From Arenimonas sp. SCN 70-307 (GTDB taxonomy: Bacteria; Pseudomonadota; Gammaproteobacteria; Xanthomonadales; Xanthomonadaceae): 64,000 nt of DNA. Position 1 is the first letter of the stretch, and the number at the start of each line of letters is the position of its first letter. The stretch spans positions 1 to 64,000 of the forward strand of contig NZ_MEDO01000005.1 in NCBI RefSeq assembly GCF_001724815.1, read 5' to 3'. This document shows positions 1 through 64,000 of this stretch, in pieces. Made by a program: the position numbers and the translations under genes. Under the pieces are notes generated by a model. That model saw only the letters and a list, made by a program, of their open reading frames with translations, was not told the DNA's origin and did no database searches.

Positions 1-100
1 ACTTCGGCCACGGCCGGCCCCGTTTTGTTGCCTCGAGAACAACAATTCTGCCGGGTCGGCCGTGTGCCTCTCTCCCCTCAGTTGGGAGAAGAACCAAAAG

Positions 101-132
101 AATGGGGTCGGACCCAAGGGTCCGACCCCATT
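101..132. repeat. perfect palindrome with 15-nt arms
   Basis: Two 15-nt arms (AATGGGGTCGGACCC and its exact complement) are separated by AA. The element lies 10 bases beyond the stop codon of the histone-like gene. Its GGGGTC start resembles the larger palindromes elsewhere in this window, but the rest of the arm differs, so it looks like a second family of REP-like 3'-end elements. It could act as a terminator in the minus direction. The remaining sequence in 1-100 shows no recognisable gene. Confidence 0.8.
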
Positions 133-142
133 GCAGCGGGAG

Positions 143-583
143 TTACTTGGCGGCCTTTTTGGCCGGAGCTTTCTTCGCGGCCGGCTTCTTGGCAGCGGCG
201 GCCTTCTTCGCGGGCGCGGCCTTCTTGGCCACGGCCGCCTTCCTGGCGGGCGCCGCCTTCTTCGCGGTGGCCTTCTTGGCCGCGACCGCGGTGGACTTCT
301 TCGCCGGCGCCGCGGCGGCCTTCTTGCGCTTGTTCACCGCGTAGACCGCGGCGCCCACGGCGGCCAGGGCCGCGGCGGCAACGGCGGTGCCGACCGGGTG
401 CTTCTTGACCGCACGGACGGCGGCCGAGCCGCCCTTCTTCACCGCGGCCACGCCGGCGCCGGCGCTGACCAGGGCGCCGGCCTTCTTGGCCAGGTCGGCC
501 TGGTCCCAGGCCTTCTTCGCCTTGGCGCCGGTGTCACCCAGCTTGGCCATGGCGGTGGAAACGATCTTGCTCGTCTTGCTCAT
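143..583 (-). CDS. Lys/Ala-rich histone-like protein with a hydrophobic segment
   Basis: The 146-residue product ends in about 60 residues of KKAAPAKKA-type repeats, as in AlgP and histone H1-like bacterial proteins that bind DNA non-specifically. The N-terminal half (about 1-65) is a different, Ala/Gly-rich domain with moderate charge. Between them, at about residues 66-86, is a hydrophobic stretch (GTAVAAAALAAVGAAVYAV) followed by NKRKK, which could be a membrane helix with a basic tail on the cytoplasmic side. That arrangement is unusual for a pure nucleoid protein. A GGAGA ribosome binding site precedes the ATG. The family resemblance is compositional only, so the DNA-binding role is an inference. 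Confidence 0.75.
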   Translation of the reverse strand: MSKTSKIVSTAMAKLGDTGAKAKKAWDQADLAKKAGALVSAGAGVAAVKKGGSAAVRAVKKHPVGTAVAAAALAAVGAAVYAVNKRKKAAAAPAKKSTAVAAKKATAKKAAPARKAAVAKKAAPAKKAAAAKKPAAKKAPAKKAAK

Positions 584-677
584 GACAAATCTCCGGATTG
601 AATGGCGGGTTCGACAGGCTTGCTCGCCCAGCCTAACTCCAAAGTGCTGAACGTTGCGACGGCCGGCCGTCGGCCGC

Positions 678-3164
678 TCAGGTGCCGCGCGGCTTGGCGC
701 GGTGCGTGGCGGTGGCCGTCCACGGGTCGTCCGGCCAGGGATGGCGCGGGTAGCGACCCTTCATTTCCTTTTTCACTTCCGGGTAGGTGTTGGCCCAGAA
801 ACTGCGCAGGTCCTGGGTCACCTGCAGCGGCTTGCCGCCGGGCGAGAGCAGGTGCAGCAGCACCGGCACGCGGCCGTCGGCCACGCGCGGGGTGTCGGCC
901 AGGCCGAACAGCTCCTGCAGCTTCACCGCCAGCACCGGCGGCTGGCCGTGCTGGTAGTGCACGGCGCGGTCCTGGCCCGAGGGCACGGTGATCCGGCGCG
1001 GCGCCAGCTGGTCGAGCTTCTGGCGCAGGGCCCAGTCCATGCCGGACTTGAGCGCTTCGCCCAGCTCGTCTTCCGACAGGGCGTCCAGGCGCGTCTTGCC
1101 GCTGAAGGCCGGGCGCAGCCACTGTTCACGCGTGGCCAGCAGCGCCTCGTCCGACAGGTCGGGCAGGCCGAGTTCGGGCAGCCAGTCGCGCAGGCAGCGC
1201 ACGCGCTCGCGCCACTGGCGCAGGCCGTCGGTCCAGGGCAGCGCGTCGAGGCCGAGCTCGCCGACGGCATCGCACAGCGCCTGCGCGGCCAGCGCCGGGT
1301 CGGGGCGCCCGGCGGGCTTGGACTCCAGCGTGATGCGGTCGAAGCGGCGTTCGCGCCGGCTCACCAGCGCGCGCGCATCGGCGTCCCAGCGCACGATGTC
1401 GCCTTCGAAGAAACGGTCGGGGAATTCCCGCTCGAGCCAGGCTTCGTCGACGGGCGCGGCGCGCATGAGCAGCGAGTCGCGCGCGTCGAAGCGCAGCTCG
1501 CTGGCCAGCAGCCAGGGCTCGCCGAACAGCGCGGTGTCGTCGAAGAGCCTGGCCATGCGGCCATTGGCCAGCTGGTAGCGGCGCGGATCGGTGGGGTGCT
1601 GGCGGACGATGCGGTCGGGGAAGGCGTGCGCGAGCAGGTCGCCCAGGCGATGCGCGGGCGCCTCGGCGGGCGGCGCCGCGTCGCAGCGCAGGCGGCGGCG
1701 CCACTGCTTCGAGGCGGCATCGACCGCGGCCAGCGCGCTGCGGTTGGCGTTGCCCGGCGCGCGACCGGCGCGGAAGGCGGCCAGGGCCTGCCAGCGCGCG
1801 GCCAGGGCGTCGCTGCGTTCGCGCAGCACGTCGCGGGCTTCCACCAGCGCGGCCAGGTCGCAGGCCAGGGCCCGGTCGTCCGGCGTGCGCGCGGCGCGCA
1901 GCATGGCGGCCAGGCGCGGATGCGTGCCGAGCTCGAGCAGGCCGCGGCCGAAGGTGGTGATGCGCTGCGCCTCGTCGAGCGCGCCCAGGCGCTGCAGCAG
2001 TTCGCGTGCGGCGGCGAGGGCGCCCGTGGGCGGCGCGTCGACGAAGCGCAGGCTGGCATCACCCCAGGCGGCGAGTTCGAGCGCGAGCGAAGCCAGCTCG
2101 ACCTGGGCGATTTCCGGCGTGCGCATCGGTTCGAGTCGCTGGCTCTGCGGCCAGAGGCGATAGGCCCAGCCTTCCGCGACGCGGCCGGCGCGGCCGGCGC
2201 GCTGGTCGGCCGAGGCCTGGGAGATGGCCACGGTCTCGAGCCGCGAGAAGCCGGAGTTGGGGTCGTAACGCGGCTCGCGGGCCAGGCCCAGGTCGATGAC
2301 CACGCGCACGCCGGGCAGCGTGACCGAGCTTTCGGCGACGTTGGTGGCAAGGATGATCCGGCGCCGGCCCTGCGGGTCGGGGTTGAGGGCGGCGGACTGC
2401 TGGTCGACGGGGAGGTCGCCGTGGAGCGGAAGCAGCAGGGGTTCGGGGTTGGGGAGGGGGCCCAGCCCGGCCAGCGCATCGGCGATTTCACGCTGGCCCG
2501 GCAGGAACACCAGCACGTCGCCCGGGTGCTTTTGCAGCGCCTCGCCCAGGCAGCGCCGCAGTTGCGGCAGCCAGGCTTCGTCGCGGCGGGCGGGGAAGTG
2601 CGCCACCTGCACCGGATAGGCGCGGCCGGCGCTGGTCAGGCGCGGCGCGTCGAGCAAGCGCGCCAGGCCCTCGCCGTCGAGCGTGGCCGACATCACCACC
2701 AGGCGCAGGTCCTCGCGCAGCTGCGACTGCACGTCCAGCGCCAGCGCCAGGCCGAGGTCGCCGGCCAGGTGGCGCTCGTGGAACTCGTCGAAGACGATCG
2801 CCGCCACGCCGTCAAGCGTGGGGTCGTCCTGGATCATGCGGGTCAGGATGCCTTCGGTGACGACCTCGACGCGGGTGCGCGCGGAGACCTTCGCCTCGAA
2901 GCGGATGCGATAGCCCACCGTCTCGCCGGGCGTCTCGCCGCGCTGGCGCGCCATGAAACCGGCGGCCGCGCGGGCGGCCACGCGGCGCGGCTCGAGCATC
3001 AGGATGCGGCCGTCGCCGCGCCAGGGCGCATCGAGCAGGGCCAGCGGCACTTGGGTGGTCTTGCCGGCACCGGGCGGGGCTTCGAGCACCAGGCGCGGGT
3101 GGGCCTCGAGGCTTCGCAGCACCTCGGGCAGCAGCGGCTGGATGGGGAAATCGGGCGTACTCAC
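678..3164 (-). CDS. hrpB: ATP-dependent RNA helicase HrpB
   Basis: This DEAH-box helicase is 828 residues long, the normal size for HrpB. Near the N-terminus it has Walker A (APPGAGKTT) and further on the DEFHERH Walker B box, then the QRAGRAGR motif VI typical of DEAH proteins and the long HrpB-specific C-terminal region. The chosen start is the GTG at 3164, giving VSTPDFPIQ. A TACACT -10-like box ends 7 bases upstream of it, which suggests a leaderless message. An in-frame GTG at 3197, directly after the stop of the upstream hydrolase, would add 11 residues. The precise cellular role of HrpB is not well defined in most bacteria. Confidence 0.93.
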   Translation of the reverse strand: MSTPDFPIQPLLPEVLRSLEAHPRLVLEAPPGAGKTTQVPLALLDAPWRGDGRILMLEPRRVAARAAAGFMARQRGETPGETVGYRIRFEAKVSARTRVEVVTEGILTRMIQDDPTLDGVAAIVFDEFHERHLAGDLGLALALDVQSQLREDLRLVVMSATLDGEGLARLLDAPRLTSAGRAYPVQVAHFPARRDEAWLPQLRRCLGEALQKHPGDVLVFLPGQREIADALAGLGPLPNPEPLLLPLHGDLPVDQQSAALNPDPQGRRRIILATNVAESSVTLPGVRVVIDLGLAREPRYDPNSGFSRLETVAISQASADQRAGRAGRVAEGWAYRLWPQSQRLEPMRTPEIAQVELASLALELAAWGDASLRFVDAPPTGALAAARELLQRLGALDEAQRITTFGRGLLELGTHPRLAAMLRAARTPDDRALACDLAALVEARDVLRERSDALAARWQALAAFRAGRAPGNANRSALAAVDAASKQWRRRLRCDAAPPAEAPAHRLGDLLAHAFPDRIVRQHPTDPRRYQLANGRMARLFDDTALFGEPWLLASELRFDARDSLLMRAAPVDEAWLEREFPDRFFEGDIVRWDADARALVSRRERRFDRITLESKPAGRPDPALAAQALCDAVGELGLDALPWTDGLRQWRERVRCLRDWLPELGLPDLSDEALLATREQWLRPAFSGKTRLDALSEDELGEALKSGMDWALRQKLDQLAPRRITVPSGQDRAVHYQHGQPPVLAVKLQELFGLADTPRVADGRVPVLLHLLSPGGKPLQVTQDLRSFWANTYPEVKKEMKGRYPRHPWPDDPWTATATHRAKPRGT

Positions 3165-3171
3165 CGCGCGC

Positions 3172-3177
3172 AGTGTA
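3172..3177 (-). promoter_or_regulatory. -10 box of a probable leaderless hrpB transcript
   Basis: TACACT on the minus strand lies 7 bases from the GTG at 3164, so transcription would begin at or next to the start codon. No Shine-Dalgarno sequence fits in between. A convincing -35 element is not visible. Confidence 0.4.
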
Positions 3178-3197
3178 GCCGCCCGCCGGCGCGGCAC

Positions 3198-4235
3198 TCA
3201 GCCGGGCGGGCGCGCCGCCATCGCCGTGCACTCGCGCTGCAGTCGTTCGATCATCGGCCGCATGGCGCGCCCGCGGCCGCGCACTGCGAGCACGCCGGCC
3301 ACGCCGGCGGACTCGTCCACCCAGGGCGTGAAGCCGAAGGCGCCGGGGCTGGAGGTGCGCGTCGTGCGGCCCTGCGCGTCGCGGGCCTCGACCCACTGGC
3401 CCAGGCCGTAGCCCATGCCGTCGGCGGTGTCGGGGCGCTTGTCGATGCGCAGGCCGGCGCTGCGGTCGCGGGCCATGAAGGCGATGGTTTCCGGCGAGAG
3501 GAAGCGGCGGCCGCCGTGGCGGCCGTCGGCGAGCACCATGTCCACCACCTTGCCGTAGTCGGCCAGGGTGGATCGCGCGCCGCCGGCGACGCGCGGGTTG
3601 GGGTTGCGCACGTAACCGGGGCGGCGCGCCAGCGCGCGCCAGTCGGTGCCGGTCAGGCCCAGGGGGCGCACCATCTCGCGCTGGAACAGCGCATCCCAGT
3701 CCTTGCCGGTGGCGCGCTCGGCCATGGCGCCGGCTACCTGCATGCCGTTGCCGCCGTAGGCGAACACAGTACCGGGCGCGGCCTCAAGGCCCTCGGCGAG
3801 GATGGCGCGCGCGCAGTCCTGCAGCGTGCCGCCACGCCCGGACAGGCAGGGCGCGGGACCGGCGGCCAGGCCGCTGGTGTGCGAGAGCAGCTGCTCGAGC
3901 GTGATGGCGTGCGTGGCCGCGGGCGCGTCGGGGAAGTGTTCGCCGACGCGGCTGTCCCAGCGCAAAGCGCCGCTTTCGACCACGCGCGCCAGCGTGAGCG
4001 CGGTAAGCCACTTGCTGGCCGAGGCGATGGGCAGGCGGGTGTCGTCGCCGTACGCACCGGCGTGCCAGCGCTGCGGCGGGCCGTCCGGGGTGGACAGGCG
4101 CAGCGAGGCGCCGTCGAGGCCGTGGGCGGCCACCAGGGGCTGCAGGGCATCGCGCACCGGTTCGGCGCAGGCGGCCCGGGCCGCGGCGGGGGTGGCGAGG
4201 AGCAGGCAGAGCGCGAACGTGGCGAGGGTCTTCAT
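3198..4235 (-). CDS. secreted serine hydrolase, beta-lactamase/class C family
   Basis: The 345-residue product starts with a signal peptide (MKTLATFALCLLLATPAAARA), so it is exported. It carries the SxxK catalytic motif as SASK in IASASKWLTALT and a Tyr-containing second motif (FAYGGNGM, equivalent to YxN). The usual third KTG/HxG motif is not obvious; SPGAFGF is in about the right place. This fits the large group of penicillin-binding-protein-like esterases/peptidases rather than a true antibiotic-hydrolysing AmpC. The stop codon abuts one possible hrpB start (TGAGTG), so the two genes may be cotranscribed. The start was chosen because it begins the signal peptide. Confidence 0.85.
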   Translation of the reverse strand: MKTLATFALCLLLATPAAARAACAEPVRDALQPLVAAHGLDGASLRLSTPDGPPQRWHAGAYGDDTRLPIASASKWLTALTLARVVESGALRWDSRVGEHFPDAPAATHAITLEQLLSHTSGLAAGPAPCLSGRGGTLQDCARAILAEGLEAAPGTVFAYGGNGMQVAGAMAERATGKDWDALFQREMVRPLGLTGTDWRALARRPGYVRNPNPRVAGGARSTLADYGKVVDMVLADGRHGGRRFLSPETIAFMARDRSAGLRIDKRPDTADGMGYGLGQWVEARDAQGRTTRTSSPGAFGFTPWVDESAGVAGVLAVRGRGRAMRPMIERLQRECTAMAARPPG

Positions 4236-4311
4236 GCCCGCTTCAACGCCCGGGCCCGCGCGGGGTTGACCGCGGGGCGATAAAATCGCGGTCTTTGCCG
4301 GCGGACACCGC

Positions 4312-5097
4312 ATGGACCTGATCGACATCGGCGCCAACCTGGGCCACGAAAGCTTCGACCACGACCTCGACGCCGTGCTGGCGCGGGCGCGCGCGGCCGG
4401 GGTGAACCGGCTGGTGGTCACCGGCGCCAGCCGCGCCGGCTCGGTGCGGGCGCTCGAGCTCGCCAAGGCGCATCCGGGCCTGCTGTGGGCCACGGCGGGC
4501 GTGCATCCGCACCATGCGGTGGAATGCACGGCCGAGGCCATCGCCGAACTGCGCGCGCTGCAGGCCGAGCCCGAGGTGGTGGCCGGCGGCGAGTGCGGCC
4601 TGGACTACCACCGCGACTTCTCGCCGCGGCCGGCGCAGCGCATGGCCTTCGAGCGGCAGCTGGAACTGGCGGTCGAAACGCAGCTGCCGCTGTTCCTGCA
4701 CCAGCGCGATGCGCACGGCGATTTCCTGGCCATCCTGCGCGAGTTCGAGGGCAAGCTTGGCCCGGTGGTGGTGCATTGCTTCACCGGCACGCGCGAGGAG
4801 TGCTACGACTACCTCGACCGCGACTGGCACATCGGCATCACCGGCTGGCTCTGCGACGAGCGCCGCGGCAAGCACCTGCGCGAATTCGTCAAGGACATCC
4901 CGGCGCACCGGCTGATGGTGGAAACCGACGCGCCCTACCTGCTGCCGCGCACCGTGCGCCCCATGCCCAGCCACCGGCGCAACGAGCCGATGTACCTGGC
5001 CCACATCGTCGAGGAACTCGCCCGCGACCGCGGCGAGTCCGTCGAAGCGACCGCGGCGGCCACCACCGCCACCGCCGCCGCCTTCTTCCGCCTCTGA
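4312..5097 (+). CDS. tatD: TatD family metal-dependent deoxyribonuclease
   Basis: This 261-residue TIM-barrel hydrolase begins MDLIDIGANL, like true TatD proteins (IGVNL) rather than the HxH-starting YcfH group. Metal and active-site motifs are in place: GVHPHH, GECGLDYHRDF, HQRDAH, HCFTGTREE and ETDAPYLLPR. TatD is known as a 3'-5' exonuclease involved in DNA repair and turnover. It is divergent from the serine hydrolase, with 76 bases between the two starts. The A of its TGA stop is also the first base of the palindrome at 5097. Confidence 0.93.
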   Translation: MDLIDIGANLGHESFDHDLDAVLARARAAGVNRLVVTGASRAGSVRALELAKAHPGLLWATAGVHPHHAVECTAEAIAELRALQAEPEVVAGGECGLDYHRDFSPRPAQRMAFERQLELAVETQLPLFLHQRDAHGDFLAILREFEGKLGPVVVHCFTGTREECYDYLDRDWHIGITGWLCDERRGKHLREFVKDIPAHRLMVETDAPYLLPRTVRPMPSHRRNEPMYLAHIVEELARDRGESVEATAAATTATAAAFFRL

Positions 5098-5160
5098 AGA
5101 AACGGGGTCAGGTTCACTTCCTGCGGCCGGCCGCAGGAAGTGAACCTGACCCCGTTTCTT
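5097..5160. repeat. 64-bp perfect palindrome, copy 1 of the GGGGTCAGGTTCACTT family
   Basis: Two 32-nt arms meet without a loop. The outer part is AAGAAAC followed by GGGGTCAGGTTCACTT; the core is CCTGCGGCC and its complement. It fills the gap between convergent tatD and the gene ending at 5169, and could terminate transcription from both sides (stem followed by TTTCTT). Confidence 0.95.
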
Positions 5161-5168
5161 GATGCCGG

Positions 5169-6476
5169 TCAGTCGTCGACGGGGAGGCCGTGGCGGCGGC
5201 CGAAGTCGAGGGCTTCGTTGCGGACGCGCTCGTTGAGGTCCTTCATGCGCTGGCGGTGCAGCTTGCGGCAGTCGGTGCCGGCGCGGCCGGAGGGGCAGGC
5301 GTCCAGGGCTTCCTGGATCGCCGTCGCTTCGGCCTGCCACGCAGGCAGCTGGCTGCCGAAGGCCATCGATTCCGCCAGGCCCTGGCCGGTGAAGGCGGTG
5401 ACGAAGCGGTAGTCGCTGCTGTCCACCGACTGTTCGGCCGGGCCGATCTCGACCAGGTCCATCACCAGGTCGCCGCCGTCGAGGTCGCCGCCCTCCCAGC
5501 GCGTGCGGTGCACCAGGCGGTTGGCGCGGATGCGCGTGTCCTTGAACACGCCCACGCCGGCGCCCAGGAAGGGCATCTGCGTGGCGATCGAACTGGCGCG
5601 CCGGCCGACCCACATCTGCAGCATGATGCCGTCGCCCTCGCCGCGGATGCCCTGCACGTTGCCGCCCGGCCCCTCGCCCAGGGTCTGCGGCGTGCGCGGG
5701 ATCGAGTCGAGGAAATTGCGGTGCAGGCTCATGTCGCGGAACCAGCCGAAGGCGGAGCCCAGGTCCTCGCCCAGCAGCAGGCAGGCCGGGCCGATGTCCT
5801 GGTGCTTGCCGCAAACGAACACGTCGCCATCGGCCTGGCGCACCGCGAAGTGCACCTCGCCCTGCGGGTAGTTGCCGCCGCCGGGCATCCAGTTGCCCAT
5901 CAGGCCCGGCAGGAACAGCTGGCTGTTGTCGGCGCTGTTGACGAAGTAGGTGATCTGGCCGAGACCCTCGGAGGAGTCGATGAGCTGGCGGATCAGCAGG
6001 TCGAAACGATACGTCCCCATCTCCGACTCGGGATTGGGCGGGAAGCGGCTGTTGGCCACGAAGGTGGCCTCCACCCGGCGACGCATCTCGGCCAGGCGCT
6101 CTTCCTCGGCGACGTCGATGAAGGTTTCGCCGTGCGCGATCCAAGCGGCTTCCGTGCCCGATTCCACCACCGGGATCGGCGGCAGCTCGAAGGGGTTCGG
6201 CGCCACGCCGAACTTCTCGATCTGCTCGCCCGCCAGCGCCCGCGCCTGCGGGCTGCCCGACTCGACGATGGGCAGGTTGGGCGCGAACGGATCGCTGGCC
6301 GAGGCCGGCGCCGGCATCGTCATCTCGCCGGCGGCGCGCGCCTCGGGGCTGCCGGACTCGACCACGTCCGGCGGCGGCGGCGCGAAGGGATTGGGCAGCA
6401 CGCCGGTGGCCGCCAGCACCGCGCCGGCGAACACCACCACCGCGCCCACGCCGAAGGCCTTGCCGGCGCGGCTCAC
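5169..6476 (-). CDS. uncharacterised membrane-anchored protein with VESGS repeats
   Basis: I do not recognise this 435-residue protein. A hydrophobic N-terminal segment (about 8-25) suggests a signal anchor with the rest in the periplasm. Residues about 27-117 hold three imperfect repeats of the form P-NPF-xPP-VVESGSPEARA-GE (about 27-51, 61-84 and 92-117). The remaining ~315 residues form one domain with no familiar motif; it has three cysteines, in VCGKHQ, GPACLL and DACPSGRAGTDC. The GTG start overlaps the stop of the upstream gene (GTGA), and that gene in turn overlaps the OmpA-family gene, so the three form one tight operon. Confidence 0.7.
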   Translation of the reverse strand: MSRAGKAFGVGAVVVFAGAVLAATGVLPNPFAPPPPDVVESGSPEARAAGEMTMPAPASASDPFAPNLPIVESGSPQARALAGEQIEKFGVAPNPFELPPIPVVESGTEAAWIAHGETFIDVAEEERLAEMRRRVEATFVANSRFPPNPESEMGTYRFDLLIRQLIDSSEGLGQITYFVNSADNSQLFLPGLMGNWMPGGGNYPQGEVHFAVRQADGDVFVCGKHQDIGPACLLLGEDLGSAFGWFRDMSLHRNFLDSIPRTPQTLGEGPGGNVQGIRGEGDGIMLQMWVGRRASSIATQMPFLGAGVGVFKDTRIRANRLVHRTRWEGGDLDGGDLVMDLVEIGPAEQSVDSSDYRFVTAFTGQGLAESMAFGSQLPAWQAEATAIQEALDACPSGRAGTDCRKLHRQRMKDLNERVRNEALDFGRRHGLPVDD

Positions 6477-7009
6477 GGCAGCCCCCGTTCGGCGATGCGG
6501 CGGGCGATGGCCTCGAGTTCGCTGCTGGCCTGGAGGTATTTGTTCTGCTTGCCGTCGTCGACGTTGAAGTAGCGCAGTTCGATCACGCGGTCCCCCAGGG
6601 CGAAGCTGACGTTGAATTCCATGCGGTGGCTGGCCAGCGGGTCAGGCGCACGGAAGTGCACCGCCGCCGCGCCCAGGCCCTCGGGCCGCGACTCGCCGAA
6701 GCGCCGGCCGCCGTCGCCGCGCGCGATCGATTCGATGGTGCGCACCGCGCCGGCGGCATCGCGCGCCGGCGACACCATGAACACCAGTTCGTCGCTGAAG
6801 CGGTCCTCGCCGATGCTGTAGAGGCGGCTGCAGTGGCGCGCGTCCTCGGCGACCACCCCGCTCGCGCGTCGTTCGATGCCGGCGGCGCGCTCGGCGCCGA
6901 TCACCGCGGCGATGTCGCCGACCGGGAACAGCGCGTCGCACCAGGCCGAGGGCTCGGCCGCCGCGGCACCGCCGGAGGCCAGCAGCAGGACCAGCGCGAG
7001 CCGGCTCAT
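6473..7009 (-). CDS. small exported protein of unknown function
   Basis: The 178-residue product starts with a clear signal peptide (MSRLALVLLLASGGAAAAEP). The mature part contains two cysteines (in AWCDALF and ARHCSRLY) that could form a disulphide. I do not recognise the family. It is the middle gene of a three-gene operon: its ATG overlaps the stop of the OmpA-family gene (ATGA) and its stop overlaps the GTG of the next gene. Translational coupling is therefore likely, and a shared envelope function is inferred from the OmpA partner. Confidence 0.7.
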   Translation of the reverse strand: MSRLALVLLLASGGAAAAEPSAWCDALFPVGDIAAVIGAERAAGIERRASGVVAEDARHCSRLYSIGEDRFSDELVFMVSPARDAAGAVRTIESIARGDGGRRFGESRPEGLGAAAVHFRAPDPLASHRMEFNVSFALGDRVIELRYFNVDDGKQNKYLQASSELEAIARRIAERGLP

Positions 7010-8124
7010 CGCTTCACCAGCTCGACGCGACGGTTGAGCGCGCGCCCAGCCTCGCTGGTGTTGGGCGCCACCGGTTCGCTGGCGCCGGCGCCGCGCGAAC
7101 GCAGGCGGCGATCCGGCACGCGGTGCTCGATGACCAGGGCCGAACGCACGGCCAGCGCGCGCTCCTCGCTCAGGCGCTGGTTGGCGGCGGCATTGCCGAC
7201 CGAATCGGTGTGGCCGACGATTTCCAGGGTGAGCGTCGGGTCGCGGCGCATCAGCTCGGCTACCTGCGCAAGGGCGTCGTTCGACTCGGGCTTGAGCGTG
7301 GCCTTGCCGGTGTCGAAGTAGATGCCGTCGAGCCGCACCACGCCGCTGGCGGCCAGCTCGGCCGCGAGTTCGTCGGCGCTGACGCCGGCCTGGCCGGTCT
7401 GCATCGCTTCGCCCTCGACCACGTAGACCCAGCTGCGCTGCTTGTTGACCATGACCGCCACGCTGATCGCGCTGGCGCCCACCCGGCCCTCGGCGGCGAG
7501 GTAGCGGAAGTCGCCGCCCACGCCGATGTTCATGTCGGCCACGCGCATCCAGTTCGACTCGCGCGTGCCGGTGCCGCCGCACTCGTCGCGGCCGGCGCAC
7601 TGGTGCACCACGCGCAGGCCCTGGCCGCGCAGCGCCTGCTCGTAGTTGCGCGCGATCTCCAGCGTCGAGCGGCCCTTGGGATTGTCGTAGATGGTCTTGG
7701 TGACGCGACCCTCGACCTGCCGGCTGCGCAGGTCGCCGTTGCTCTCGCGGCCCACGACGAAGGCGTAGGCGTCGAAGGCCAGCACCTTCTCCTCGCGCTG
7801 GCTGGAACCGGCGTAGGGCAGCACGCGGAAGGCGGGGCCGGTGGCGGCCTGTCCGCGGGCGCCTGCCGGCGCGGCCACGACGCGGCCACCGGCATCGACG
7901 TACTCCACCGGCTCGCCGCGGCGCGCGGCCTCCGCGGCGCAGCGCTCGTCGCCCAGCGCGCAGCGGGTGGCGCGACGGACCTCGCGGTCGACGGCGCGTT
8001 CGACTTCGGATTGCACCGCACGCTCGGCGGTGCGTTTGACGGACCGCCCCACGTCCTGGGCCGCGGCCGGGGCGGCCAGGGCAAGGGCGAAGGCAAGGCA
8101 GGCAAGGTGGCGTTGCAGGCTCAT
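7006..8124 (-). CDS. DUF4892-OmpA family envelope protein
   Basis: The 372-residue protein has a signal peptide (MSLQRHLACLAFALALAAPA), a Cys pair in TRCALGDERCA, and a central region resembling DUF4892 (about 95-240; YDNPKGRSTLEIARNYEQAL). The C-terminal OmpA-like peptidoglycan-binding domain (about 260-372) contains YFDTGKATLKPES, VGHTDSVGNAAANQRLSEERA and NRRVELVKR. It should sit in the periplasm or outer membrane and bind peptidoglycan. It is the first gene of an overlapping operon with two unknown exported proteins. The palindrome at 8204-8282 lies just upstream of its leader. Confidence 0.85.
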   Translation of the reverse strand: MSLQRHLACLAFALALAAPAAAQDVGRSVKRTAERAVQSEVERAVDREVRRATRCALGDERCAAEAARRGEPVEYVDAGGRVVAAPAGARGQAATGPAFRVLPYAGSSQREEKVLAFDAYAFVVGRESNGDLRSRQVEGRVTKTIYDNPKGRSTLEIARNYEQALRGQGLRVVHQCAGRDECGGTGTRESNWMRVADMNIGVGGDFRYLAAEGRVGASAISVAVMVNKQRSWVYVVEGEAMQTGQAGVSADELAAELAASGVVRLDGIYFDTGKATLKPESNDALAQVAELMRRDPTLTLEIVGHTDSVGNAAANQRLSEERALAVRSALVIEHRVPDRRLRSRGAGASEPVAPNTSEAGRALNRRVELVKR

Positions 8125-8203
8125 CGACAGGCTCCCATGTGCGCCGGGGGGCGCTCGACACAGAAACCTTATCGCAAACCGGCGGCCCGGCGTGCCAAGA
8201 AAC

Positions 8204-8282
8204 CAAGAAACGGGGTCAGGTTCACTTATGACGGTTGGCCCGGCGGGCCAACCGTCATAAGTGAACCTGACCCCGTTTCTTG
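8204..8282. repeat. 79-bp palindrome, copy 2 of the GGGGTCAGGTTCACTT family
   Basis: The same outer arms as copy 1 (CAAGAAAC followed by GGGGTCAGGTTCACTT) enclose a different, longer self-complementary core (ATGACGGTTGGCCCG and complement around one central base). It ends four bases before the TAG of the ABC permease gene and separates that operon from the OmpA operon transcribed in the same direction. Confidence 0.95.
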
Positions 8283-8286
8283 TTTC

Positions 8287-9054
8287 CTAGCTGCGCAGGC
8301 CGGTGCCCTTTTTCAGCAGCCACAGGCCGAGCAGGCCCAGGCCCAGGGCGAAGCCCAGCATCAGCGCATAGGCCGTGGCCATGGACACGTCGCTCTGGCC
8401 CAGCAGGCCGTAGCGGAAGGCGTTGACCATGTAGAAGATCGGGTTGAGGTGGGTGGCCGCCTCGGCCCAGGCCGGCAGCAGCTTCACCGAATAGAACACG
8501 CCGCCCAGGTAGGTGAGCGGGGTGAGGATGAAGGTGGGCACGATGGCGATGTCGTCGAACTTCTTGGCGTACACCGCGTTCACGAAGCCCGCCAGCGAGA
8601 AGATGATGGCGCCCAGCAGCACCGTGCTCAGCGTCACCAGCGGGTGCGGGATGCGCACCTTGGTGAACAGCATGGCGATGGCCAGCACGATCGCGCCCAC
8701 CATCAGCCCGCGCAGCACGCCGCCGGCGACGTAGCCGCCCAGGATCACCCAGTTGGGCATCGGGCTGACCAGCATCTCCTCGATGTGGCGGCCGAACTTG
8801 GCGCCGAAGAAGCTCGAGCTGATGTTGCCGTAGGCGTTCTGGATGATCGACATCATCACCAGGCCCGGCACGATGAAGTCCATGTAGGTGATGCCGTCCA
8901 TGGTGCCGATGCGCGAGCCGATGAGGTTTCCGAAGATCAGGAAGTACAGCGTCATCGTGATCGCCGGCGGCACCAGGGTCTGGCCCCAGATGCGCAGGAT
9001 GCGCGCGACTTCGCGGCGGGCGATGGTGTAGAGCGCGACGAGGTTCGGGCTCAT
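8287..9054 (-). CDS. yadH: ABC-2 type exporter permease, YadH-like
   Basis: The 255-residue membrane protein has about six hydrophobic segments and the ABC-2 permease pattern, including the loop GRHIEEMLVSPMPNWVILGGY. Its length and sequence (MSPNLVALYTIARREVARILRIWGQTLVPPAIT) match the YadH group of single-domain permeases. The start codon overlaps the stop of the ATPase gene upstream (ATGA), so the two are translated together as one exporter. The substrate of YadGH-type transporters is not established. Confidence 0.9.
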   Translation of the reverse strand: MSPNLVALYTIARREVARILRIWGQTLVPPAITMTLYFLIFGNLIGSRIGTMDGITYMDFIVPGLVMMSIIQNAYGNISSSFFGAKFGRHIEEMLVSPMPNWVILGGYVAGGVLRGLMVGAIVLAIAMLFTKVRIPHPLVTLSTVLLGAIIFSLAGFVNAVYAKKFDDIAIVPTFILTPLTYLGGVFYSVKLLPAWAEAATHLNPIFYMVNAFRYGLLGQSDVSMATAYALMLGFALGLGLLGLWLLKKGTGLRS

Positions 9055-9986
9055 GCCTGGCCCTCCGGCTTGGCGGTCATGCGCATGAAGAGTTCCTCGA
9101 GGCGGTTGGACTTGGTGCGCATCGAGCGCACCTTGATGCCGGCGGCGTCGAGCGCGGCGAACACGCGGTTGAGCTCCATCTCGCGCGGCATCTCCAGGTC
9201 GATGGTGTGCTCGTCCCCGGCCACCAGCGTGGCGCCTTCGATGGCAGGCAGCGCGGCCGGCAGGCGGCCTTCGACGTCGAGCAGGAAGCCCTCGACGTCG
9301 AGCTTGGCCAGCAGCGACTTCATCGGGCCCTGCTCGATGATGCGGCCGTGGTCGATGATGGCCAGGTTGCGGCACAGGCTCTCGGCTTCCTCCAGGTAAT
9401 GCGTGGTGAGGATGACCGTGGTGCCGGCGGCGTTGACCTCCTTGAGCGTCTTCCACATGCCGCGGCGGATCTCGATGTCCACGCCCGCGGTGGGCTCGTC
9501 GAGGATCAGCAGGCGCGGCCGGGTCATCATGGCGCGGGCGATCATCAGCCGGCGCTTCATGCCGCCCGAGAGCGTGCGCGACATCTTGCGCGCCTTGTCC
9601 CACAGCTGCGCCCGCTTGAGCTCCTCCTCGGCGCGCGCCAGCGCCTCGGCGCGCGGCACGCCGTAGAAGCCGGCGTAGTTGACCAGGATGTCGAGCGGCT
9701 GCTCGAACATGTTGAAGTTGATCTCCTGCGGCACCAGGCCGATCTGGCGCATGGCCTCGGAGCGATTGGCGTGCAGGTCGATGCCGAACACCTTCACCTC
9801 GCCCGCGGTCTTGTTCACCAGCGAGCTGACGATGCCGATGAGGGTGGACTTGCCGGCGCCGTTGGGGCCGAGCAGGGCGTAGAAATCGCCGGGCGCGACG
9901 TCGAGCGAAACGCCCTTGAGGGCTTCGACGCCATTGTCGTAGGTCTTGCGGAGATCGCGGATCTCCAGCGCGGGTTGGCTTTGCAT
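9051..9986 (-). CDS. yadG: ABC exporter ATP-binding protein, YadG-like
   Basis: This 311-residue ATPase has Walker A (GPNGAGKST), the signature LSGGMKRRLMIARAMMTRP, Walker B LLILDEPTAGVD and the switch TTHYLEEAE. A roughly 80-residue C-terminal extension follows, as in YadG/NatA-type subunits. An AGGAG ribosome binding site lies just before the ATG at 9986. It pairs with the overlapping permease gene downstream. The gene reads away from the divergent ferredoxin reductase gene. Confidence 0.93.
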   Translation of the reverse strand: MQSQPALEIRDLRKTYDNGVEALKGVSLDVAPGDFYALLGPNGAGKSTLIGIVSSLVNKTAGEVKVFGIDLHANRSEAMRQIGLVPQEINFNMFEQPLDILVNYAGFYGVPRAEALARAEEELKRAQLWDKARKMSRTLSGGMKRRLMIARAMMTRPRLLILDEPTAGVDIEIRRGMWKTLKEVNAAGTTVILTTHYLEEAESLCRNLAIIDHGRIIEQGPMKSLLAKLDVEGFLLDVEGRLPAALPAIEGATLVAGDEHTIDLEMPREMELNRVFAALDAAGIKVRSMRTKSNRLEELFMRMTAKPEGQA

Positions 9987-10034
9987 GGGACTCCTGGGGC
10001 CGCCTCGACGCTGCGCCGACGCGGCAGGGTGCTT

Positions 10035-10040
10035 ATTATA
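10035..10040 (-). promoter_or_regulatory. -10 element for the yadGH operon
   Basis: A perfect TATAAT on the minus strand lies 48 bases before the yadG start. No good -35 is visible in the very GC-rich sequence upstream. Confidence 0.45.
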
Positions 10041-10106
10041 GGCGCCTCGCCGCCCCCGGCCCCGGGACCGCGGCCGGTACACTGCATCCCGCTCCCGGAG
10101 CCCGCT

Positions 10107-10859
10107 TTGGCCATCGTGCACTTCCCCCTCCGCCTCGTCGGCAGCCACATGCTGGCGCCGTCCGTGCGCCACCTCGCCTTCGCCCGCGACGACGGCCAGC
10201 CGCTGGACTTCATCCCGGGCCAGTTCATCCAGGTCCATTTCAAGTACCCCGACGGCACGCCCACCAAGCGCAGCTACTCGCTGGCCACCATGCACGACCA
10301 CGCGCTGGCCCCGGGCGAGGCGGTGGAAATCGCCGTCAGCTACGTGCCCGGCGGCGCCGCCACGGCCCTGTTCGAGGCCCTCGACGAGGGCCAGCAGATC
10401 GAGGCCTCCGGCCCCTACGGCCGCTTCTGCCTGATGCCGGCCGACGCCAACCGCCGCTACCTGCTGGTGGCCACCGGCACCGGCGTCACGCCCTACCGCG
10501 CCATGCTGCCCAGCCTGGCGCGGCTGATCCGCGACCGCGGCGTCGAGGTGGCCCTGGTGTTCGGCTGCCGCGCGCCGGCCGAGCAGCTCTACCGCGACGA
10601 CTTCCTGGCCTTCGCGGCCGAACACCCGGGCTTCCGCTACATCACCTGCTTCAGCCGCGAGCTGCCCGGGGTCCCGCGCGACGACGACCGCCGCGGCTAC
10701 GTGCAGGATGCGCTGGCCGGCCTCGCCCCGTCGGCCGAAGGCGACATCGCCTACCTGTGCGGCAATCCCAACATGGTCGACGCCTGTTTCGAGGCGCTCA
10801 AGGCCGCCGGGCTGCCGGTGCCGCACATCCGCCGCGAGAAGTACGTCTCGAGCAAGTAG
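10107..10859 (+). CDS. fpr: ferredoxin-NADP(+) reductase
   Basis: The 250-residue product is the right size for the bacterial Fpr group. It shows the FAD-binding RSYS motif (55-58), the phosphate-binding YGRF segment and the NADP-binding GTGVTPYRAML (about 122-132), and it ends VSSK. It moves electrons between NADPH and ferredoxin or flavodoxin, often under oxidative stress. The TTG start at 10107 was chosen because GGAG sits six bases upstream and a TACACT -10-like box lies at 10078-10083. A GTG three codons later is less well placed. Confidence 0.9.
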   Translation: MAIVHFPLRLVGSHMLAPSVRHLAFARDDGQPLDFIPGQFIQVHFKYPDGTPTKRSYSLATMHDHALAPGEAVEIAVSYVPGGAATALFEALDEGQQIEASGPYGRFCLMPADANRRYLLVATGTGVTPYRAMLPSLARLIRDRGVEVALVFGCRAPAEQLYRDDFLAFAAEHPGFRYITCFSRELPGVPRDDDRRGYVQDALAGLAPSAEGDIAYLCGNPNMVDACFEALKAAGLPVPHIRREKYVSSK

Positions 10860-10933
10860 GCCGGCTGTCACGTTCCGGCCACCCGGACCGTCTGTCATCC
10901 TGAGGCCTGCTTCGGGCTTTGGATGGAGACGCC

Positions 10934-12384
10934 ATGAAACCCCTGCTGCTACCCCTGGCACTGGCGACGCTGCTGGCCGCACCCGCGGCCGAGGCGCGCC
11001 GCATCGGCCAGCTTGAATTCACCGACTGCGAGCTGGCCCAGCCCGGCACCGCCGTCACCACCCTGGCCGAGTGCGCCACGCTCGAGGTGCCGGAAGACCC
11101 GACCCAGCCCGAAGGCCGCAAGCTGCGCCTGAAGGTGGGCCTGGCGCCCGCCCGCGCGGCCGAACCCGCGGCCGACCCGGTGATCTTCTTCGCCGGCGGA
11201 CCCGGCCAGTCGGCCACGGAGGCCTGGGCCGGCATCGCCGGCGGCTTCGCCCGCCTGCGCGAGAAGCGCCACGTCGTCTTCGTCGACCAGCGCGGCACCG
11301 GCGACGGCCACCGCCTGGCCTGCCCCTTCCCCGATGCCCAGCTCGACGCCACGCCCGGCGAAGAGGAGCTGGTGCAGATGGCGCGCGATTGCCTGGCCGC
11401 CCTCGACGCCGACGTCGCGCAGTACACCACCTCGGTGGCGGTGACCGACATCGAGGCCCTGCGCCAGGCCCTGGGCGCACCGAAGCTCAACCTCTACGGC
11501 GGCTCCTACGGCACCCGCGTGGCGCAGGAATACGCGCGCCAGTACCCCGATGCGGTGCGCAGCATCATTCTCGACGGCGTGGTGCCGCCGGAGCTGGCCC
11601 TGGGCAGCGAGCACAGCCTCAACCTCGAGGCGGCGCTGGAGGCCATCCTCGGCCGCTGCAGCGCCGATGCCGAATGCCGCGCCGCCTTCGGCGACCCCTT
11701 CCGCACGCTCTACAGCCTGCGCGACCGCGTGCGCGCCGCTCCGCAGGCCGTGGCCACGCGCGACCCGCGCACCTTCGCACCGCGCGAGCTGCGGCTCGAC
11801 GAGGCCTCGGTGGTCGTCATCGCCCGCCTGTTCGCCTACGCGCCGGAGACCGCCGCGCTGATGCCGCTGCTGCTGCACGAAGCCGCCTCGGGCCGGCCGG
11901 AGGCGCTGGTGGCGCAGGCGGCGCTGGTGTACGACTCGCTCACCGCGCAGATCAACCACGGCATGCAGCTGTCGGTGGCCTGCGCCGAAGACGCGCCGCG
12001 CATGCAGCGCCGCGCGGAGGACGCCGCGCTGGTGCTGGGCGACTCGATCACCGGCGTGCTGCTCGGACAGTGCAGCGCCTGGCCGCGTGGCCCGGTGTCG
12101 GAAGGTTTCTTCGAGCCGCTGCGCACCGACACGCCGGTGCTGCTGCTCTCGGGCGAGCTCGACCCGGTCACGCCGCCGCGCTACGGCGAGCAGGTGCTCG
12201 CCTCGCTCGGCAAGGCCCGCCACCTGGTCGGCAAGGGCCAGGGCCACATCCTGCTCAGCCGCGGCTGCACGCCGCGCCTGGCGGCGCAGTTCGTCGAGAC
12301 GCTCGACCCGGCCGGCCTCGACGCCAGCTGCCTGGACGTGCTCGATGCCGCGCCCTTCTTCCTCGACTACAACGGAGCCACGCC

Positions 12385-12388
<4 letters not shown>
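10934..12388 (+). CDS. secreted alpha/beta hydrolase, S33 peptidase family
   Basis: The 484-residue protein begins with a signal peptide (MKPLLLPLALATLLAAPAAEA). It has the oxyanion segment FFAGGPGQSA, VDQRGTG, the nucleophile elbow GGSYGT (Ser at about 191), the acid in SGELDPVTPP and the catalytic His in GKGQGHI. This matches the tripeptidyl/prolyl aminopeptidase family (TAP-like C-terminal domain), which trims peptides in the periplasm or outside the cell. Its stop overlaps the start of an ABC exporter ATPase (ATGA), so the peptidase and exporter are probably one operon, perhaps handling a peptide. Confidence 0.88.
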
Positions 12389-13115
<727 letters not shown>

Positions 13116-13119
<4 letters not shown>

Positions 13120-14291
13120 AGGCCGCGACCGTCGTTTTCCTGAAGGAAGTGCGCGAGAACCTGCGCGACCGCAAGACCGTCATCAACGCGCTGGTGATGG
13201 GCCCGCTGCTGGGCCCGCTGTTCTTCGCGCTGATGATGAGCTTCATGATCACCAAGCAGCTCGACCTGGCCGAGAAGCCGGTGAAGCTGCCGGTGGTCGG
13301 CGCCGAGCACGCGCCGGGCCTGGTGGCCTGGCTGGTGCGGCAGGGCGTGGAGGTGCTGCCGGCGCCGGAGGATCCGGAGCAGGTGCTGCGCAAGCGCGAG
13401 AACCCCGCGGTGCTGGTGATCCCGGCCGATTTCCCGCAGCGCTGGCGCGCCGGCGAGACGGCGCAGGTGAAGCTGCTGCACGACAGCTCGCACCAGGACA
13501 GCCGCGCGCCGGTGGGCCGCGTCAACGGCCTGCTCGATGCCTATGCCCGCCAACAGTCGGCGATGCGCATCAGTGCCCGCGGCATGCACCCCTCGGTGCT
13601 GCAGCCGGTGGCGGTGGCGCAGCGCGACATCGCCAGCACGCAGCAGCGCGCCGGCCAGCTGCTGGGCTTCCTGCCCTACCTGCTCATCCTCGGCGCCTTC
13701 CTCGGCGGCATGTACCTGGCCATCGACACCACCGCCGGCGAGCGCGAGCGGCAGTCGCTCGAACCGCTGCTGGCCAACCCGGCCTCGCGCGCGCAGATCG
13801 TGCTGGGCAAGCTCGGCGCCACCTTCGGCTTCGCGATGGTGAGCATGATGCTGAGCCTGGTGATGTTCGCCGTCGCCTTCCAGTACATGCCGCTCGACCG
13901 CCTGGGCATGAAGGTGGATTTCGGCGCCTCGCTCATCCTGCGCTCGGGCCTGCTGATGGTGCCGCTGGCCCTGGCTTTCGCCGCGCTGCAGACCGTGGTG
14001 GCGGCCTACGCCAAGAGCTATCGCGAGGCCCAGACCTACCTTTCGCTGCTGATGCTGCTGCCGATGATCCCCTCGGTGCTGCTGATGGTGTCGCCGATGC
14101 AGGGCGAGCTGTGGATGTCGGCCACGCCGCTGCTGAGCCAGAACGTGCTGATCATGGCGCTGGCGCGCGGCGAGGCGGTGGCGCTGCTGGACTTCGCGCT
14201 CAGCTTCGGCTGCACGCTGGCGCTGGCGGTGGGGCTGGTGTGGGTGGCGGTCCGCATCTACCACCGCGAGCAGCTGGCCGTGTCGGCCTGA
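13116..14291 (+). CDS. ABC exporter permease, NatB-like
   Basis: The 391-residue membrane protein has one N-terminal helix, a large extracytoplasmic domain (about 45-175) and then five or so hydrophobic segments. This is the ABC-2 layout of NatB and related long permeases. The motif TAGERERQSLEPLLANPASRAQ precedes the second helix, as in NatB. It overlaps the ATPase gene by ATGA and is followed by a strong hairpin terminator, so it is the last gene of the operon. Confidence 0.9.
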
Positions 14292-14313
14292 TCACCGCGC
14301 CACGCGCGCAACG

Positions 14314-14345
14314 AAAAAGGCCCGGCGTTTGCCGGGCCTTTTCTT
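14314..14345. terminator. Rho-independent terminator of the peptidase-exporter operon
   Basis: AAAAAGGCCCGGC, a GTTT loop and GCCGGGCCTTTT form a strong stem with A- and T-runs on both sides. It lies between convergent genes and can work in both directions. Confidence 0.9.
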
Positions 14346-14363
14346 TCCGCGCTTCGGCGCCGC

Positions 14364-15374
14364 TTACGGGCGGAAGCTGAAGGTGCGGGTCAGGGTGGCC
14401 GGGCCGTCCATCGGCTCGAACTGCCACTCGCGCACGGTGTTGATGACTTCGCGGTCGAAGGTGCCGCGCGGCTGCGAGCGGATGACGCGCACGTCGGACA
14501 CGCTGCCGTTGGCGGCGATGGAAATCTCCACCGTCACTTCGCCGGCCACGCCGCTGCGGTAGGCCGAACGCGGGTAGGACGGCTGCGGCGCGCGCACGGC
14601 GACCGGGTTGCTGGCGCGGGCCACGGTGGGCTCCGCGGCCGGCGGCGGCGTGACCTGGGCCGGGGCCGGCGCCGGGGTGGCGGGCTGCGCCGGGGCCGGC
14701 TGGGCCACGGTCGGCTCGGGCTGCGCGGGCGCGGGAGCCGGGGTGGCCGCGGCCGCGGCGGCCGCGGCGGCGGCTTCCTGGGCGGCGCGCTGGGCGGCGG
14801 CCTCGGCATCACGCTCGCGCTGGGCCAGACGCTCGGCCTCGAGCTGGGTGCGCTCGGCGACGCCGGCGCGGCCCTTGGCGATGGAATCCTTGATGCGCGG
14901 CAGGGCCGGGGTCTGGGCGTCGGAGCGCTCGATCAGGGCGCGCAGGCGGTCGGCTTCGACGAAGTCCTCGCGGCCGATGGCCTGCTCGGCGGCGATGATC
15001 GCGTAGGGCATCAGGTCGATCAGCGCCATCTCGGCCGAGGCGTCCGGCTTGTCGCTCTTCTCGCGCAGGGCCAGGTAGTACTCCATGGCGTTGTCGCCGG
15101 CCGGGGCGTACAGGCGCTGCTCGCGCAGGGCGTCGGAACCGCGGCTGCGCAGCTCGTCCACGCTCAGGTTGCGCAGCGCGGCCTCGGCGGCCTGCGCGGC
15201 TTCCTGCGCGGCCAGCTCCTCGGCGCTGGGGCCCGCCGGCTGGGCGGCCGGGGCCTTGGCGCCGGACGCCTCCGGTGCAGCCTCTTCCTTGGAGCAGGCG
15301 GCAAGGCCCAGGCCCAGGGCCAGGACGATGCCCCAGCGCAGGGCGCGGGCGGACGAGGTGGGCATGGCGGTCAT
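14364..15374 (-). CDS. lipoprotein with C-terminal TonB domain
   Basis: The 336-residue protein has a lipoprotein signal with lipobox LAAC (Cys27), an Ala-rich, charged helical region (about 55-215), an Ala/Pro-rich linker (about 215-260) and a C-terminal TonB-type domain (YPRSAYRSGVAGEVTVEISI to FEPMDGPATLTRTFSF). A lipid-anchored TonB-like protein is different from the classic inner-membrane TonB encoded at 31151, so it probably uses the fold for another envelope role. The start at 15374 has AGGGGA seven bases upstream; an ATG three codons later would still retain the lipobox. It stands alone. Confidence 0.8.
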   Translation of the reverse strand: MTAMPTSSARALRWGIVLALGLGLAACSKEEAAPEASGAKAPAAQPAGPSAEELAAQEAAQAAEAALRNLSVDELRSRGSDALREQRLYAPAGDNAMEYYLALREKSDKPDASAEMALIDLMPYAIIAAEQAIGREDFVEADRLRALIERSDAQTPALPRIKDSIAKGRAGVAERTQLEAERLAQRERDAEAAAQRAAQEAAAAAAAAAATPAPAPAQPEPTVAQPAPAQPATPAPAPAQVTPPPAAEPTVARASNPVAVRAPQPSYPRSAYRSGVAGEVTVEISIAANGSVSDVRVIRSQPRGTFDREVINTVREWQFEPMDGPATLTRTFSFRP

Positions 15375-15495
15375 CGGGTTCCCCTGAAACGTTAAAGAAG
15401 CATGACGTTCAGCACATAAGACTTTGGCCGCTTTGTCAAGGCGAAATCGTTTCGGGGTGCGAACTGGCGCACGGTTTCACGCCGGCCCCGCCGGC

Positions 15496-16827
15496 TCACT
15501 TGCCGATGCAGAAGTCGGCAAAGATGCGGCCCAGCAGGGCTTCGGCGTCCACCCGGCCGGTGATTTCGCCCAGGGCGTCCTGGGCCTGGCGCAGCTCCTC
15601 GGCCGCCAGTTCGCCGGCCCCCTGGTGCAGCTGGGCCGCGGCGGCCTCCAGGTGCCGGGCGCCCCGGGCCAGGGCCTCGAGGTGCCGGGACCGGGCGCTG
15701 AAGGCGCCTTCGCTGCCCTCGCCCAGCCCCGCCGCCTCGCGCAGCCGGGCCCGCAGCACCTCCAGGCCCGCCCCGGTGCGGGCCGACAACCACAGGTGTT
15801 CGCCGTCAGGCCGGGTTTCGGCGTGCACGGGGGCACCGCTGAGGTCGGCCTTGTTGTGCAGCCAGAGCACGGGCACGCCGGCCGGCAGGGGCAGGTCGGG
15901 CGGCGGCGCCTGGTCGTCGAGCACCGCCAACACGAGGTCGGCGCGGCCAAGCTCGGCGCGGGCCCGGCGGATGCCTTCCTGTTCCACGCGGTCGGGCGCG
16001 TCGCGCAGGCCGGCGGTGTCCACCAGGGTCAGTTCGATGCCGTCGATGCGCACCTGCTCGCGCAGCAGGTCGCGGGTGGTGCCGGCGATCTCGGTGACGA
16101 TGGCGCGCTCCTCGCCGGCCAGAGCATTGAGCAGCGAGGACTTGCCGGCATTAGGCGCGCCGGCGATCACCACGTGCAGGCCGTCGACCAGGCGCTTGCC
16201 GCGTCCGGCGTCGGCGCGCAGGCGATCGAGCGCGGTGGAGACTTCATGCAGGCGGCGGCGCAGCTCGGGAGCGGCGAGGAAGTCGACTTCTTCCTCCGGG
16301 AAATCCAGCGCCGCTTCTATCCACACGCGCAGCGCGGTCAGGCCTTCGACCACGGCATCGACGCGGCGCGAGAATTCGCCCTCGAGCGAGCGGCGGGCGG
16401 CGCGCAGCGCGGCTTCGCTGCCGGCGGCGATCAGGTCGGCGACGGCCTCGGCCTGGGCCAGGTCGAGCCGGCCTTCGAGGAAGGCGCGCTCGGTGAACTC
16501 GCCCGGCCGCGCCGGGCGCGCACCCAAGGCCAGGCAGCGCGCGAGCAGGCGCTGGAGCAGCAGCGGGCTGCCGTGGCCCTGCAGCTCGAGCACGTCTTCG
16601 CCGGTGTAGGAACGCGGCCCCGGGAAATACAGCAGCAGCCCGTCGTCGATCAGCTCGCCGTCGCCGTCGCGGAATCGCAGGTAGTGCGCATGACGCGGCT
16701 CGGGCGGCCTGCCCAGCAACGTGGCGGCGATCGCCCGGCACCCGGGCCCGCTCAGCCGCACGATGCCGACGCCGGCGGCCCCGGCCGCCGTCGCAATAGC
16801 CGCAATCGTGTCGCGCTGCTCGGTCAT
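15496..16827 (-). CDS. mnmE: tRNA uridine-5-carboxymethylaminomethyl(34) synthesis GTPase MnmE
   Basis: The 443-residue protein has the N-terminal tetrahydrofolate-binding domain, a G domain with GAPNAGKSS, the GTT switch and DTAGLRD, and the conserved C-terminal CIGK. With MnmG it modifies the wobble uridine of several tRNAs. MnmG is not in this window. It is the last gene of the rpmH-rnpA-yidC-mnmE series running away from dnaA. A complex inverted repeat separates it from yidC and may uncouple their expression. Confidence 0.96.
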
Positions 16828-16842
16828 GGGTTGGAGGGATTG

Positions 16843-16973
16843 AACGCGGATCAGAGCGGATTAGGGCGGATATAGCAGAAATAGAGAAGGGGAGGCTGGT
16901 GGGCCTCCCCTTCTTTTTACCGCTGAATGCCCTATCGGATTTTATCCGCTGTGCATCCGCTCTGATCCGCGTT
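16843..16973. repeat. 131-bp compound inverted repeat between yidC and mnmE
   Basis: Outer arms AACGCGGATCAGAGCGGAT (16843-16861) and its perfect complement (16955-16973) enclose a second pair (TAGGGC and GCCCTA). An inner GC-rich hairpin follows, with arms AGAAGGGGAGGC (16885-16896) and GCCTCCCCTTCT (16903-16914), then TTTTTA on the plus side. The outer unit looks like a dispersed repeat; the inner hairpin could attenuate or terminate transcription. Confidence 0.85.
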
Positions 16974-16984
16974 GAGAACGCTGG

Positions 16985-18715
16985 TTACTTGGTGGCCACC
17001 GGCGCATGGGTGCCGTAGCGCTTGGTGATGAACCACTGCTGGGCGAGGCCGAGGATGCCGTTGGTGCACCAGTAGAGCACCAGGCCCGAGGGGAAGAAGG
17101 CCATCATCACGCCGAAGACCAGCGGCATGGCCGTCATCATCTTCTTCTGCAGCGGGTCCATGCCCGGCGTCGGGGTCATCTTCTGGGTGAGGTACATCAC
17201 CACCAGGTTGATCACCGGCAGGATGAAGTACGGATCCGGCGCGGTCAGGTTGTCGATCCAGCCGATCCACGGCGCCTGGCGCATCTCCACCGACTCGAGC
17301 AGCATCCAGTAGAGCGCGATGAAGACGGGGATGGTCACCAGGATCGGCAGGCAGCCGCCGATCGGGTTGATCTTCTCCTTCTTGTACAGCTCCATCATCG
17401 CCATCTGGAACTTCTGCTTGTCGTCGCCGTAGCGCTCCTTGAGCGCCTCGATGCGCGGCTGGATGGCGCGCATCTTCGCGAAGCTCTGGTACTGCTTGGC
17501 CGACAGCGGGTAGAGCAGCAGCTTGATGATCAGCACCGTCAGGATGATCGCCCAGCCCCAGTTGCCGGTGACGTGGTCGTGCAGCGGCTTGAGCACGTAG
17601 TCGAACATCGGCTGGGCGAGGAAGGTGAAGATGCCGTAGTCCAGCGTCAGCTTCAGGCCCGGGGCCACGTCCTGCAGCTGCTCCTGCAGCTTCGGGCCCA
17701 CCCACAGCGTGGCCTCGCGCGTGGCGGTGGTGCCCGGCGCGACCTCGAACGGCGCGCCCACCGAGCGCACCAGGAAGCGCGGCTGGCCGTTGCCCAGCTG
17801 CGCCAGCGAGAAGCGCTGCGGCTCGGCCGTCGCCGGCACCCAGGCCACCAGGAAGTGGTGCTGCAGCAGCGCGATCCAGCCGCCGGTGACGTCCTTGTTG
17901 AGCGGGCCGTCGTCGACGAAATCGGCGTACTTGCGCTTCTCGAACTTGTCGGCCGGGCTGTACCAGGCGCCGCCGGTGAAGCTGTAGGCCTCGGGGTTGG
18001 TGAGCGCGAAACCGGTGGAGCGCGCCACCGGCGGCACGCGCTGCAGCTGCTGGTAGCCGTAGCCGCGCCAGGCGGCGCTGCCCGTGTTGGTGATTTCCTC
18101 GCGCAGGGTCAGCGCATAGCCGCCGCGCGGCAGCACCCAGGTCTTGCGCACCTGCAAGCCGGTGGCCGGGTCGGTCCACAGCAGCGGCACCTCGAGCACG
18201 TCCTGGCCGTCGGCGAGCTGGAAGTCGGTACGGCCGCCCTCGGGCAGGAACACCGCCTCGTGGTTGGGCGCGCTGCCGGCCGTGGCCACCAGGCCTGACT
18301 GCGCCACCGAGAAGCGGGCCGGGTCGGCGTCGAACAGGCGCACCTTGCGGGCCGGCTCGTCCTTGTTCACCGGGTACTGGCTGAGCTCGGCGCCGACGAG
18401 GTTGCCGCCGCGCAGGTCGATGCGCAGGTCGAGCACGTCGGTGCGCACGCGGATCAGGCCCGGGCTGGCGGCGTTGGCGGCCGCGGCGGGCGCGTCGGCG
18501 GTGGCCGGCAGCGCCGGGGCGGCCGGCACGGCCGAAGCATCCGGCACCGCGCCGTCGCCGGGCACGGCGGCGGGCAGGCTGGCGCTGGGCGCGGGCAGCT
18601 CGGCCGGCGGAGCCTCGGCCAGGGTCGCGGGCGCCGGGCCCTTGCTCCACTCCATGAACAGGAGGAAGGCAACGGCGAGCCAGGCGATCAGGAGGAAGGT
18701 GCGGGTCTGGTTCAT
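16985..18715 (-). CDS. yidC: membrane protein insertase YidC
   Basis: The 576-residue protein has an N-terminal helix (about 4-20), a large periplasmic P1 domain (about 60-340) and five C-terminal helices carrying the Oxa1 core (KMRAIQPRIEALKERYGDD, GGCLPILVTIPVFIALYWML). It inserts proteins into the inner membrane with or without Sec. The start begins MNQTRTFLLIAWLAVAFLL, matching the first helix. It follows rnpA by only 50 bases, leaving no room for the yidD gene that often sits between them. Confidence 0.97.
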   Translation of the reverse strand: MNQTRTFLLIAWLAVAFLLFMEWSKGPAPATLAEAPPAELPAPSASLPAAVPGDGAVPDASAVPAAPALPATADAPAAAANAASPGLIRVRTDVLDLRIDLRGGNLVGAELSQYPVNKDEPARKVRLFDADPARFSVAQSGLVATAGSAPNHEAVFLPEGGRTDFQLADGQDVLEVPLLWTDPATGLQVRKTWVLPRGGYALTLREEITNTGSAAWRGYGYQQLQRVPPVARSTGFALTNPEAYSFTGGAWYSPADKFEKRKYADFVDDGPLNKDVTGGWIALLQHHFLVAWVPATAEPQRFSLAQLGNGQPRFLVRSVGAPFEVAPGTTATREATLWVGPKLQEQLQDVAPGLKLTLDYGIFTFLAQPMFDYVLKPLHDHVTGNWGWAIILTVLIIKLLLYPLSAKQYQSFAKMRAIQPRIEALKERYGDDKQKFQMAMMELYKKEKINPIGGCLPILVTIPVFIALYWMLLESVEMRQAPWIGWIDNLTAPDPYFILPVINLVVMYLTQKMTPTPGMDPLQKKMMTAMPLVFGVMMAFFPSGLVLYWCTNGILGLAQQWFITKRYGTHAPVATK

Positions 18716-18765
18716 GGGCAGGCGGCGGGCGCCGGCGTCGTGCCGGGGCCGGCTCAGGGTCTCGG

Positions 18766-19203
18766 TCAGGAGTCGGTGGCGGGGCGCTCTCGCGCACCCG
18801 GGGAGTCCGGCATTGTGCCGGCAGGGGGCGTGGGCTTCAACGAGCGGGCGCGCTCGAGCAGCTGCAGGCACTGCGCGCGCAACGCGGCGTTGTCGAGCGC
18901 GGCGGCGCCGGGCTGGGCGATGAGCACGTAGTCACCCGGCGGCAGCTGGTGGCGCTCGCGGCGGAACAGGTCGCGGGCGACGCGCTTGATGCGGTTGCGG
19001 CCCACGGCGCGTTTATCGACCTTTTTGGACACGGCAACGCCGAGCCGCGGCTCGCTGGCCTCGGCCCGGACGTGGGCGAACAACCTCAGCTGGGGGCTGG
19101 ATAGCCGCCGACCTCCCTTGAAGACCGCCTGGAACTCGGCGGAAACGCGCAGGCGCGCGCTGGGCGGGAAGTCGGCCGGCGGGACGGGCGGAAGCGGATT
19201 CAC
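18766..19203 (-). CDS. rnpA: ribonuclease P protein component
   Basis: The 145-residue protein contains the RNR signature (GRNRIKRVARDLFR) and the LGVAVSKKVDKRAV segment of RnpA. It assists the RNase P RNA in 5' maturation of tRNA. The GTG start gives MNPLPPVPPADFPPSARLRVSAEF, about 10 residues longer at the N-terminus than most homologues, and the C-terminus is also extended by about 20 Pro/Ala-rich residues. It lies 39 bases after rpmH, with which it is normally cotranscribed. Confidence 0.95.
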   Translation of the reverse strand: MNPLPPVPPADFPPSARLRVSAEFQAVFKGGRRLSSPQLRLFAHVRAEASEPRLGVAVSKKVDKRAVGRNRIKRVARDLFRRERHQLPPGDYVLIAQPGAAALDNAALRAQCLQLLERARSLKPTPPAGTMPDSPGARERPATDS

Positions 19204-19242
19204 GGCCCGTCGGGCGGCCGCCGGCGAACCGGCGGCGACGCG

Positions 19243-19383
19243 TCAGACCGCGAGGCGGGCGCGGCCCTTGGCACGACGACGGGCGAGGATCTTGCGACCA
19301 TCGGCGGTCTTCATGCGGGCGCGGAAGCCGTGGTCGCGCTTGCGCTTGAGGTTGCTGGGCTGGTACGTGCGCTTGGTGGCCAT
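19243..19383 (-). CDS. rpmH: 50S ribosomal protein L34
   Basis: This 46-residue protein reads [20 protein letters not shown] then [20 protein letters not shown] and RARLAV, an unmistakable L34. It is the first gene of the rpmH-rnpA-yidC series, divergent from dnaA. A strong promoter lies upstream at 19425-19454. Confidence 0.98.
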
Positions 19384-19424
19384 GGTGGCACCCTTGTTAG
19401 GTTTTTGGGCGGAAAAGACTGCGG

Positions 19425-19454
19425 ACTATAGCGGTTTGCCCGACGGCCCGTCAA
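19425..19454 (-). promoter_or_regulatory. sigma-70-type promoter of rpmH
   Basis: On the minus strand, TTGACG (19454-19449) is followed after 18 bases by TATAGT (19430-19425), about 40 bases before the rpmH ATG. It is one of the best-formed promoters in the window. Confidence 0.7.
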
Positions 19455-19511
19455 GAACAATCCGCGTGGCGGAGCGGGCGTCCCAGCGCTAGACTGCACG
19501 ACCCCGAATAC

Positions 19512-19520
19512 TTATCCACA
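19512..19520 (+). promoter_or_regulatory. DnaA box upstream of dnaA
   Basis: TTATCCACA is a perfect consensus DnaA box, 40 bases before the dnaA ATG. It fits autoregulation of dnaA; a TAGACT -10-like box at 19490-19495 lies just before it. Confidence 0.8.
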
Positions 19521-19560
19521 GCACCCCCCGCGGTGCTGCAGCCCGGACTTTCGCTTGAAC

Positions 19561-20886
19561 ATGGATGCTGCCTGGCCCCGCTGCCTGGAACGACTGGAAG
19601 CCGAACTGCCGGCCGACGAGGTACACACCTGGCTTCGGCCGCTGCAGGTGGAGACCCACGCCGACGGCCTGACCCTCTACGCCCCGAACGAGTTCGTGGT
19701 CGACCAGGTGCGCGAGCACTACCTGGCCCGGATCCGGGAGCTGGTGTCGCATTTCGCCGGATCGCCGGCCGCGGTGGGGCTGGCCGTGGGCTCGCTGCGC
19801 CGGGCCCCGGCCACGCCGGCCGCCGCGCCCGCGTCCGGCCCGGTGCGCGCCGCCGATCCCTCGTTCACCGGCAACCTCGACCCGCACTACTCGTTCGACA
19901 ACTTCGTCGAGGGCCGCAGCAACCAGCTCGGCCGCGCCGCCGCCCTGCAGGTGGCCCAGAACCCGGGCAAGGCCTACAACCCGCTGCTGCTCTACGGCGG
20001 TTCGGGACTGGGCAAGACCCACCTGATGCACGCCGCCGGCAACCTCATGCGCCGCAACAACCCGGGCATGCGGGTGCTGTACCTGCGCTCGGAGCAGTTC
20101 TTCAGCGCGATGATGAAGGCGCTGCAGGAAAAGTCGATGGACCAGTTCAAGCGCCAGTTCCAGCAGGTGGACGCGCTGCTCATCGACGACATCCAGTTCT
20201 TCGCCGGCAAGAACACCACGCAGGAAGAGTTCTTCCACACCTTCAACGCGCTGTTCGACGGCAAGCAGCAGATCATCCTCACCTGCGACCGCTACCCGCG
20301 CGAGGTGGAGAACCTCGAGACCCGCCTCAAGACCCGCCTGACCTGGGGCCTGAGCGTGGCCATCGAGCCGCCGGACTTCGAGACCCGCGCCGCCATCCTC
20401 ACCGCCAAGGCGGCCGAGCGCTCGGTGCAGCTGCCCGAGGACGTGGCCTACCTGATCGCCAAGCGGATGCGCTCGAACGTGCGCGACCTCGAGGGCGCGC
20501 TCAACACCCTGGCGGCCCGCTCGAACTTCATGGCCCGGCCGATCACGGCCGACTTCGCCCAGGAAACCCTGCGCGACCTGCTGCGGGCCCAGCAGCAGGC
20601 GGTGTCGATCAGCAATATCCAGAAAACGGTGGCAGACTACTACCAGCTGCGCATGGCGGACCTGCTGTCGAAGCGGCGGACGCGCTCCCTGGCGCGTCCG
20701 CGGCAGATGGCGATGGCGCTTAGCAAGGAACTGACCGAGCACAGCCTGCCGGAAATCGGCGATGCCTTCGGTGGCCGCGACCACACCACCGTGATGCACG
20801 CCTGCAAGGTCATGCGCGAACTGCGCGAGATCGACGGCAAGCTGCGCGAGGACTGGGACAAGCTGCTGCGCAAATTGAGCGAGTAA
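19561..20886 (+). CDS. dnaA: chromosomal replication initiator DnaA
   Basis: The 441-residue protein has domain I (1-70), a short Pro/Ala-rich linker, the AAA+ domain with Walker [10 protein letters not shown] (about 146-154) and Walker [11 protein letters not shown], and the C-terminal DNA-binding helix-turn-helix signature [15 protein letters not shown]. It binds DnaA boxes and opens oriC. The ATG at 19561 ([15 protein letters not shown]) matches Xanthomonas DnaA starts better than the in-frame TTG two codons earlier. Confidence 0.98.
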
Positions 20887-21126
20887 GTCGTGGAACGACC
20901 GCGGCGTGGAACCAAGGTTCTCGCCGCCTGTGGATAAGTTGGGGACGCCGGAAAGGGCGAAAAACTATCCACAGCTTTCCACAGCCAGGCCGGGGCACCA
21001 CCCACAGGCTTGGGCAGCAAGTAAAAATGTTTAATATCAACAAGTTGTGTGTGTTATCCGGCGTTTTTTCCGGCTCTACCACCACCAGTTTTTGATTTAT
21101 CCACTCTTTGGAGCTTGGGGACCTGC
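20887..21126. other. oriC: probable chromosomal origin oriC (dnaA-dnaN gap)
   Basis: The 240-base gap has DnaA boxes TGTGGATAA (20929-20937, reverse, perfect), CTATCCACA (20965-20973, one mismatch) and TTATCCACT (21097-21105, one mismatch), with a weaker CTTTCCACA at 20975. An AT-rich stretch (about 21017-21060), striking in this GC-rich genome, holds a perfect IHF consensus TATCAACAAGTTG (21035-21047). The gap also contains the dnaN promoter region. Origin identity is inferred from these signals and the gene-orientation switch. Confidence 0.8.
21035..21047 (+). promoter_or_regulatory. IHF-type site in oriC
   Basis: TATCAACAAGTTG matches WATCAANNNNTTR at every position. It lies in the AT-rich part of the dnaA-dnaN gap, between the DnaA boxes, where IHF bending assists origin opening in E. 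coli. Confidence 0.6.
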
Positions 21127-22227
21127 ATGCGTTTCAGCCTGACGCGAGAAGTTCTGCTCAAACCCCTCCAGCAAGTCGTCAACGTCGTCGAGCGGCGCCA
21201 GACCCTGCCGGTGCTGGCCAACCTGCTGGTCACGGTCGAGGGCGGCAAGCTGTCGATGACCGGCACCGACCTCGAAGTCGAGATGGTGGCCCGGGCCGAC
21301 GTCGACGACGCCCAGTCGGGTGAAACGACCATCCCGGCCCGCAAGCTCTTCGAGATCGTCCGGGCCCTGCCCGACGGCAGCAAGGTCACCCTCACCCAGT
21401 CGGGCGACAAGGTGACGGTGCAGGCCGGCCGCAGCCGTTTCACGCTGGCCACCCTGCCCGGCAAGGACTTCCCGGCGGTCGAGGACCTGGAGCTGGTCGA
21501 GCGCGTGCGGGTGCCGGAAGCGGCGCTCAAGGAGCTGATCGAGCGCACCGCGTTCGCCATGGCCCAGCAGGACGTTCGCTACTACCTCAACGGCCTGCTG
21601 CTCGACCTGCGCGAGGACAGCCTGCGCTGCGTGGCCACCGACGGCCATCGCCTGGCGCTGTGCGAAGCCTCGCTGCCGTCTGGCGCGCAGACCCGCAAGC
21701 AGATCATCGTGCCGCGCAAGGGCGTGCTCGAGCTGCAGCGCCTGCTGGAAGGCGGCGACCGCGAGATCGAGCTCGAGGTGGGCCGCAACCACCTGCGCAT
21801 GCGCCGCGAGGATGTCACCTTCACCTCCAAGCTCATCGAGGGCCGCTTCCCCGACTACGACGCCGTGATCCCCATCGGCGCCGACAAGGAGGTCAAGCTC
21901 GACCGCGAGGGCCTGCGTGCCGCCCTGCAGCGCGCCGCCATCCTGTCGAACGAGAAGTACCGCGGCGTGAAGCTGGAGATCAGCCCGGGCCAGGTGAAGA
22001 TCGTCGCCCACAACCCGGAGCAGGAAGAGGCCCAGGAAGAGATCGAGGCCGAGACCCGCGTCGACGGCCTGAGCATCGGCTTCAACGTGACCTACCTGCT
22101 CGACGCCCTCAGCGCCCTGCGCGAGGACACGGTCATCCTCAACCTGCGCGACGCCAACTCCTCGGCGCTGGTGCGCGAGGCCAGCCACGAGCGCAGCCGC
22201 CACGTGGTGATGCCGCTGCGCCTGTGA
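21127..22227 (+). CDS. dnaN: DNA polymerase III sliding clamp (beta subunit)
   Basis: The protein is 366 residues, the standard length, with the three-fold clamp domain layout (MRFSLTREVLLKPLQQVVNV at the start, YYLNGLLLDL and VATDGHRLAL in the middle, RHVVMPLRL at the end). It encircles DNA and tethers the replicative polymerase. It lies between the origin and recF, in the usual dnaA-dnaN-recF-gyrB order. Confidence 0.98.
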   Translation: MRFSLTREVLLKPLQQVVNVVERRQTLPVLANLLVTVEGGKLSMTGTDLEVEMVARADVDDAQSGETTIPARKLFEIVRALPDGSKVTLTQSGDKVTVQAGRSRFTLATLPGKDFPAVEDLELVERVRVPEAALKELIERTAFAMAQQDVRYYLNGLLLDLREDSLRCVATDGHRLALCEASLPSGAQTRKQIIVPRKGVLELQRLLEGGDREIELEVGRNHLRMRREDVTFTSKLIEGRFPDYDAVIPIGADKEVKLDREGLRAALQRAAILSNEKYRGVKLEISPGQVKIVAHNPEQEEAQEEIEAETRVDGLSIGFNVTYLLDALSALREDTVILNLRDANSSALVREASHERSRHVVMPLRL

Positions 22228-22330
22228 CCGTCCCGCTGTCCGTTGCCTGCCACCGCCCGGCCCGTGCCGGGCGGTGTCGTTTCCGGGCCCCGGCGGGCCC
22301 CGGCCGGCCCGACCGGCCGCGGGAGGCCGC

Positions 22331-23413
22331 ATGCGCCTGACCCGCCTGGACGTGCAGGACCTGCGCTGCCTGGCGGCCGTGCGCTTCGAGCCTTCGCCCG
22401 GCCTGAACCTGGTGACGGGGGGCAACGGCGCCGGCAAGACCAGCCTGGTCGAAGCCCTGCACCTGCTGGGTTATGGCCGCTCCTTCCGGGGCCGGGTGCG
22501 CGATGGCCTGGTGCGCAGCGGCCAGCCGGCGCTCTCGGTTTACGCCGAGTGGGTGGATGGCCAGGGCCGCAGCCGCCGGGCCGGCCTGCGCCACACCGGC
22601 AGCGAGTGGGAGGCCCGGCTCGACGGCGCCCCGGCGCCCAGCCTGACCGAGCTGTGCGCCGAGCTGGCCGTGGTCAGCTTCGAACCCGGCAGCCACGAGC
22701 TCATCGCCGGGGGCGCCGAGCACCGCCGGCGCTTCCTGGACTGGGCGCTGTTCCACGTGGAACCGGCCTTCCTGCCGGTGTGGCGCCGCTACGCCCGGGC
22801 CCTGAAGCAGCGCAACGCCCTGCTCAAGCGCGGCCCCGCCCCGTCGGCCCTGGCGCCCTGGGACCAGGAGCTGGCCGAGGCGGGCGAGCGCCTCACCCGC
22901 CTCCGGGCCGAGTACCTGGACCGGCTGGAGCCCGTCCTGGCCGCCACGGCCGCGGAGTTCCTGCCCGAGCTGGGCACCGCCGGCCTCGGCTACCTGCCCG
23001 GCTGGCGCCGGGCCGAGACCACCCTGGCCGACGCCCTGCTGATCGCCCGGGATCGTGACCTGGCCCTGGGCTACACCAGCGTCGGTCCGCACCGCGCCGA
23101 CTGGCGCGTGGACTACACCGGGCTGCCGGGCCGCGAGGCCCTGTCGCGTGGCCAGGAAAAGCTGACCGCCCTGGCCTGCGTGCTCGCCCAGGCGCGGGCC
23201 TTCGCCGCCGACCGCGGCGAGTGGCCGCTGGTTTGCCTGGACGACCTGGCCTCGGAGCTCGACCAGAAGCATCTGCGCCACGCCCTGGAGGCCGTGCTGG
23301 CCTCCGGCGCCCAGGTGCTGCTGACGGCCACCGAGGCTCCGGCGATCCTGGCCGGCGCGCTGGCCCCGGCTGCCGTGTTCCACGTGGAACGCGGGGTACT
23401 CCGGCCGGGCTGA
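22331..23413 (+). CDS. recF: DNA replication and repair protein RecF
   Basis: The 360-residue SMC-like ATPase has Walker A GGNGAGKTS (about 29-37), the signature ALSRGQEKLTALA and Walker B PLVCLDDLASELD. It loads RecA at gaps in damaged DNA. The gene also contains two 16-bp palindromes matching parS (22749-22764 and 23376-23391). Both fall in codons for Phe-His-Val-Glu, with the less common GAA for Glu, so the gene appears to carry a segregation signal in its coding sequence. Confidence 0.97.
   Translation: MRLTRLDVQDLRCLAAVRFEPSPGLNLVTGGNGAGKTSLVEALHLLGYGRSFRGRVRDGLVRSGQPALSVYAEWVDGQGRSRRAGLRHTGSEWEARLDGAPAPSLTELCAELAVVSFEPGSHELIAGGAEHRRRFLDWALFHVEPAFLPVWRRYARALKQRNALLKRGPAPSALAPWDQELAEAGERLTRLRAEYLDRLEPVLAATAAEFLPELGTAGLGYLPGWRRAETTLADALLIARDRDLALGYTSVGPHRADWRVDYTGLPGREALSRGQEKLTALACVLAQARAFAADRGEWPLVCLDDLASELDQKHLRHALEAVLASGAQVLLTATEAPAILAGALAPAAVFHVERGVLRPG
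22749..22764. promoter_or_regulatory. parS: parS-like site 1 inside recF
   Basis: TGTTCCACGTGGAACC contains the perfect palindrome GTTCCACGTGGAAC and differs from the common parS form TGTTCCACGTGGAACA only at the last base. It lies about 1.7 kb from oriC. ParB binding is inferred; parA and parB are not in the window. Confidence 0.8.
23376..23391. promoter_or_regulatory. parS: parS-like site 2 inside recF
   Basis: TGTTCCACGTGGAACG repeats the 14-bp palindrome of site 1, 627 bases further on, 22 bases before the recF stop. Two copies of such a rare sequence in one gene near oriC are unlikely by chance. Confidence 0.8.
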
Positions 23414-23595
23414 GGCCCCCGGCGCCGGTTGCGGCATCGCCCCAGCCGGCCAAAGCCCCAACCAGGGGCCCCCAGAACCCCGGGATCGCCCCCGGGCCAC
23501 CTGCCCGGCCCCAGGTGCCCGCGAGACCCCGCAGCGCCGCCAGGTAGCGTCCAGCGCCGGCGCGGCCGTGGCGCCCACGTGAAAGCCCGGCGCGG

Positions 23596-23601
23596 TATAC
23601 T
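23596..23601 (+). promoter_or_regulatory. -10 element for gyrB
   Basis: TATACT lies 84 bases before the gyrB ATG in the 272-base recF-gyrB gap. No convincing -35 is seen. The rest of this gap is GC-rich and shows no small gene I can support. Confidence 0.45.
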
Positions 23602-23619
23602 CGGACTCATTATTTATAG

Positions 23620-26935
<3,316 letters not shown>

Positions 26936-27005
26936 CGGCGGGGTTACACTGGCGCGCGCCGCGCTTGCGGCCTGCCGGCACCGCCGGCATCGAACCGGGA
27001 ACCCT

Positions 27006-28598
27006 ATGAGCAAGCGACACCTCTACCTGCTGGCACTGGCCATCATCGCCGCCGCGCTCTCGGCGATGTACTACAAGTGGAAAGTGCTCGAGTTCCCGCT
27101 GCAGCCCGACACCCAGGTGCGCGTGTGGACGGTGCAGGCCCACGTCGAGTTCCAGCCGCGCCGAAGCGCCAACGCCGTCACCCTGCAGCTGCCCGACAAG
27201 ACGCCGGGCTGGACGGTGCTCAACGAGCGCTTCGTGGCGCGCAACTATTCCAAGAACGAAATCCCGCAGCCGGAAGGCCGCGAGGTGCAGTGGGCGATCC
27301 GCCGCGCCGTCGGCGAGCAGGATCTCTACTACCGCGCCACCGTCGTGCGCTCCGACGAGCGCGAACCGGCGATGCCCGACTTCGAGCCGGTGATTCCCTC
27401 GCCGCCCGAACTCGAGGAGCCCTACGCCACCGCCGCCGACACCCTGCTCGCGCAGGTGCGCGAGGGCTCGGTCAACAACATCACCTACACCCGCGAGCTG
27501 CTGCGCCGCCTGGGCGCGGCCAACCCCAGCGACGAGGTCACGCTGCTGGCCGAGCGCTACGGCGCCGACGAGTCCGCCCGCGCGGCCTTCGCCGTGCAGC
27601 TGCTGGCGCGCCGCTCGATCCCCGCGCGCGTCATCCACGGCCTGCGCCTGACCGACGAACCGCGCGAAGGCGAGGGCAGGCTGCAGCCCTGGCTGATGGT
27701 GCACGACGGCCTGGCCTGGAGCGTGATCGACCCGCGCACCACCGCCGAGGGCCTGCCGGCCGACGTGATGGTGTGGAGCGCCAGCGAGCGCCCGGTGCTC
27801 TCGCTCGAGGGCGACACGCCCGCGACGCTGAACTTCACCATCGGCCGCAACCTCGCCGACGCCATGGCCACGGTCGAGCGCCGGCTCGAGGTCGAGGACG
27901 CGAGCCTCGTGCACTACTCGCTGCTGAGCCTGCCGCTGCAGGCGCAGGACACCTACCGCATCCTGCTGATGGTGCCGATCGGCGCCTTCATCATGCTGCT
28001 GCTGCGCAACCTGGTGGGCGTGAAGACCTACGGCACCTTCATGCCGGTGCTGATCGCGCTGGCCTTCCGCGAAACGGCCCTGGTGGCCGGCATCGCGCTG
28101 TTCGTGGTGGTGGTGGGCTTCGGCCTGCTGGTGCGCTTCTACCTCGAGCGCCTGCGCCTGCTGCTGGTGCCGCGCCTGACCGCCATCCTCATCCTCGTGG
28201 TGCTGCTGATGGCCGCGGTGAGCGTGCTCTCGAACCGCCTCGGCCTGGAAGTGGGCCTGAGCGTGGCGCTGTTCCCGATGGTCATCATGGCCATGACCAT
28301 CGAGCGCATGTCGGTGGCCTGGGACGAGCGCGGCGCCGGCACCGCCATCCGCGAGGGCGTGGGCACGCTGATCGTGGCCGCCCTGGCCTACGTCGTGATG
28401 ACCTGGCCGGCGCTCGAGCACCTGGTGTTCGTCTATCCCGAGACGCTGCTGGTGCTGTTCGCCATGGCGCTGCTGCTGGGCCGCTATTCGGGCTACCGCC
28501 TGAACGAACTGTTGCGTTTCCGCGCCTTGGCACGCGACTCCGACCCGATCGTGCCGCCGCCCGCCGCGAAGGCCGCCGACGACGGCGCCAAGGCCTGA
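27006..28598 (+). CDS. inactive-transglutaminase protein fused to seven membrane helices
   Basis: The 530-residue protein has one N-terminal helix (about 7-22), an extracytoplasmic region with a transglutaminase-like fold (about 150-270; it has no cysteine at the catalytic position, in AAFAVQLLARRSIPARVIHG) and a C-terminal block of about seven helices (320-510). This is the known inactive-transglutaminase/7TM family, which is regularly encoded next to RimK-like ATP-grasp ligases, as here (three bases to the next gene). A TACACT -10-like box is at 26944-26949. The biochemical role is not established from sequence. Confidence 0.82.
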   Translation: MSKRHLYLLALAIIAAALSAMYYKWKVLEFPLQPDTQVRVWTVQAHVEFQPRRSANAVTLQLPDKTPGWTVLNERFVARNYSKNEIPQPEGREVQWAIRRAVGEQDLYYRATVVRSDEREPAMPDFEPVIPSPPELEEPYATAADTLLAQVREGSVNNITYTRELLRRLGAANPSDEVTLLAERYGADESARAAFAVQLLARRSIPARVIHGLRLTDEPREGEGRLQPWLMVHDGLAWSVIDPRTTAEGLPADVMVWSASERPVLSLEGDTPATLNFTIGRNLADAMATVERRLEVEDASLVHYSLLSLPLQAQDTYRILLMVPIGAFIMLLLRNLVGVKTYGTFMPVLIALAFRETALVAGIALFVVVVGFGLLVRFYLERLRLLLVPRLTAILILVVLLMAAVSVLSNRLGLEVGLSVALFPMVIMAMTIERMSVAWDERGAGTAIREGVGTLIVAALAYVVMTWPALEHLVFVYPETLLVLFAMALLLGRYSGYRLNELLRFRALARDSDPIVPPPAAKAADDGAKA

Positions 28599-28601
28599 GC
28601 C

Positions 28602-29573
28602 ATGGCGCTGTTCAATCCCTTCAAGGTCGCCCGGCGCCTGCGTGAGATCGGCCTGGTGGGCATCGGCCAGCGCAACGCGCACTACGTGCTCATGCACAAC
28701 CCGCGCAAGTTCTACCCGCGCGTGGACGACAAGCTGCTGACCAAGAAGCTCGCGCTCAAGGCCGGCCTGCCGGTGCCCGACCTGTACGCGGTCGTGCGCG
28801 AGGAGCACGAGATCGCCGAGCTGCACAAGAAGCTCGAGGGCCGCGAGAGCTTCGTGGTCAAGCCGGCGCATGGCTCGGGCGGCGACGGCATCCTGGTCAT
28901 CACCGGCCGCCGCGGCGACAAGTACCGGCGCGCCAGCGGCTCGCTGATGTCGCGCGAGGAGTTCGAACACCACCTGTCGAACGGCCTGTCGGGCCTGTTC
29001 TCGCTCGGCGGCCAGCCCGACCACCTGATCGTCGAATACTGCGTGCAGTTCGATCCGATCTTCGACAACGTCAGCTACAAGGGCGTGCCCGACATCCGCA
29101 TCATCGTCTTCATGGGCTACCCGGTGATGGCGATGATCCGCCTGCCCACGCGCATGTCCGACGGCAAGGCCAACCTGCACCAGGGCGCGATCGGCGTGGG
29201 CATCGACATCCCCACCGGCAAGACCAAGCGCGGCGTCTGGGGCACCGAGATCATCCGCGAGCACCCCGACACCGAGCACAGCATCGTCGGCCTGGCGATC
29301 CCGCACTGGCGGCAGCTGCTGGAGATGGCGTCGCGCTGCCACGAGCTCTCGGGCCTGGGCTACGTGGGCGTGGATTTCGTGCTCGACCGCGAACGTGGCC
29401 CGCTGATCCTCGAGCTCAACGCCCGCCCCGGCCTGGCCATCCAGATGGCCAACGGCAATGGCCTCGAGGGCCGCCTGCGCAAGGTCGAGGCGCTGCGCGA
29501 CGGCCCCGGCCTGTCGAAGGATCCGGCCGAGCGGGTCGATTTCGCGATCGCGAACTTTCCCACCACTGGCTGA
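28602..29573 (+). CDS. alpha-L-glutamate ligase-like ATP-grasp protein
   Basis: The 323-residue protein is a RimK-type ATP-grasp enzyme: it has the nucleotide-binding VVKPAHGSGGDGI, the PDIRIIVFMGYPVMAMIRLP strand pair and the metal-binding LILELNARPG. Family members join amino acids, often glutamate, to a carboxylate on a peptide or small molecule, but this subgroup's substrate is unknown. It follows the transglutaminase/7TM gene by three bases. A retropepsin-like protease gene that accompanies this pair in other bacteria is absent here. Confidence 0.85.
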   Translation: MALFNPFKVARRLREIGLVGIGQRNAHYVLMHNPRKFYPRVDDKLLTKKLALKAGLPVPDLYAVVREEHEIAELHKKLEGRESFVVKPAHGSGGDGILVITGRRGDKYRRASGSLMSREEFEHHLSNGLSGLFSLGGQPDHLIVEYCVQFDPIFDNVSYKGVPDIRIIVFMGYPVMAMIRLPTRMSDGKANLHQGAIGVGIDIPTGKTKRGVWGTEIIREHPDTEHSIVGLAIPHWRQLLEMASRCHELSGLGYVGVDFVLDRERGPLILELNARPGLAIQMANGNGLEGRLRKVEALRDGPGLSKDPAERVDFAIANFPTTG

Positions 29574-29763
29574 ATGGACGGCAACGTCTTAACGAGCTTT
29601 TAAGATCGGCGGCGCCGCCCGACGGCATTCTTGGCGCCGAAGGGGTTCCTATACGGCAGCGGACGGAAAAACCGGACACTGCGTCGCTTGAGCGTTTGCT
29701 CTAACCCCCTTACCCTAGTCGGCCACCGTCCGCGGGCATCCGCGGAGGCAAGGAGTCCCTGAA

Positions 29764-31041
29764 ATGAAGATTGCCCACGTGCTCAAGCTCTCCGTACTGG
29801 TCGTGCTCGCGGCCGCGCTGTCGATCGGCGACGCCGACGCGCAGTCGCGCCGCGGCAGCCAGAAGCAGGAAGAGAAGGTCGACTATCCGAACGCCACCCG
29901 CGTCTCGCCGAAGGTCACCAACACCCCGCGCCTGGCGAAGGACATCCAGAAGATGTTCGACACCTACAACGACGGCGAGGACATGGAGGGCGCCATCGCC
30001 CTGGCCGAGAAGGTGCTGGCCAACCCGATCGCCAAGCCCTACGACGTGGCCGTGTCGAACATGATCGCCGGCAACGCCGCCCTGGGCCTGGACGACTACC
30101 CGCGCGCCATTCCCTACCTGGAGAAGGCGCTCGAGGCCGACGCGCTGCCCAACAACAACCACTTCGCCACCATGCACACCCTGGCTTCGGTCTACGCCCA
30201 GGAAGACATGGTCGAGCAGGCCGTCGCGCTGGTCGAGCGCATCGCCACCGAGACCCGCTCGCAGGATCCGAAGCTGTTCGCCCTCAAGGGCGCCGTGCAC
30301 TACAACGCCGGCCAGTACCCGGAGGCGATCACCGCGCTCAACAAGGCGATCGAGCTCACCACCACCGGCGAACCCGAGAACAACTGGGTCCAGATGCTGA
30401 TGGCCTCGTACAACGAGACCGGCCGCGACGCCGAGGCCCTGGCCCTGGCCGAGCAGCTGCAGCGCAAGGCCCCGGACGACAAGCGCGCCATCCTCAACCT
30501 GGCCTCGCTCTATGCCCAGAACGACCAGACCGAGAAGGCCGTGGTGCTGCTCGAGGACGCCCGCGCCCGTGGCCTGCTGACCGACCGCCGCGACTACGAG
30601 AACCTCTACGCCACCTACCTCAACCTCGACGGCAAGGAAGCCGAGGCCGCCAAGGTCATCCAGGAAGGCCTGGACAAGGGCATCCTGCCGGCCGACGCGC
30701 GCACCTACAGCTTCCTGGGCCAGTCGCTGTACTTCAGCGACCAGGTCGAGGCCGCCATCGCCGCCTACGGCAAGGGTGCCCCGCTCGACACCACCGGCGA
30801 CACCGACCTGGTGCTGTCGCAGATCCTGACCAACGAGGACCGCAACGCCGAGGCCATCGCGGCCGCGCGCCGGGCCATCGAGAAGGGCGTGGCCAAGCGC
30901 GGCGAGGCCTGGATGGTCATCGCCCGCTCCGAGTACTACTCGGACAACCTGGCCGCCGCCCAGAACGCCTACCGCGAAGCTGCCAAGGACCCTGCCACCG
31001 CCGAGGCGGCGCGCAAGGCCCTGGCGCAGATTTCACGCTGA
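29764..31041 (+). CDS. exported TPR-repeat protein upstream of tonB
   Basis: The 425-residue protein starts with a signal peptide (MKIAHVLKLSVLVVLAAALSIGDADAQ). The rest is mostly tetratricopeptide repeats (for example NMIAGNAALGLDDYPRAIPY, ALKGAVHYNAGQYPEAITA, SFLGQSLYFSDQVEAAIAAY), a scaffold for protein contacts in the periplasm. It lies 109 bases before tonB, in the same direction. TPR partners of TonB systems are known in other bacteria, so a role in TonB-dependent uptake is likely but inferred. Confidence 0.82.
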   Translation: MKIAHVLKLSVLVVLAAALSIGDADAQSRRGSQKQEEKVDYPNATRVSPKVTNTPRLAKDIQKMFDTYNDGEDMEGAIALAEKVLANPIAKPYDVAVSNMIAGNAALGLDDYPRAIPYLEKALEADALPNNNHFATMHTLASVYAQEDMVEQAVALVERIATETRSQDPKLFALKGAVHYNAGQYPEAITALNKAIELTTTGEPENNWVQMLMASYNETGRDAEALALAEQLQRKAPDDKRAILNLASLYAQNDQTEKAVVLLEDARARGLLTDRRDYENLYATYLNLDGKEAEAAKVIQEGLDKGILPADARTYSFLGQSLYFSDQVEAAIAAYGKGAPLDTTGDTDLVLSQILTNEDRNAEAIAAARRAIEKGVAKRGEAWMVIARSEYYSDNLAAAQNAYREAAKDPATAEAARKALAQISR

Positions 31042-31045
31042 CTGG

Positions 31046-31073
31046 TTGGTAAACCAAGAGCCTGTGGTATAAG
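31046..31073 (+). promoter_or_regulatory. putative tonB promoter
   Basis: TTGGTA (31046-31051) and TATAAG (31068-31073) are 16 bases apart, 77 bases before the tonB ATG. The -35 lies in a small palindrome, TTGGTAAACCAA. A GC-rich hairpin (about 31084-31102) follows in the leader. Confidence 0.5.
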
Positions 31074-31150
31074 CTAACAAGTTCCCGCCGGGCCCCGGCG
31101 GGCCACGGCTGACCGCCGCACGAATTCCGAGATCTCGAGCCGCCACCCGC

Positions 31151-31810
31151 ATGACGGACCTGAATTACAAGTACGACACCCCTCCCGAGGGAATGAGCTG
31201 GGCGCGCATCGCCGGCAACACGTTCGCCATCGCGCTGCATGCGGTCGCGTTCATGTTCATGATGGCGCCGGTCAATCCGCCCGAGGTCAAGAAGGCCCGC
31301 GAAGAGGTGACCCAGGTCTCCTTCATCGAGCCGCCGCCGCCGCCCCCGCCGCCGCCGCCGCCGCCGCCGGAGCCGCCGAAGGTGGTCACGCGCATCGTCG
31401 AGCAGCCCAAGCCGTCGCCGATCCCGCCGCCGCCGGATGAGCCGCCGGTGGTGTTCGACGACCCGAGCCCGATCGACATCGAGGCCCCGCCGCCGGCCCC
31501 GCCCGCGCCGCCGGCCCCGCCCGCCGACTTCGCCCCCTCCGAGGACATCTCGGGCCGCGCGCTGTTCCAGCCGCGCTACCCGGCCAAGGAGGCCCGCGAT
31601 GGCGTTGGCGGCACCGTCGTCCTCCGCGTCACCATCGATGCCTCGGGCAACGTCCTCGACGTCGCCATCGAGCGCTCGAGCCGCAACCGCAACCTCGACC
31701 GCTCGGCCATGGATGCCGCGCGTCGCTGGAAGTTCAACCCGGGTATGCGCAATGGCCAGAAGGTCGGCGGCGCGGTGCTTGTCCCGGTCAAGTTCACGCC
31801 ACCGCAGTAA
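31151..31810 (+). CDS. tonB: energy transducer TonB
   Basis: The 219-residue protein has a single N-terminal helix (about 20-38), a long Pro-rich periplasmic spacer including an uninterrupted run of 13 prolines (61-73), and the C-terminal TonB domain (about 140-219; FQPRYPAKEARDGVGGTVVL). It passes proton-motive energy from ExbBD to outer-membrane receptors. The helix reads GNTFAIALHAVAFMFMM and contains the expected histidine. It heads the exbB-exbD1-exbD2 operon. Confidence 0.95.
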   Translation: MTDLNYKYDTPPEGMSWARIAGNTFAIALHAVAFMFMMAPVNPPEVKKAREEVTQVSFIEPPPPPPPPPPPPPEPPKVVTRIVEQPKPSPIPPPPDEPPVVFDDPSPIDIEAPPPAPPAPPAPPADFAPSEDISGRALFQPRYPAKEARDGVGGTVVLRVTIDASGNVLDVAIERSSRNRNLDRSAMDAARRWKFNPGMRNGQKVGGAVLVPVKFTPPQ

Positions 31811-31862
31811 CGCCAGCAGTTCCCACGTAAACGGTTAACCACTCAAAAGAAAGGCACTCCTT

Positions 31863-32645
31863 ATGCTGCAGGACATCCTCCTCACCGTCGCTTCCACCGC
31901 TGGTGGCGCGGCCGACAACGCCAACGCCCTGTCCAAGATGGGCTTCGGTCACATGATGGAAATGCTCATGTCCGACCCGGCCGAATTCTTCGTCCAGTGG
32001 GTGGTCTTCATCATGCTGATCGTCATGTCCATCGGTTCCTGGTGGTACACGGTCGTCAACTTCATCAAGAACACCGTGATCACCAAGCGCGCCGACGCCG
32101 TGGTCCGCACCTTCTGGGAAACCCCGAACGCCCAGGACGCCATCCGCTTCATGGAAGAGCAGCCGGCCAACGAGCCGTTCTCCAAGATCGCGCTTGACTG
32201 CGCCCAGGCCGCTGCCCACCACCAGCGCCACGAAGGCAGCCGCCTGGTCGACGCCCTGAACCGCTCGGAGTTCATCGACCGCGCCCTGCGCCAGGCCGTC
32301 ACCCGCGAGAGCTCCAGGCTCGAGAACGGCATGACCTGGCTCGCGACGGTCGGCGCCACCGCCCCGTTCGTGGGTCTGCTCGGCACCGTGTGGGGCATCT
32401 ACGGCGCCCTGATCCGCATCGGCGCCACCGGCCAGGCCTCCATCGACGCCGTCGCCGGCCCGGTGGGCGAGGCGCTGATCATGACCGCCATCGGTCTGTT
32501 CGTCGCGATCCCGGCGGTGCTGGCCTACAACGCCTTCAACCGCGCCAACCGCAACACCTACGCCAAGTTCGACACCTTCGCGCACGACCTGCACGACTTC
32601 TTCGCCACCGGCTCGCGCGTCGGCGACGTTGGCAGCAAGCGCTAA
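31863..32645 (+). CDS. exbB: TonB-system proton channel protein ExbB
   Basis: This 260-residue member of the MotA/TolQ/ExbB family has three helices (about 45-65, 155-178 and 200-222) and the conserved TWLATVGATAPFVGLLGTVW and GPVGEALIMTAIGLFVAIPA segments. It forms the pentameric proton channel with ExbD. It lies between tonB and exbD1 with short gaps. Confidence 0.96.
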   Translation: MLQDILLTVASTAGGAADNANALSKMGFGHMMEMLMSDPAEFFVQWVVFIMLIVMSIGSWWYTVVNFIKNTVITKRADAVVRTFWETPNAQDAIRFMEEQPANEPFSKIALDCAQAAAHHQRHEGSRLVDALNRSEFIDRALRQAVTRESSRLENGMTWLATVGATAPFVGLLGTVWGIYGALIRIGATGQASIDAVAGPVGEALIMTAIGLFVAIPAVLAYNAFNRANRNTYAKFDTFAHDLHDFFATGSRVGDVGSKR

Positions 32646-32673
32646 GTCGAACGGATAACCAGGAGTCGCAGGC

Positions 32674-33087
32674 ATGGCCTTTTCAAACAACTCCGGCGGC
32701 GGCGGCCCGATGGCCGACATCAACGTCACGCCCCTCGTGGACGTGATGCTGGTGTTGCTGATCATCTTCATGATCACGGCCCCCCTGATGTCCCACAAGG
32801 TCAAGGTTGAGCTGCCCTCGGCGACCCTGGAACAGAAGCCCGAGATCCTCCAGCCGCCGGTCACCCTCGCGGTGACCGCGGATGGCCAGGTCTACTGGAA
32901 CGACGAGGCGGTCACCCCCGACCTCCTCGACGCGCGACTGGCCGTGGTTGCCCAGATGCAGCCGCAGCCGCAGGTCGACATCCGTTCCGACGGCTTCACC
33001 AAGTACTCCGTCATCCATGAAGTGGTGCAGGACGTCCGCCAGGCGGGTATCCGCAAGGTCGGCTTCGTCTCCACCCCCGAGCGCTGA
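32674..33087 (+). CDS. exbD1: TonB-system protein ExbD1
   Basis: This 137-residue protein has the single ExbD/TolR helix with the proton-carrying Asp (ADINVTPLVDVMLVLLIIFM) and a periplasmic domain. It is followed 12 bases later by a second exbD. The 69 bases around the helix (32704-32772) differ from the second copy at only one position, far closer than the rest of the two genes. Confidence 0.95.
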   Translation: MAFSNNSGGGGPMADINVTPLVDVMLVLLIIFMITAPLMSHKVKVELPSATLEQKPEILQPPVTLAVTADGQVYWNDEAVTPDLLDARLAVVAQMQPQPQVDIRSDGFTKYSVIHEVVQDVRQAGIRKVGFVSTPER

Positions 33088-33099
33088 GGACAACCGCAG

Positions 33100-33531
33100 A
33101 TGGCTTTCTCCTCGAACTCCGGTGCCGGCCCGATGGCCGACATCAACGTCACGCCCCTCGTGGACGTGATGCTGGTGCTGCTGATCATCTTCATGGTGAC
33201 GGCGCCGGCCCTGTCCTACCAGATCCAGGTGGACCTGCCCCAGCGCACCTCCAACCCGCCGCCGCCGCCGAAGGATCCGCCCGAGCCGATCCGACTGCGC
33301 ATCGATGCGGGTGGCACGGTCACCTGGAACGGCACGCCCATCCCGATGTCCACGCTGCAGTCCGCCCTCGAGGTTGAGGTCGAGCGCGCCGCCGGCGACG
33401 TCACCCGCCAGCCCACCGTCGAAATCGAAACCGACATGGACGCCCAGTACGAGGCGCTGGCCAAGGTCCTCTCGCGCACCAAGAACGCGGGCATGGCCAA
33501 GATCGCTTTCGTGGAGCCGACCCGCAACTGA
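33100..33531 (+). CDS. exbD2: TonB-system protein ExbD2
   Basis: This 143-residue ExbD/TolR family protein has the same helix as ExbD1 but a distinct periplasmic domain with a Pro-rich start (SNPPPPPKDPPEP). In Xanthomonas a second ExbD next to tonB-exbB-exbD1 is known to be needed for some plant interactions rather than for iron uptake. A Rho-independent terminator follows at 33557. Confidence 0.95.
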   Translation: MAFSSNSGAGPMADINVTPLVDVMLVLLIIFMVTAPALSYQIQVDLPQRTSNPPPPPKDPPEPIRLRIDAGGTVTWNGTPIPMSTLQSALEVEVERAAGDVTRQPTVEIETDMDAQYEALAKVLSRTKNAGMAKIAFVEPTRN

Positions 33532-33556
33532 GCGGCCGCCTTCCACACCCTGCAGC

Positions 33557-33584
33557 AACGCCGCCTCCGGGCGGCGTTTTTTTT
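33557..33584 (+). terminator. Rho-independent terminator after exbD2
   Basis: AACGCCGCC, loop TCCG and GGCGGCGTT lead directly into a run of eight T. It closes the tonB-exbB-exbD1-exbD2 operon and separates it from the third exbD. Confidence 0.9.
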
Positions 33585-33677
33585 GCCTGAATGCCGGCCT
33601 ACCCGGCGCCTCGGTGCGCCTTGCCGGGGCACGGGTCCGGGGCGTACCTAGGAAGCGGGTCCCCGAAGGAGAGCGCC

Positions 33678-34070
<393 letters not shown>

Positions 34071-34103
34071 GGCCGGAGGCGGCGGGGCGCCGGGGCGAAG
34101 GCC

Positions 34104-34856
34104 TCAGCGTCCCGCCGCGATGATCCGCAGATAGGCCTTCACCGTGGCATCGAGGCCGGCGTAGAGCGCCTCGCCGATCAGGGCGTGGCCGATCGACACC
34201 TCGAGCACGCCCGGCACGCCGCGCAGGAAGTCGCCCAGGTTGGCCTGGCTCAGGTCGTGGCCGGCGTTGACCCCCAGGCCCAGCGCCCGGGCTTCGGCCG
34301 CGGTGCCGGCGCACAGCGCCAGCATGGCCGCGGCGTCGCCGGCGGCGTGGGCTTCGGCATAGGGGCCGGTGTAGAGCTCGATGCGATCGGCGCCCACCCC
34401 GGCGGCCAGGTGCAGGTCGGGTGCACCGGCGTCCATGAACAGCGAAACGCGGGCGCCGCAGGCCTTGAGCTCGGCCACCAGCGGCCGCAGCCGCCCGGCA
34501 TCGCGGGCCAGGTCGAAGCCGTGGTCGGAGGTGATCTGGCCGTCGCCGTCGGGCACCAGGGTGGCCTGTTGCGGGCGGGTTTCGCGCACCAGCTCGAGCA
34601 GGCCCGGGTAGTCGCCCCGGGCCGGCGCGAAGGGGTTGCCCTCGATGTTGAACTCGGCCCGCCCGGCCACCAGCCGGGCCAGGTCGCGCACGTCGCCGGG
34701 CCGGATGTGGCGCTGGTCCGGGCGCGGGTGCACGGTGATGCCCCCGGCCCCGGCCCGCAGCGCGGCCTCGGCCGCGGCGGTCACGCTGGGTTCGGTGCCG
34801 CCGCGGGAATTGCGCAGCACGGCGATCTTGTTGACGTTGACGCTCAGTACGGTCAT
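34104..34856 (-). CDS. pdxJ: pyridoxine 5'-phosphate synthase
   Basis: The 250-residue TIM-barrel protein has the PdxJ motifs [35 protein letters not shown] and VNAGHDLS. It condenses 1-deoxyxylulose 5-phosphate with aminoacetone 3-phosphate in vitamin B6 synthesis. It is convergent with the exbD cluster, the neighbourhood seen in Xanthomonas, and divergent from the GGDEF sensor gene. Confidence 0.96.
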
Positions 34857-34928
34857 CCGACCAGCCTACCGCGCCGCCGGCCGCCGGAAAACCTGCGCGG
34901 ACCCGCGATTCCCCGGCCCGCGTTCAGC

Positions 34929-34934
34929 CATAAT
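34929..34934 (+). promoter_or_regulatory. -10 box of a probable leaderless GGDEF sensor transcript
   Basis: CATAAT lies six bases before the ATG at 34941, leaving no space for a ribosome binding site. Confidence 0.35.
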
Positions 34935-34940
34935 CCGCCC

Positions 34941-37809
<2,869 letters not shown>

Positions 37810-37820
<11 letters not shown>

Positions 37821-37980
37821 GCGCGGCAAGCGCGGCGCGCCGCGGCCTGAAAAAATATGCCCGGTCTGCTCGCGACCCTTCCAGTGGCGCAAGAAGTGGG
37901 AGCGCGACTGGGAAAACGTGCGTTACTGCTCCGATGCCTGCCGGCGCGGCACGCCGCGCGGCGGCGTGCGCCCGGCCTGA
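37810..37980 (+). CDS. DUF2256 small zinc-binding protein
   Basis: The 56-residue protein has the DUF2256 pattern: CPVC (17-20), WRKKWERDW and YCSDAC (CxxxC, 40-44), likely a single zinc site. It overlaps the end of the GGDEF sensor gene by 11 bases in another frame. The function of DUF2256 is unknown. Confidence 0.85.
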
Positions 37981-38223
37981 TCAGGCCTTCTTCACCAGGC
38001 CGATAAGCGCGAGCAGGATCACCGCGCCGATGAAGGCGGTGAGGAAGCCGCCGAACTCGCCGCCGATGCTCACGCCGAACTTCGGCAGCAGCCAGCCGCC
38101 GAAGAAGGCGCCCAGCACGCCCACCACCATGTTGATGAGCAGCCCGAAGCCGCGGCCCTTCATCACGATGCCAGCCAGCCAGCCGGCCAGGGCGCCGATG
38201 AGCAGGAAAATGATCAGGTTCAT
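37981..38223 (-). CDS. GlsB/YeaQ/YmgE family membrane protein
   Basis: The 80-residue protein has three hydrophobic helices with Gly-rich packing (IGALAGWLAGIVMKGRGFG, VVGVLGAFFGGWLLP), typical of the transglycosylase-associated/GlsB stress-response family. Its stop codon directly abuts the stop of the convergent DUF2256 gene. It is 13 bases beyond the stop of the other small membrane-protein gene and is probably cotranscribed with it. The role is unknown. Confidence 0.88.
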   Translation of the reverse strand: MNLIIFLLIGALAGWLAGIVMKGRGFGLLINMVVGVLGAFFGGWLLPKFGVSIGGEFGGFLTAFIGAVILLALIGLVKKA

Positions 38224-38236
38224 GTCGCGTCCTCCG

Positions 38237-38500
38237 TCAGGGATTTTCGGCGCCGTCGCCGCGGGCGGCGGCCTTGCGGGCCTCGGCCTGCTCGCGCAGC
38301 TGGCGCAGTTCCTCGGCACTCATGATGTGCGCCGCGTCGCGCGAACTGGAGCTGATGCGGGAATTGAGCCAGCCCAGCAGGAAGGCCACCATCAGGGCCA
38401 GCGAGCCGGCCAGCAGCACCAGCACGCCGATGGCGGGCATCGAGCGGTGCATGGCCAGGCCGAGGGAGGCGATCGATCCGAGCAGGTAGAGCCAGTGCAT
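38237..38500 (-). CDS. small two-helix membrane protein
   Basis: I do not recognise this 87-residue protein. It has two hydrophobic segments (about 3-16 and 22-45) and a charged cytoplasmic tail with a short predicted helix (AEELRQLREQAEARKAAARG). It lies directly upstream of the GlsB-like gene on the same strand. Confidence 0.65.
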   Translation of the reverse strand: MHWLYLLGSIASLGLAMHRSMPAIGVLVLLAGSLALMVAFLLGWLNSRISSSSRDAAHIMSAEELRQLREQAEARKAAARGDGAENP

Positions 38501-38562
38501 GGGGCACCTCGCGGGTTTGGCCGGAGTTTAGCCCAAGCCGCCGGACTGTCCAGCCGGGCGGC

Positions 38563-39981
38563 TCAGAGCAGGGGCGAGAGCAGGCGCGCGCAGGCGTCGC
38601 CAAGGCGCCGCCAGGCCGGGCCGGGCGGATCGTCGCCCTTCACCTCCCGGCACTGGTGCAGCGTCTGCCCGATCTCGTCCTGCAGGCCGCGCGCCACGCC
38701 GGCGTCGTGCAGCGCCACGCTGAGTTCGAAGTTGAGCCGGAAGCTGCGGTGGTCGAAGTTGGCGCTGCCGATGATGCACGAGTCGTCGTCCACCAGCAGC
38801 GCCTTGGTGTGCAGCATGCGCGGCTGGTACTCGAACACGCGCACGCCGGCGGCCAGCAGTTCGTCGTAGTAGGAACGCGCCGCGGCGCTGACCAGCAGCG
38901 AGTCGCTGCGCGCCGGCAGCACCACCCGCACGTCCAGGCCGCGCAGCGCCGCCGAGGTCAGGGCCATGCGCGCGGCCTCGCCCGGCACGAAGTACGGCGT
39001 CACCAGCCAGACGCGGTGGTTGGCCTGGTGGATGGCTTCCACCTTCACCCGGTGGATGGGCTCCCAGGGCGAATCGGGGCCGGCCGGCAGCGCCTGCGCC
39101 ACCAGCCTGCCCGGCGGCGGTTCGGGCCACAGGCGTGCATCGCGCAGCGCGGTGCCGGTGGCGTAATGCCAGTCCTCCAGGAAGGCCAGCTGCAGCCAGC
39201 GCACGATGGCGCCCTCGAGCCGCAGGTGCAGGTCGTGGTAGGCGCGGGGGTTGACCGCCTCGTTCTCTTCGTCGGTGACGTTGATGCCGCCGGTGAAGGC
39301 GATCGCGCCGTCGACCACGACGATCTTGCGGTGGTTGCGAAGGTTGATGCGCGGCCGCCACAGCCAGCGCAGCCGCGCCGGATGGAACCACGCCACCTCG
39401 GCGCCGGCTTCGAGCAGCGGCGCCAGGAAACCGCGGCGCAGCCGCGACGAGCCCAGCGCGTCGAGCAGCACCCGCACCCGCACGCCATCGCGCGCCCTGG
39501 CCGCCAGCGCGTCGCGCACGAGGGTGCCGGTGTGGTCGGGCTCGAAGATGTAGTACTCCACGTGCACGTGGTGGGTGGCGCCGGCGATGGCCTCGAGCAG
39601 GGCGTCGAAGGTGGCCGCGCCGCCCACCAGCAGGCGGGCATCCGAGGCCGAGCAGGGCGCGAAGCCGGTGGCCTGCTGCGCCAGCCGCGCCACCGTGGCG
39701 GCATCGTCGCTGGCGTGCAGGTCGGGCGGCAGCGCCTCGCCGATGCGGTCGCGCGAGAGGTGCCGGCGCCGGCGCTGGCGCACGATCCGCTGCGGCCCGA
39801 GGAAGTGGTAGATCACCAGGCCCACCACCGGCAGCAGGGCCAGCGAGAGCAACCAGCTGAGCGTGGCGATCGGCTCGCGCTTCTGCAGCACGATCCAGCC
39901 CGCCAGCACCACGATGTATAGCGCCCAGGTGCCGACCAGCCAGGGCTTGAGCTCGGGCCACCAGGCGCCGGCGTCGATCAT
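38563..39981 (-). CDS. cardiolipin synthase-like phospholipase D protein
   Basis: The 472-residue protein has two N-terminal helices (about 10-60) and two complete HKD motifs (NHRKIVVVDGAIAFTGG and LHTKALLVDDDSCIIGSAN). This is the ClsA layout, in which two phosphatidylglycerols are joined to cardiolipin. The start overlaps the stop of the 2OG oxygenase gene (ATGA). The operon is fbp, oxygenase, then this gene. Confidence 0.88.
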   Translation of the reverse strand: MIDAGAWWPELKPWLVGTWALYIVVLAGWIVLQKREPIATLSWLLSLALLPVVGLVIYHFLGPQRIVRQRRRRHLSRDRIGEALPPDLHASDDAATVARLAQQATGFAPCSASDARLLVGGAATFDALLEAIAGATHHVHVEYYIFEPDHTGTLVRDALAARARDGVRVRVLLDALGSSRLRRGFLAPLLEAGAEVAWFHPARLRWLWRPRINLRNHRKIVVVDGAIAFTGGINVTDEENEAVNPRAYHDLHLRLEGAIVRWLQLAFLEDWHYATGTALRDARLWPEPPPGRLVAQALPAGPDSPWEPIHRVKVEAIHQANHRVWLVTPYFVPGEAARMALTSAALRGLDVRVVLPARSDSLLVSAAARSYYDELLAAGVRVFEYQPRMLHTKALLVDDDSCIIGSANFDHRSFRLNFELSVALHDAGVARGLQDEIGQTLHQCREVKGDDPPGPAWRRLGDACARLLSPLL

Positions 39982-40682
39982 GCCGCCGGTTTTCCGAAGA
40001 TCTGTTCGGCGCGGTTGAACAGCACCCAGCTGGTGGCGATGTACTTGTCGCCGCCTTGCGGTCGGTTGCCGCGGTGGGTGTGGGTGAACGCGGCCGGCGC
40101 GATCAGCAGGCTGCCGGTGCGTGGGGCCACCTTGCGCCGCTGGTGGAAGAACTCGGTCTCGCCGGCCTCGAAGCCGTCGTTGAGGTAGATCGTCCACAGC
40201 AGGTGCCGGTGCAGCGTGTCGCAGCCCGGGTCGCGCGGGTAGAGCTCGCAATGCCAGTACGGGTAGCCGCCTTCGCCGGCGCGGTAGCGCTGCAGGTTGA
40301 TGCGGCCGGGCCGGAAGATGGTCTTGATGATGCCGTCGAGCGCGGCGTCGTCGAGCGCGACCACGCCGTCGGCGTCGAGCCGGCGGCGCTGGCCCGGTGC
40401 GCCGTGTTCGAGCATCAGCGGCGCGATCAGCGTGTAGGGGTAGCGGCGCACGTACTTCGACAGGCCCGCCAGCACCGCCTGGGTCAACGAAGCCTCGACG
40501 TCGCGCCAGGCGTCCTGGCCGCTGATGCTGATGTCGCGGCTGTGCTTGAGCTCGGGAAACAGGCCGCCGCCGACCAGGCCCGGCTGGTCCTGGCCGCTGG
40601 CCTCGAAACGCCGGAGCATCGCCGCGCAGGCCTCGGCCGGCACGGCGTCGTGGTAGACCTCGATGAGGTCGTCGGTGGCCAT
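39978..40682 (-). CDS. 2OG-Fe(II) oxygenase family protein
   Basis: The 234-residue protein ends in a jelly-roll segment like prolyl 4-hydroxylase-type oxygenases. Candidate ligands are His in YPYWHCELYP (an HxE rather than the common HxD pair), the distal His in FTHTHRGN and the 2-oxoglutarate-binding Arg just after (RGNRPQGG). It may hydroxylate a protein or small molecule, but the substrate is unknown. Its ATG shares one base with the fbp stop (TGATG), so translation is coupled to fbp. Confidence 0.78.
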   Translation of the reverse strand: MATDDLIEVYHDAVPAEACAAMLRRFEASGQDQPGLVGGGLFPELKHSRDISISGQDAWRDVEASLTQAVLAGLSKYVRRYPYTLIAPLMLEHGAPGQRRRLDADGVVALDDAALDGIIKTIFRPGRINLQRYRAGEGGYPYWHCELYPRDPGCDTLHRHLLWTIYLNDGFEAGETEFFHQRRKVAPRTGSLLIAPAAFTHTHRGNRPQGGDKYIATSWVLFNRAEQIFGKPAA

Positions 40683-41695
40683 CAGCCGTTGCTGTCGAAC
40701 TGCTGGTGGTAGCGCACCGCTTCGGCCACCTCGTTGCGCGAGCCCAGGAACACCGGCACGCGCTGGTGCAGGCCGGACGGCTGCACCTCGAGCATGCGCT
40801 GGCGGCCGGTGCTGGCGGCGCCGCCGGCCTGCTCGATGATGAAGGCCATCGGGTTGGCCTCGTACATCAGGCGCAGCTTGCCGCCCTTGTCGCGGCACTT
40901 GGCGTCGAGCGGATAGCTGAAGATGCCGCCGCGGGTGATGATGCGGTGCACGTCGGCCACCATCGACGCCACCCAGCGCATGTTGAAGTCCTTGCCGCGC
41001 GGGCCTTCCCTGCCGGCCAGCAGGTCGCCCACGTAGCGCTGCATCGGGGTTTCCCAGAAGCGCTGGTTGGACATGTTGACGGCGAATTCCCTGGTGTCGG
41101 CCGGGATCTGCACGTCGCGCTGGGTGAGCATGAAGCTGCCCACCTCGCGGTCCATCGTGAACACGTGCGTGCCGTGGCCCACCGTCAGCACCAGCTGGGT
41201 GCTCGGGCCGTAGGTGGTGTAGCCGGCGCACACCTGCGCCGTGCCCGGCTGCAGGAAGTGCTCGTCGCCCGGCGCGGTGACGCCGTCGGGGCAGCGCAGC
41301 ACCGAGAAGATGGTGCCGACCGAGATGTTGACGTCGATGTTCGAGCTGCCGTCGAGCGGATCGAACAGCAGCAGGTAGTTGCCGCGCTGGAAGGCGTCGG
41401 GGATGGGCTGGCTGTGGTCCATCTCCTCGGAGGCCAGGCCGGCGAGGTGGCCGCCCCAGGCGTTGGCCTCGAGCAGGATGTCGTTGCTGAGCACGTCGAG
41501 CTTCTTCTGCGCCTCGCCCTGGATGTTTCCGGTGCCGGCATCGCCCAGCACGCCACCGAGCGCGCCCTTGCCGATGGCGATCGAGATGGACTTGCAGGCG
41601 CGGGCCACCACCTCGATCAGCAGGCGCAGGTCGGCGTTGATGCGGCCGGCGTGCTGCTCCTGAATCAGGTAGCGGGTGAGGGAAATCGGCTTCAT
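40682..41695 (-). CDS. fbp: class I fructose-1,6-bisphosphatase
   Basis: The 337-residue protein has the class I FBPase motifs [10 protein letters not shown] (metal binding), [19 protein letters not shown] and [14 protein letters not shown]. It catalyses the committed step of gluconeogenesis, fructose 1,6-bisphosphate to fructose 6-phosphate. The ATG at 41695 gives [10 protein letters not shown], like homologues. It is the first gene of a three-gene operon with an oxygenase and a phospholipase D protein. Confidence 0.96.
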
Positions 41696-41784
41696 GGCGC
41701 TCCAGCGGGTGGCGACGGACCCGGGCATTGTCCCCGACCCGGCCGGGCTTGCAAGCGCGGGCCCGGTTGGCGCCACAATCGGCC

Positions 41785-43023
41785 ATGACGCCGCTGAACA
41801 TGGAATCGCTGCCGCTGCTGCCCCTGGGCACGGCCCTGGGCGTGGGCCTGCTGGTGGGCGCGGTGCGCGAGCGCCGCCATCCGGAGCGGCCCACCTCGGC
41901 CGGCCTGCGCACCCACGCCCTGGCCGCCCTGGCGGGCACGGTGGCGCTGTGGCTCGATCCGGTGGCCTTCGCGGTGGTGCTCGCCCTGGTGGGCGTGTTC
42001 GCAGCCATGAGCTACCGCCAGAGCCAGGCCGAGGACCCGGGCCTGACCGGCGAGATCACCCTCGTGCTCACCTGCCTGCTCGGTGGCCTGGCGGTGGGCC
42101 TGCCGCCGCTGGCCGGCGGCCTGGGCGTGGTGGTGGCCGCGCTGGTTTACCTCAAGGCGCCGCTGCACCGGCTGGCGCGCGAGCGGGTGAGCGAAGCCGA
42201 GGTGCGCGACGGCCTGGTGCTGCTGGCCTCGGCCCTGGTGGTGCTGCCCTTGGTGCCCGACCGCGCGATCGGCCCCTTCGACGTCTTCAATCCCAAGATG
42301 CTGTGGCTGCTGGTGGTGCTGGTGATGGCCATCAGCGCCGCTGGCCACGTCGCCCTGCGCCTGGTCGGCAACCGCTGGGGCATGGCCGTGGCGGGTTTTT
42401 TCGCCGGCTATGTCTCGTCCACCGCCGCGGTGGCGGGCTTCGGCCAGCGCGTGCGCGAAACGCCCGGGCTGCGATCGGCCGCCGTGGGCGCCGCGCTGCT
42501 GGCCAACCTGGCTTCGGTGAGTCTGTTCGTGCCGGTGCTGCTGGCGGTGTCGCCGGGCCTGCTGCCGCTGCTGGCCGCGGAGCTGGCGGTGGCCTGCGGC
42601 GTGCTGCTGGCGGGCGGCCTGCTGGGCCTTCGCCGCGATGGCGACGGCGTGCCGCCGCCCACGTCCGAAAGCCGCATGTTCCGCTTCCGCCACGCCCTCG
42701 CCTTCGCGGCCATCATCACCGTGGTGCTGTTCACCGCGGCGGCGCTCAATGCCTGGCTGGGCCCGCGCGGCGCGATGGTGGCCGCGGTGGTGGCGGCCCT
42801 GGCCGAGCTGCACGCGGCGGCGGCCACCGTGGCCAAGCTCTGGCAGTCGGGCACCTTCGACGCGCAGCAGGCGCGCTGGGCGGTGGTGGGCCTGCTGGCG
42901 GCCAGCTCGCTGGCCAAGACGGTCATCGCCCTCGCCAGCGGCGGCGTGGCCTACGGCTGGCGCGTGGGCCTGGGCCTGGCCACGATGGTCGCGGCCAGCG
43001 CCGCCGTAGTACTCCTGCTCTGA
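41785..43023 (+). CDS. MgtC/DUF4010 family membrane protein
   Basis: The 412-residue protein has an N-terminal MgtC/SapB-like region ([33 protein letters not shown]) and a C-terminal DUF4010 domain ([25 protein letters not shown]), with about 12 helices in all. Family members are suspected transporters, but no substrate is established. It is divergent from fbp and ends in a palindrome shared with the convergent response regulator gene. Confidence 0.85.
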
Positions 43024-43075
43024 CTGAATCAACTGAACCAGGTTGATTTTATCCAACCTGGTTCGATTGGTTCAG
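43024..43075. terminator. palindromic bidirectional terminator
   Basis: Arms of 22 bases with three mismatches (centred on GAACCAGGTTG and CAACCTGGTTC) flank ATTTTATC. The element starts right after the DUF4010 stop and overlaps the stop codon of the convergent response regulator gene (43072-43074). Confidence 0.75.
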
Positions 43076-43713
43076 ATGATTCGGAGGGTGATGGCCTTGA
43101 GGACGGCGCGGGTGCGGTCGCGGGTGCCGAGTTTGTCGAGGATTTCGGAAACGTAGTTCTTCACCGTGCCTTCCGACAGGAAGACCGCGCGCGCGATCTC
43201 CTTGTTCGAATAGCCGCCGGCGATCAGGCGCAGGATCGCCACCTCGCGCTCGCTGAAGGTATCGGTCGGCTCGCTCTGGTCGCGGTAGGCGTAGCGTGCG
43301 CGCACCGGATCGGTGGGCACGGGCGCCAGCAGGGTTTCGCCGGCGGCGACGCGGGTGATCGCTTCGACGAGGTCTTCGGGCGAGGCGTCCTTGAGCAGGA
43401 AACCCTGGGCCCCGGCTTCGGCCGCGGCCAGCGGCAGGCTTTCGTCGTCGAAGGTGGTCAGCAGCACCACCGGCGTGCGGTCGCCGCGGGCGCGCAGCGC
43501 GCGCACCAGGCCGAAGCCGTCGAGGCCGGGCATGCGGATGTCCGAGAGGATCACGTCGGCCGGGGTGTCGGCCAGCGCGTCGAGCAGGGCCTGGCCGTCG
43601 CCGGCCTGCGCCACCAGTTCGAGGTCCGGGAAGCCGGCAAGCAGCGCGGTCAGGCCGCTGCGCACCAGGGCCTGGTCGTCGGCCAGCGCCACGCGGATGC
43701 GTGCCACGCTCAC
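43072..43713 (-). CDS. NarL/DesR-type response regulator
   Basis: The 213-residue protein has a receiver domain with the acidic pocket DD (12-13) and phosphorylated Asp58 (ILSDIRMPG), and a C-terminal LuxR-type helix-turn-helix (GYSNKEIARAVFLSEGTVKNY). It should bind DNA after phosphorylation by the overlapping kinase. The GTG at 43713 overlaps the kinase stop (GTGA); a second GTG two codons on is possible. Target genes are not evident from the window. Confidence 0.92.
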   Translation of the reverse strand: MSVARIRVALADDQALVRSGLTALLAGFPDLELVAQAGDGQALLDALADTPADVILSDIRMPGLDGFGLVRALRARGDRTPVVLLTTFDDESLPLAAAEAGAQGFLLKDASPEDLVEAITRVAAGETLLAPVPTDPVRARYAYRDQSEPTDTFSEREVAILRLIAGGYSNKEIARAVFLSEGTVKNYVSEILDKLGTRDRTRAVLKAITLRII

Positions 43714-44855
43714 GCCGCCACCGGCAGCCAGGCCTGCAGGTGCACGCCGCCGGTGTCGGTGCGGCGCACGTCCAGGCCGCCGCCGGCGGCCTCGAGCCGC
43801 TCGCGCATGCCGCCCAGGCCGTTGCCGGGCCTGAGCTCGCCGCGGCCGCGGCCATCGTCGCGGATGTCCAGGCGCAGCCCGCCGTCTTCGCGCCGCAGCA
43901 CCACCCACAGGTTGCCCGCCTGCGAATGCCGCGCGGCATTGGTCAGGCCTTCCTGCACCGTGCGCAGCAGCGCCTCGGCCTGGGCCAGCGAACCCACGCG
44001 CGCGTCCTCGTCGATCTGCAGGTGCAGGCGCGGCCGCGGGAAGGGCGAGGCCAGTGCGGTGATCGCCGGCGCGAGCTCGAGGCCCTCGTCGGCGCGCATC
44101 TGCTGCACCACGCCGCGGATGTCGGCCAGCAGCTCGTCGGCGAGGCGCGCGCACAGCGCCACCGGCGCCTCGTTCGCGTAGCGCGGGTCGCGCGCCAGCG
44201 CGGCGAGGTTGAGCTTGAGCGCGGTGAGCTTGTGCCCGGCCACGTCGTGCAGCTCGCGCGAGAGCCGCAGGCGTTCGCCGTCGCGGGCGCTTTCGGCCAG
44301 CAGCGAGCGCGTGGCCAGCAAATCGGCGTTGACCACGGCCAGCTCCGCGCGGGCGCGCTCGGCGCTGATGCCGAACCACGCCGCGGATGCGGCGAAGGCC
44401 TGGAAGCAGGCCACCATCAGCACCGCGACGGCCGGCGAGGTGAAGCGCCATACGTAGGCATAGACCAGGTAGAGGCCGAGGTTCACCAGCACCAACAGCG
44501 CCGCCGTGGGCCTCGGGGCCCAGGCGTGGATGGCCTGGACGGCGCAGAGGATCAGCAGGATCGGCAGCGTCGAGCTGCGCGCCAGCAGCATCAGCGCAAA
44601 GACGAGCGCGTACTGGAGCAGCACCAGCGTGCGCAGGTAGCGGGGCGGCTCCGGCGTCTCCTCGTGGCCCAGCACGGCGGCGAACAGGACCAGGTAAGCC
44701 AGGTGCAGCGCGGCCAACCACGACGCCGGCGCCGGCGCGTCGCGCCAGGGCGGCACGCCGGCGCCCAGCACCACCACCTCCCAGCCGATCGCCGCCCAGG
44801 TCAGCAGGCCGGCCAGGTTGAGCGGCGTGAAAAGGCGCTTGGCGAAAGAGGTCAT
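43710..44855 (-). CDS. DesK/NarX-type sensor histidine kinase
   Basis: The 381-residue protein has about five to six N-terminal helices (10-160), a coiled coil, the HisKA_3 box LSRELHDVAGHKL (His203) and a C-terminal ATPase domain (VQEGLTNAARHS, DDGRGRG, GLGGMRERLEAAGG). It lacks a large external sensor domain, so it may sense membrane state, as DesK does with fluidity. It is cotranscribed with the response regulator. Confidence 0.92.
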   Translation of the reverse strand: MTSFAKRLFTPLNLAGLLTWAAIGWEVVVLGAGVPPWRDAPAPASWLAALHLAYLVLFAAVLGHEETPEPPRYLRTLVLLQYALVFALMLLARSSTLPILLILCAVQAIHAWAPRPTAALLVLVNLGLYLVYAYVWRFTSPAVAVLMVACFQAFAASAAWFGISAERARAELAVVNADLLATRSLLAESARDGERLRLSRELHDVAGHKLTALKLNLAALARDPRYANEAPVALCARLADELLADIRGVVQQMRADEGLELAPAITALASPFPRPRLHLQIDEDARVGSLAQAEALLRTVQEGLTNAARHSQAGNLWVVLRREDGGLRLDIRDDGRGRGELRPGNGLGGMRERLEAAGGGLDVRRTDTGGVHLQAWLPVAA

Positions 44856-44999
44856 GGCGCCAGCTTGGGCCGGCGCCGCGGTCCGCTCAAGGGTCGCGCC
44901 GAAGAAAGTGACTTCCGGCACCCGGGTTTGCTGACCGCCGGCACCTGAGCGCGGCGCCGCCGCCCGCGAGACTGGCGCCACGTCACCGGAGAACCCGCC

Positions 45000-45725
45000 A
45001 TGGATATCGCCACCCTGCCCCTGGTCCTGCACGTCGCCGCCGGCACAGTGGCCCTGGCCACGTTCTGGACCGCCGGCCTGGTGAAGAAGGGCACGCCCCT
45101 GCACCGCCGCGTCGGCCAGGTCTACCTGCTGGCGATGCTCGCCATCGTGCTCACCGGCATCCCGCTGGTGCTGCAGGTGACCGCGCGCGGCCAGCCGGTG
45201 GGCGCGCTGTTCCTCACCTACCTGCTGGTGCTGGTGGGCAACGCCAGTTGGTCGGCCTGGCGCGCGATCCGCGACCGTCGCGACCGCGCCGCCTACTTCG
45301 GCCCGATGTACTGGTTCGTCGCCGCGCTCACCGCCGGCAGCGGCCTGGCGATCATCGCGCTGGGCCTGCAGACCGGCGCCGTGCTGCTGCAGGTGTTCGG
45401 AGGCGTGGGCGTGTTCGCCGGCGTCGGCGCGCTGCGCGGCTGGCGGCGTTCGGCCACCGACCCCCAGTGGTGGCTCAAGGAGCACTACGGCGCGATGATC
45501 GGCAACGGCGTGGCCACCCACATCGCCTTCTTCGGCATCGGCCTGCGCGGCCTGCTGCCGGGCGTGGACCCGCAGCTGCTGCAGCACTTCGCCTGGTTCA
45601 CGCCGCTGGCGGGCTCGCTGGTGGCGGCCTGGTGGCTGGGCCGCAAGTACGGCCGCCCGGTGGCGCCGGGTCAGACGTCGCCGTCGTCGAGCCAGCCTTC
45701 GCCCGTGCCGCGGTTGAACACCTGA
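45000..45725 (+). CDS. DUF2306-like membrane protein
   Basis: The 241-residue protein has about six helices and the pattern LHVAAGTVALATFW...KKGTPLHRRVGQVY near its start, as in DUF2306-like proteins; the assignment is tentative. It is divergent from the sensor kinase. Its last 55 bases overlap the 3' end of convergent phhA; the C-terminal tail there (PGQTSPSSSQPSPVPRLNT) is low in complexity. Confidence 0.72.
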   Translation: MDIATLPLVLHVAAGTVALATFWTAGLVKKGTPLHRRVGQVYLLAMLAIVLTGIPLVLQVTARGQPVGALFLTYLLVLVGNASWSAWRAIRDRRDRAAYFGPMYWFVAALTAGSGLAIIALGLQTGAVLLQVFGGVGVFAGVGALRGWRRSATDPQWWLKEHYGAMIGNGVATHIAFFGIGLRGLLPGVDPQLLQHFAWFTPLAGSLVAAWWLGRKYGRPVAPGQTSPSSSQPSPVPRLNT

Positions 45726-46558
45726 TCGCCCGGCTGCACGCTGCCGGCCGGGAACGAGGGCAGCGTGGCGAGCCGGGCGTAGATCGGCGTGAAGTCCGGC
45801 GCGGTCGCTTCCATCAGCTGCTCGTAGCTGTCGATGACGAAATACGTCTTCTGGTAGGTGTCGATGCGGTAGCGCGTGCGCATGATGCGCTCGAGCTCGA
45901 AGCCGATGCGGTTGGGCGCGGCCGACTCCAGGCAGTGGATGGACTCGCCCTTGGAGCTGACGATGCCGCTGCCGTAGATGCGCAGGCCGTCGTCCTCGCG
46001 GATGAGGCCGAACTCCACCGTGTACCAGTACAGGCGCGTCAGGTTCACCAGCGCCTCGGGACCGATGGCGTGCGCCTTGACGCCGCCGCGGCCGTAGGCG
46101 GCCATGTAGTCGGCGAACACCGGGTTCATCAGCAGCGGTACGTGGCCGAACAGGTCGTGGAACAGGTCGGGTTCGCTGAGGTAATCGAGCTGTTCGGGCT
46201 TGCGGATCCACCAGGTCACCGGGAAGCGGCGGTTGGCCAGGTGCTCGAAGAAGGTGAGTTCGGGCAGCAGGCCCTCGACGCCGATCAGCTCCCAGCCGGT
46301 GGCGTTGCGCAGCGAGCGGTTGAGTTCGTCGAACTTCGGGATGCGGTCGGGCGACATGCCCATCGCTTCCTGCTGGGCCAGGAATTCGCGGCTGGCGCGG
46401 CCGGGCAGGATTTCGCGCTGGCGCTTGAACAGCGTGGCCCAGACCTCGTGGTCGGTGGCCGTGTAGTCGCCCCAGGGCTGCTCGACCACGGCCGTGGTGT
46501 AGACCGGCACGTAGCCCTTGTCGGTGAGCTGGTGTTCGACGCGCTTGGGCTGTTGCAT
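45671..46558 (-). CDS. phhA: phenylalanine 4-monooxygenase
   Basis: The 295-residue protein is a bacterial aromatic amino acid hydroxylase with iron ligands His134 and His139 (FHDLFGHVPLL) and Glu182 (YWYTVEFGL). It converts phenylalanine to tyrosine with tetrahydropterin; folE, the first pterin-synthesis enzyme, is also in the window. The ATG at 46558 was preferred to a GTG seven codons upstream. The gene is divergent from an Lrp-type regulator with an inverted repeat between them. Confidence 0.95.
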   Translation of the reverse strand: MQQPKRVEHQLTDKGYVPVYTTAVVEQPWGDYTATDHEVWATLFKRQREILPGRASREFLAQQEAMGMSPDRIPKFDELNRSLRNATGWELIGVEGLLPELTFFEHLANRRFPVTWWIRKPEQLDYLSEPDLFHDLFGHVPLLMNPVFADYMAAYGRGGVKAHAIGPEALVNLTRLYWYTVEFGLIREDDGLRIYGSGIVSSKGESIHCLESAAPNRIGFELERIMRTRYRIDTYQKTYFVIDSYEQLMEATAPDFTPIYARLATLPSFPAGSVQPGDQVFNRGTGEGWLDDGDV

Positions 46559-46617
46559 CCTGGCCTCCGTACCTTGCACACCAGTCTAGCGCCGGGTGGG
46601 CGCAATCGGCTTGCGTA

Positions 46618-46646
46618 GTTGCGCGACATGCCTGAACAGGCGCAAC
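46618..46646. promoter_or_regulatory. candidate Lrp-type operator between phhA and its regulator
   Basis: GTTGCGC (46618-46624) and GCGCAAC (46640-46646) form an inverted repeat with a 15-base spacer in the 122-base divergent gap. Further TTGCG units flank it. This would suit a dimeric regulator such as the adjacent Lrp-family protein. Confidence 0.5.
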
Positions 46647-46680
46647 ATCATTGCGTCCAGTGACAGAAAGGCCGCAGGAA

Positions 46681-47160
46681 ATGGAGCAAACCCGGCTCGA
46701 CCGCACCGACCTGGCCATCCTGGGCGAGCTCCAGCGCGAAGGCCGGCTCAGCAATGCCGACCTCGCCGAGCGGGTGAAGCTCTCGCCCTCGGCCTGCCTG
46801 CGCCGCGTGCAGCGGCTGGAACAGGCGGGCGTGCTGGCCGGCTACGCGGCGCTGATCGACCCGGCGAAGGTGGGCCTGGGCCTGCAGGCCTTCGTGCGCG
46901 TGCAGCTGGCGCGCCACGAGCCCGACGCCGTGGCCACCTTCACCGCCCGCGTGAACCGCTGGGACGAAGTGGTCGCCTGCCACGCGCTCACCGGCGAGAT
47001 GGACTACCTGCTGCACGTGGTCGTGCAGGATCTGGAGCACTTCTCGCGCTTCCTGCTCGACCACCTGCTCAACGCCAGCGGCGTGGCCGACGTGAACTCC
47101 AGCTTCGTGCTGCGCACCGTCAAGCCGCCGCGCGGCCTGCCGCTCGGCCATCTCGCCTGA
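46681..47160 (+). CDS. Lrp/AsnC family transcriptional regulator
   Basis: The 159-residue protein has an N-terminal helix-turn-helix (LDRTDLAILGELQREGRLSN, KLSPSACLRRVQRLEQAGV) and a C-terminal RAM ligand-binding domain. The divergent position beside phhA suggests control of aromatic amino acid metabolism, with phenylalanine or tyrosine as effector; this is inference. The ATG at 46681 has GCAGGA upstream; an ATG ten codons earlier is possible. Confidence 0.92.
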   Translation: MEQTRLDRTDLAILGELQREGRLSNADLAERVKLSPSACLRRVQRLEQAGVLAGYAALIDPAKVGLGLQAFVRVQLARHEPDAVATFTARVNRWDEVVACHALTGEMDYLLHVVVQDLEHFSRFLLDHLLNASGVADVNSSFVLRTVKPPRGLPLGHLA

Positions 47161-47174
47161 CCCCAGGCCTTTCC

Positions 47175-48827
47175 CTACGGCGCCGGCTGGCCGAAGGTGC
47201 GGCCGAAGAAGTCGCCGTCCTTCCACTTCGGGCGCGCCTCGGCATCGCCCACGCGCCGGCCGATGGCGGCGTTGAGCTTCGCCAGCCGCGTCGCGCTCGG
47301 GTAGTGGATCGGCAGCGAGGCTTCGTCGCTGGGCTGGTGGTAGTGGCCGGTGAGGAAATCCTCGTACAGCGCCAGTGCGTCCACGTCCGGCGAGCGCGCC
47401 TTGATGCCGGCGTCGAGGTACACGGCCGGGATGCCCTGGCGCACGAAGGCGTACTGGTCCGAGCGCACGAACACCACTTCCTCGGGCTTGGGGTCGGCCG
47501 TCAGGCCGATGCCCAGGCCGGCCGCGGCGGCCTGCACGTCGGCTTCGAGCGTGCTGTGCTCGACGCCGATGGGCACCACGTCGGTGACGTCGGCCAGGAA
47601 CACCGGCATGTCCATGTTGATGTTGGCGACCAGCGGGCCGGCCACGGTCGGGCGCGTGGCGAAATACTCGGCGCCGAGCAGGCCGCGCTCCTCGGCCGTG
47701 ACCGAAACGAACAGCATCGAGCGCCGCGGCGCCGGCCCGGCCAGCAGCTCGTTGGCGGCCTCGAGCATCACAGCCGTGCCCAGCGCGTTGTCGAAGGCGC
47801 CGTTGTAGATGCCGTCGCCATCGACCTCGGCGCCGACGCCCACGTGGTCGAGGTGGGCGGTGAACACCACGTGCTCGGCCGCCAGCGCCGGGTCGCTGCC
47901 CGGCAGCAGGCCGACCACGTTGCTGCTTTCGAGCCGCGACAGCGCCGTGGAACCCGAGAGCGTGGCCTGGCCCGGCAGGTCGAAGGCCTTGAGCGTGCCG
48001 GACTCGCGGCGCGCGAACACTTCGTCGGCGTCCATCGGCGCGCCCTCGAACAGCTGGCGCGCCGCGTGCACGCCGAGGCTGGCCGTGGCGCGGATCCCCG
48101 GGTAGGCGTCGATCGGCGCGCCTTCCTCGTCGAGCAGGCGCATGCCCGGCATCTGCCAGTTGCGCGCGCCGCGCGCCCAGGGGTACTTGGCCTCGTCCAC
48201 CGGGTTGCCCAGGCTCACCGCGCCCACCGCGCCGCGCGCGGCCAGGGCTTCCATCTTCTGCCGGCCGGAGGCGTGGAATGCGCGCTGGGTGTTGGGGAAG
48301 GTCGAGGGCGCGCCGGAGAAATACACCGCGATCTTGCCTGCCACGTCCACGCCGGCGAAATCGTCGTGGCCGAGTTCGGGCGCATGCACGGCCTGGCCGA
48401 CGAAGACCAGCGGCGCGGTGACGGCATGGGTGCCGGCGTTGAAGTTGATGCCGGGCAGGAAATCGTCCTGGAAAGCGAACGTGATGTCGCCGCCGGCGCG
48501 GCGCACCACGAAGGCCGCGCCCTCGCGCTGGCGCCGGCCCTCGAGCAGCGGCACCGTCTGGAAATAGCTGCCGGCGTCACCGGCGGGCTGCAGGCCCAGC
48601 GCACGGAATCGGTTGGCGACGTAGAGCGCGGCCAGGTCGTAACCGCGGGTGCCGGCGGCGCGGCCTTCGAGCAGGTCGTCGGCCAGGAAGGCGACGTCGG
48701 CCTCGATGCGCCGCTCGCCACCGGCCAGGCCGCCCTGCACATCTGCCCCGGCCTGGGGCGGCGGGACCGCCTCGCGGCCACAGGCCACCAACAGGGACAG
48801 GGCAAGCAGGACGACGACGCGCTTCAT
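47175..48827 (-). CDS. M28 family metallopeptidase lipoprotein
   Basis: The 550-residue protein starts with a lipoprotein signal (LLVAC, Cys16). It has a protease-associated-type insertion (about 125-250) and an M28 zinc peptidase core with FTAHLDHVG, GAFDNALGTA, VTAEERGLLG and NINMDMPV, plus the late ligand segment GHYHQPSDE. It should remove amino acids from peptides at the cell envelope. The ATG at 48827 was chosen for the lipobox; a longer reading frame upstream only runs through the palindrome at 48873. Confidence 0.92.
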   Translation of the reverse strand: MKRVVVLLALSLLVACGREAVPPPQAGADVQGGLAGGERRIEADVAFLADDLLEGRAAGTRGYDLAALYVANRFRALGLQPAGDAGSYFQTVPLLEGRRQREGAAFVVRRAGGDITFAFQDDFLPGINFNAGTHAVTAPLVFVGQAVHAPELGHDDFAGVDVAGKIAVYFSGAPSTFPNTQRAFHASGRQKMEALAARGAVGAVSLGNPVDEAKYPWARGARNWQMPGMRLLDEEGAPIDAYPGIRATASLGVHAARQLFEGAPMDADEVFARRESGTLKAFDLPGQATLSGSTALSRLESSNVVGLLPGSDPALAAEHVVFTAHLDHVGVGAEVDGDGIYNGAFDNALGTAVMLEAANELLAGPAPRRSMLFVSVTAEERGLLGAEYFATRPTVAGPLVANINMDMPVFLADVTDVVPIGVEHSTLEADVQAAAAGLGIGLTADPKPEEVVFVRSDQYAFVRQGIPAVYLDAGIKARSPDVDALALYEDFLTGHYHQPSDEASLPIHYPSATRLAKLNAAIGRRVGDAEARPKWKDGDFFGRTFGQPAP

Positions 48828-48872
48828 GGGCAGGCTCCGGACAAGTCCACCGAAGCTAGCAAAGAAAGGGCA

Positions 48873-48961
48873 AAGAAAGGGGGTCAGGTTCACTTCCGGG
48901 GACGCGGCACCGGTGCAACGCGAAGTTCCTGCGCCCGGAAGTGAACCTGACCCCCTTTCTT
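48873..48961. repeat. palindrome copy 3, with a 33-base loop
   Basis: Arms of 28 bases (AAGAAAG then GGGGTCAGGTTCACTT and CCGGG) enclose a 33-base centre that is only weakly self-complementary. In both arms one base differs from the other copies (AAAGGGGG instead of AAACGGGG), with the compensating change. Its last base overlaps the GGDEF gene stop codon. Confidence 0.92.
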
Positions 48962-50145
48962 CAGGACTCCCAGCCGCTCATGGGGTCGGACATCACCAGG
49001 TCGCGGCCGGCGTGCTTGGCGGCATACATGGCGCGGTCGGCGCGCTGGAGCAGCTGCGAGAAGTGGCGGTCGGCCGGCGCCAGCACCGCCACGCCGATCG
49101 ACAGCGTCACGCCCCGGCGCTGGCCGTCGAGCTCGAGCGGCCGTCCCGAAAACGACTCACGGATGCGCTCTGCCGCCGCCGCCGCGCTGGCACCGTCGGT
49201 GTTGGGCATCAGCACGATGAACTCCTCGCCGCCCAGGCGTCCCGGCAGGTCCTCGGCGCGCAGCGACTCGCGGATGCGCGCCACCGCCTGCACCAGCGCC
49301 AGGTCGCCGGCGGCGTGTCCGAGCTCGTCGTTGATGCGTTTGAAGTGGTCCAGGTCCACCACCAGCAGCGACAGCGGCATGCCATGCCGCCGCGCCCCGG
49401 CGATCGCCCGCGTGCCCAGTTCCTCGATCGCGCGCCGGTTGTACACGCCGGTGAGGAAGTCCATGCGCGCCGCGCGCTCGAGCTCGCGCTGGCTGCGTTC
49501 GGTGCACAGCAGCAGGAAGCCGAGCGTCGCCACCACCGGCAGGATGCTGCCGACCGCGTAGGTCAGCACCTGCACGTGGGTGAGCTGGAACACCGTCAGC
49601 ACCTGGCCCGGGTCCACCACCAGCACGCCGGCGCGGTAGGCCATCACCGCCGCCGAGAAGGTGAAGGCGCCGCCGGCCACGTGGCGCAGCGGGCCGGTGG
49701 CCTCCGGGCTGCGGTAGACCGTCCAGGCGCTGTAGCCGAGCATCCAGGCCAGGACCAGCGAGATCGTGATCAGCCGCAGGGTCAGGTCGGGCTCCAACAG
49801 ACCCCACCAGGTGGAGATCGCCACGGCCAATACCACCATCACCGCCAGCAGCAGCGGCCGCACCTGCTGGTGGAAGAAGCGCCGCAGCGCCACCGCGTAC
49901 GCAGCGAACGCCAGGGCGATGCAGGCATTGGCGCCCACGATGGTCAGCCATTCCGACAGGTGGTCGCGCTGCGTCAGCAGCACGAAGCCGGCCGGCTGCA
50001 GCAGGGTGGCGGCCACCCACCAGGTCAGCGCCGGGCGGAACGCCGCCGGCATCGCCCGTGCGACCACGGCCAGCAGCAGGCCCACCAGCAGGGTGAGCAC
50101 GGCGCCCACCAGAAGCCCCGACCGGATGTCGAACGTCCACTCCAT
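48961..50145 (-). CDS. membrane diguanylate cyclase
   Basis: The 394-residue protein has about seven N-terminal helices (1-205) and a GGDEF domain with active GGEEF (about 303) and the RxxD inhibitory site (RAED) five residues before it. It should make cyclic di-GMP with product feedback. The membrane part is clearly related to that of the GGDEF protein at 52333 (both begin ME then DxRS and LVG). It lies between two palindromes. Confidence 0.92.
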   Translation of the reverse strand: MEWTFDIRSGLLVGAVLTLLVGLLLAVVARAMPAAFRPALTWWVAATLLQPAGFVLLTQRDHLSEWLTIVGANACIALAFAAYAVALRRFFHQQVRPLLLAVMVVLAVAISTWWGLLEPDLTLRLITISLVLAWMLGYSAWTVYRSPEATGPLRHVAGGAFTFSAAVMAYRAGVLVVDPGQVLTVFQLTHVQVLTYAVGSILPVVATLGFLLLCTERSQRELERAARMDFLTGVYNRRAIEELGTRAIAGARRHGMPLSLLVVDLDHFKRINDELGHAAGDLALVQAVARIRESLRAEDLPGRLGGEEFIVLMPNTDGASAAAAAERIRESFSGRPLELDGQRRGVTLSIGVAVLAPADRHFSQLLQRADRAMYAAKHAGRDLVMSDPMSGWES

Positions 50146-50228
50146 CTGCCTGTTTCGCCCCCTGTGGCGACGGCCTGGTTTTCCCCAGCCTTTCACTGCA
50201 ACCACGCGCGCGCAAGCGCCATGGGGAC

Positions 50229-50286
50229 AAGAACGGGGTCGGGTTCACTTTCGTGAAACCGGAAGTGAACCTGACCCCGTTTTTTT
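50229..50286. repeat. palindrome copy 4, degenerate
   Basis: AACGGGGTCGGGTTCACTT and AAGTGAACCTGACCCCGTT flank a short centre (TCGTGAAACCGG). The left arm has one G for A change, so this copy is no longer perfect. It is followed by a run of T and overlaps the rhomboid gene stop codon. Confidence 0.9.
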
Positions 50287-51034
50287 AGTCGTCGGTGGGG
50301 CGGCGGAAGGGGAGGACGGTGCCGCGGGGTTCCGGCGGGAGCTCCCAGAGCACGGGCACGTCGTCGGGGCGGGGCATGGCGAATTCGCCGTCGTCGTCGC
50401 CGGGCAGGGGCTCGTCTTCCTCGTCTTCCCAGCTGTAGCGCTTGCGGGGCGGCTCCGGGTCGGCCCGGCGCCAGATGAAGGCCGCCAGGATGCCCGCCAG
50501 GGCGCCGCCCAGGTGGTATTCCCAGGACACGCCGGGCTCGCGCGGCAGCACCGTCAGCACCATGCCGCCGTAGAAGAAGAAGGCGATCAGCGCCGCGGCG
50601 ATGGCGGCCTTGTCCCGGCGCAGCAGGCCCAGGAACAGCAGCAGGAACATCAGCCCGTGGGTGAGGCCGCTGGCGCCGATGTGGAACGAGGGCCGGCCGA
50701 TCAGCCAGGTGACCAGGCCCGACACCAGCCACAGCACCGGCAGCGCCCGCAGCGCGGCGCGCGGATACACCGTGCCCAGCAGGGTGCCCAGGATCAGCAG
50801 CGCCACCGAATTGGCCAGCCAGTGCCCGGCCGAGCCGTGCAGCAGCGGCGCGGTGACGATGCCCACCAGGCCGGCCGGCTCGAGCGGCACCAGCGCCAGG
50901 AAGCGCATCTCACCCAGCCAGGCCCCGGCGTGGAAGATCGCGCCGAGCAGGGCCACGAACGCCATCGAGGCCAGCAGGGCCCGGCGGAAGTGGCCGCGCA
51001 CGGCCTCGGCGTGTTGCAGGCGGTCGCTGTCCAT
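50285..51034 (-). CDS. rhomboid family intramembrane serine protease
   Basis: The 249-residue protein has six helices with the rhomboid active site: Ser122 in GASGLTHG, His174 in WEYHLGG and the HxxxN motif H71-N75 in HWLANS. A roughly 65-residue acidic, Pro-rich cytoplasmic tail follows. It cleaves transmembrane substrates, not identified here. The ATG at 51034 is preferred. Confidence 0.92.
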   Translation of the reverse strand: MDSDRLQHAEAVRGHFRRALLASMAFVALLGAIFHAGAWLGEMRFLALVPLEPAGLVGIVTAPLLHGSAGHWLANSVALLILGTLLGTVYPRAALRALPVLWLVSGLVTWLIGRPSFHIGASGLTHGLMFLLLFLGLLRRDKAAIAAALIAFFFYGGMVLTVLPREPGVSWEYHLGGALAGILAAFIWRRADPEPPRKRYSWEDEEDEPLPGDDDGEFAMPRPDDVPVLWELPPEPRGTVLPFRRPTDD

Positions 51035-51077
51035 CAACCCGAGGTGGGGGCCGGGGCCCGCCGCGTCAAGGCCCGGC

Positions 51078-52049
51078 TCAGGCGCCGGGCAGCACGTCCT
51101 TGGGCGGGCGCGGCTTCACCCACAGGCTCATCACCATCGAGGTGGCGATGGTCGCGGCCACCACGCCCAGCGAGATCGCCACCGGGATCTTGTAGATGTC
51201 CACCAGCAGCATCTTGGCGCCGATGAAGATCAGCACCAGCGCCAGGCCATAGGCCAGCAGGTGGAACTTCTCGGCCGCGCCGGCCAGCAGGAAGTAAAGC
51301 GCGCGCAGGCCCAGCACCGCGAACACGTTCGAGGTGAGCACGATGAACGGGTCGGTGGTGATGGCGAAGATGGCCGGGATCGAATCGACGGCGAAGATCA
51401 CGTCGGTCACCGCGATCATCACCAGCACGATGAACAGCGGCGTGTACTTGCGTCGCTTGCCCTGGCCGATCCACAGCGCTTCGCCGTGGTAGCGGCGCAC
51501 CATCGGGAAGCGCCCCGTCAGCCAGCGCAGCACGGGGTTCTTGTCCATGTCCGGCTCCTGGCCGGCCGCCCAGAGCATCTTGGCGCCGGTGACCAGCAGG
51601 AACACGCCGAAAATGTAGAGGATCCAGTGGAACTGCGCGATCAGCGCCGCGCCCACGAAGATCAGGATGCCGCGCAGCACGATCGCGCCGAGCACGCCGA
51701 GAATGAGCACCCGCTGCTGCGACTGCGCCGGCACCGCGAAATAGGTGAACAGCATCAGGAAGACGAAGATGTTGTCGACCGCCAGCGCCTTCTCCACCAG
51801 GTAGCCGGTGAGGAACTCGAGCGCGATGCGGTTGGCTTCCTCGCCCGGCAGGCGCTCGGACAGGTACCACCACAGGCCGAGGTTGAAGACCATCGCCAGC
51901 GCGATCCAGGCCAGCGACCAGATCACCGCCTCGCGGGTGCTGACCTTGTGCGGGCCGTTCTGGCGAAGGACGAGCAGGTCGACCGCGAGCGCGGCGACGA
52001 CGAGGACCGCGAACGCGGTCCACATGAGCGGGGTGCCGATGGTTTCCAA
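51078..52049 (-). CDS. alx: TerC/Alx family membrane protein, probable manganese exporter
   Basis: The 323-residue protein has about nine helices with the TerC motifs, including LEFLTGYLVEKALAVDNIFV and VTDVIFAVDSIPAI, whose acidic residues are thought to bind metal. The TTG start at 52049 has GGAG six bases upstream. A yybP-ykoY-type RNA element precedes it, as in E. coli alx, where manganese switches the gene on. Manganese efflux is therefore the likely role. Confidence 0.9.
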   Translation of the reverse strand: METIGTPLMWTAFAVLVVAALAVDLLVLRQNGPHKVSTREAVIWSLAWIALAMVFNLGLWWYLSERLPGEEANRIALEFLTGYLVEKALAVDNIFVFLMLFTYFAVPAQSQQRVLILGVLGAIVLRGILIFVGAALIAQFHWILYIFGVFLLVTGAKMLWAAGQEPDMDKNPVLRWLTGRFPMVRRYHGEALWIGQGKRRKYTPLFIVLVMIAVTDVIFAVDSIPAIFAITTDPFIVLTSNVFAVLGLRALYFLLAGAAEKFHLLAYGLALVLIFIGAKMLLVDIYKIPVAISLGVVAATIATSMVMSLWVKPRPPKDVLPGA

Positions 52050-52075
52050 GGAGATCTCCGGTGCGGGCCTGTCGT

Positions 52076-52112
52076 CCGCCACGCAACGCGCTCCCCGGAA
52101 GGAGCGTGGCGG
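52076..52112 (-). promoter_or_regulatory. expression-platform hairpin of the alx leader
   Basis: CCGCCACGC and GCGTGGCGG form a long stem with an inner CGCTCC/GGAGCG pair. It lies between the aptamer and the alx ribosome binding site, and its 5' side adjoins the aptamer 3' end. Confidence 0.55.
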
Positions 52113-52222
52113 GCGGGCGAAGGTCTTGCTCGCAGGCGAGGCCTGCCTGCCGGACCGGGGACCTGGACAGGTGCCAGGGCCCGTGATGACGATCTCGGCA
52201 GCGGGAGCTACTCCCCTTCGGG
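52110..52222 (-). ncRNA. yybP-ykoY manganese riboswitch
   Basis: On the minus strand the leader contains GGGGAGTAGC (52216-52207), a TCATCAC segment and, near its end, GCAAGACCTTCGCCC (52129-52115). These are the invariant blocks of the yybP-ykoY family, in that order, and the element sits directly before a TerC/Alx gene, its usual target. Ends are approximate. Confidence 0.85.
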
Positions 52223-52332
52223 GGGCAGAGTCTGCCACGAATCCTTACCTTGACGTCAATCACGCCCGCCCCGGACGGCCTCGGGTTAGGCTAGCCCGGT
52301 TGGGCCGGAAGGCCGCGGGATCCGGGGCGGGC

Positions 52333-53499
52333 ATGGAGCTGGACGTCAGGTCGGTGATGCTGGTGGGGGTGCTGCTGAGCATCCTCACGGTGGTCCTGCT
52401 TGCGCAGGCCGGCCAGGCCTTTCCGGTCGAACGCCGGCGCCTCCTGCGGATCTGGACGGTGGGCCTGCTGCTGCAGCCGGTGGCCTGGGCCCTGCTGGCC
52501 ACGCGCGGCCTGGTCAGCGACGCCCTGTCGATTTCCCTGGGCAATGGCCTGCTGCTGCTGGGTTTCGCCGAGATGGCCCGGGCCGTGCGTGGCTTCCAGG
52601 GCCTGCCCGAGCGGCGCCTGGCCTACTGGACGCTGGTGTCGCTGGTGGTGGTGGCCCTGATGGTCTTCGCCGAAGGCTGGCCGCACTACAGCGCGCGCGT
52701 GCTGGTCAATTCCAGCTGCGCCGCGATCCTCCTGGCTTCGATCGCCCTGGCCTTGTCGCGTGACTACACCCGCCGGGGGTTCACCGCGGCCCGCCTCACG
52801 GGCGCCTTCGCCGGGCTGGGCGTGCTGATCGCGCTGTGGCGTTTCGCCGAGCACTCGCTCGATCCGCGCGCCACAGGCAGCCTCTACGATGCCGGCGCCA
52901 GCGACATCGCCGTCTTCAGCTACGCCTGCGTCGGCGTCACCTTCCTGAGCCTGGGATTCGTGCTGATGCACACCGAGCGCGCCTACGAGGACCTTCGCCG
53001 GCTGGCGTCGCTCGACCCGCTCACCGGCGTCCTGGCGCGCAGCGGCCTGGCCGAACAGGGCCACCGGCTGATGTCCGAGTCGCGGCGCTACCAGCGGCCG
53101 CTGTCGATGCTGCTGATGGACATGGACCAGTTCAAGCAGGTCAACGACAGCCTGGGCCACGCCGCCGGCGACACCGTGCTGCGGCACCTGGCCGAACGCG
53201 CCCGCCGCGTGCTGCGCGGCGAGGACGTGCTGGGCCGGCTGGGCGGCGACGAGTTCGTGGCCCTGTTGCCCAGCACCGACGCGGCCGGCGCCCGGGTGGT
53301 GGCCGAGCGCCTGCGCGATGCCTTGCACGAGGCGCATGCGCGCTACCGTGGCGAGGAGGTGCCCGTGGACCTGTCGATCGGCGTGGCCGAAGCCCGTGCC
53401 GAAGACTCCTTCGACGCCCTCCTGCAGCGCGCCGACCAGGCCATGTACGGGGCCAAGCGCGCCGGCGGCAACCGGGTGGAACTGGCCCCGGCGGGCTGA
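52333..53499 (+). CDS. membrane diguanylate cyclase, paralogue of the 48961 gene
   Basis: The 388-residue protein has about six or seven helices (1-210) and a GGDEF domain with canonical GGDEF (about 303) and RxxD inhibitory site RGED. The membrane domain resembles the protein at 48961-50145 along its length. The two genes face away from each other, with the rhomboid and alx genes in between. Confidence 0.92.
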   Translation: MELDVRSVMLVGVLLSILTVVLLAQAGQAFPVERRRLLRIWTVGLLLQPVAWALLATRGLVSDALSISLGNGLLLLGFAEMARAVRGFQGLPERRLAYWTLVSLVVVALMVFAEGWPHYSARVLVNSSCAAILLASIALALSRDYTRRGFTAARLTGAFAGLGVLIALWRFAEHSLDPRATGSLYDAGASDIAVFSYACVGVTFLSLGFVLMHTERAYEDLRRLASLDPLTGVLARSGLAEQGHRLMSESRRYQRPLSMLLMDMDQFKQVNDSLGHAAGDTVLRHLAERARRVLRGEDVLGRLGGDEFVALLPSTDAAGARVVAERLRDALHEAHARYRGEEVPVDLSIGVAEARAEDSFDALLQRADQAMYGAKRAGGNRVELAPAG

Positions 53500-53527
53500 A
53501 AACCCGGCGGCACCGGGCCGGCGCCGG

Positions 53528-53533
53528 TAGAAT
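53528..53533 (+). promoter_or_regulatory. -10 box of a probable leaderless methyltransferase transcript
   Basis: TAGAAT lies six bases before the ATG at 53540; the space is too short for a ribosome binding site. Confidence 0.4.
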
Positions 53534-53539
53534 GGCGCG

Positions 53540-54712
53540 ATGAACAGCCCCGCCCTGCCCGTCGTCCGGCTCAAGATCGAGCGCCGCTCCAACCACCCCT
53601 GGATCTTCCAGAAGATGGTGGAAAAGCCCGAGGCCAAGCCGCGCCCGGGCGCGGTGGTGGACATCGTCGACAACACCGGCAGCTGGGTCGGCCGCGGCTT
53701 CTACAACGGCCACTCGCGCATCGCCCTGCGCGTGCTCACCGAGGACCGCCACGAGGCCATCGACGAAGCCTTCTTCCTGCGCAAGATCGCCGACGCGGTC
53801 GCCCTGCGCCGCGAGGTGCTGCGCCTGGATGAGCACACCGACGCCTGGCGCGTGGTGCACTCCGAGGGCGACGGCCTCTCGGGCCTGGTGGTCGACCGCT
53901 ACGGCGACCTGCTGGTGGTGGAGTTCTTCTCGGCCGGCGCCTTCCGCCACCGGGAGTGGATCTACGCCGCGTTGCGCGAGCAGTTCCCGGGCTGCCGCTT
54001 CTACAGCTTCGCCGAGGAGCACGTACAGAAGCAGGAGAGCTTCGACTTCCGCGCGCCGCCGGCGCCGGAGCCGAGCATCGTCACCGAGAACGGCCTGAAG
54101 TTCCGCGCCACGCCCGGCAGCGGCCACAAGACCGGCTTCTTCGCCGACCAGCGCGACAACCGCGAGTTCCTCTCGCGCTTCACCGCCGGCAAGCGCGTGC
54201 TCGACATCTGCTGCAACTCGGGCGGCTTCGCCATCTATGCCAAGGCCCGCGGCGGCGCCGACGAGGTCACCGGCATCGACCTGGACGAGGAAATCCTCGA
54301 GGTCGCCGAAAAGAACGCGCGCCTGAACCACGCCAAGGTGAAGTTCACCCAGGCCGACCTCTTCCCCTACCTGCGCGACGCCCAGCAGCGCGGCGAGCAG
54401 TGGGACGTGGTGATCCTCGACCCGGCCAAGCTCACCCGCGACCGCGACCAGGTGATCCCGGCGCTGAAGAAGTACAACGACATGAACAAGCTGGCCATGC
54501 AGGTGGTCCGCCCCGGCGGCATCCTGCTCACCTGTTCGTGCACCGGCCTGGTCAGCGAGGAGGAGTTCCTCGACATGGTGCGCCGCGCGGCGTTCTACGC
54601 CGGCCGCACCGTGCAGGTGCTGAAGGTGGCCGGCGCCGGCGGCGACCATCCGTTCATGGCGCACGTCAAGGAAAGCCGTTACCTGAAGGCCGTGTTCTGC
54701 CGCGTGATGTAA
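53540..54712 (+). CDS. rlmI: RlmI-like 23S rRNA cytosine methyltransferase
   Basis: The 390-residue protein has an N-terminal PUA domain (1-75), an EEHVE-type central region and a C-terminal SAM-dependent methyltransferase domain (VLDICCNSGGFAIYAKARGG, GIDLDEE, ILDPAKL, LLTCSCTGLV). This is the COG1092 family; E. coli RlmI makes m5C1962 in 23S rRNA. The Cys in TCSC agrees with a 5-methylcytosine mechanism. Confidence 0.88.
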   Translation: MNSPALPVVRLKIERRSNHPWIFQKMVEKPEAKPRPGAVVDIVDNTGSWVGRGFYNGHSRIALRVLTEDRHEAIDEAFFLRKIADAVALRREVLRLDEHTDAWRVVHSEGDGLSGLVVDRYGDLLVVEFFSAGAFRHREWIYAALREQFPGCRFYSFAEEHVQKQESFDFRAPPAPEPSIVTENGLKFRATPGSGHKTGFFADQRDNREFLSRFTAGKRVLDICCNSGGFAIYAKARGGADEVTGIDLDEEILEVAEKNARLNHAKVKFTQADLFPYLRDAQQRGEQWDVVILDPAKLTRDRDQVIPALKKYNDMNKLAMQVVRPGGILLTCSCTGLVSEEEFLDMVRRAAFYAGRTVQVLKVAGAGGDHPFMAHVKESRYLKAVFCRVM

Positions 54713-54746
54713 GCGTTCGCGCCGCGCACACGCCCGGCGCGCGCCA

Positions 54747-55340
54747 ATGACCGCCATGCCCGACACGCTCGACGACGTCTTCGCCCACGCCTGGGCCCGC
54801 CTGCGCGCGGGCGTCTTCGGCCGCCACGACCCCTTCCACCAGGGCGTGCTGGCCAACACCAGCGACGAGGGCCCGCAGGCGCGCTACGTGGTGCTGCGCG
54901 CCGCCGACGCCGCCACCGGCACCCTGGCCTTCCACACCGACCGGCGCAGCCCGAAGTTCGCGGCCCTGGCCGCCGACCCGCGCCTGGCCTGGGTGTTCTT
55001 CGGCCACGGCGAACAGCTGCGCATCGAGGGCCGCGTGCGCCTGCACCACGACGACGACGCGGCCCGCGCCACCTGGGCCGCGATGCGCCCGCTGGCGCGC
55101 CGCACCTATGCCGTGCCGCTGCCGCCGGGCACGTCGGTGGACGCGCCGGAAGACGCCGGCCTGCCGGGCCTGGGCACGCCGGCCGACCCGGCCGCGCTCG
55201 AGGCCGCGCGCGTGCACTTCGTGCTGGCCCGGGTCGAGGCCACGCGCCTGGACTGGCTGTCGCTGGCCGCCAGCGGCCACCGCCGCGCCCGTTTCGAGCG
55301 CGGCCACGACGGCTGGCAGGGCCGCTGGCTGGCGCCGTAG
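54747..55340 (+). CDS. pyridoxamine 5'-phosphate oxidase-like flavoprotein
   Basis: The 197-residue protein shows the PNPOx-like split barrel: ARYVVLRAADAATGTLAFHTDRRSPK near the start and LRIEGRVRLHHDDDA in the middle. These may bind FMN. It does not look like the vitamin B6 enzyme PdxH and may be a related general FMN-binding protein. It follows the methyltransferase gene by 34 bases. Confidence 0.8.
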   Translation: MTAMPDTLDDVFAHAWARLRAGVFGRHDPFHQGVLANTSDEGPQARYVVLRAADAATGTLAFHTDRRSPKFAALAADPRLAWVFFGHGEQLRIEGRVRLHHDDDAARATWAAMRPLARRTYAVPLPPGTSVDAPEDAGLPGLGTPADPAALEAARVHFVLARVEATRLDWLSLAASGHRRARFERGHDGWQGRWLAP

Positions 55341-55392
55341 CGCGCGCCGGCATCGGCTAGACTGCGCCACCCGCTCCGCAGGACCGCCGCCC

Positions 55393-56625
55393 TTGGCAGC
55401 CCCCGATCCCGCCGCGCCCACCGTGCGCCGCGCCGCCCTGGCCTTCATCTTCGTCACCGTGCTGGTGGACGTGATGGCCTTCGGCCTGATCATCCCGGTG
55501 CTGCCGCACCTGCTCAAGAAGGTGACGGGCGGCGAGATCGCCGACGCCACGCTCTGGCACGGCCTGTTCGCCACCGGCTTCATGGCCATGCAGTTCCTGG
55601 CGCAGCCCATCCAGGGCGCGCTCTCGGACCGCTTCGGGCGCCGCCCGGTGATCCTGATCTCCAACGCCGGCCTGGCCATCGACTTCCTGATCATGGCGCT
55701 GGCCGAGACGCTGCCGCTGCTGTTCATCGCGCGCCTGCTTTCGGGCGCCACCTCGGCGAGCTTCAGCACGGCCAACGCCTACATCGCCGACGTGACGCCG
55801 CCGGAAAAACGCGCGGCGGCCTTCGGGCGCCTGGGCATGGCCTTCGGCATCGGCTTCACCGTCTCGCCGGTGATGGGTGCCTGGCTGGGCGCGGTGGACC
55901 TGCACCTGCCGTTCTGGGTGGCCGCGGGCCTGTGCGCCGCGAATTTCTGCTACGGCTTCTTCGTGCTGCCCGAGTCGCTGCCGCCCGAGCGGCGCTCGCC
56001 CTTCGAATGGCGCCGCGCCAACCCGCTGGGTTCGCTGCGCATGCTGCGCGCCCACCCCGAGTTGTTCGCGCTGGCCGGCGTGAGCTTCCTGATGGCGCTG
56101 GCGCACCTGGTCTACCCCACCACCTTCGTGCTATACGCCGACTACCGCTTCGGCTGGGGCCTGGAGATGGTCGGCTGGACGCTGCTGATCGTCGGCGTGC
56201 TGACGGTGATCGTGCAGGGTGGCCTGGTGGGCCGCATCGCCCGCACTTTCGGTGACCGCCGCACGGTGCTGATCGGCGCCGTCGCGGGCACGCTCGGCTT
56301 CGCGATGTACGCGCTCGCGCCCACGGGCTACTGGTTCTGGGCGGCGATGCCGGTGGCGGCGCTGTGGGCCGTGGCCAACCCGGCGGTGCAGTCGCTGATG
56401 ACCTCGCGCGTCTCGCCGCAGGAGCAGGGTCGCCTGCAGGGCGCCATCGGCAGCCTCAATTCCATCGCCGGCATCATCGGCCCGACGATGTTCACCCAGA
56501 CCCTGGCCTTCGTCGCCGCCAACGAGGTGCGCGGCCCGCTGGCCGGTGCCAGCTTCTGGCTGGCGGCACTGATGGTGGCGCTGGGCGGCCTGCTGGCCTG
56601 GCGCGCCACCACCACGCGGCCCTGA
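55393..56625 (+). CDS. MFS transporter, TetA-like 12-helix type
   Basis: The 410-residue protein has 12 hydrophobic segments, the MFS loop LSDRFGRRPVIL after helix 2 and the drug-export-like GFAIGFTVSP-type helix 5 region (GMAFGIGFTVSPVMGAWLG). It resembles the TetA/TCR group of proton-coupled exporters, although the substrate is open. The TTG at 55393 (LAAPDPAAPTVRR) was chosen; a GTG at 55423 is an alternative. A TAGACT -10-like box is at 55358. Confidence 0.85.
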   Translation: MAAPDPAAPTVRRAALAFIFVTVLVDVMAFGLIIPVLPHLLKKVTGGEIADATLWHGLFATGFMAMQFLAQPIQGALSDRFGRRPVILISNAGLAIDFLIMALAETLPLLFIARLLSGATSASFSTANAYIADVTPPEKRAAAFGRLGMAFGIGFTVSPVMGAWLGAVDLHLPFWVAAGLCAANFCYGFFVLPESLPPERRSPFEWRRANPLGSLRMLRAHPELFALAGVSFLMALAHLVYPTTFVLYADYRFGWGLEMVGWTLLIVGVLTVIVQGGLVGRIARTFGDRRTVLIGAVAGTLGFAMYALAPTGYWFWAAMPVAALWAVANPAVQSLMTSRVSPQEQGRLQGAIGSLNSIAGIIGPTMFTQTLAFVAANEVRGPLAGASFWLAALMVALGGLLAWRATTTRP

Positions 56626-56670
56626 CGCCCCCCGGGGTTAGGATGGCGTCCTGAACCCAGGAGCCCCTGC

Positions 56671-57255
56671 ATGAGCAATCCCGTTTCCAAGGCCGAGGCC
56701 GAGGATGCCGTCCGCACCCTGCTGCGCTGGGCCGGCGAGGATCCTTCGCGCGAGGGCCTGCTCGACACGCCGCGGCGCGTGGTGGAGGCCTACGGCGACT
56801 GGTTCGCCGGCTACCGCCAGGACCCGCGCGACTACCTGGCGCGCACCTTCGAGGAAGTCGAGGGTTACGACGAGCTGATCGTGCTGCGCGACATCGAGTT
56901 CGAGTCGCACTGCGAGCACCACATGGCGCCGATCATCGGCAAGGCGCACATCGGCTACCTGCCGGCCGGCAAGGTGGTGGGCATCAGCAAGCTCGCGCGC
57001 GTGGTCGAGGCGTACGCGCGCCGCTTCCAGGTGCAGGAGAAGATGACCGCGCAGATCGCCCGCTGCATCCAGGACGTGCTGCAGCCGCGCGGCGTGGGCG
57101 TGGTGGTCGAGGGCGCGCACGAGTGCATGACCACGCGCGGCATCCACAAGCGCGGCGTGAGCATGGTCACTTCGAAGATGCTGGGCAGTTTCCGCGAGGA
57201 TGCGCGCACGCGCGCCGAGTTCCTGCGCTTCATCGACGTCGGCCCGGGGCGCTGA
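56671..57255 (+). CDS. folE: GTP cyclohydrolase I
   Basis: The 194-residue protein has zinc ligands Cys81 and His84 (SHCEHHMAP) and Cys152 ([10 protein letters not shown]). It makes dihydroneopterin triphosphate, the start of folate and pterin synthesis, and so could also supply the pterin cofactor of PhhA. A CAGGAG ribosome binding site precedes the ATG. Confidence 0.96.
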
Positions 57256-57288
57256 GCCCGGGCCGCTGGCGCCCGCCCGCCGGACGCC

Positions 57289-57294
57289 TATAAT
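57289..57294 (+). promoter_or_regulatory. -10 box of a probable leaderless transcript
   Basis: A perfect TATAAT ends eight bases before the ATG at 57303, so the message should begin at the start codon. Confidence 0.55.
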
Positions 57295-57302
57295 CGGGCT
57301 CG

Positions 57303-57866
57303 ATGAGCGACCCCCGCGCCCACGTCCAAGCCCTCCGCGAGGCCATCCTGGCCGATCCGCCCGCGCAGGCGGGGCAATGGCTGGTGCTGCTCGACTCGCT
57401 CGAGAAGGCCGTGGCGGCCCTGGCCGCCAGCCGCGAGCGCCTGCAGCAGGACGTGGAAGACGCCGAGCACGCCCGCGATGCCGCCAACCTGGCGCGCATG
57501 AAGGTGATGGGCCAGCTCAACACCCTGCAAAAATCCCTGGCGGCGGCCGTGCCCCAGGTGGCGGCCAGCGCCGACGCGCAGAGCGACGCCCAGCGGCGCA
57601 TCGAATGGCTGCTCAGCCACGGCGGTGTCGACGCCGGCGCGGCCGAGGCGGCCAAGACCGCCGAGATGGAAGCGCCCATGCCGGGCCGCGCGGTGCTCGA
57701 GGCCGTGATCGCCGGCGAGCGCAAGTTCACCAAGGCACAGCTCGAGTTCACCATCGCCGAAGCCATGGTGCTCACCGGCTGGCAGATGACGCCGCTCGAG
57801 CTCACCGAAAAGGGCGAGCCCTGGCTGGCCCGGCTGGTACTCGACAACCAGGCGGCGTCGGTTTGA
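57303..57866 (+). CDS. coiled-coil protein of unknown function
   Basis: I do not recognise this 187-residue, Ala-rich protein. Residues about 28-80 look like a coiled coil (LEKAVAALAASRERLQQDVE), and the C-terminal part is a compact helical region (KFTKAQLEFTIAEAMVLTGW). No membrane or signal segment is seen. Its stop overlaps the TTG start of the next gene, so the three genes 57303-58515 form one operon. Confidence 0.7.
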   Translation: MSDPRAHVQALREAILADPPAQAGQWLVLLDSLEKAVAALAASRERLQQDVEDAEHARDAANLARMKVMGQLNTLQKSLAAAVPQVAASADAQSDAQRRIEWLLSHGGVDAGAAEAAKTAEMEAPMPGRAVLEAVIAGERKFTKAQLEFTIAEAMVLTGWQMTPLELTEKGEPWLARLVLDNQAASV

Positions 57867-58207
57867 TCGACCGCCTGCGCGAGCGCTCGCCGCGGGGGCA
57901 CATCGCGCGGCAGGGGCTGCTGGCGCTGGGGCTGGCGGGGCTGCTGGTGCTGGCCGCGTTCATCACGACCGCGTGGCTCGTGGAGCAGTCCGGGTTCGAG
58001 CACGCCACCCTGCTGGTCTTGCCGGTGGGCTTGCTCGGCGGCCTGGCCTGGTGGGTTCCGCTGGGGCGCCCGCGTTGTCCGGGCTGCGGCTATCGCTTCA
58101 CCCGCTTCCTGCAGTACGCCGCGATACTCGAGAAGAAGCCCCGGCACCGGCTGCGGTATTGCCCGCACTGCGGCGTCGACCTTGGCCCCGAGGGAGACGG
58201 CGCATGA
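57863..58207 (+). CDS. zinc-ribbon membrane protein 1
   Basis: The 114-residue protein has two hydrophobic helices (about 16-40 and 48-64) followed by a cytoplasmic zinc ribbon with CPGC and CPHC pairs (about 71 and 102). The TTG start overlaps the stop of the coiled-coil gene, and its stop overlaps the start of the second zinc-ribbon gene (ATGA). It shares its layout with the next protein. Function unknown. Confidence 0.72.
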   Translation: MIDRLRERSPRGHIARQGLLALGLAGLLVLAAFITTAWLVEQSGFEHATLLVLPVGLLGGLAWWVPLGRPRCPGCGYRFTRFLQYAAILEKKPRHRLRYCPHCGVDLGPEGDGA

Positions 58208-58515
58208 GCCTGCGCGAGCACCTGCGGCGGCGCGCGCGAGGTGCGTGGTTGATCCAGCTGGCGGCGTTCGCCGCCATCGTGCTCGTGCTGGCGATGGTGC
58301 CGCCGGGCAGCCGCCCGGGCCTCGTTTTCGGGGCGGCCATGCTTTTCCTCATTGCGTTCGCCTTCGCCCAGGCGCGCATAGCCTGCACGCGCTGCGGCAA
58401 TGCGCTGGGCACCGTCGTCCCGCCCTGGCGCCTGCACCGCGGCCAACCCGCCAAGCGCATCCACCACTGCCCGTATTGCGGCGTTTCCCTCGACGAACCG
58501 GCCCGGGCGCCCTGA
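58204..58515 (+). CDS. zinc-ribbon membrane protein 2
   Basis: The 103-residue protein has two hydrophobic helices (about 14-32 and 39-56) and a zinc ribbon with CTRC and CPYC pairs. The tail (YCPYCGVSLD here and YCPHCGVDLG in the preceding protein) shows that the two genes are tandem paralogues. Function unknown. Confidence 0.72.
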   Translation: MSLREHLRRRARGAWLIQLAAFAAIVLVLAMVPPGSRPGLVFGAAMLFLIAFAFAQARIACTRCGNALGTVVPPWRLHRGQPAKRIHHCPYCGVSLDEPARAP

Positions 58516-58606
58516 ACCTGAACGACAACTCCGGCCGCGCTGGGAATGGCGACCGGACCGGCGCATCCTTGGTCGGGCAAGCCACCCACCCCCGAGGAGG
58601 AATGCC

Positions 58607-59311
58607 ATGAAGAACAAGACCCACCACGTGCTGCTGGCCACCGCCGTTTCCGTCGCCCTGCTCGCGGGCTGCCAGACCACCGGCGGCTATTCGTCGGCGC
58701 CGCGCGACGACGAGCAGGCCGAGCGCGAAGGCATGAGCCGCACCCAGAAGGGCGCGATCATCGGCGCCACCATCGGCGCGGTCGCCGGCCTGCTCAGCGG
58801 CGACGATGCGACCGAGCGGCGCCAGCGCGCCCTGGTCGGCGCCGGCGTCGGCGGCCTGGCCGGCGGCGCCATCGGCCGCTACCAGGACAACCAGGAGCGG
58901 GCGCTGCGCGAGCGCATGGCCGGCACCGGCGTGGACGTCGTGCGCGACGGCGACAACATCACGCTCGACATGCCCGAGGCGATCACCTTCGCCTTCAACT
59001 CCAGCACGCTCAACCAGCGCGCCTACGGCGTGCTCGACCGCGTGGCCGACACCCTGCGCGAGTACGACCAGACCCTGATCGAGGTCGCCGGCCACACCGA
59101 CAGCATCGGCAGCGAGGCCTACAACCAGCGCCTGTCCGAGCAGCGCGCCCAGGCGGTGGCGAACTACCTGATCAGCCGCGGCATCAGCGGCCAGCGCCTG
59201 ATGGTGTTCGGCGCCGGCGAGATGCACCCGGTGGCCAGCAACGAAACCGAGGCCGGCCGCGCCGAGAACCGCCGCGTCGAACTCACCATCGTCCCCATCC
59301 GCCAGCGCTGA
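58607..59311 (+). CDS. OmpA family lipoprotein with glycine zipper
   Basis: The 234-residue protein has a lipobox (LLAGC, Cys22), glycine-zipper repeats (GAIIGATIGAVAGLLSG, GAGVGGLAGGAIG; about 47-95) and a C-terminal OmpA domain (ITFAFNSSTLNQRAYGVLD, VAGHTDSIGSEAYNQRLSEQ, NRRVELTI). It resembles YiaD-like lipoproteins of the outer membrane that bind peptidoglycan. A GAGGAGG ribosome binding site precedes the ATG at 58607. Palindrome 5 follows seven bases after the stop. Confidence 0.92.
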   Translation: MKNKTHHVLLATAVSVALLAGCQTTGGYSSAPRDDEQAEREGMSRTQKGAIIGATIGAVAGLLSGDDATERRQRALVGAGVGGLAGGAIGRYQDNQERALRERMAGTGVDVVRDGDNITLDMPEAITFAFNSSTLNQRAYGVLDRVADTLREYDQTLIEVAGHTDSIGSEAYNQRLSEQRAQAVANYLISRGISGQRLMVFGAGEMHPVASNETEAGRAENRRVELTIVPIRQR

Positions 59312-59317
59312 CGCTCC

Positions 59318-59378
59318 AAGAAACGGGGTCAGGTTCACTTCCCGCGCATCGCGGGAAGTGAACCTGACCCCGTTTCTT
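59318..59378. repeat. 61-bp palindrome, copy 5 of the GGGGTCAGGTTCACTT family
   Basis: Perfect 29-nt arms (AAGAAAC then GGGGTCAGGTTCACTT and CCCGCG) flank a three-base loop (CAT). The core differs from all other copies. It lies between two genes in the same orientation. Confidence 0.95.
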
Positions 59379-59431
59379 TGCCCGGCCATGCCCTAGAATC
59401 GGCGGCAGCGCGGCGCGGGGAGGTGCCTGGG

Positions 59432-60235
59432 ATGTACCTGAAGAAGTTCTTCGGCGAGGTCACCAGCCCGCACCCCTGCGTGAACTGCCGCGGCGACGAG
59501 ACGCTCGGTTTCGGCGTGCGCATGGCCTTCCAGCCCATCCTCGACGTGGCCAGCCGCAGCATCTTCGCCTACGAGGCGCTGGTGCGCGGCGAGAACGGCG
59601 AAAGCGCCGCCGAGATCATCGCGCGCGTGCCGCCCGAGCTGCTCTACCGCTTCGACCAGACCTGCCGCGTGGCCGCCATCGACACCGCCGCGCGCCTGGG
59701 CATGAAGACGCGGCTGTCGATCAACTTCGCGCCCAACGCCGTGTACGAACCGGCCACCTGCATCCGGCTGACGCTTGCCGCGGCCGAGCGCTGCGGCTTC
59801 GACCCGCGCCAGCTGATCTTCGAGGTCACCGAATCGGAGAAGATCCGCGACGTGCCGCACGTGGTGCGCATCATCAAGGACTACCAGGGACGCGGCTTCC
59901 TGACCGCCATCGACGACTTCGGCGCCGGCTACGCCGGCCTGAACCTGCTGGCCGAGTTCCAGCCCGACGTGGTCAAGCTCGACATGGCGCTGATCCGCGG
60001 CCTCGACGGCGACCGCGTGCGCCGCTCGATCACCAGCGGCATCGTCGCCACCTGCCGCTCGCTGGGCTGCGAGGTGCTGGCCGAAGGCGTGGAAACCCTC
60101 GGCGAATTCCGCGAACTGCGCGACATGGGCATCAGCCGCTTCCAGGGCTTCCTGTTCGCCAGGCCCGCCCTCGAAGCCCTGCCCGTCGTGGACCCGGCCC
60201 TCTGGGACCAGCTCGACGCCGCCGGCCAAGCCTGA
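59432..60235 (+). CDS. EAL-domain cyclic di-GMP phosphodiesterase
   Basis: The 267-residue protein is nearly all EAL domain, with EAL at 48-50 (FAYEALVRGE), INFAPNAVY, FEVTESE, IDDFGAGYAGL, KLDMALIRG, EGVE and QGFLF, so it is probably active in degrading cyclic di-GMP. A short N-terminal CxxC (Cys16, Cys19 in HPCVNC) could bind metal or sense redox state. There is no membrane segment. The ATG at 59432 was chosen; GGGGAGG lies 11-17 bases upstream and TAGAAT at 59393. Confidence 0.9.
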   Translation: MYLKKFFGEVTSPHPCVNCRGDETLGFGVRMAFQPILDVASRSIFAYEALVRGENGESAAEIIARVPPELLYRFDQTCRVAAIDTAARLGMKTRLSINFAPNAVYEPATCIRLTLAAAERCGFDPRQLIFEVTESEKIRDVPHVVRIIKDYQGRGFLTAIDDFGAGYAGLNLLAEFQPDVVKLDMALIRGLDGDRVRRSITSGIVATCRSLGCEVLAEGVETLGEFRELRDMGISRFQGFLFARPALEALPVVDPALWDQLDAAGQA

Positions 60236-60296
60236 AAGAAACGGGGTCAGGTTCACTTCCATGCTCAAGCTGGAAGTGAACCTGACCCCGTTTCTT
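60236..60296. repeat. 61-bp palindrome, copy 6 of the GGGGTCAGGTTCACTT family
   Basis: Perfect 26-nt arms (AAGAAAC then GGGGTCAGGTTCACTT and CCA) flank a nine-base loop. It begins directly after the EAL gene stop and ends two bases before the alpha-2-macroglobulin stop, so it fills the convergent gap completely. Confidence 0.95.
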
Positions 60297-60298
60297 CG

Positions 60299-63200
60299 TT
60301 ACTCCGACGCGTGGATCGGGAGCCACTGCCCGGCCGTGTTGGCGCGGCTGGCGCGTCCGTACATGAGTTCGGCCACCGCCGGCGGCGCGAAGTAGCGGCC
60401 CGGATGCACGGCCTGGACGAAGTAGTGCACCTCATGTCGGCCTGGCGGCAGGGCCTCGGCATAGAGCCGCACCTCGTTGGTTCCGGTCTGCCGCTCCCCG
60501 AACCAGCTGCTGCCCGGGTCGGCCAGCGCCTGCACGTTGGCACCGGCGACACCGCGCAAGCCGACGTCACGCGTCACGAAGCCGCCCGGCACCGGGTCGG
60601 TGAGCGCCACGAAATGGCGCATCGCCGGCACCTGCACGACGAGCGTCACCCGCACCCAATCGCCCTGCCGCGGAACGCTTTCGCCCAGGCCCACCCAGCG
60701 ACCGCCGCGCAACACCGCGTAGCGCCGCTGCAGCGACAGGCCGACGCCGCTGGCCTCCACCTGCGCCTGGTCCTGGCGATAGCGCAGCCGGGCGATGTAG
60801 TTGAGCGTTGCATCGGCCTCGCCGACGGGAGCGATGTCGAGCGGGTCGGCGCTTGCGGGCGCTTCGAAGCGCACCACGCGCTGCTGGCCATCCACCGAGA
60901 GCCTTGCCTGCGACGGGCCGTGCGCAACCTGCAGTTCGGTAGGCACGACCCCGCCCGCCAGCGCCGAATCGATCGCGCGCAGCGCCATCAGGCAGCGCAG
61001 GCTGGCCTGCGTGTCGAGGCTGGCGGTGCCGCCCGAGTAAAGGTCCTGCAGCCCGCGCAGCAAGGCCTGCCGCCGCGGCAGGCGGGCCGGCGTGCGGTCG
61101 AGCATCCAAAGCGTGGCCGTGACCGCACACTGGTCGCGAAGGCCCGACCCCATGGCCCAGCCCTCGTCGTGGCTCGATTCGATCACCCGGCGCAGGCCGC
61201 GGTCACGCCCGGCCTCGGCCAGGCGTGCCAGTCCCTCGTCAAGTCGCGCCTCGGAACCGGGCGCGCCCGCCAGGGCCTGCACCAGCTCGCTGCGGGCGTG
61301 CCAGCCGAGGGAGTCCCAGGACTGCCACAGCCGTTCCAGGGCCCTGGCGTTCGGAACGCGGCCTTCACCGGCCTGGGCCGCCACGGCCACCGCGAGCGCT
61401 TCGAGGTCCTGGCGCGTCGGCTTCTTGATTCGCCGTTCAACCTGGCGGTCGACGCGTTCGCGCAGGGGCTCGATGAGCTCCGCCGGCACCGGCTGGCCCA
61501 GGCGCTCGAGCCAGCCCAGCTGGCGCAGCGTGTGCGCGTCGAGCAGCGCGGTGGCGTCGCCGGCATTCCAGCGGGGCGTGAAGAAGTGGAAGCCACTGTC
61601 CTCGTCCCGGAACGAGTACGCACTGCCCAGCGCTTCGTCCACGACGGCCTGGGCCTCGGGCCAGTCCGCGCGGTCCGCCGCGTCCTGCAGCGCGATCGCG
61701 GCGCCAACGGCCCGGCTCAGCGTTTGCTCCCAGCAGCGGTGCGGATAGTCGCGAAGTTCGTGCAGCCAGGCGGCGCGCCAGCCGGCCGTGCCGGCATGCA
61801 CCTGCAGGTCGAGCCTGGGCTCGCTGGCGCCGGGCGGCAAGGCCGGCAAGCGCAGCGAGACCGGTGACGCCAGCCAGCCGGCCTGCGGCAGCGTCACTTC
61901 GGCCGACCGCGACTGCACCGGCACTATCGAGGAGATAGCGTCGTTGCCACCGGGCGAATCGGCTCGCGCGAGCAGGTCGAGCACGCCCTGCCGGCCCGGA
62001 ACCAGCGGCAGCCGTTGTCCGCGACGGGCAAAGGGCGCGACGACGCCTTCGCTGTCGAGCACGCGCGATGCCGCGGCGCCTTCGATCGTGGTGCGCATCG
62101 CCACCGGCATCGGCGCCGCGGTCGCATTGCGCGCGGTCACCGAACCCTGGGCCCGGTCGCCCTCGAACAGGCGGGATGGCAGGCCAAAGCGAAGCTCCAC
62201 GGGCAGCGATGCGGTGACCGTCGCCTCGGAGAAATCGAAGGCGTCGCCGTCGTCGCCGCTCCAGGCCAGCACCCGCCAGCGGGTGAGGTTGTCGGGCAGC
62301 CGAAGCTCCAGCGTGTGCGACTCGCCGGGCGCCAGTTCAAGGCCTGCGTTCCAGTACGCGGCGTCCGGGAAATCACGACGCACGCGCGGACCGGCGCGGC
62401 CGGGCGGCGTGCCTGGCGGCGCCGGCAGCACCTCGCCGGCGGGCATGTCGGGAAAAACCTCCGACAGCTTGATGCGGCTGCCGGTAACTTGGATCGAATC
62501 GAGGGAGTCCATTGGGGACGGGTCGCCGAAGACGACGGGGGGCTCCTGTTCGGCGAGCCAGTCCGGCACATGGCGCCAGTCCCGCAGTCCGTGCCAGCGG
62601 CCGACCGACCAGTCAGAGAGGCTGCCGAGGAACCTTGCATTGCCCGGCGCCAGCCGCGGGTGCAGTTCGGCCATCTGCTGGTGCACGGCATCGTCCACCA
62701 CCGCCACCACCACCAGGCGGGGGCGGCTGCCGTCGTTGCGCAGCGTCACGCGCAGGGTCTCGCCGGGCGCGAGGCTATCGTCGTCGATGGCCAGGGTCAC
62801 GCCCGGCGACGGGGTACGCGGCACCTCCAGCTCCACCGCGGCATCCAGCGCCGGCGCCTCCAGGCCGGCCTGCGCCGACGCGAGCACGGGCCGCAGCATG
62901 ACCCGCAGCGTAGCGCCCGGCGCGAGGCTGGCGTCGAGCGCGAGCTCGAACTCTTCGGCAGGACCCACGGTCCGGCTCCAGTGCCGGATGACGCGCTCGT
63001 GCTCGAGCACGAACAAGGCCTGGGCGCGTGCGTGCGGCTGATGTAGCCGCAGGCGTGCCGGCGCGCTGCCATCCGCGGGCTGCAGCAGTTCGAAGCGGGC
63101 CTTCGGTCCGTCGTCCGCAAGCGGCGGCGCATTGCCGAACCACAGGTTGATCGACGTGCTTGCCGCGTCTCCCGACTCGGCCACCAGGCGGTAGTAACCC

Positions 63201-64000
63201 GGCGCCGGCGGCGCAAGCGCGCAGTCGGAAGGCTGGCCCGCACGCAACGTGCAGCGGCCCAACACTTCCGGGACATCCTCGTCCTCCCCGGGGCCTGCGT
63301 GCTCGAGCCTGACCTGCACACTCTCGGCCGGCGCGGGCACGCCGTCGTAGCCAACCACCACGGCTTCCAGCCGCGGGGTTTCGCCCAGCGCCAGCCAGGT
63401 TCGTTCGCTGCGCAGGCCGACGTAGCGGGCATGCGCGGCCACCGGGACCTGCAGGCTGGGGCTGACGATCGCCGGCTGCCCGTCGTCGCCACCCACCAGG
63501 GCGTTCACCCTCAGGCGCGCGAAGGGCAAGGGCCTGGCGAAACCTTCCTCCTCGGGATCGACCAGTTGCGCAGGCACGCGCGCCTCCAGCGTGGCCCTTC
63601 CTTTCCCATCGAGCGAGGCTTGCGAGGGCGAGCGCCCGAACAGGCTGATCTCGGAACCCTCGTCGTGCGCCGACGCGAACACGAAGCGTGCGAAGGCCGG
63701 GTGCGCCTGCGCGAAGCCCATCGGCTCGAGCCAGGCGCTTATCTGCAGCCGCGCGCCGGCGGCCGGGCCACCCGAGTAGAAGCCGCCTTCGATCGACACC
63801 GGCAAGGCATCACCCGGCCTCAGCACCTGCTGGGGCCCATCGACCTTTGCCCAGAGCGCCTGGGCCTGGAATCGCCGGACCTGGAAGCAGGCACCGCTTT
63901 CGCCATCGAGCTGGTCGTCATCGCGGTCCAGCACATCGATGCAGTATTCGTCGTCGGTGGCTGCGGCCGGCAGGCGGATCTCGCCAGACACGCTGCCGAA
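60299..64000 (-). CDS. bacterial alpha-2-macroglobulin (N-terminus beyond window)
   Basis: At least 1,230 residues are visible; the reading frame stays open to the right edge, so the start is missing. Macroglobulin beta-sandwich domains are followed by the thioester motif CWEQ (61724-61735, in YPHRCWEQTLSR) in an alpha-helical TED domain and a C-terminal receptor-like domain. Bacterial A2M proteins trap attacking proteases in the periplasm. An insertion near 62471-62494 reads IQVTGSRI, a motif normally seen at the start of TonB-dependent receptors. The PbpC gene that often accompanies A2M is not in this window. Confidence 0.88.
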   Translation of the reverse strand, partial: FGSVSGEIRLPAAATDDEYCIDVLDRDDDQLDGESGACFQVRRFQAQALWAKVDGPQQVLRPGDALPVSIEGGFYSGGPAAGARLQISAWLEPMGFAQAHPAFARFVFASAHDEGSEISLFGRSPSQASLDGKGRATLEARVPAQLVDPEEEGFARPLPFARLRVNALVGGDDGQPAIVSPSLQVPVAAHARYVGLRSERTWLALGETPRLEAVVVGYDGVPAPAESVQVRLEHAGPGEDEDVPEVLGRCTLRAGQPSDCALAPPAPGYYRLVAESGDAASTSINLWFGNAPPLADDGPKARFELLQPADGSAPARLRLHQPHARAQALFVLEHERVIRHWSRTVGPAEEFELALDASLAPGATLRVMLRPVLASAQAGLEAPALDAAVELEVPRTPSPGVTLAIDDDSLAPGETLRVTLRNDGSRPRLVVVAVVDDAVHQQMAELHPRLAPGNARFLGSLSDWSVGRWHGLRDWRHVPDWLAEQEPPVVFGDPSPMDSLDSIQVTGSRIKLSEVFPDMPAGEVLPAPPGTPPGRAGPRVRRDFPDAAYWNAGLELAPGESHTLELRLPDNLTRWRVLAWSGDDGDAFDFSEATVTASLPVELRFGLPSRLFEGDRAQGSVTARNATAAPMPVAMRTTIEGAAASRVLDSEGVVAPFARRGQRLPLVPGRQGVLDLLARADSPGGNDAISSIVPVQSRSAEVTLPQAGWLASPVSLRLPALPPGASEPRLDLQVHAGTAGWRAAWLHELRDYPHRCWEQTLSRAVGAAIALQDAADRADWPEAQAVVDEALGSAYSFRDEDSGFHFFTPRWNAGDATALLDAHTLRQLGWLERLGQPVPAELIEPLRERVDRQVERRIKKPTRQDLEALAVAVAAQAGEGRVPNARALERLWQSWDSLGWHARSELVQALAGAPGSEARLDEGLARLAEAGRDRGLRRVIESSHDEGWAMGSGLRDQCAVTATLWMLDRTPARLPRRQALLRGLQDLYSGGTASLDTQASLRCLMALRAIDSALAGGVVPTELQVAHGPSQARLSVDGQQRVVRFEAPASADPLDIAPVGEADATLNYIARLRYRQDQAQVEASGVGLSLQRRYAVLRGGRWVGLGESVPRQGDWVRVTLVVQVPAMRHFVALTDPVPGGFVTRDVGLRGVAGANVQALADPGSSWFGERQTGTNEVRLYAEALPPGRHEVHYFVQAVHPGRYFAPPAVAELMYGRASRANTAGQWLPIHASE

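Follow-up and report, generated by a model that had tools for sequence, protein, structure and literature searches.

Mirrored turnover of short palindromic elements, and a candidate helper transposase flanked by the same arms

Six palindromes in the window, the whole 64,000-nucleotide stretch of Arenimonas sp. SCN 70-307 DNA analysed here, have their arms in common and differ in their centres. They raise the question of how repeats of the REP and TIR types spread and how their symmetry lasts. The abstract of a 2021 article (PMC8266576) calls the dissemination of such repeats poorly understood, although cutting and joining of single strands by such transposases occurs in vitro. The element type itself was already known; new here is the comparison of orthologous sites, and the interest lies in the mirrored turnover.

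Six palindromes with common arms and different centres

The first-pass annotation had reported six elements with common arms and differing centres. All six were found where it had placed them (Table 1), with 23-nt arms of the form AAGAAA[C/G]GGGGTCAGGTTCACTT and its complement. In copies 1, 2, 3, 5 and 6 one arm is the reverse complement of the other without a mismatch in its 23 nt; those of copy 4 are imperfect (AAGAACGGGGTCGGGTTCACTT against AAGTGAACCTGACCCCGTTTTTTT). The self-complementary centres described for copies 1, 2 and 5 were also recovered: the core of element 1 is an 18-nt perfect palindrome, that of element 2 forms 15 of 15 pairs flanking one middle base, with an extra C/G pair outside the arms, and that of element 5 has 6 bp paired around CAT. 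The arm change of copy 3 is mirrored as claimed, AAGAAAG standing opposite CTTTCTT, and its 43-nt core pairs only in the outer 5 bp, which form an inner stem. The core of element 6 has 3 bp plus one further pair out of 7, and recurs with one base changed beyond the window (G000:C5:65904-65950, where G000 denotes the genome that holds the window). Element 6 lies between convergent open frames (59378-60235 on the plus strand, 60299-63991 on the minus strand) and takes up the gap between them except for 2 nt. When the elements were folded as DNA, none of the 200 dinucleotide shuffles made from each was as stable as the element itself (z -6.5 to -17.5 for the six).

Table 1. Positions of the six palindromes, their arms and their cores in the window.
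Feature	Position	Strand	Arms	Core	Remark
Element 1	5097..5160	.	5097-5119 and 5138-5160, AAGAAAC-type	5120-5137, CCTGCGGCCGGCCGCAGG	
Element 2	8204..8282	.	8205-8227 and 8259-8281	8228-8258	
Element 3	48873..48961	.	48873-48895 and 48939-48961, AAGAAAG-type	48896-48938	long-core class
Element 4	50229..50286	.	50229-50250 and 50263-50286, mismatched		decayed copy
Element 5	59318..59378	.	59318-59340 and 59356-59378	59341-59355, CCCGCGCATCGCGGG	
Element 6	60236..60296	.	60236-60258 and 60274-60296	60259-60273, CCATGCTCAAGCTGG	

In the whole genome, perfect 16-nt arm pairs at most 60 nt apart number 43, against 0 for the reversed control pattern, and single arms are present besides. The elements lie mainly at gene 3' ends (36 of 43, compared with 14% of random positions), and the form with a core of 41-44 nt is also found in frame within protein genes. 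The 3'-end position fits intrinsic terminators, and the in-gene copies argue against termination as a general role. The palindromic elements of Rickettsia are likewise inserted in frame in protein genes; we know of no transposase linked to them.

The arms are the genome-wide uniform part of the element and the core is not. Genome-wide, cores are self-complementary beyond chance, and the outcome by which the annotation would have been refuted did not occur. In the 36 of 43 cores that are at least 10 nt long, the outer five core positions were paired in 164 of 180 cases, and none of 10,000 random re-pairings of the halves reached this number (mean 71). The variable C/G base of the arm agrees with the partner arm in 41 of 43 elements. 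Beyond the genus, 24 cores formed 73 of 120 pairs, a number again reached by 0 of 10,000 re-pairings. The 12 long cores are unrelated to each other (longest common word 10 nt; 8-14 nt in shuffles), two core pairs are common to different elements within the genome, and similar cores are carried along with the arms in three Dyella copies and between Ramlibacter and an Arenimonas MAG. The idea that cores are copied from nearby DNA was dropped: BLAST of 24 core queries (E 0.01) against about 254 kb of own-genome DNA, overlaps included, gave no source apart from a single match of 15 nt for the L038 core and the duplicate pair L007/L010. One of the 24 queries, L025, included a tandem arm, and its hits were to arms all over the DNA searched.

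A transposase gene flanked by the same arms

The Pfam Y1_Tnp model has four matches in the genome, on contigs C10, C4, C27 and C24. The window is part of C5, so the earlier statement that it encodes no such transposase is correct. The gene with the same flanking arms which the annotation had proposed to look for is present on C10: a Y1/HUH transposase gene (G000:C10:17343-18041) carries AAGAAA[C/G]GGGGTCAGGTTCACTT on both sides, doubled, with AAGAAAC arms nested outside AAGAAAG arms. Its protein scores 51.6 bits against Pfam Y1_Tnp (cut-off 23) and contains HVH and YIDLNP; the signature given for such transposases in passages of PMC6006769 is Y---NP. At E 0.001 Pfam gave only Y1_Tnp and no C-terminal HTH, a possible difference from TnpA-Y1 subclass 2.1 as outlined in those passages, and a PDB sequence search gave no match. 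Against the NCBI equivalog for REP-associated transposases the protein reaches 65.5 bits, under the cut-off of 80. Two further genes exceed this cut-off (L018, 114.3 bits; L019, 88.3 bits), and a scan of their loci for six GGGG-type motifs found none. Among 23 examined of 28 protein matches in the genus, 20 have a flanking inverted repeat of at least 12 nt, and 14 of these repeats are of the GGG[TA]CAG or CCAGGTTSATTT kind, the arm superfamily. The C10 transposase is likely the helper of the six palindromes: the association with the arms is observed, whereas catalysis and mobility are presumed. It is a putative member of RAYT group 1.

The annotation had thought of a REP-type (RAYT) transposase, and this wording had to be given up. 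GT[AG]G is absent from both arms and the arm-flanked gene falls below the NCBI cut-off, and membership in the GTAG-type REPs was therefore rejected. The arms and the gene fit the TIRYT/TIRtron kind instead. Di Nocera, De Gregorio and Rocco (2013, PMC3733652) report two such families in S. maltophilia and a Y1/HUH transposase flanked by inverted repeats unlike GTAG REPs. The GGGGWSAS motif given there resembles GGGGTCAG and GGGGACAG here, and repeat copies are dispersed singly, as dimers and in groups, comparable to the pairs and single arms of our genome. Of variable mirrored cores, arm switching at orthologous sites and in-frame HrpA/IcmF copies no account was found in the published parts compared. 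A limited literature search likewise gave no description of mirrored arm switching, and the arm motif GGGGTCAGGTTCA was not found in the literature searched. REPINs (Bertels and Rainey 2011), as portrayed in sections of PMC3116915, are similar in that two inverted 16-mers enclose a spacer that is less conserved, forms a hairpin and is sensitive to length, and in that they show compensatory changes and are linked to a RAYT. They differ in their GTAG foot, absent from the arms here, and in their spacers, which are merely less conserved, whereas ours are mostly unrelated between copies.

Orthologous sites in related species

Related genomes were compared at orthologous sites, including two in HrpA (HrpA-a and HrpA-b) and one in IcmF; in the genome tree three inner nodes have a support of 38-55. 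Two-armed palindromes with differing arms occupy HrpA-a in nine genomes, HrpA-b in nine and L024 in eight. At four sites the arms within one element are 0.96-0.97 alike on average, a value favoured upward because the detectors seek inverted repeats, and arms of different species are 0.51-0.62 alike. The arms follow the genome and not the site: arms from different sites of one genome are more alike (0.63) than arms that different genomes carry at a shared site (0.44), a result reached by 0 of 2000 permutations. Core likeness at one site is no higher than between sites at HrpA-a, HrpA-b and L024, where 1921, 2683 and 2868 of 5000 shuffles reached the observed value. The IcmF core follows its site (2 of 5000 shuffles) while the arms differ.

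The sites of the window elements were also compared, mainly with the relative G021. At the site of element 1, G021 has AAGAAAG arms around the core CCGCAGATGCGG; the element is absent in G041 (L093) and G013 (L091), and G011 (L095) has only the arm piece CCTGACCCCGTTCTT. G021, the sole relative compared at the site of element 2, has no such element there. Its gap corresponding to element 3 (L197) holds a palindrome whose arms belong to a different family, GGGGACAGGTACATTT. The counterparts of elements 5 and 6 are at C5:35-78 (core CCGACTTGCCGG, within a stretch matching the element 5 region) and C5:944-990 (core CCAGCCATGCGCTGG) of G021. At 12 of 14 sites the arm edits between G000 and G021 number 84 on the left, 84 on the right and 5 within elements, counts inflated by the trimming of unequal arms and favoured by the same detectors.

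A related core with both arms different is retained at IcmF and at the terminator site L042, where the terminator-like hairpins of G000 and G021 are related and the arms that enclose them are not the same. At L322, related hairpins occur in G000 (one arm remaining) and G021 (two arms, from a different family), with a TT/AA difference on both sides. Base changes and arm-family switches are found on both sides of an element; since the arms switch on both sides and the core is sometimes kept, renewal involves both halves together.

How the halves could be renewed together

The palindromes are probably short mobile DNA elements. Our preferred reading, to which we give somewhat better than an even chance, is that the six belong, as two-armed and non-autonomous members, to a TIRYT population, and that their halves are renewed together, most likely by fold-back synthesis. 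The element would fold while single-stranded, and the opposite half would then be copied, by fold-back or template switch, from a 3' end that is either nascent or produced by a cut, a step suggested by the pattern. Short cores may come from long ones by loop loss, generalising from one case, G019, which has only TTCCCAAGGGAA between its arms at IcmF. Template-switch (quasipalindrome) mutation, as treated in parts of Monttinen and Loytynoja (2022, PMC8794818), is expected to give perfect stems, and compensatory changes of several bases, through a single event; the published case was drawn from the histories of RNA-gene sequences, whereas ours is a proposal for an element population. The annotation's suggestion that an arm serves as template for its partner holds as far as its prediction, for the halves covary within the genome and between species; the copying itself is deduced from that pattern.

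Fold-back copying is our best explanation, and its main rival is re-colonisation, in which complete symmetric elements, each species with its own family, insert repeatedly at the same permissive spots without a fold-back step. We regard this as a serious possibility that falls short of an even chance. Replacement of the whole element accounts for the sites where both core and arms differ (HrpA-a, HrpA-b, L024), and remnants point in the same direction: beside its own element at HrpA-b, G000 keeps GGGGACAG, resembling the G021 arm there, and at L035 G021 retains a G000-type right arm adjoining another element. No word longer than 6 nt is common to the G000 core and any of the six unarmed genomes at HrpA-b. 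It also tells against fold-back copying that cores sometimes move with their arms, as in the two in-genome pairs, in Dyella and between Ramlibacter and the Arenimonas MAG. However, the IcmF core is tied to its site despite different arms, and since the in-genome cores are unrelated, no donor of ready-made symmetric cores is visible. Ectopic gene conversion among dispersed elements, which would keep arms uniform and carry cores between sites, seems quite improbable to us: it agrees with arms that track the genome rather than the site and with the two common core pairs, but homology tracts of 16-23 nt should spread cores, and most cores are dissimilar. The notion that cores are always native DNA was first suggested by a Gly-Lys stretch of IcmF found in armed and in some unarmed species. 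It was weakened because linker lengths are similar, some HrpA-b cores also contain CGGCAAG, and so little is shared at unarmed HrpA-b; the unarmed ingroup linkers of IcmF, about as long as armed ones, may be decayed elements.

Ordinary selection for a hairpin, either for transposase recognition in single-stranded DNA or for termination, would let the halves mutate separately with the partner base following later. Parts of PMC3116915 report compensatory changes and a length constraint for REPIN spacers, whose hairpins are discussed there in terms of selection, and the location at gene 3' ends, the stability of all six folds and the persistence of unmatched arm positions (5 in G010 and 3 in G023 at IcmF, 5 in G023 at HrpA-b) are in keeping with it. 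Such unmatched changes, among them the left arm that stands alone in G004 at IcmF, also tell against fold-back copying. We nevertheless consider selection unlikely, as the majority of arms contain no more than a single mismatch in spite of many differences between related species, two-sided switches of arm family are hard to achieve by single-base steps, and mirroring extends to the HrpA and IcmF elements, although a terminator there would damage the gene. No better a prospect is the addition of arms around a native hairpin such as a terminator, by which the hairpin becomes the core. G003 and G004 have a similar hairpin without arms at L042, which a single loss of arms explains equally well, these two being sisters. 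Nested arms, as found around the transposase gene and in G021 at L036, resemble added layers, and of eight single arms inspected five have no partner, four of which precede a perfect stem of 7-15 bp within 60 nt. Yet at L322 no perfect stem longer than 7 bp occurs in 14 of 17 genomes, and single arms may be deletion products: those of L320 and L322 keep AAGT or AGTG, the beginning of the lost arm.

Within fold-back renewal, a tentative extension, possible rather than probable, is that the arms are the replicating unit, and that a TIRYT rewrites resident hairpins in place, one foot receiving the arm of the TIRYT itself and the other a fold-back copy of that arm. If so, an old site would keep its core, and its arms would be those of the transposase family now living in the genome. 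A genus with differently armed, mostly well mirrored elements at the same HrpA and IcmF positions is a natural test bed, as it separates the moving part (the arms) from the staying part (the site and sometimes the core). It also calls for caution, in that covariation in a stem need not imply selection on RNA structure.

Arms, cores and surroundings of the elements

The six palindromes of the first-pass annotation proved to be real, at the positions it had given, and they belong to a two-armed, transposase-linked family of elements in which the arms are uniform and the cores are not. The 23-nt arm consists of AAGAAA, a variable C or G, and GGGGTCAGGTTCACTT. Both arms were exact mirror images in five of the six copies, copy 4 being decayed. 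Throughout the genome (G000; 2.93 Mb, 35 contigs), GGGGTCAGGTTCACTT followed after 0 to 60 nt by its exact complement occurred 43 times, against 0 times for the reversed control pattern in the same scan, and individual arms, one mismatch being allowed, numbered at least 54 forward and at least 51 reverse. The variable base was C on both sides in 23 of the 43 elements, G on both sides in 18 and unmatched in 2; all seven outer arm bases were matched in 26.

The first-pass annotation would have been refuted by genome-wide cores no more self-complementary than chance predicts; the cores were more so. The outer five core positions paired in 164 of 180 cases (36 of the 43 cores, those of at least 10 nt); halves re-paired between elements gave 71 on average and never more than 97 over 10,000 trials. 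Elements of relatives (26, of which 22 had cores of at least 10 nt and were scored) gave 100 of 110 pairs, a value reached in 0 of 10,000 re-pairings. Symmetry was weaker outside the genus, where 24 elements whose cores measured 15 nt or more gave 73 of 120 pairs (re-pairing mean 52; 0 of 10,000 trials reached the value). The G000 cores divided into a short class of 5-35 nt (31 elements) and a long class of 41-44 nt (12), and lengths of 36-40 and 45-60 nt did not occur among the 43; outside the genus 16 of 24 cores measured 38-43 nt in a search restricted to 15-45 nt. The 12 long cores shared no more sequence than shuffles did (longest common word 10; shuffles 8-14).

An open-frame stop codon lay -12 to +60 nt from an arm in 36 of the 43 elements, a count slightly high because one of them, L002, sits inside a gene, compared with 14% of 4000 random positions. 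Stop codons stood on both sides in 16 of these 36, compared with 1.35% of the random positions, and element 6 takes up the whole space between two convergent open frames except for 2 nt. Four of the 43, all of the long-core class, lie in frame within long open frames. TATAAT- or ATAATGG-like hexamers were seen about 2-15 nt outside an arm in the flanks of sites L024, L004, L005 (ACAATGG), L023 and L028; judging from these hexamers, some elements may contact or supply parts of promoters.

Locations of the elements and related features
Feature	Location	Remark
Element 1	window 5097-5160	
Element 2	window 8204-8282	
Element 3	window 48873-48961	
Element 4	window 50229-50286	
Element 5	window 59318-59378	
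Element 6	window 60236-60296	
In-gene element, IcmF	L002	best NCBIfam match, 300-residue piece, 379 bits; whole-protein cut-off of 1500 not reached
Two in-frame palindromic elements, RNA helicase HrpA gene (L032)	G000:C14:341801-341874 and 342905-342978	NCBIfam 1289 bits, cut-off 723
In-gene element	L031	in frame in long open frame
Y1/HUH transposase	G000:C10:17343-18041	gene with nested arms, L016 1332-2204
Similar-core copy, Ramlibacter MAG	L333, 2475-2535	
Similar-core copy, Arenimonas MAG	L363	
Similar-core copy	G020:C33:18721-18781	
Three arm pairs, Dyella japonica	L351, 2962-5532	
Longer imperfect palindrome	L071	G041, site L024
Longer imperfect palindromes	L170 and L171	G041, G023, site L036

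The transposase and the spread of the arms

Four Pfam Y1_Tnp matches were obtained in G000. The Y1 transposase gene flanked by the same arms, for which the first-pass annotation had proposed a search, was found on contig C10, outside the window, with two tandem arms on each side, outer AAGAAAC and inner AAGAAAG, in mirror order. Its stop codon TGA falls within the inner right arm (GGAAG TGA ACC). Relatives of the gene occurred in 15 of 27 genomes of the genus (28 matches), and flanking inverted repeats were sought at 23 of the 28. A repeat of at least 12 nt flanked 20 of these, with 14 of the superfamily arm type and 6 of other or unclear kinds, and was absent at three. Window-type arms flank the genes of G019, G021 and G020 (the last recovered in two pieces); a second G021 gene has arms GGGGACAGGTGCATTTTCC, those of G004 and G041 have AAATCCGGGGTCAGAGTG and GGGGTCAGAGTAAAT, and G022 and G011 carry GGGGTCAGAGAACATATT-like and GAACCAGGTTGATTTTA types. 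Arms at a site sometimes matched those of a transposase in that genome, as at L024 in G004 and nearly in G021; the G041 site arms TACCAGGTTCATTTTT did not match those of the single transposase gene found in that genome.

Arm pairs were present in 9 of 41 genomes searched: G000, seven more of the genus and one from another family of the order. When 84,980 species genomes were scanned for arm pairs enclosing 15-45 nt, 40 stretches came up, titled Arenimonas, Lysobacter, Stenotrophomonas, Thermomonas and Dyella, or as MAGs of Xanthomonas, Lysobacterales, Lysobacteraceae, Rhodanobacteraceae, two 'Proteobacteria' and one Ramlibacter. Similar cores, CTTTTC[AG]CTAACA..CGTTAGCGAAAAG, stood between window-type arms in three records named to different orders; this likeness could reflect transfer, a mis-binned contig or an element travelling with its core. 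In contrast to the window's genome, the three window-type arm pairs of Dyella japonica, within 2.6 kb, enclose almost identical 22-nt cores.

Turnover at fixed sites

In most elements both halves change in mirrored fashion, and turnover occurs at fixed spots. Two arms of some kind were read in 8 of 20 genomes at IcmF, 9 of 24 at HrpA-a (counting other palindromes in G005 and G017), 9 of 25 at HrpA-b and 8 of 25 at L024 (counting a GTAG-type pair in G017). Both HrpA regions hold palindromes of differing families across the genus, and some outside it. Arm pairs were found at the same IcmF site in Lysobacter tolerans, at the same HrpA-a site in Stenotrophomonas daejeonensis, and at HrpA-a and HrpA-b in two Lysobacterales MAGs. 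In G041 at L024, and in G041 and G023 at L036, the intergenic spot is taken up by palindromes of a different kind, which are longer and imperfect (CACGGATGAACACTGAT...; GCGGATCAGAGCGGATGGACGCGG...).

Mean arm likeness within an element was 0.96 at IcmF and 0.97 at HrpA-a, HrpA-b and L024 (lowest 0.83), values biased upwards by a detector that requires an inverted repeat, and between species it was 0.61, 0.51, 0.62 and 0.59, respectively. Arm likeness was higher when different sites within a genome were compared (0.63, n=34) than when different genomes were compared at a single site (0.44, n=128), a difference reached by 0 of 2000 label permutations. Cores tracked the site at IcmF (0.31 vs 0.22; 2 of 5000 shuffles) and did not at HrpA-a, HrpA-b or L024, in a comparison that takes in five elements from other genera.

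Flanks shared with the closest sister, G021, were 80-98% identical, mostly near 90. At L041 the two cores are related and show a mirrored C-G/T-A change, and the variable arm base is altered on both sides; at L042 the cores are terminator-like and related, again show a mirrored change, and lie in arms of different families; at L025 the core is identical. G021 carries other short cores at elements 1, 5 and 6 and at L039a, and has no such element at the sites of element 2, L038 and L039b. The L322 site was read in 17 genomes. There G000 has a single left arm with a 15-bp hairpin, and G021 a related hairpin inside a pair of arms from another family; where one side of the stem differs between the two genomes by TT, the opposite side differs by AA. 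A different palindrome is present in G012, and in the remaining 14 genomes no perfect stem exceeds 7 bp.

One-sided forms were also seen. Among eight single exact arms examined, three were paired with a second arm carrying one or two mismatches, and the other five lacked a partner. All five partnerless stretches folded better than at least 96 of 100 mononucleotide shuffles, and four contained a perfect stem of 7-15 bp within 60 nt after the arm, the fifth (L321) having no such stem there. Since the lost arm has left its first four bases behind at L320 and L322, deletion and an unfinished copy both fit. G004 has the left arm only at IcmF. At L036, G021 nests an inner pair of one family in an outer pair of another, and G000 keeps the right outer arm alone.

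Origin of the mirrored changes

We infer that the mirroring arises by copying one half from the other, probably through fold-back template switching. Passages of PMC8794818 describe, from sequence histories, that such switching yields perfect stems and multi-base compensatory changes, and passages of PMC8266576 that HUH enzymes leave a 3'-OH which primes synthesis or is joined in some systems. The main rival is that ready-made symmetric elements arrive repeatedly at hot spots, which agrees well with HrpA and L024 but less well with IcmF and L042. The unarmed terminator-like hairpins of G003 and G004 at L042 suggest another route, in which arms were added round native hairpins; however, these two genomes are sisters, and loss of the arms is therefore equally likely there.

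As far as the consulted sections of PMC3733652 and PMC6006769 extend, the family shares the motif GGGGWSAS and dispersed dimers with TIRYT/TIRtron elements. REPINs, in the corresponding parts of PMC3116915, offer a functional parallel, with conserved ends, a variable spacer of important length, and compensatory changes. These portions of the TIRYT/TIRtron and REPIN literature contained no description of arm families switching in mirrored fashion at orthologous sites, some of which lie within genes, and the window family therefore appears to be of the known TIRYT/TIRtron kind with a new feature.
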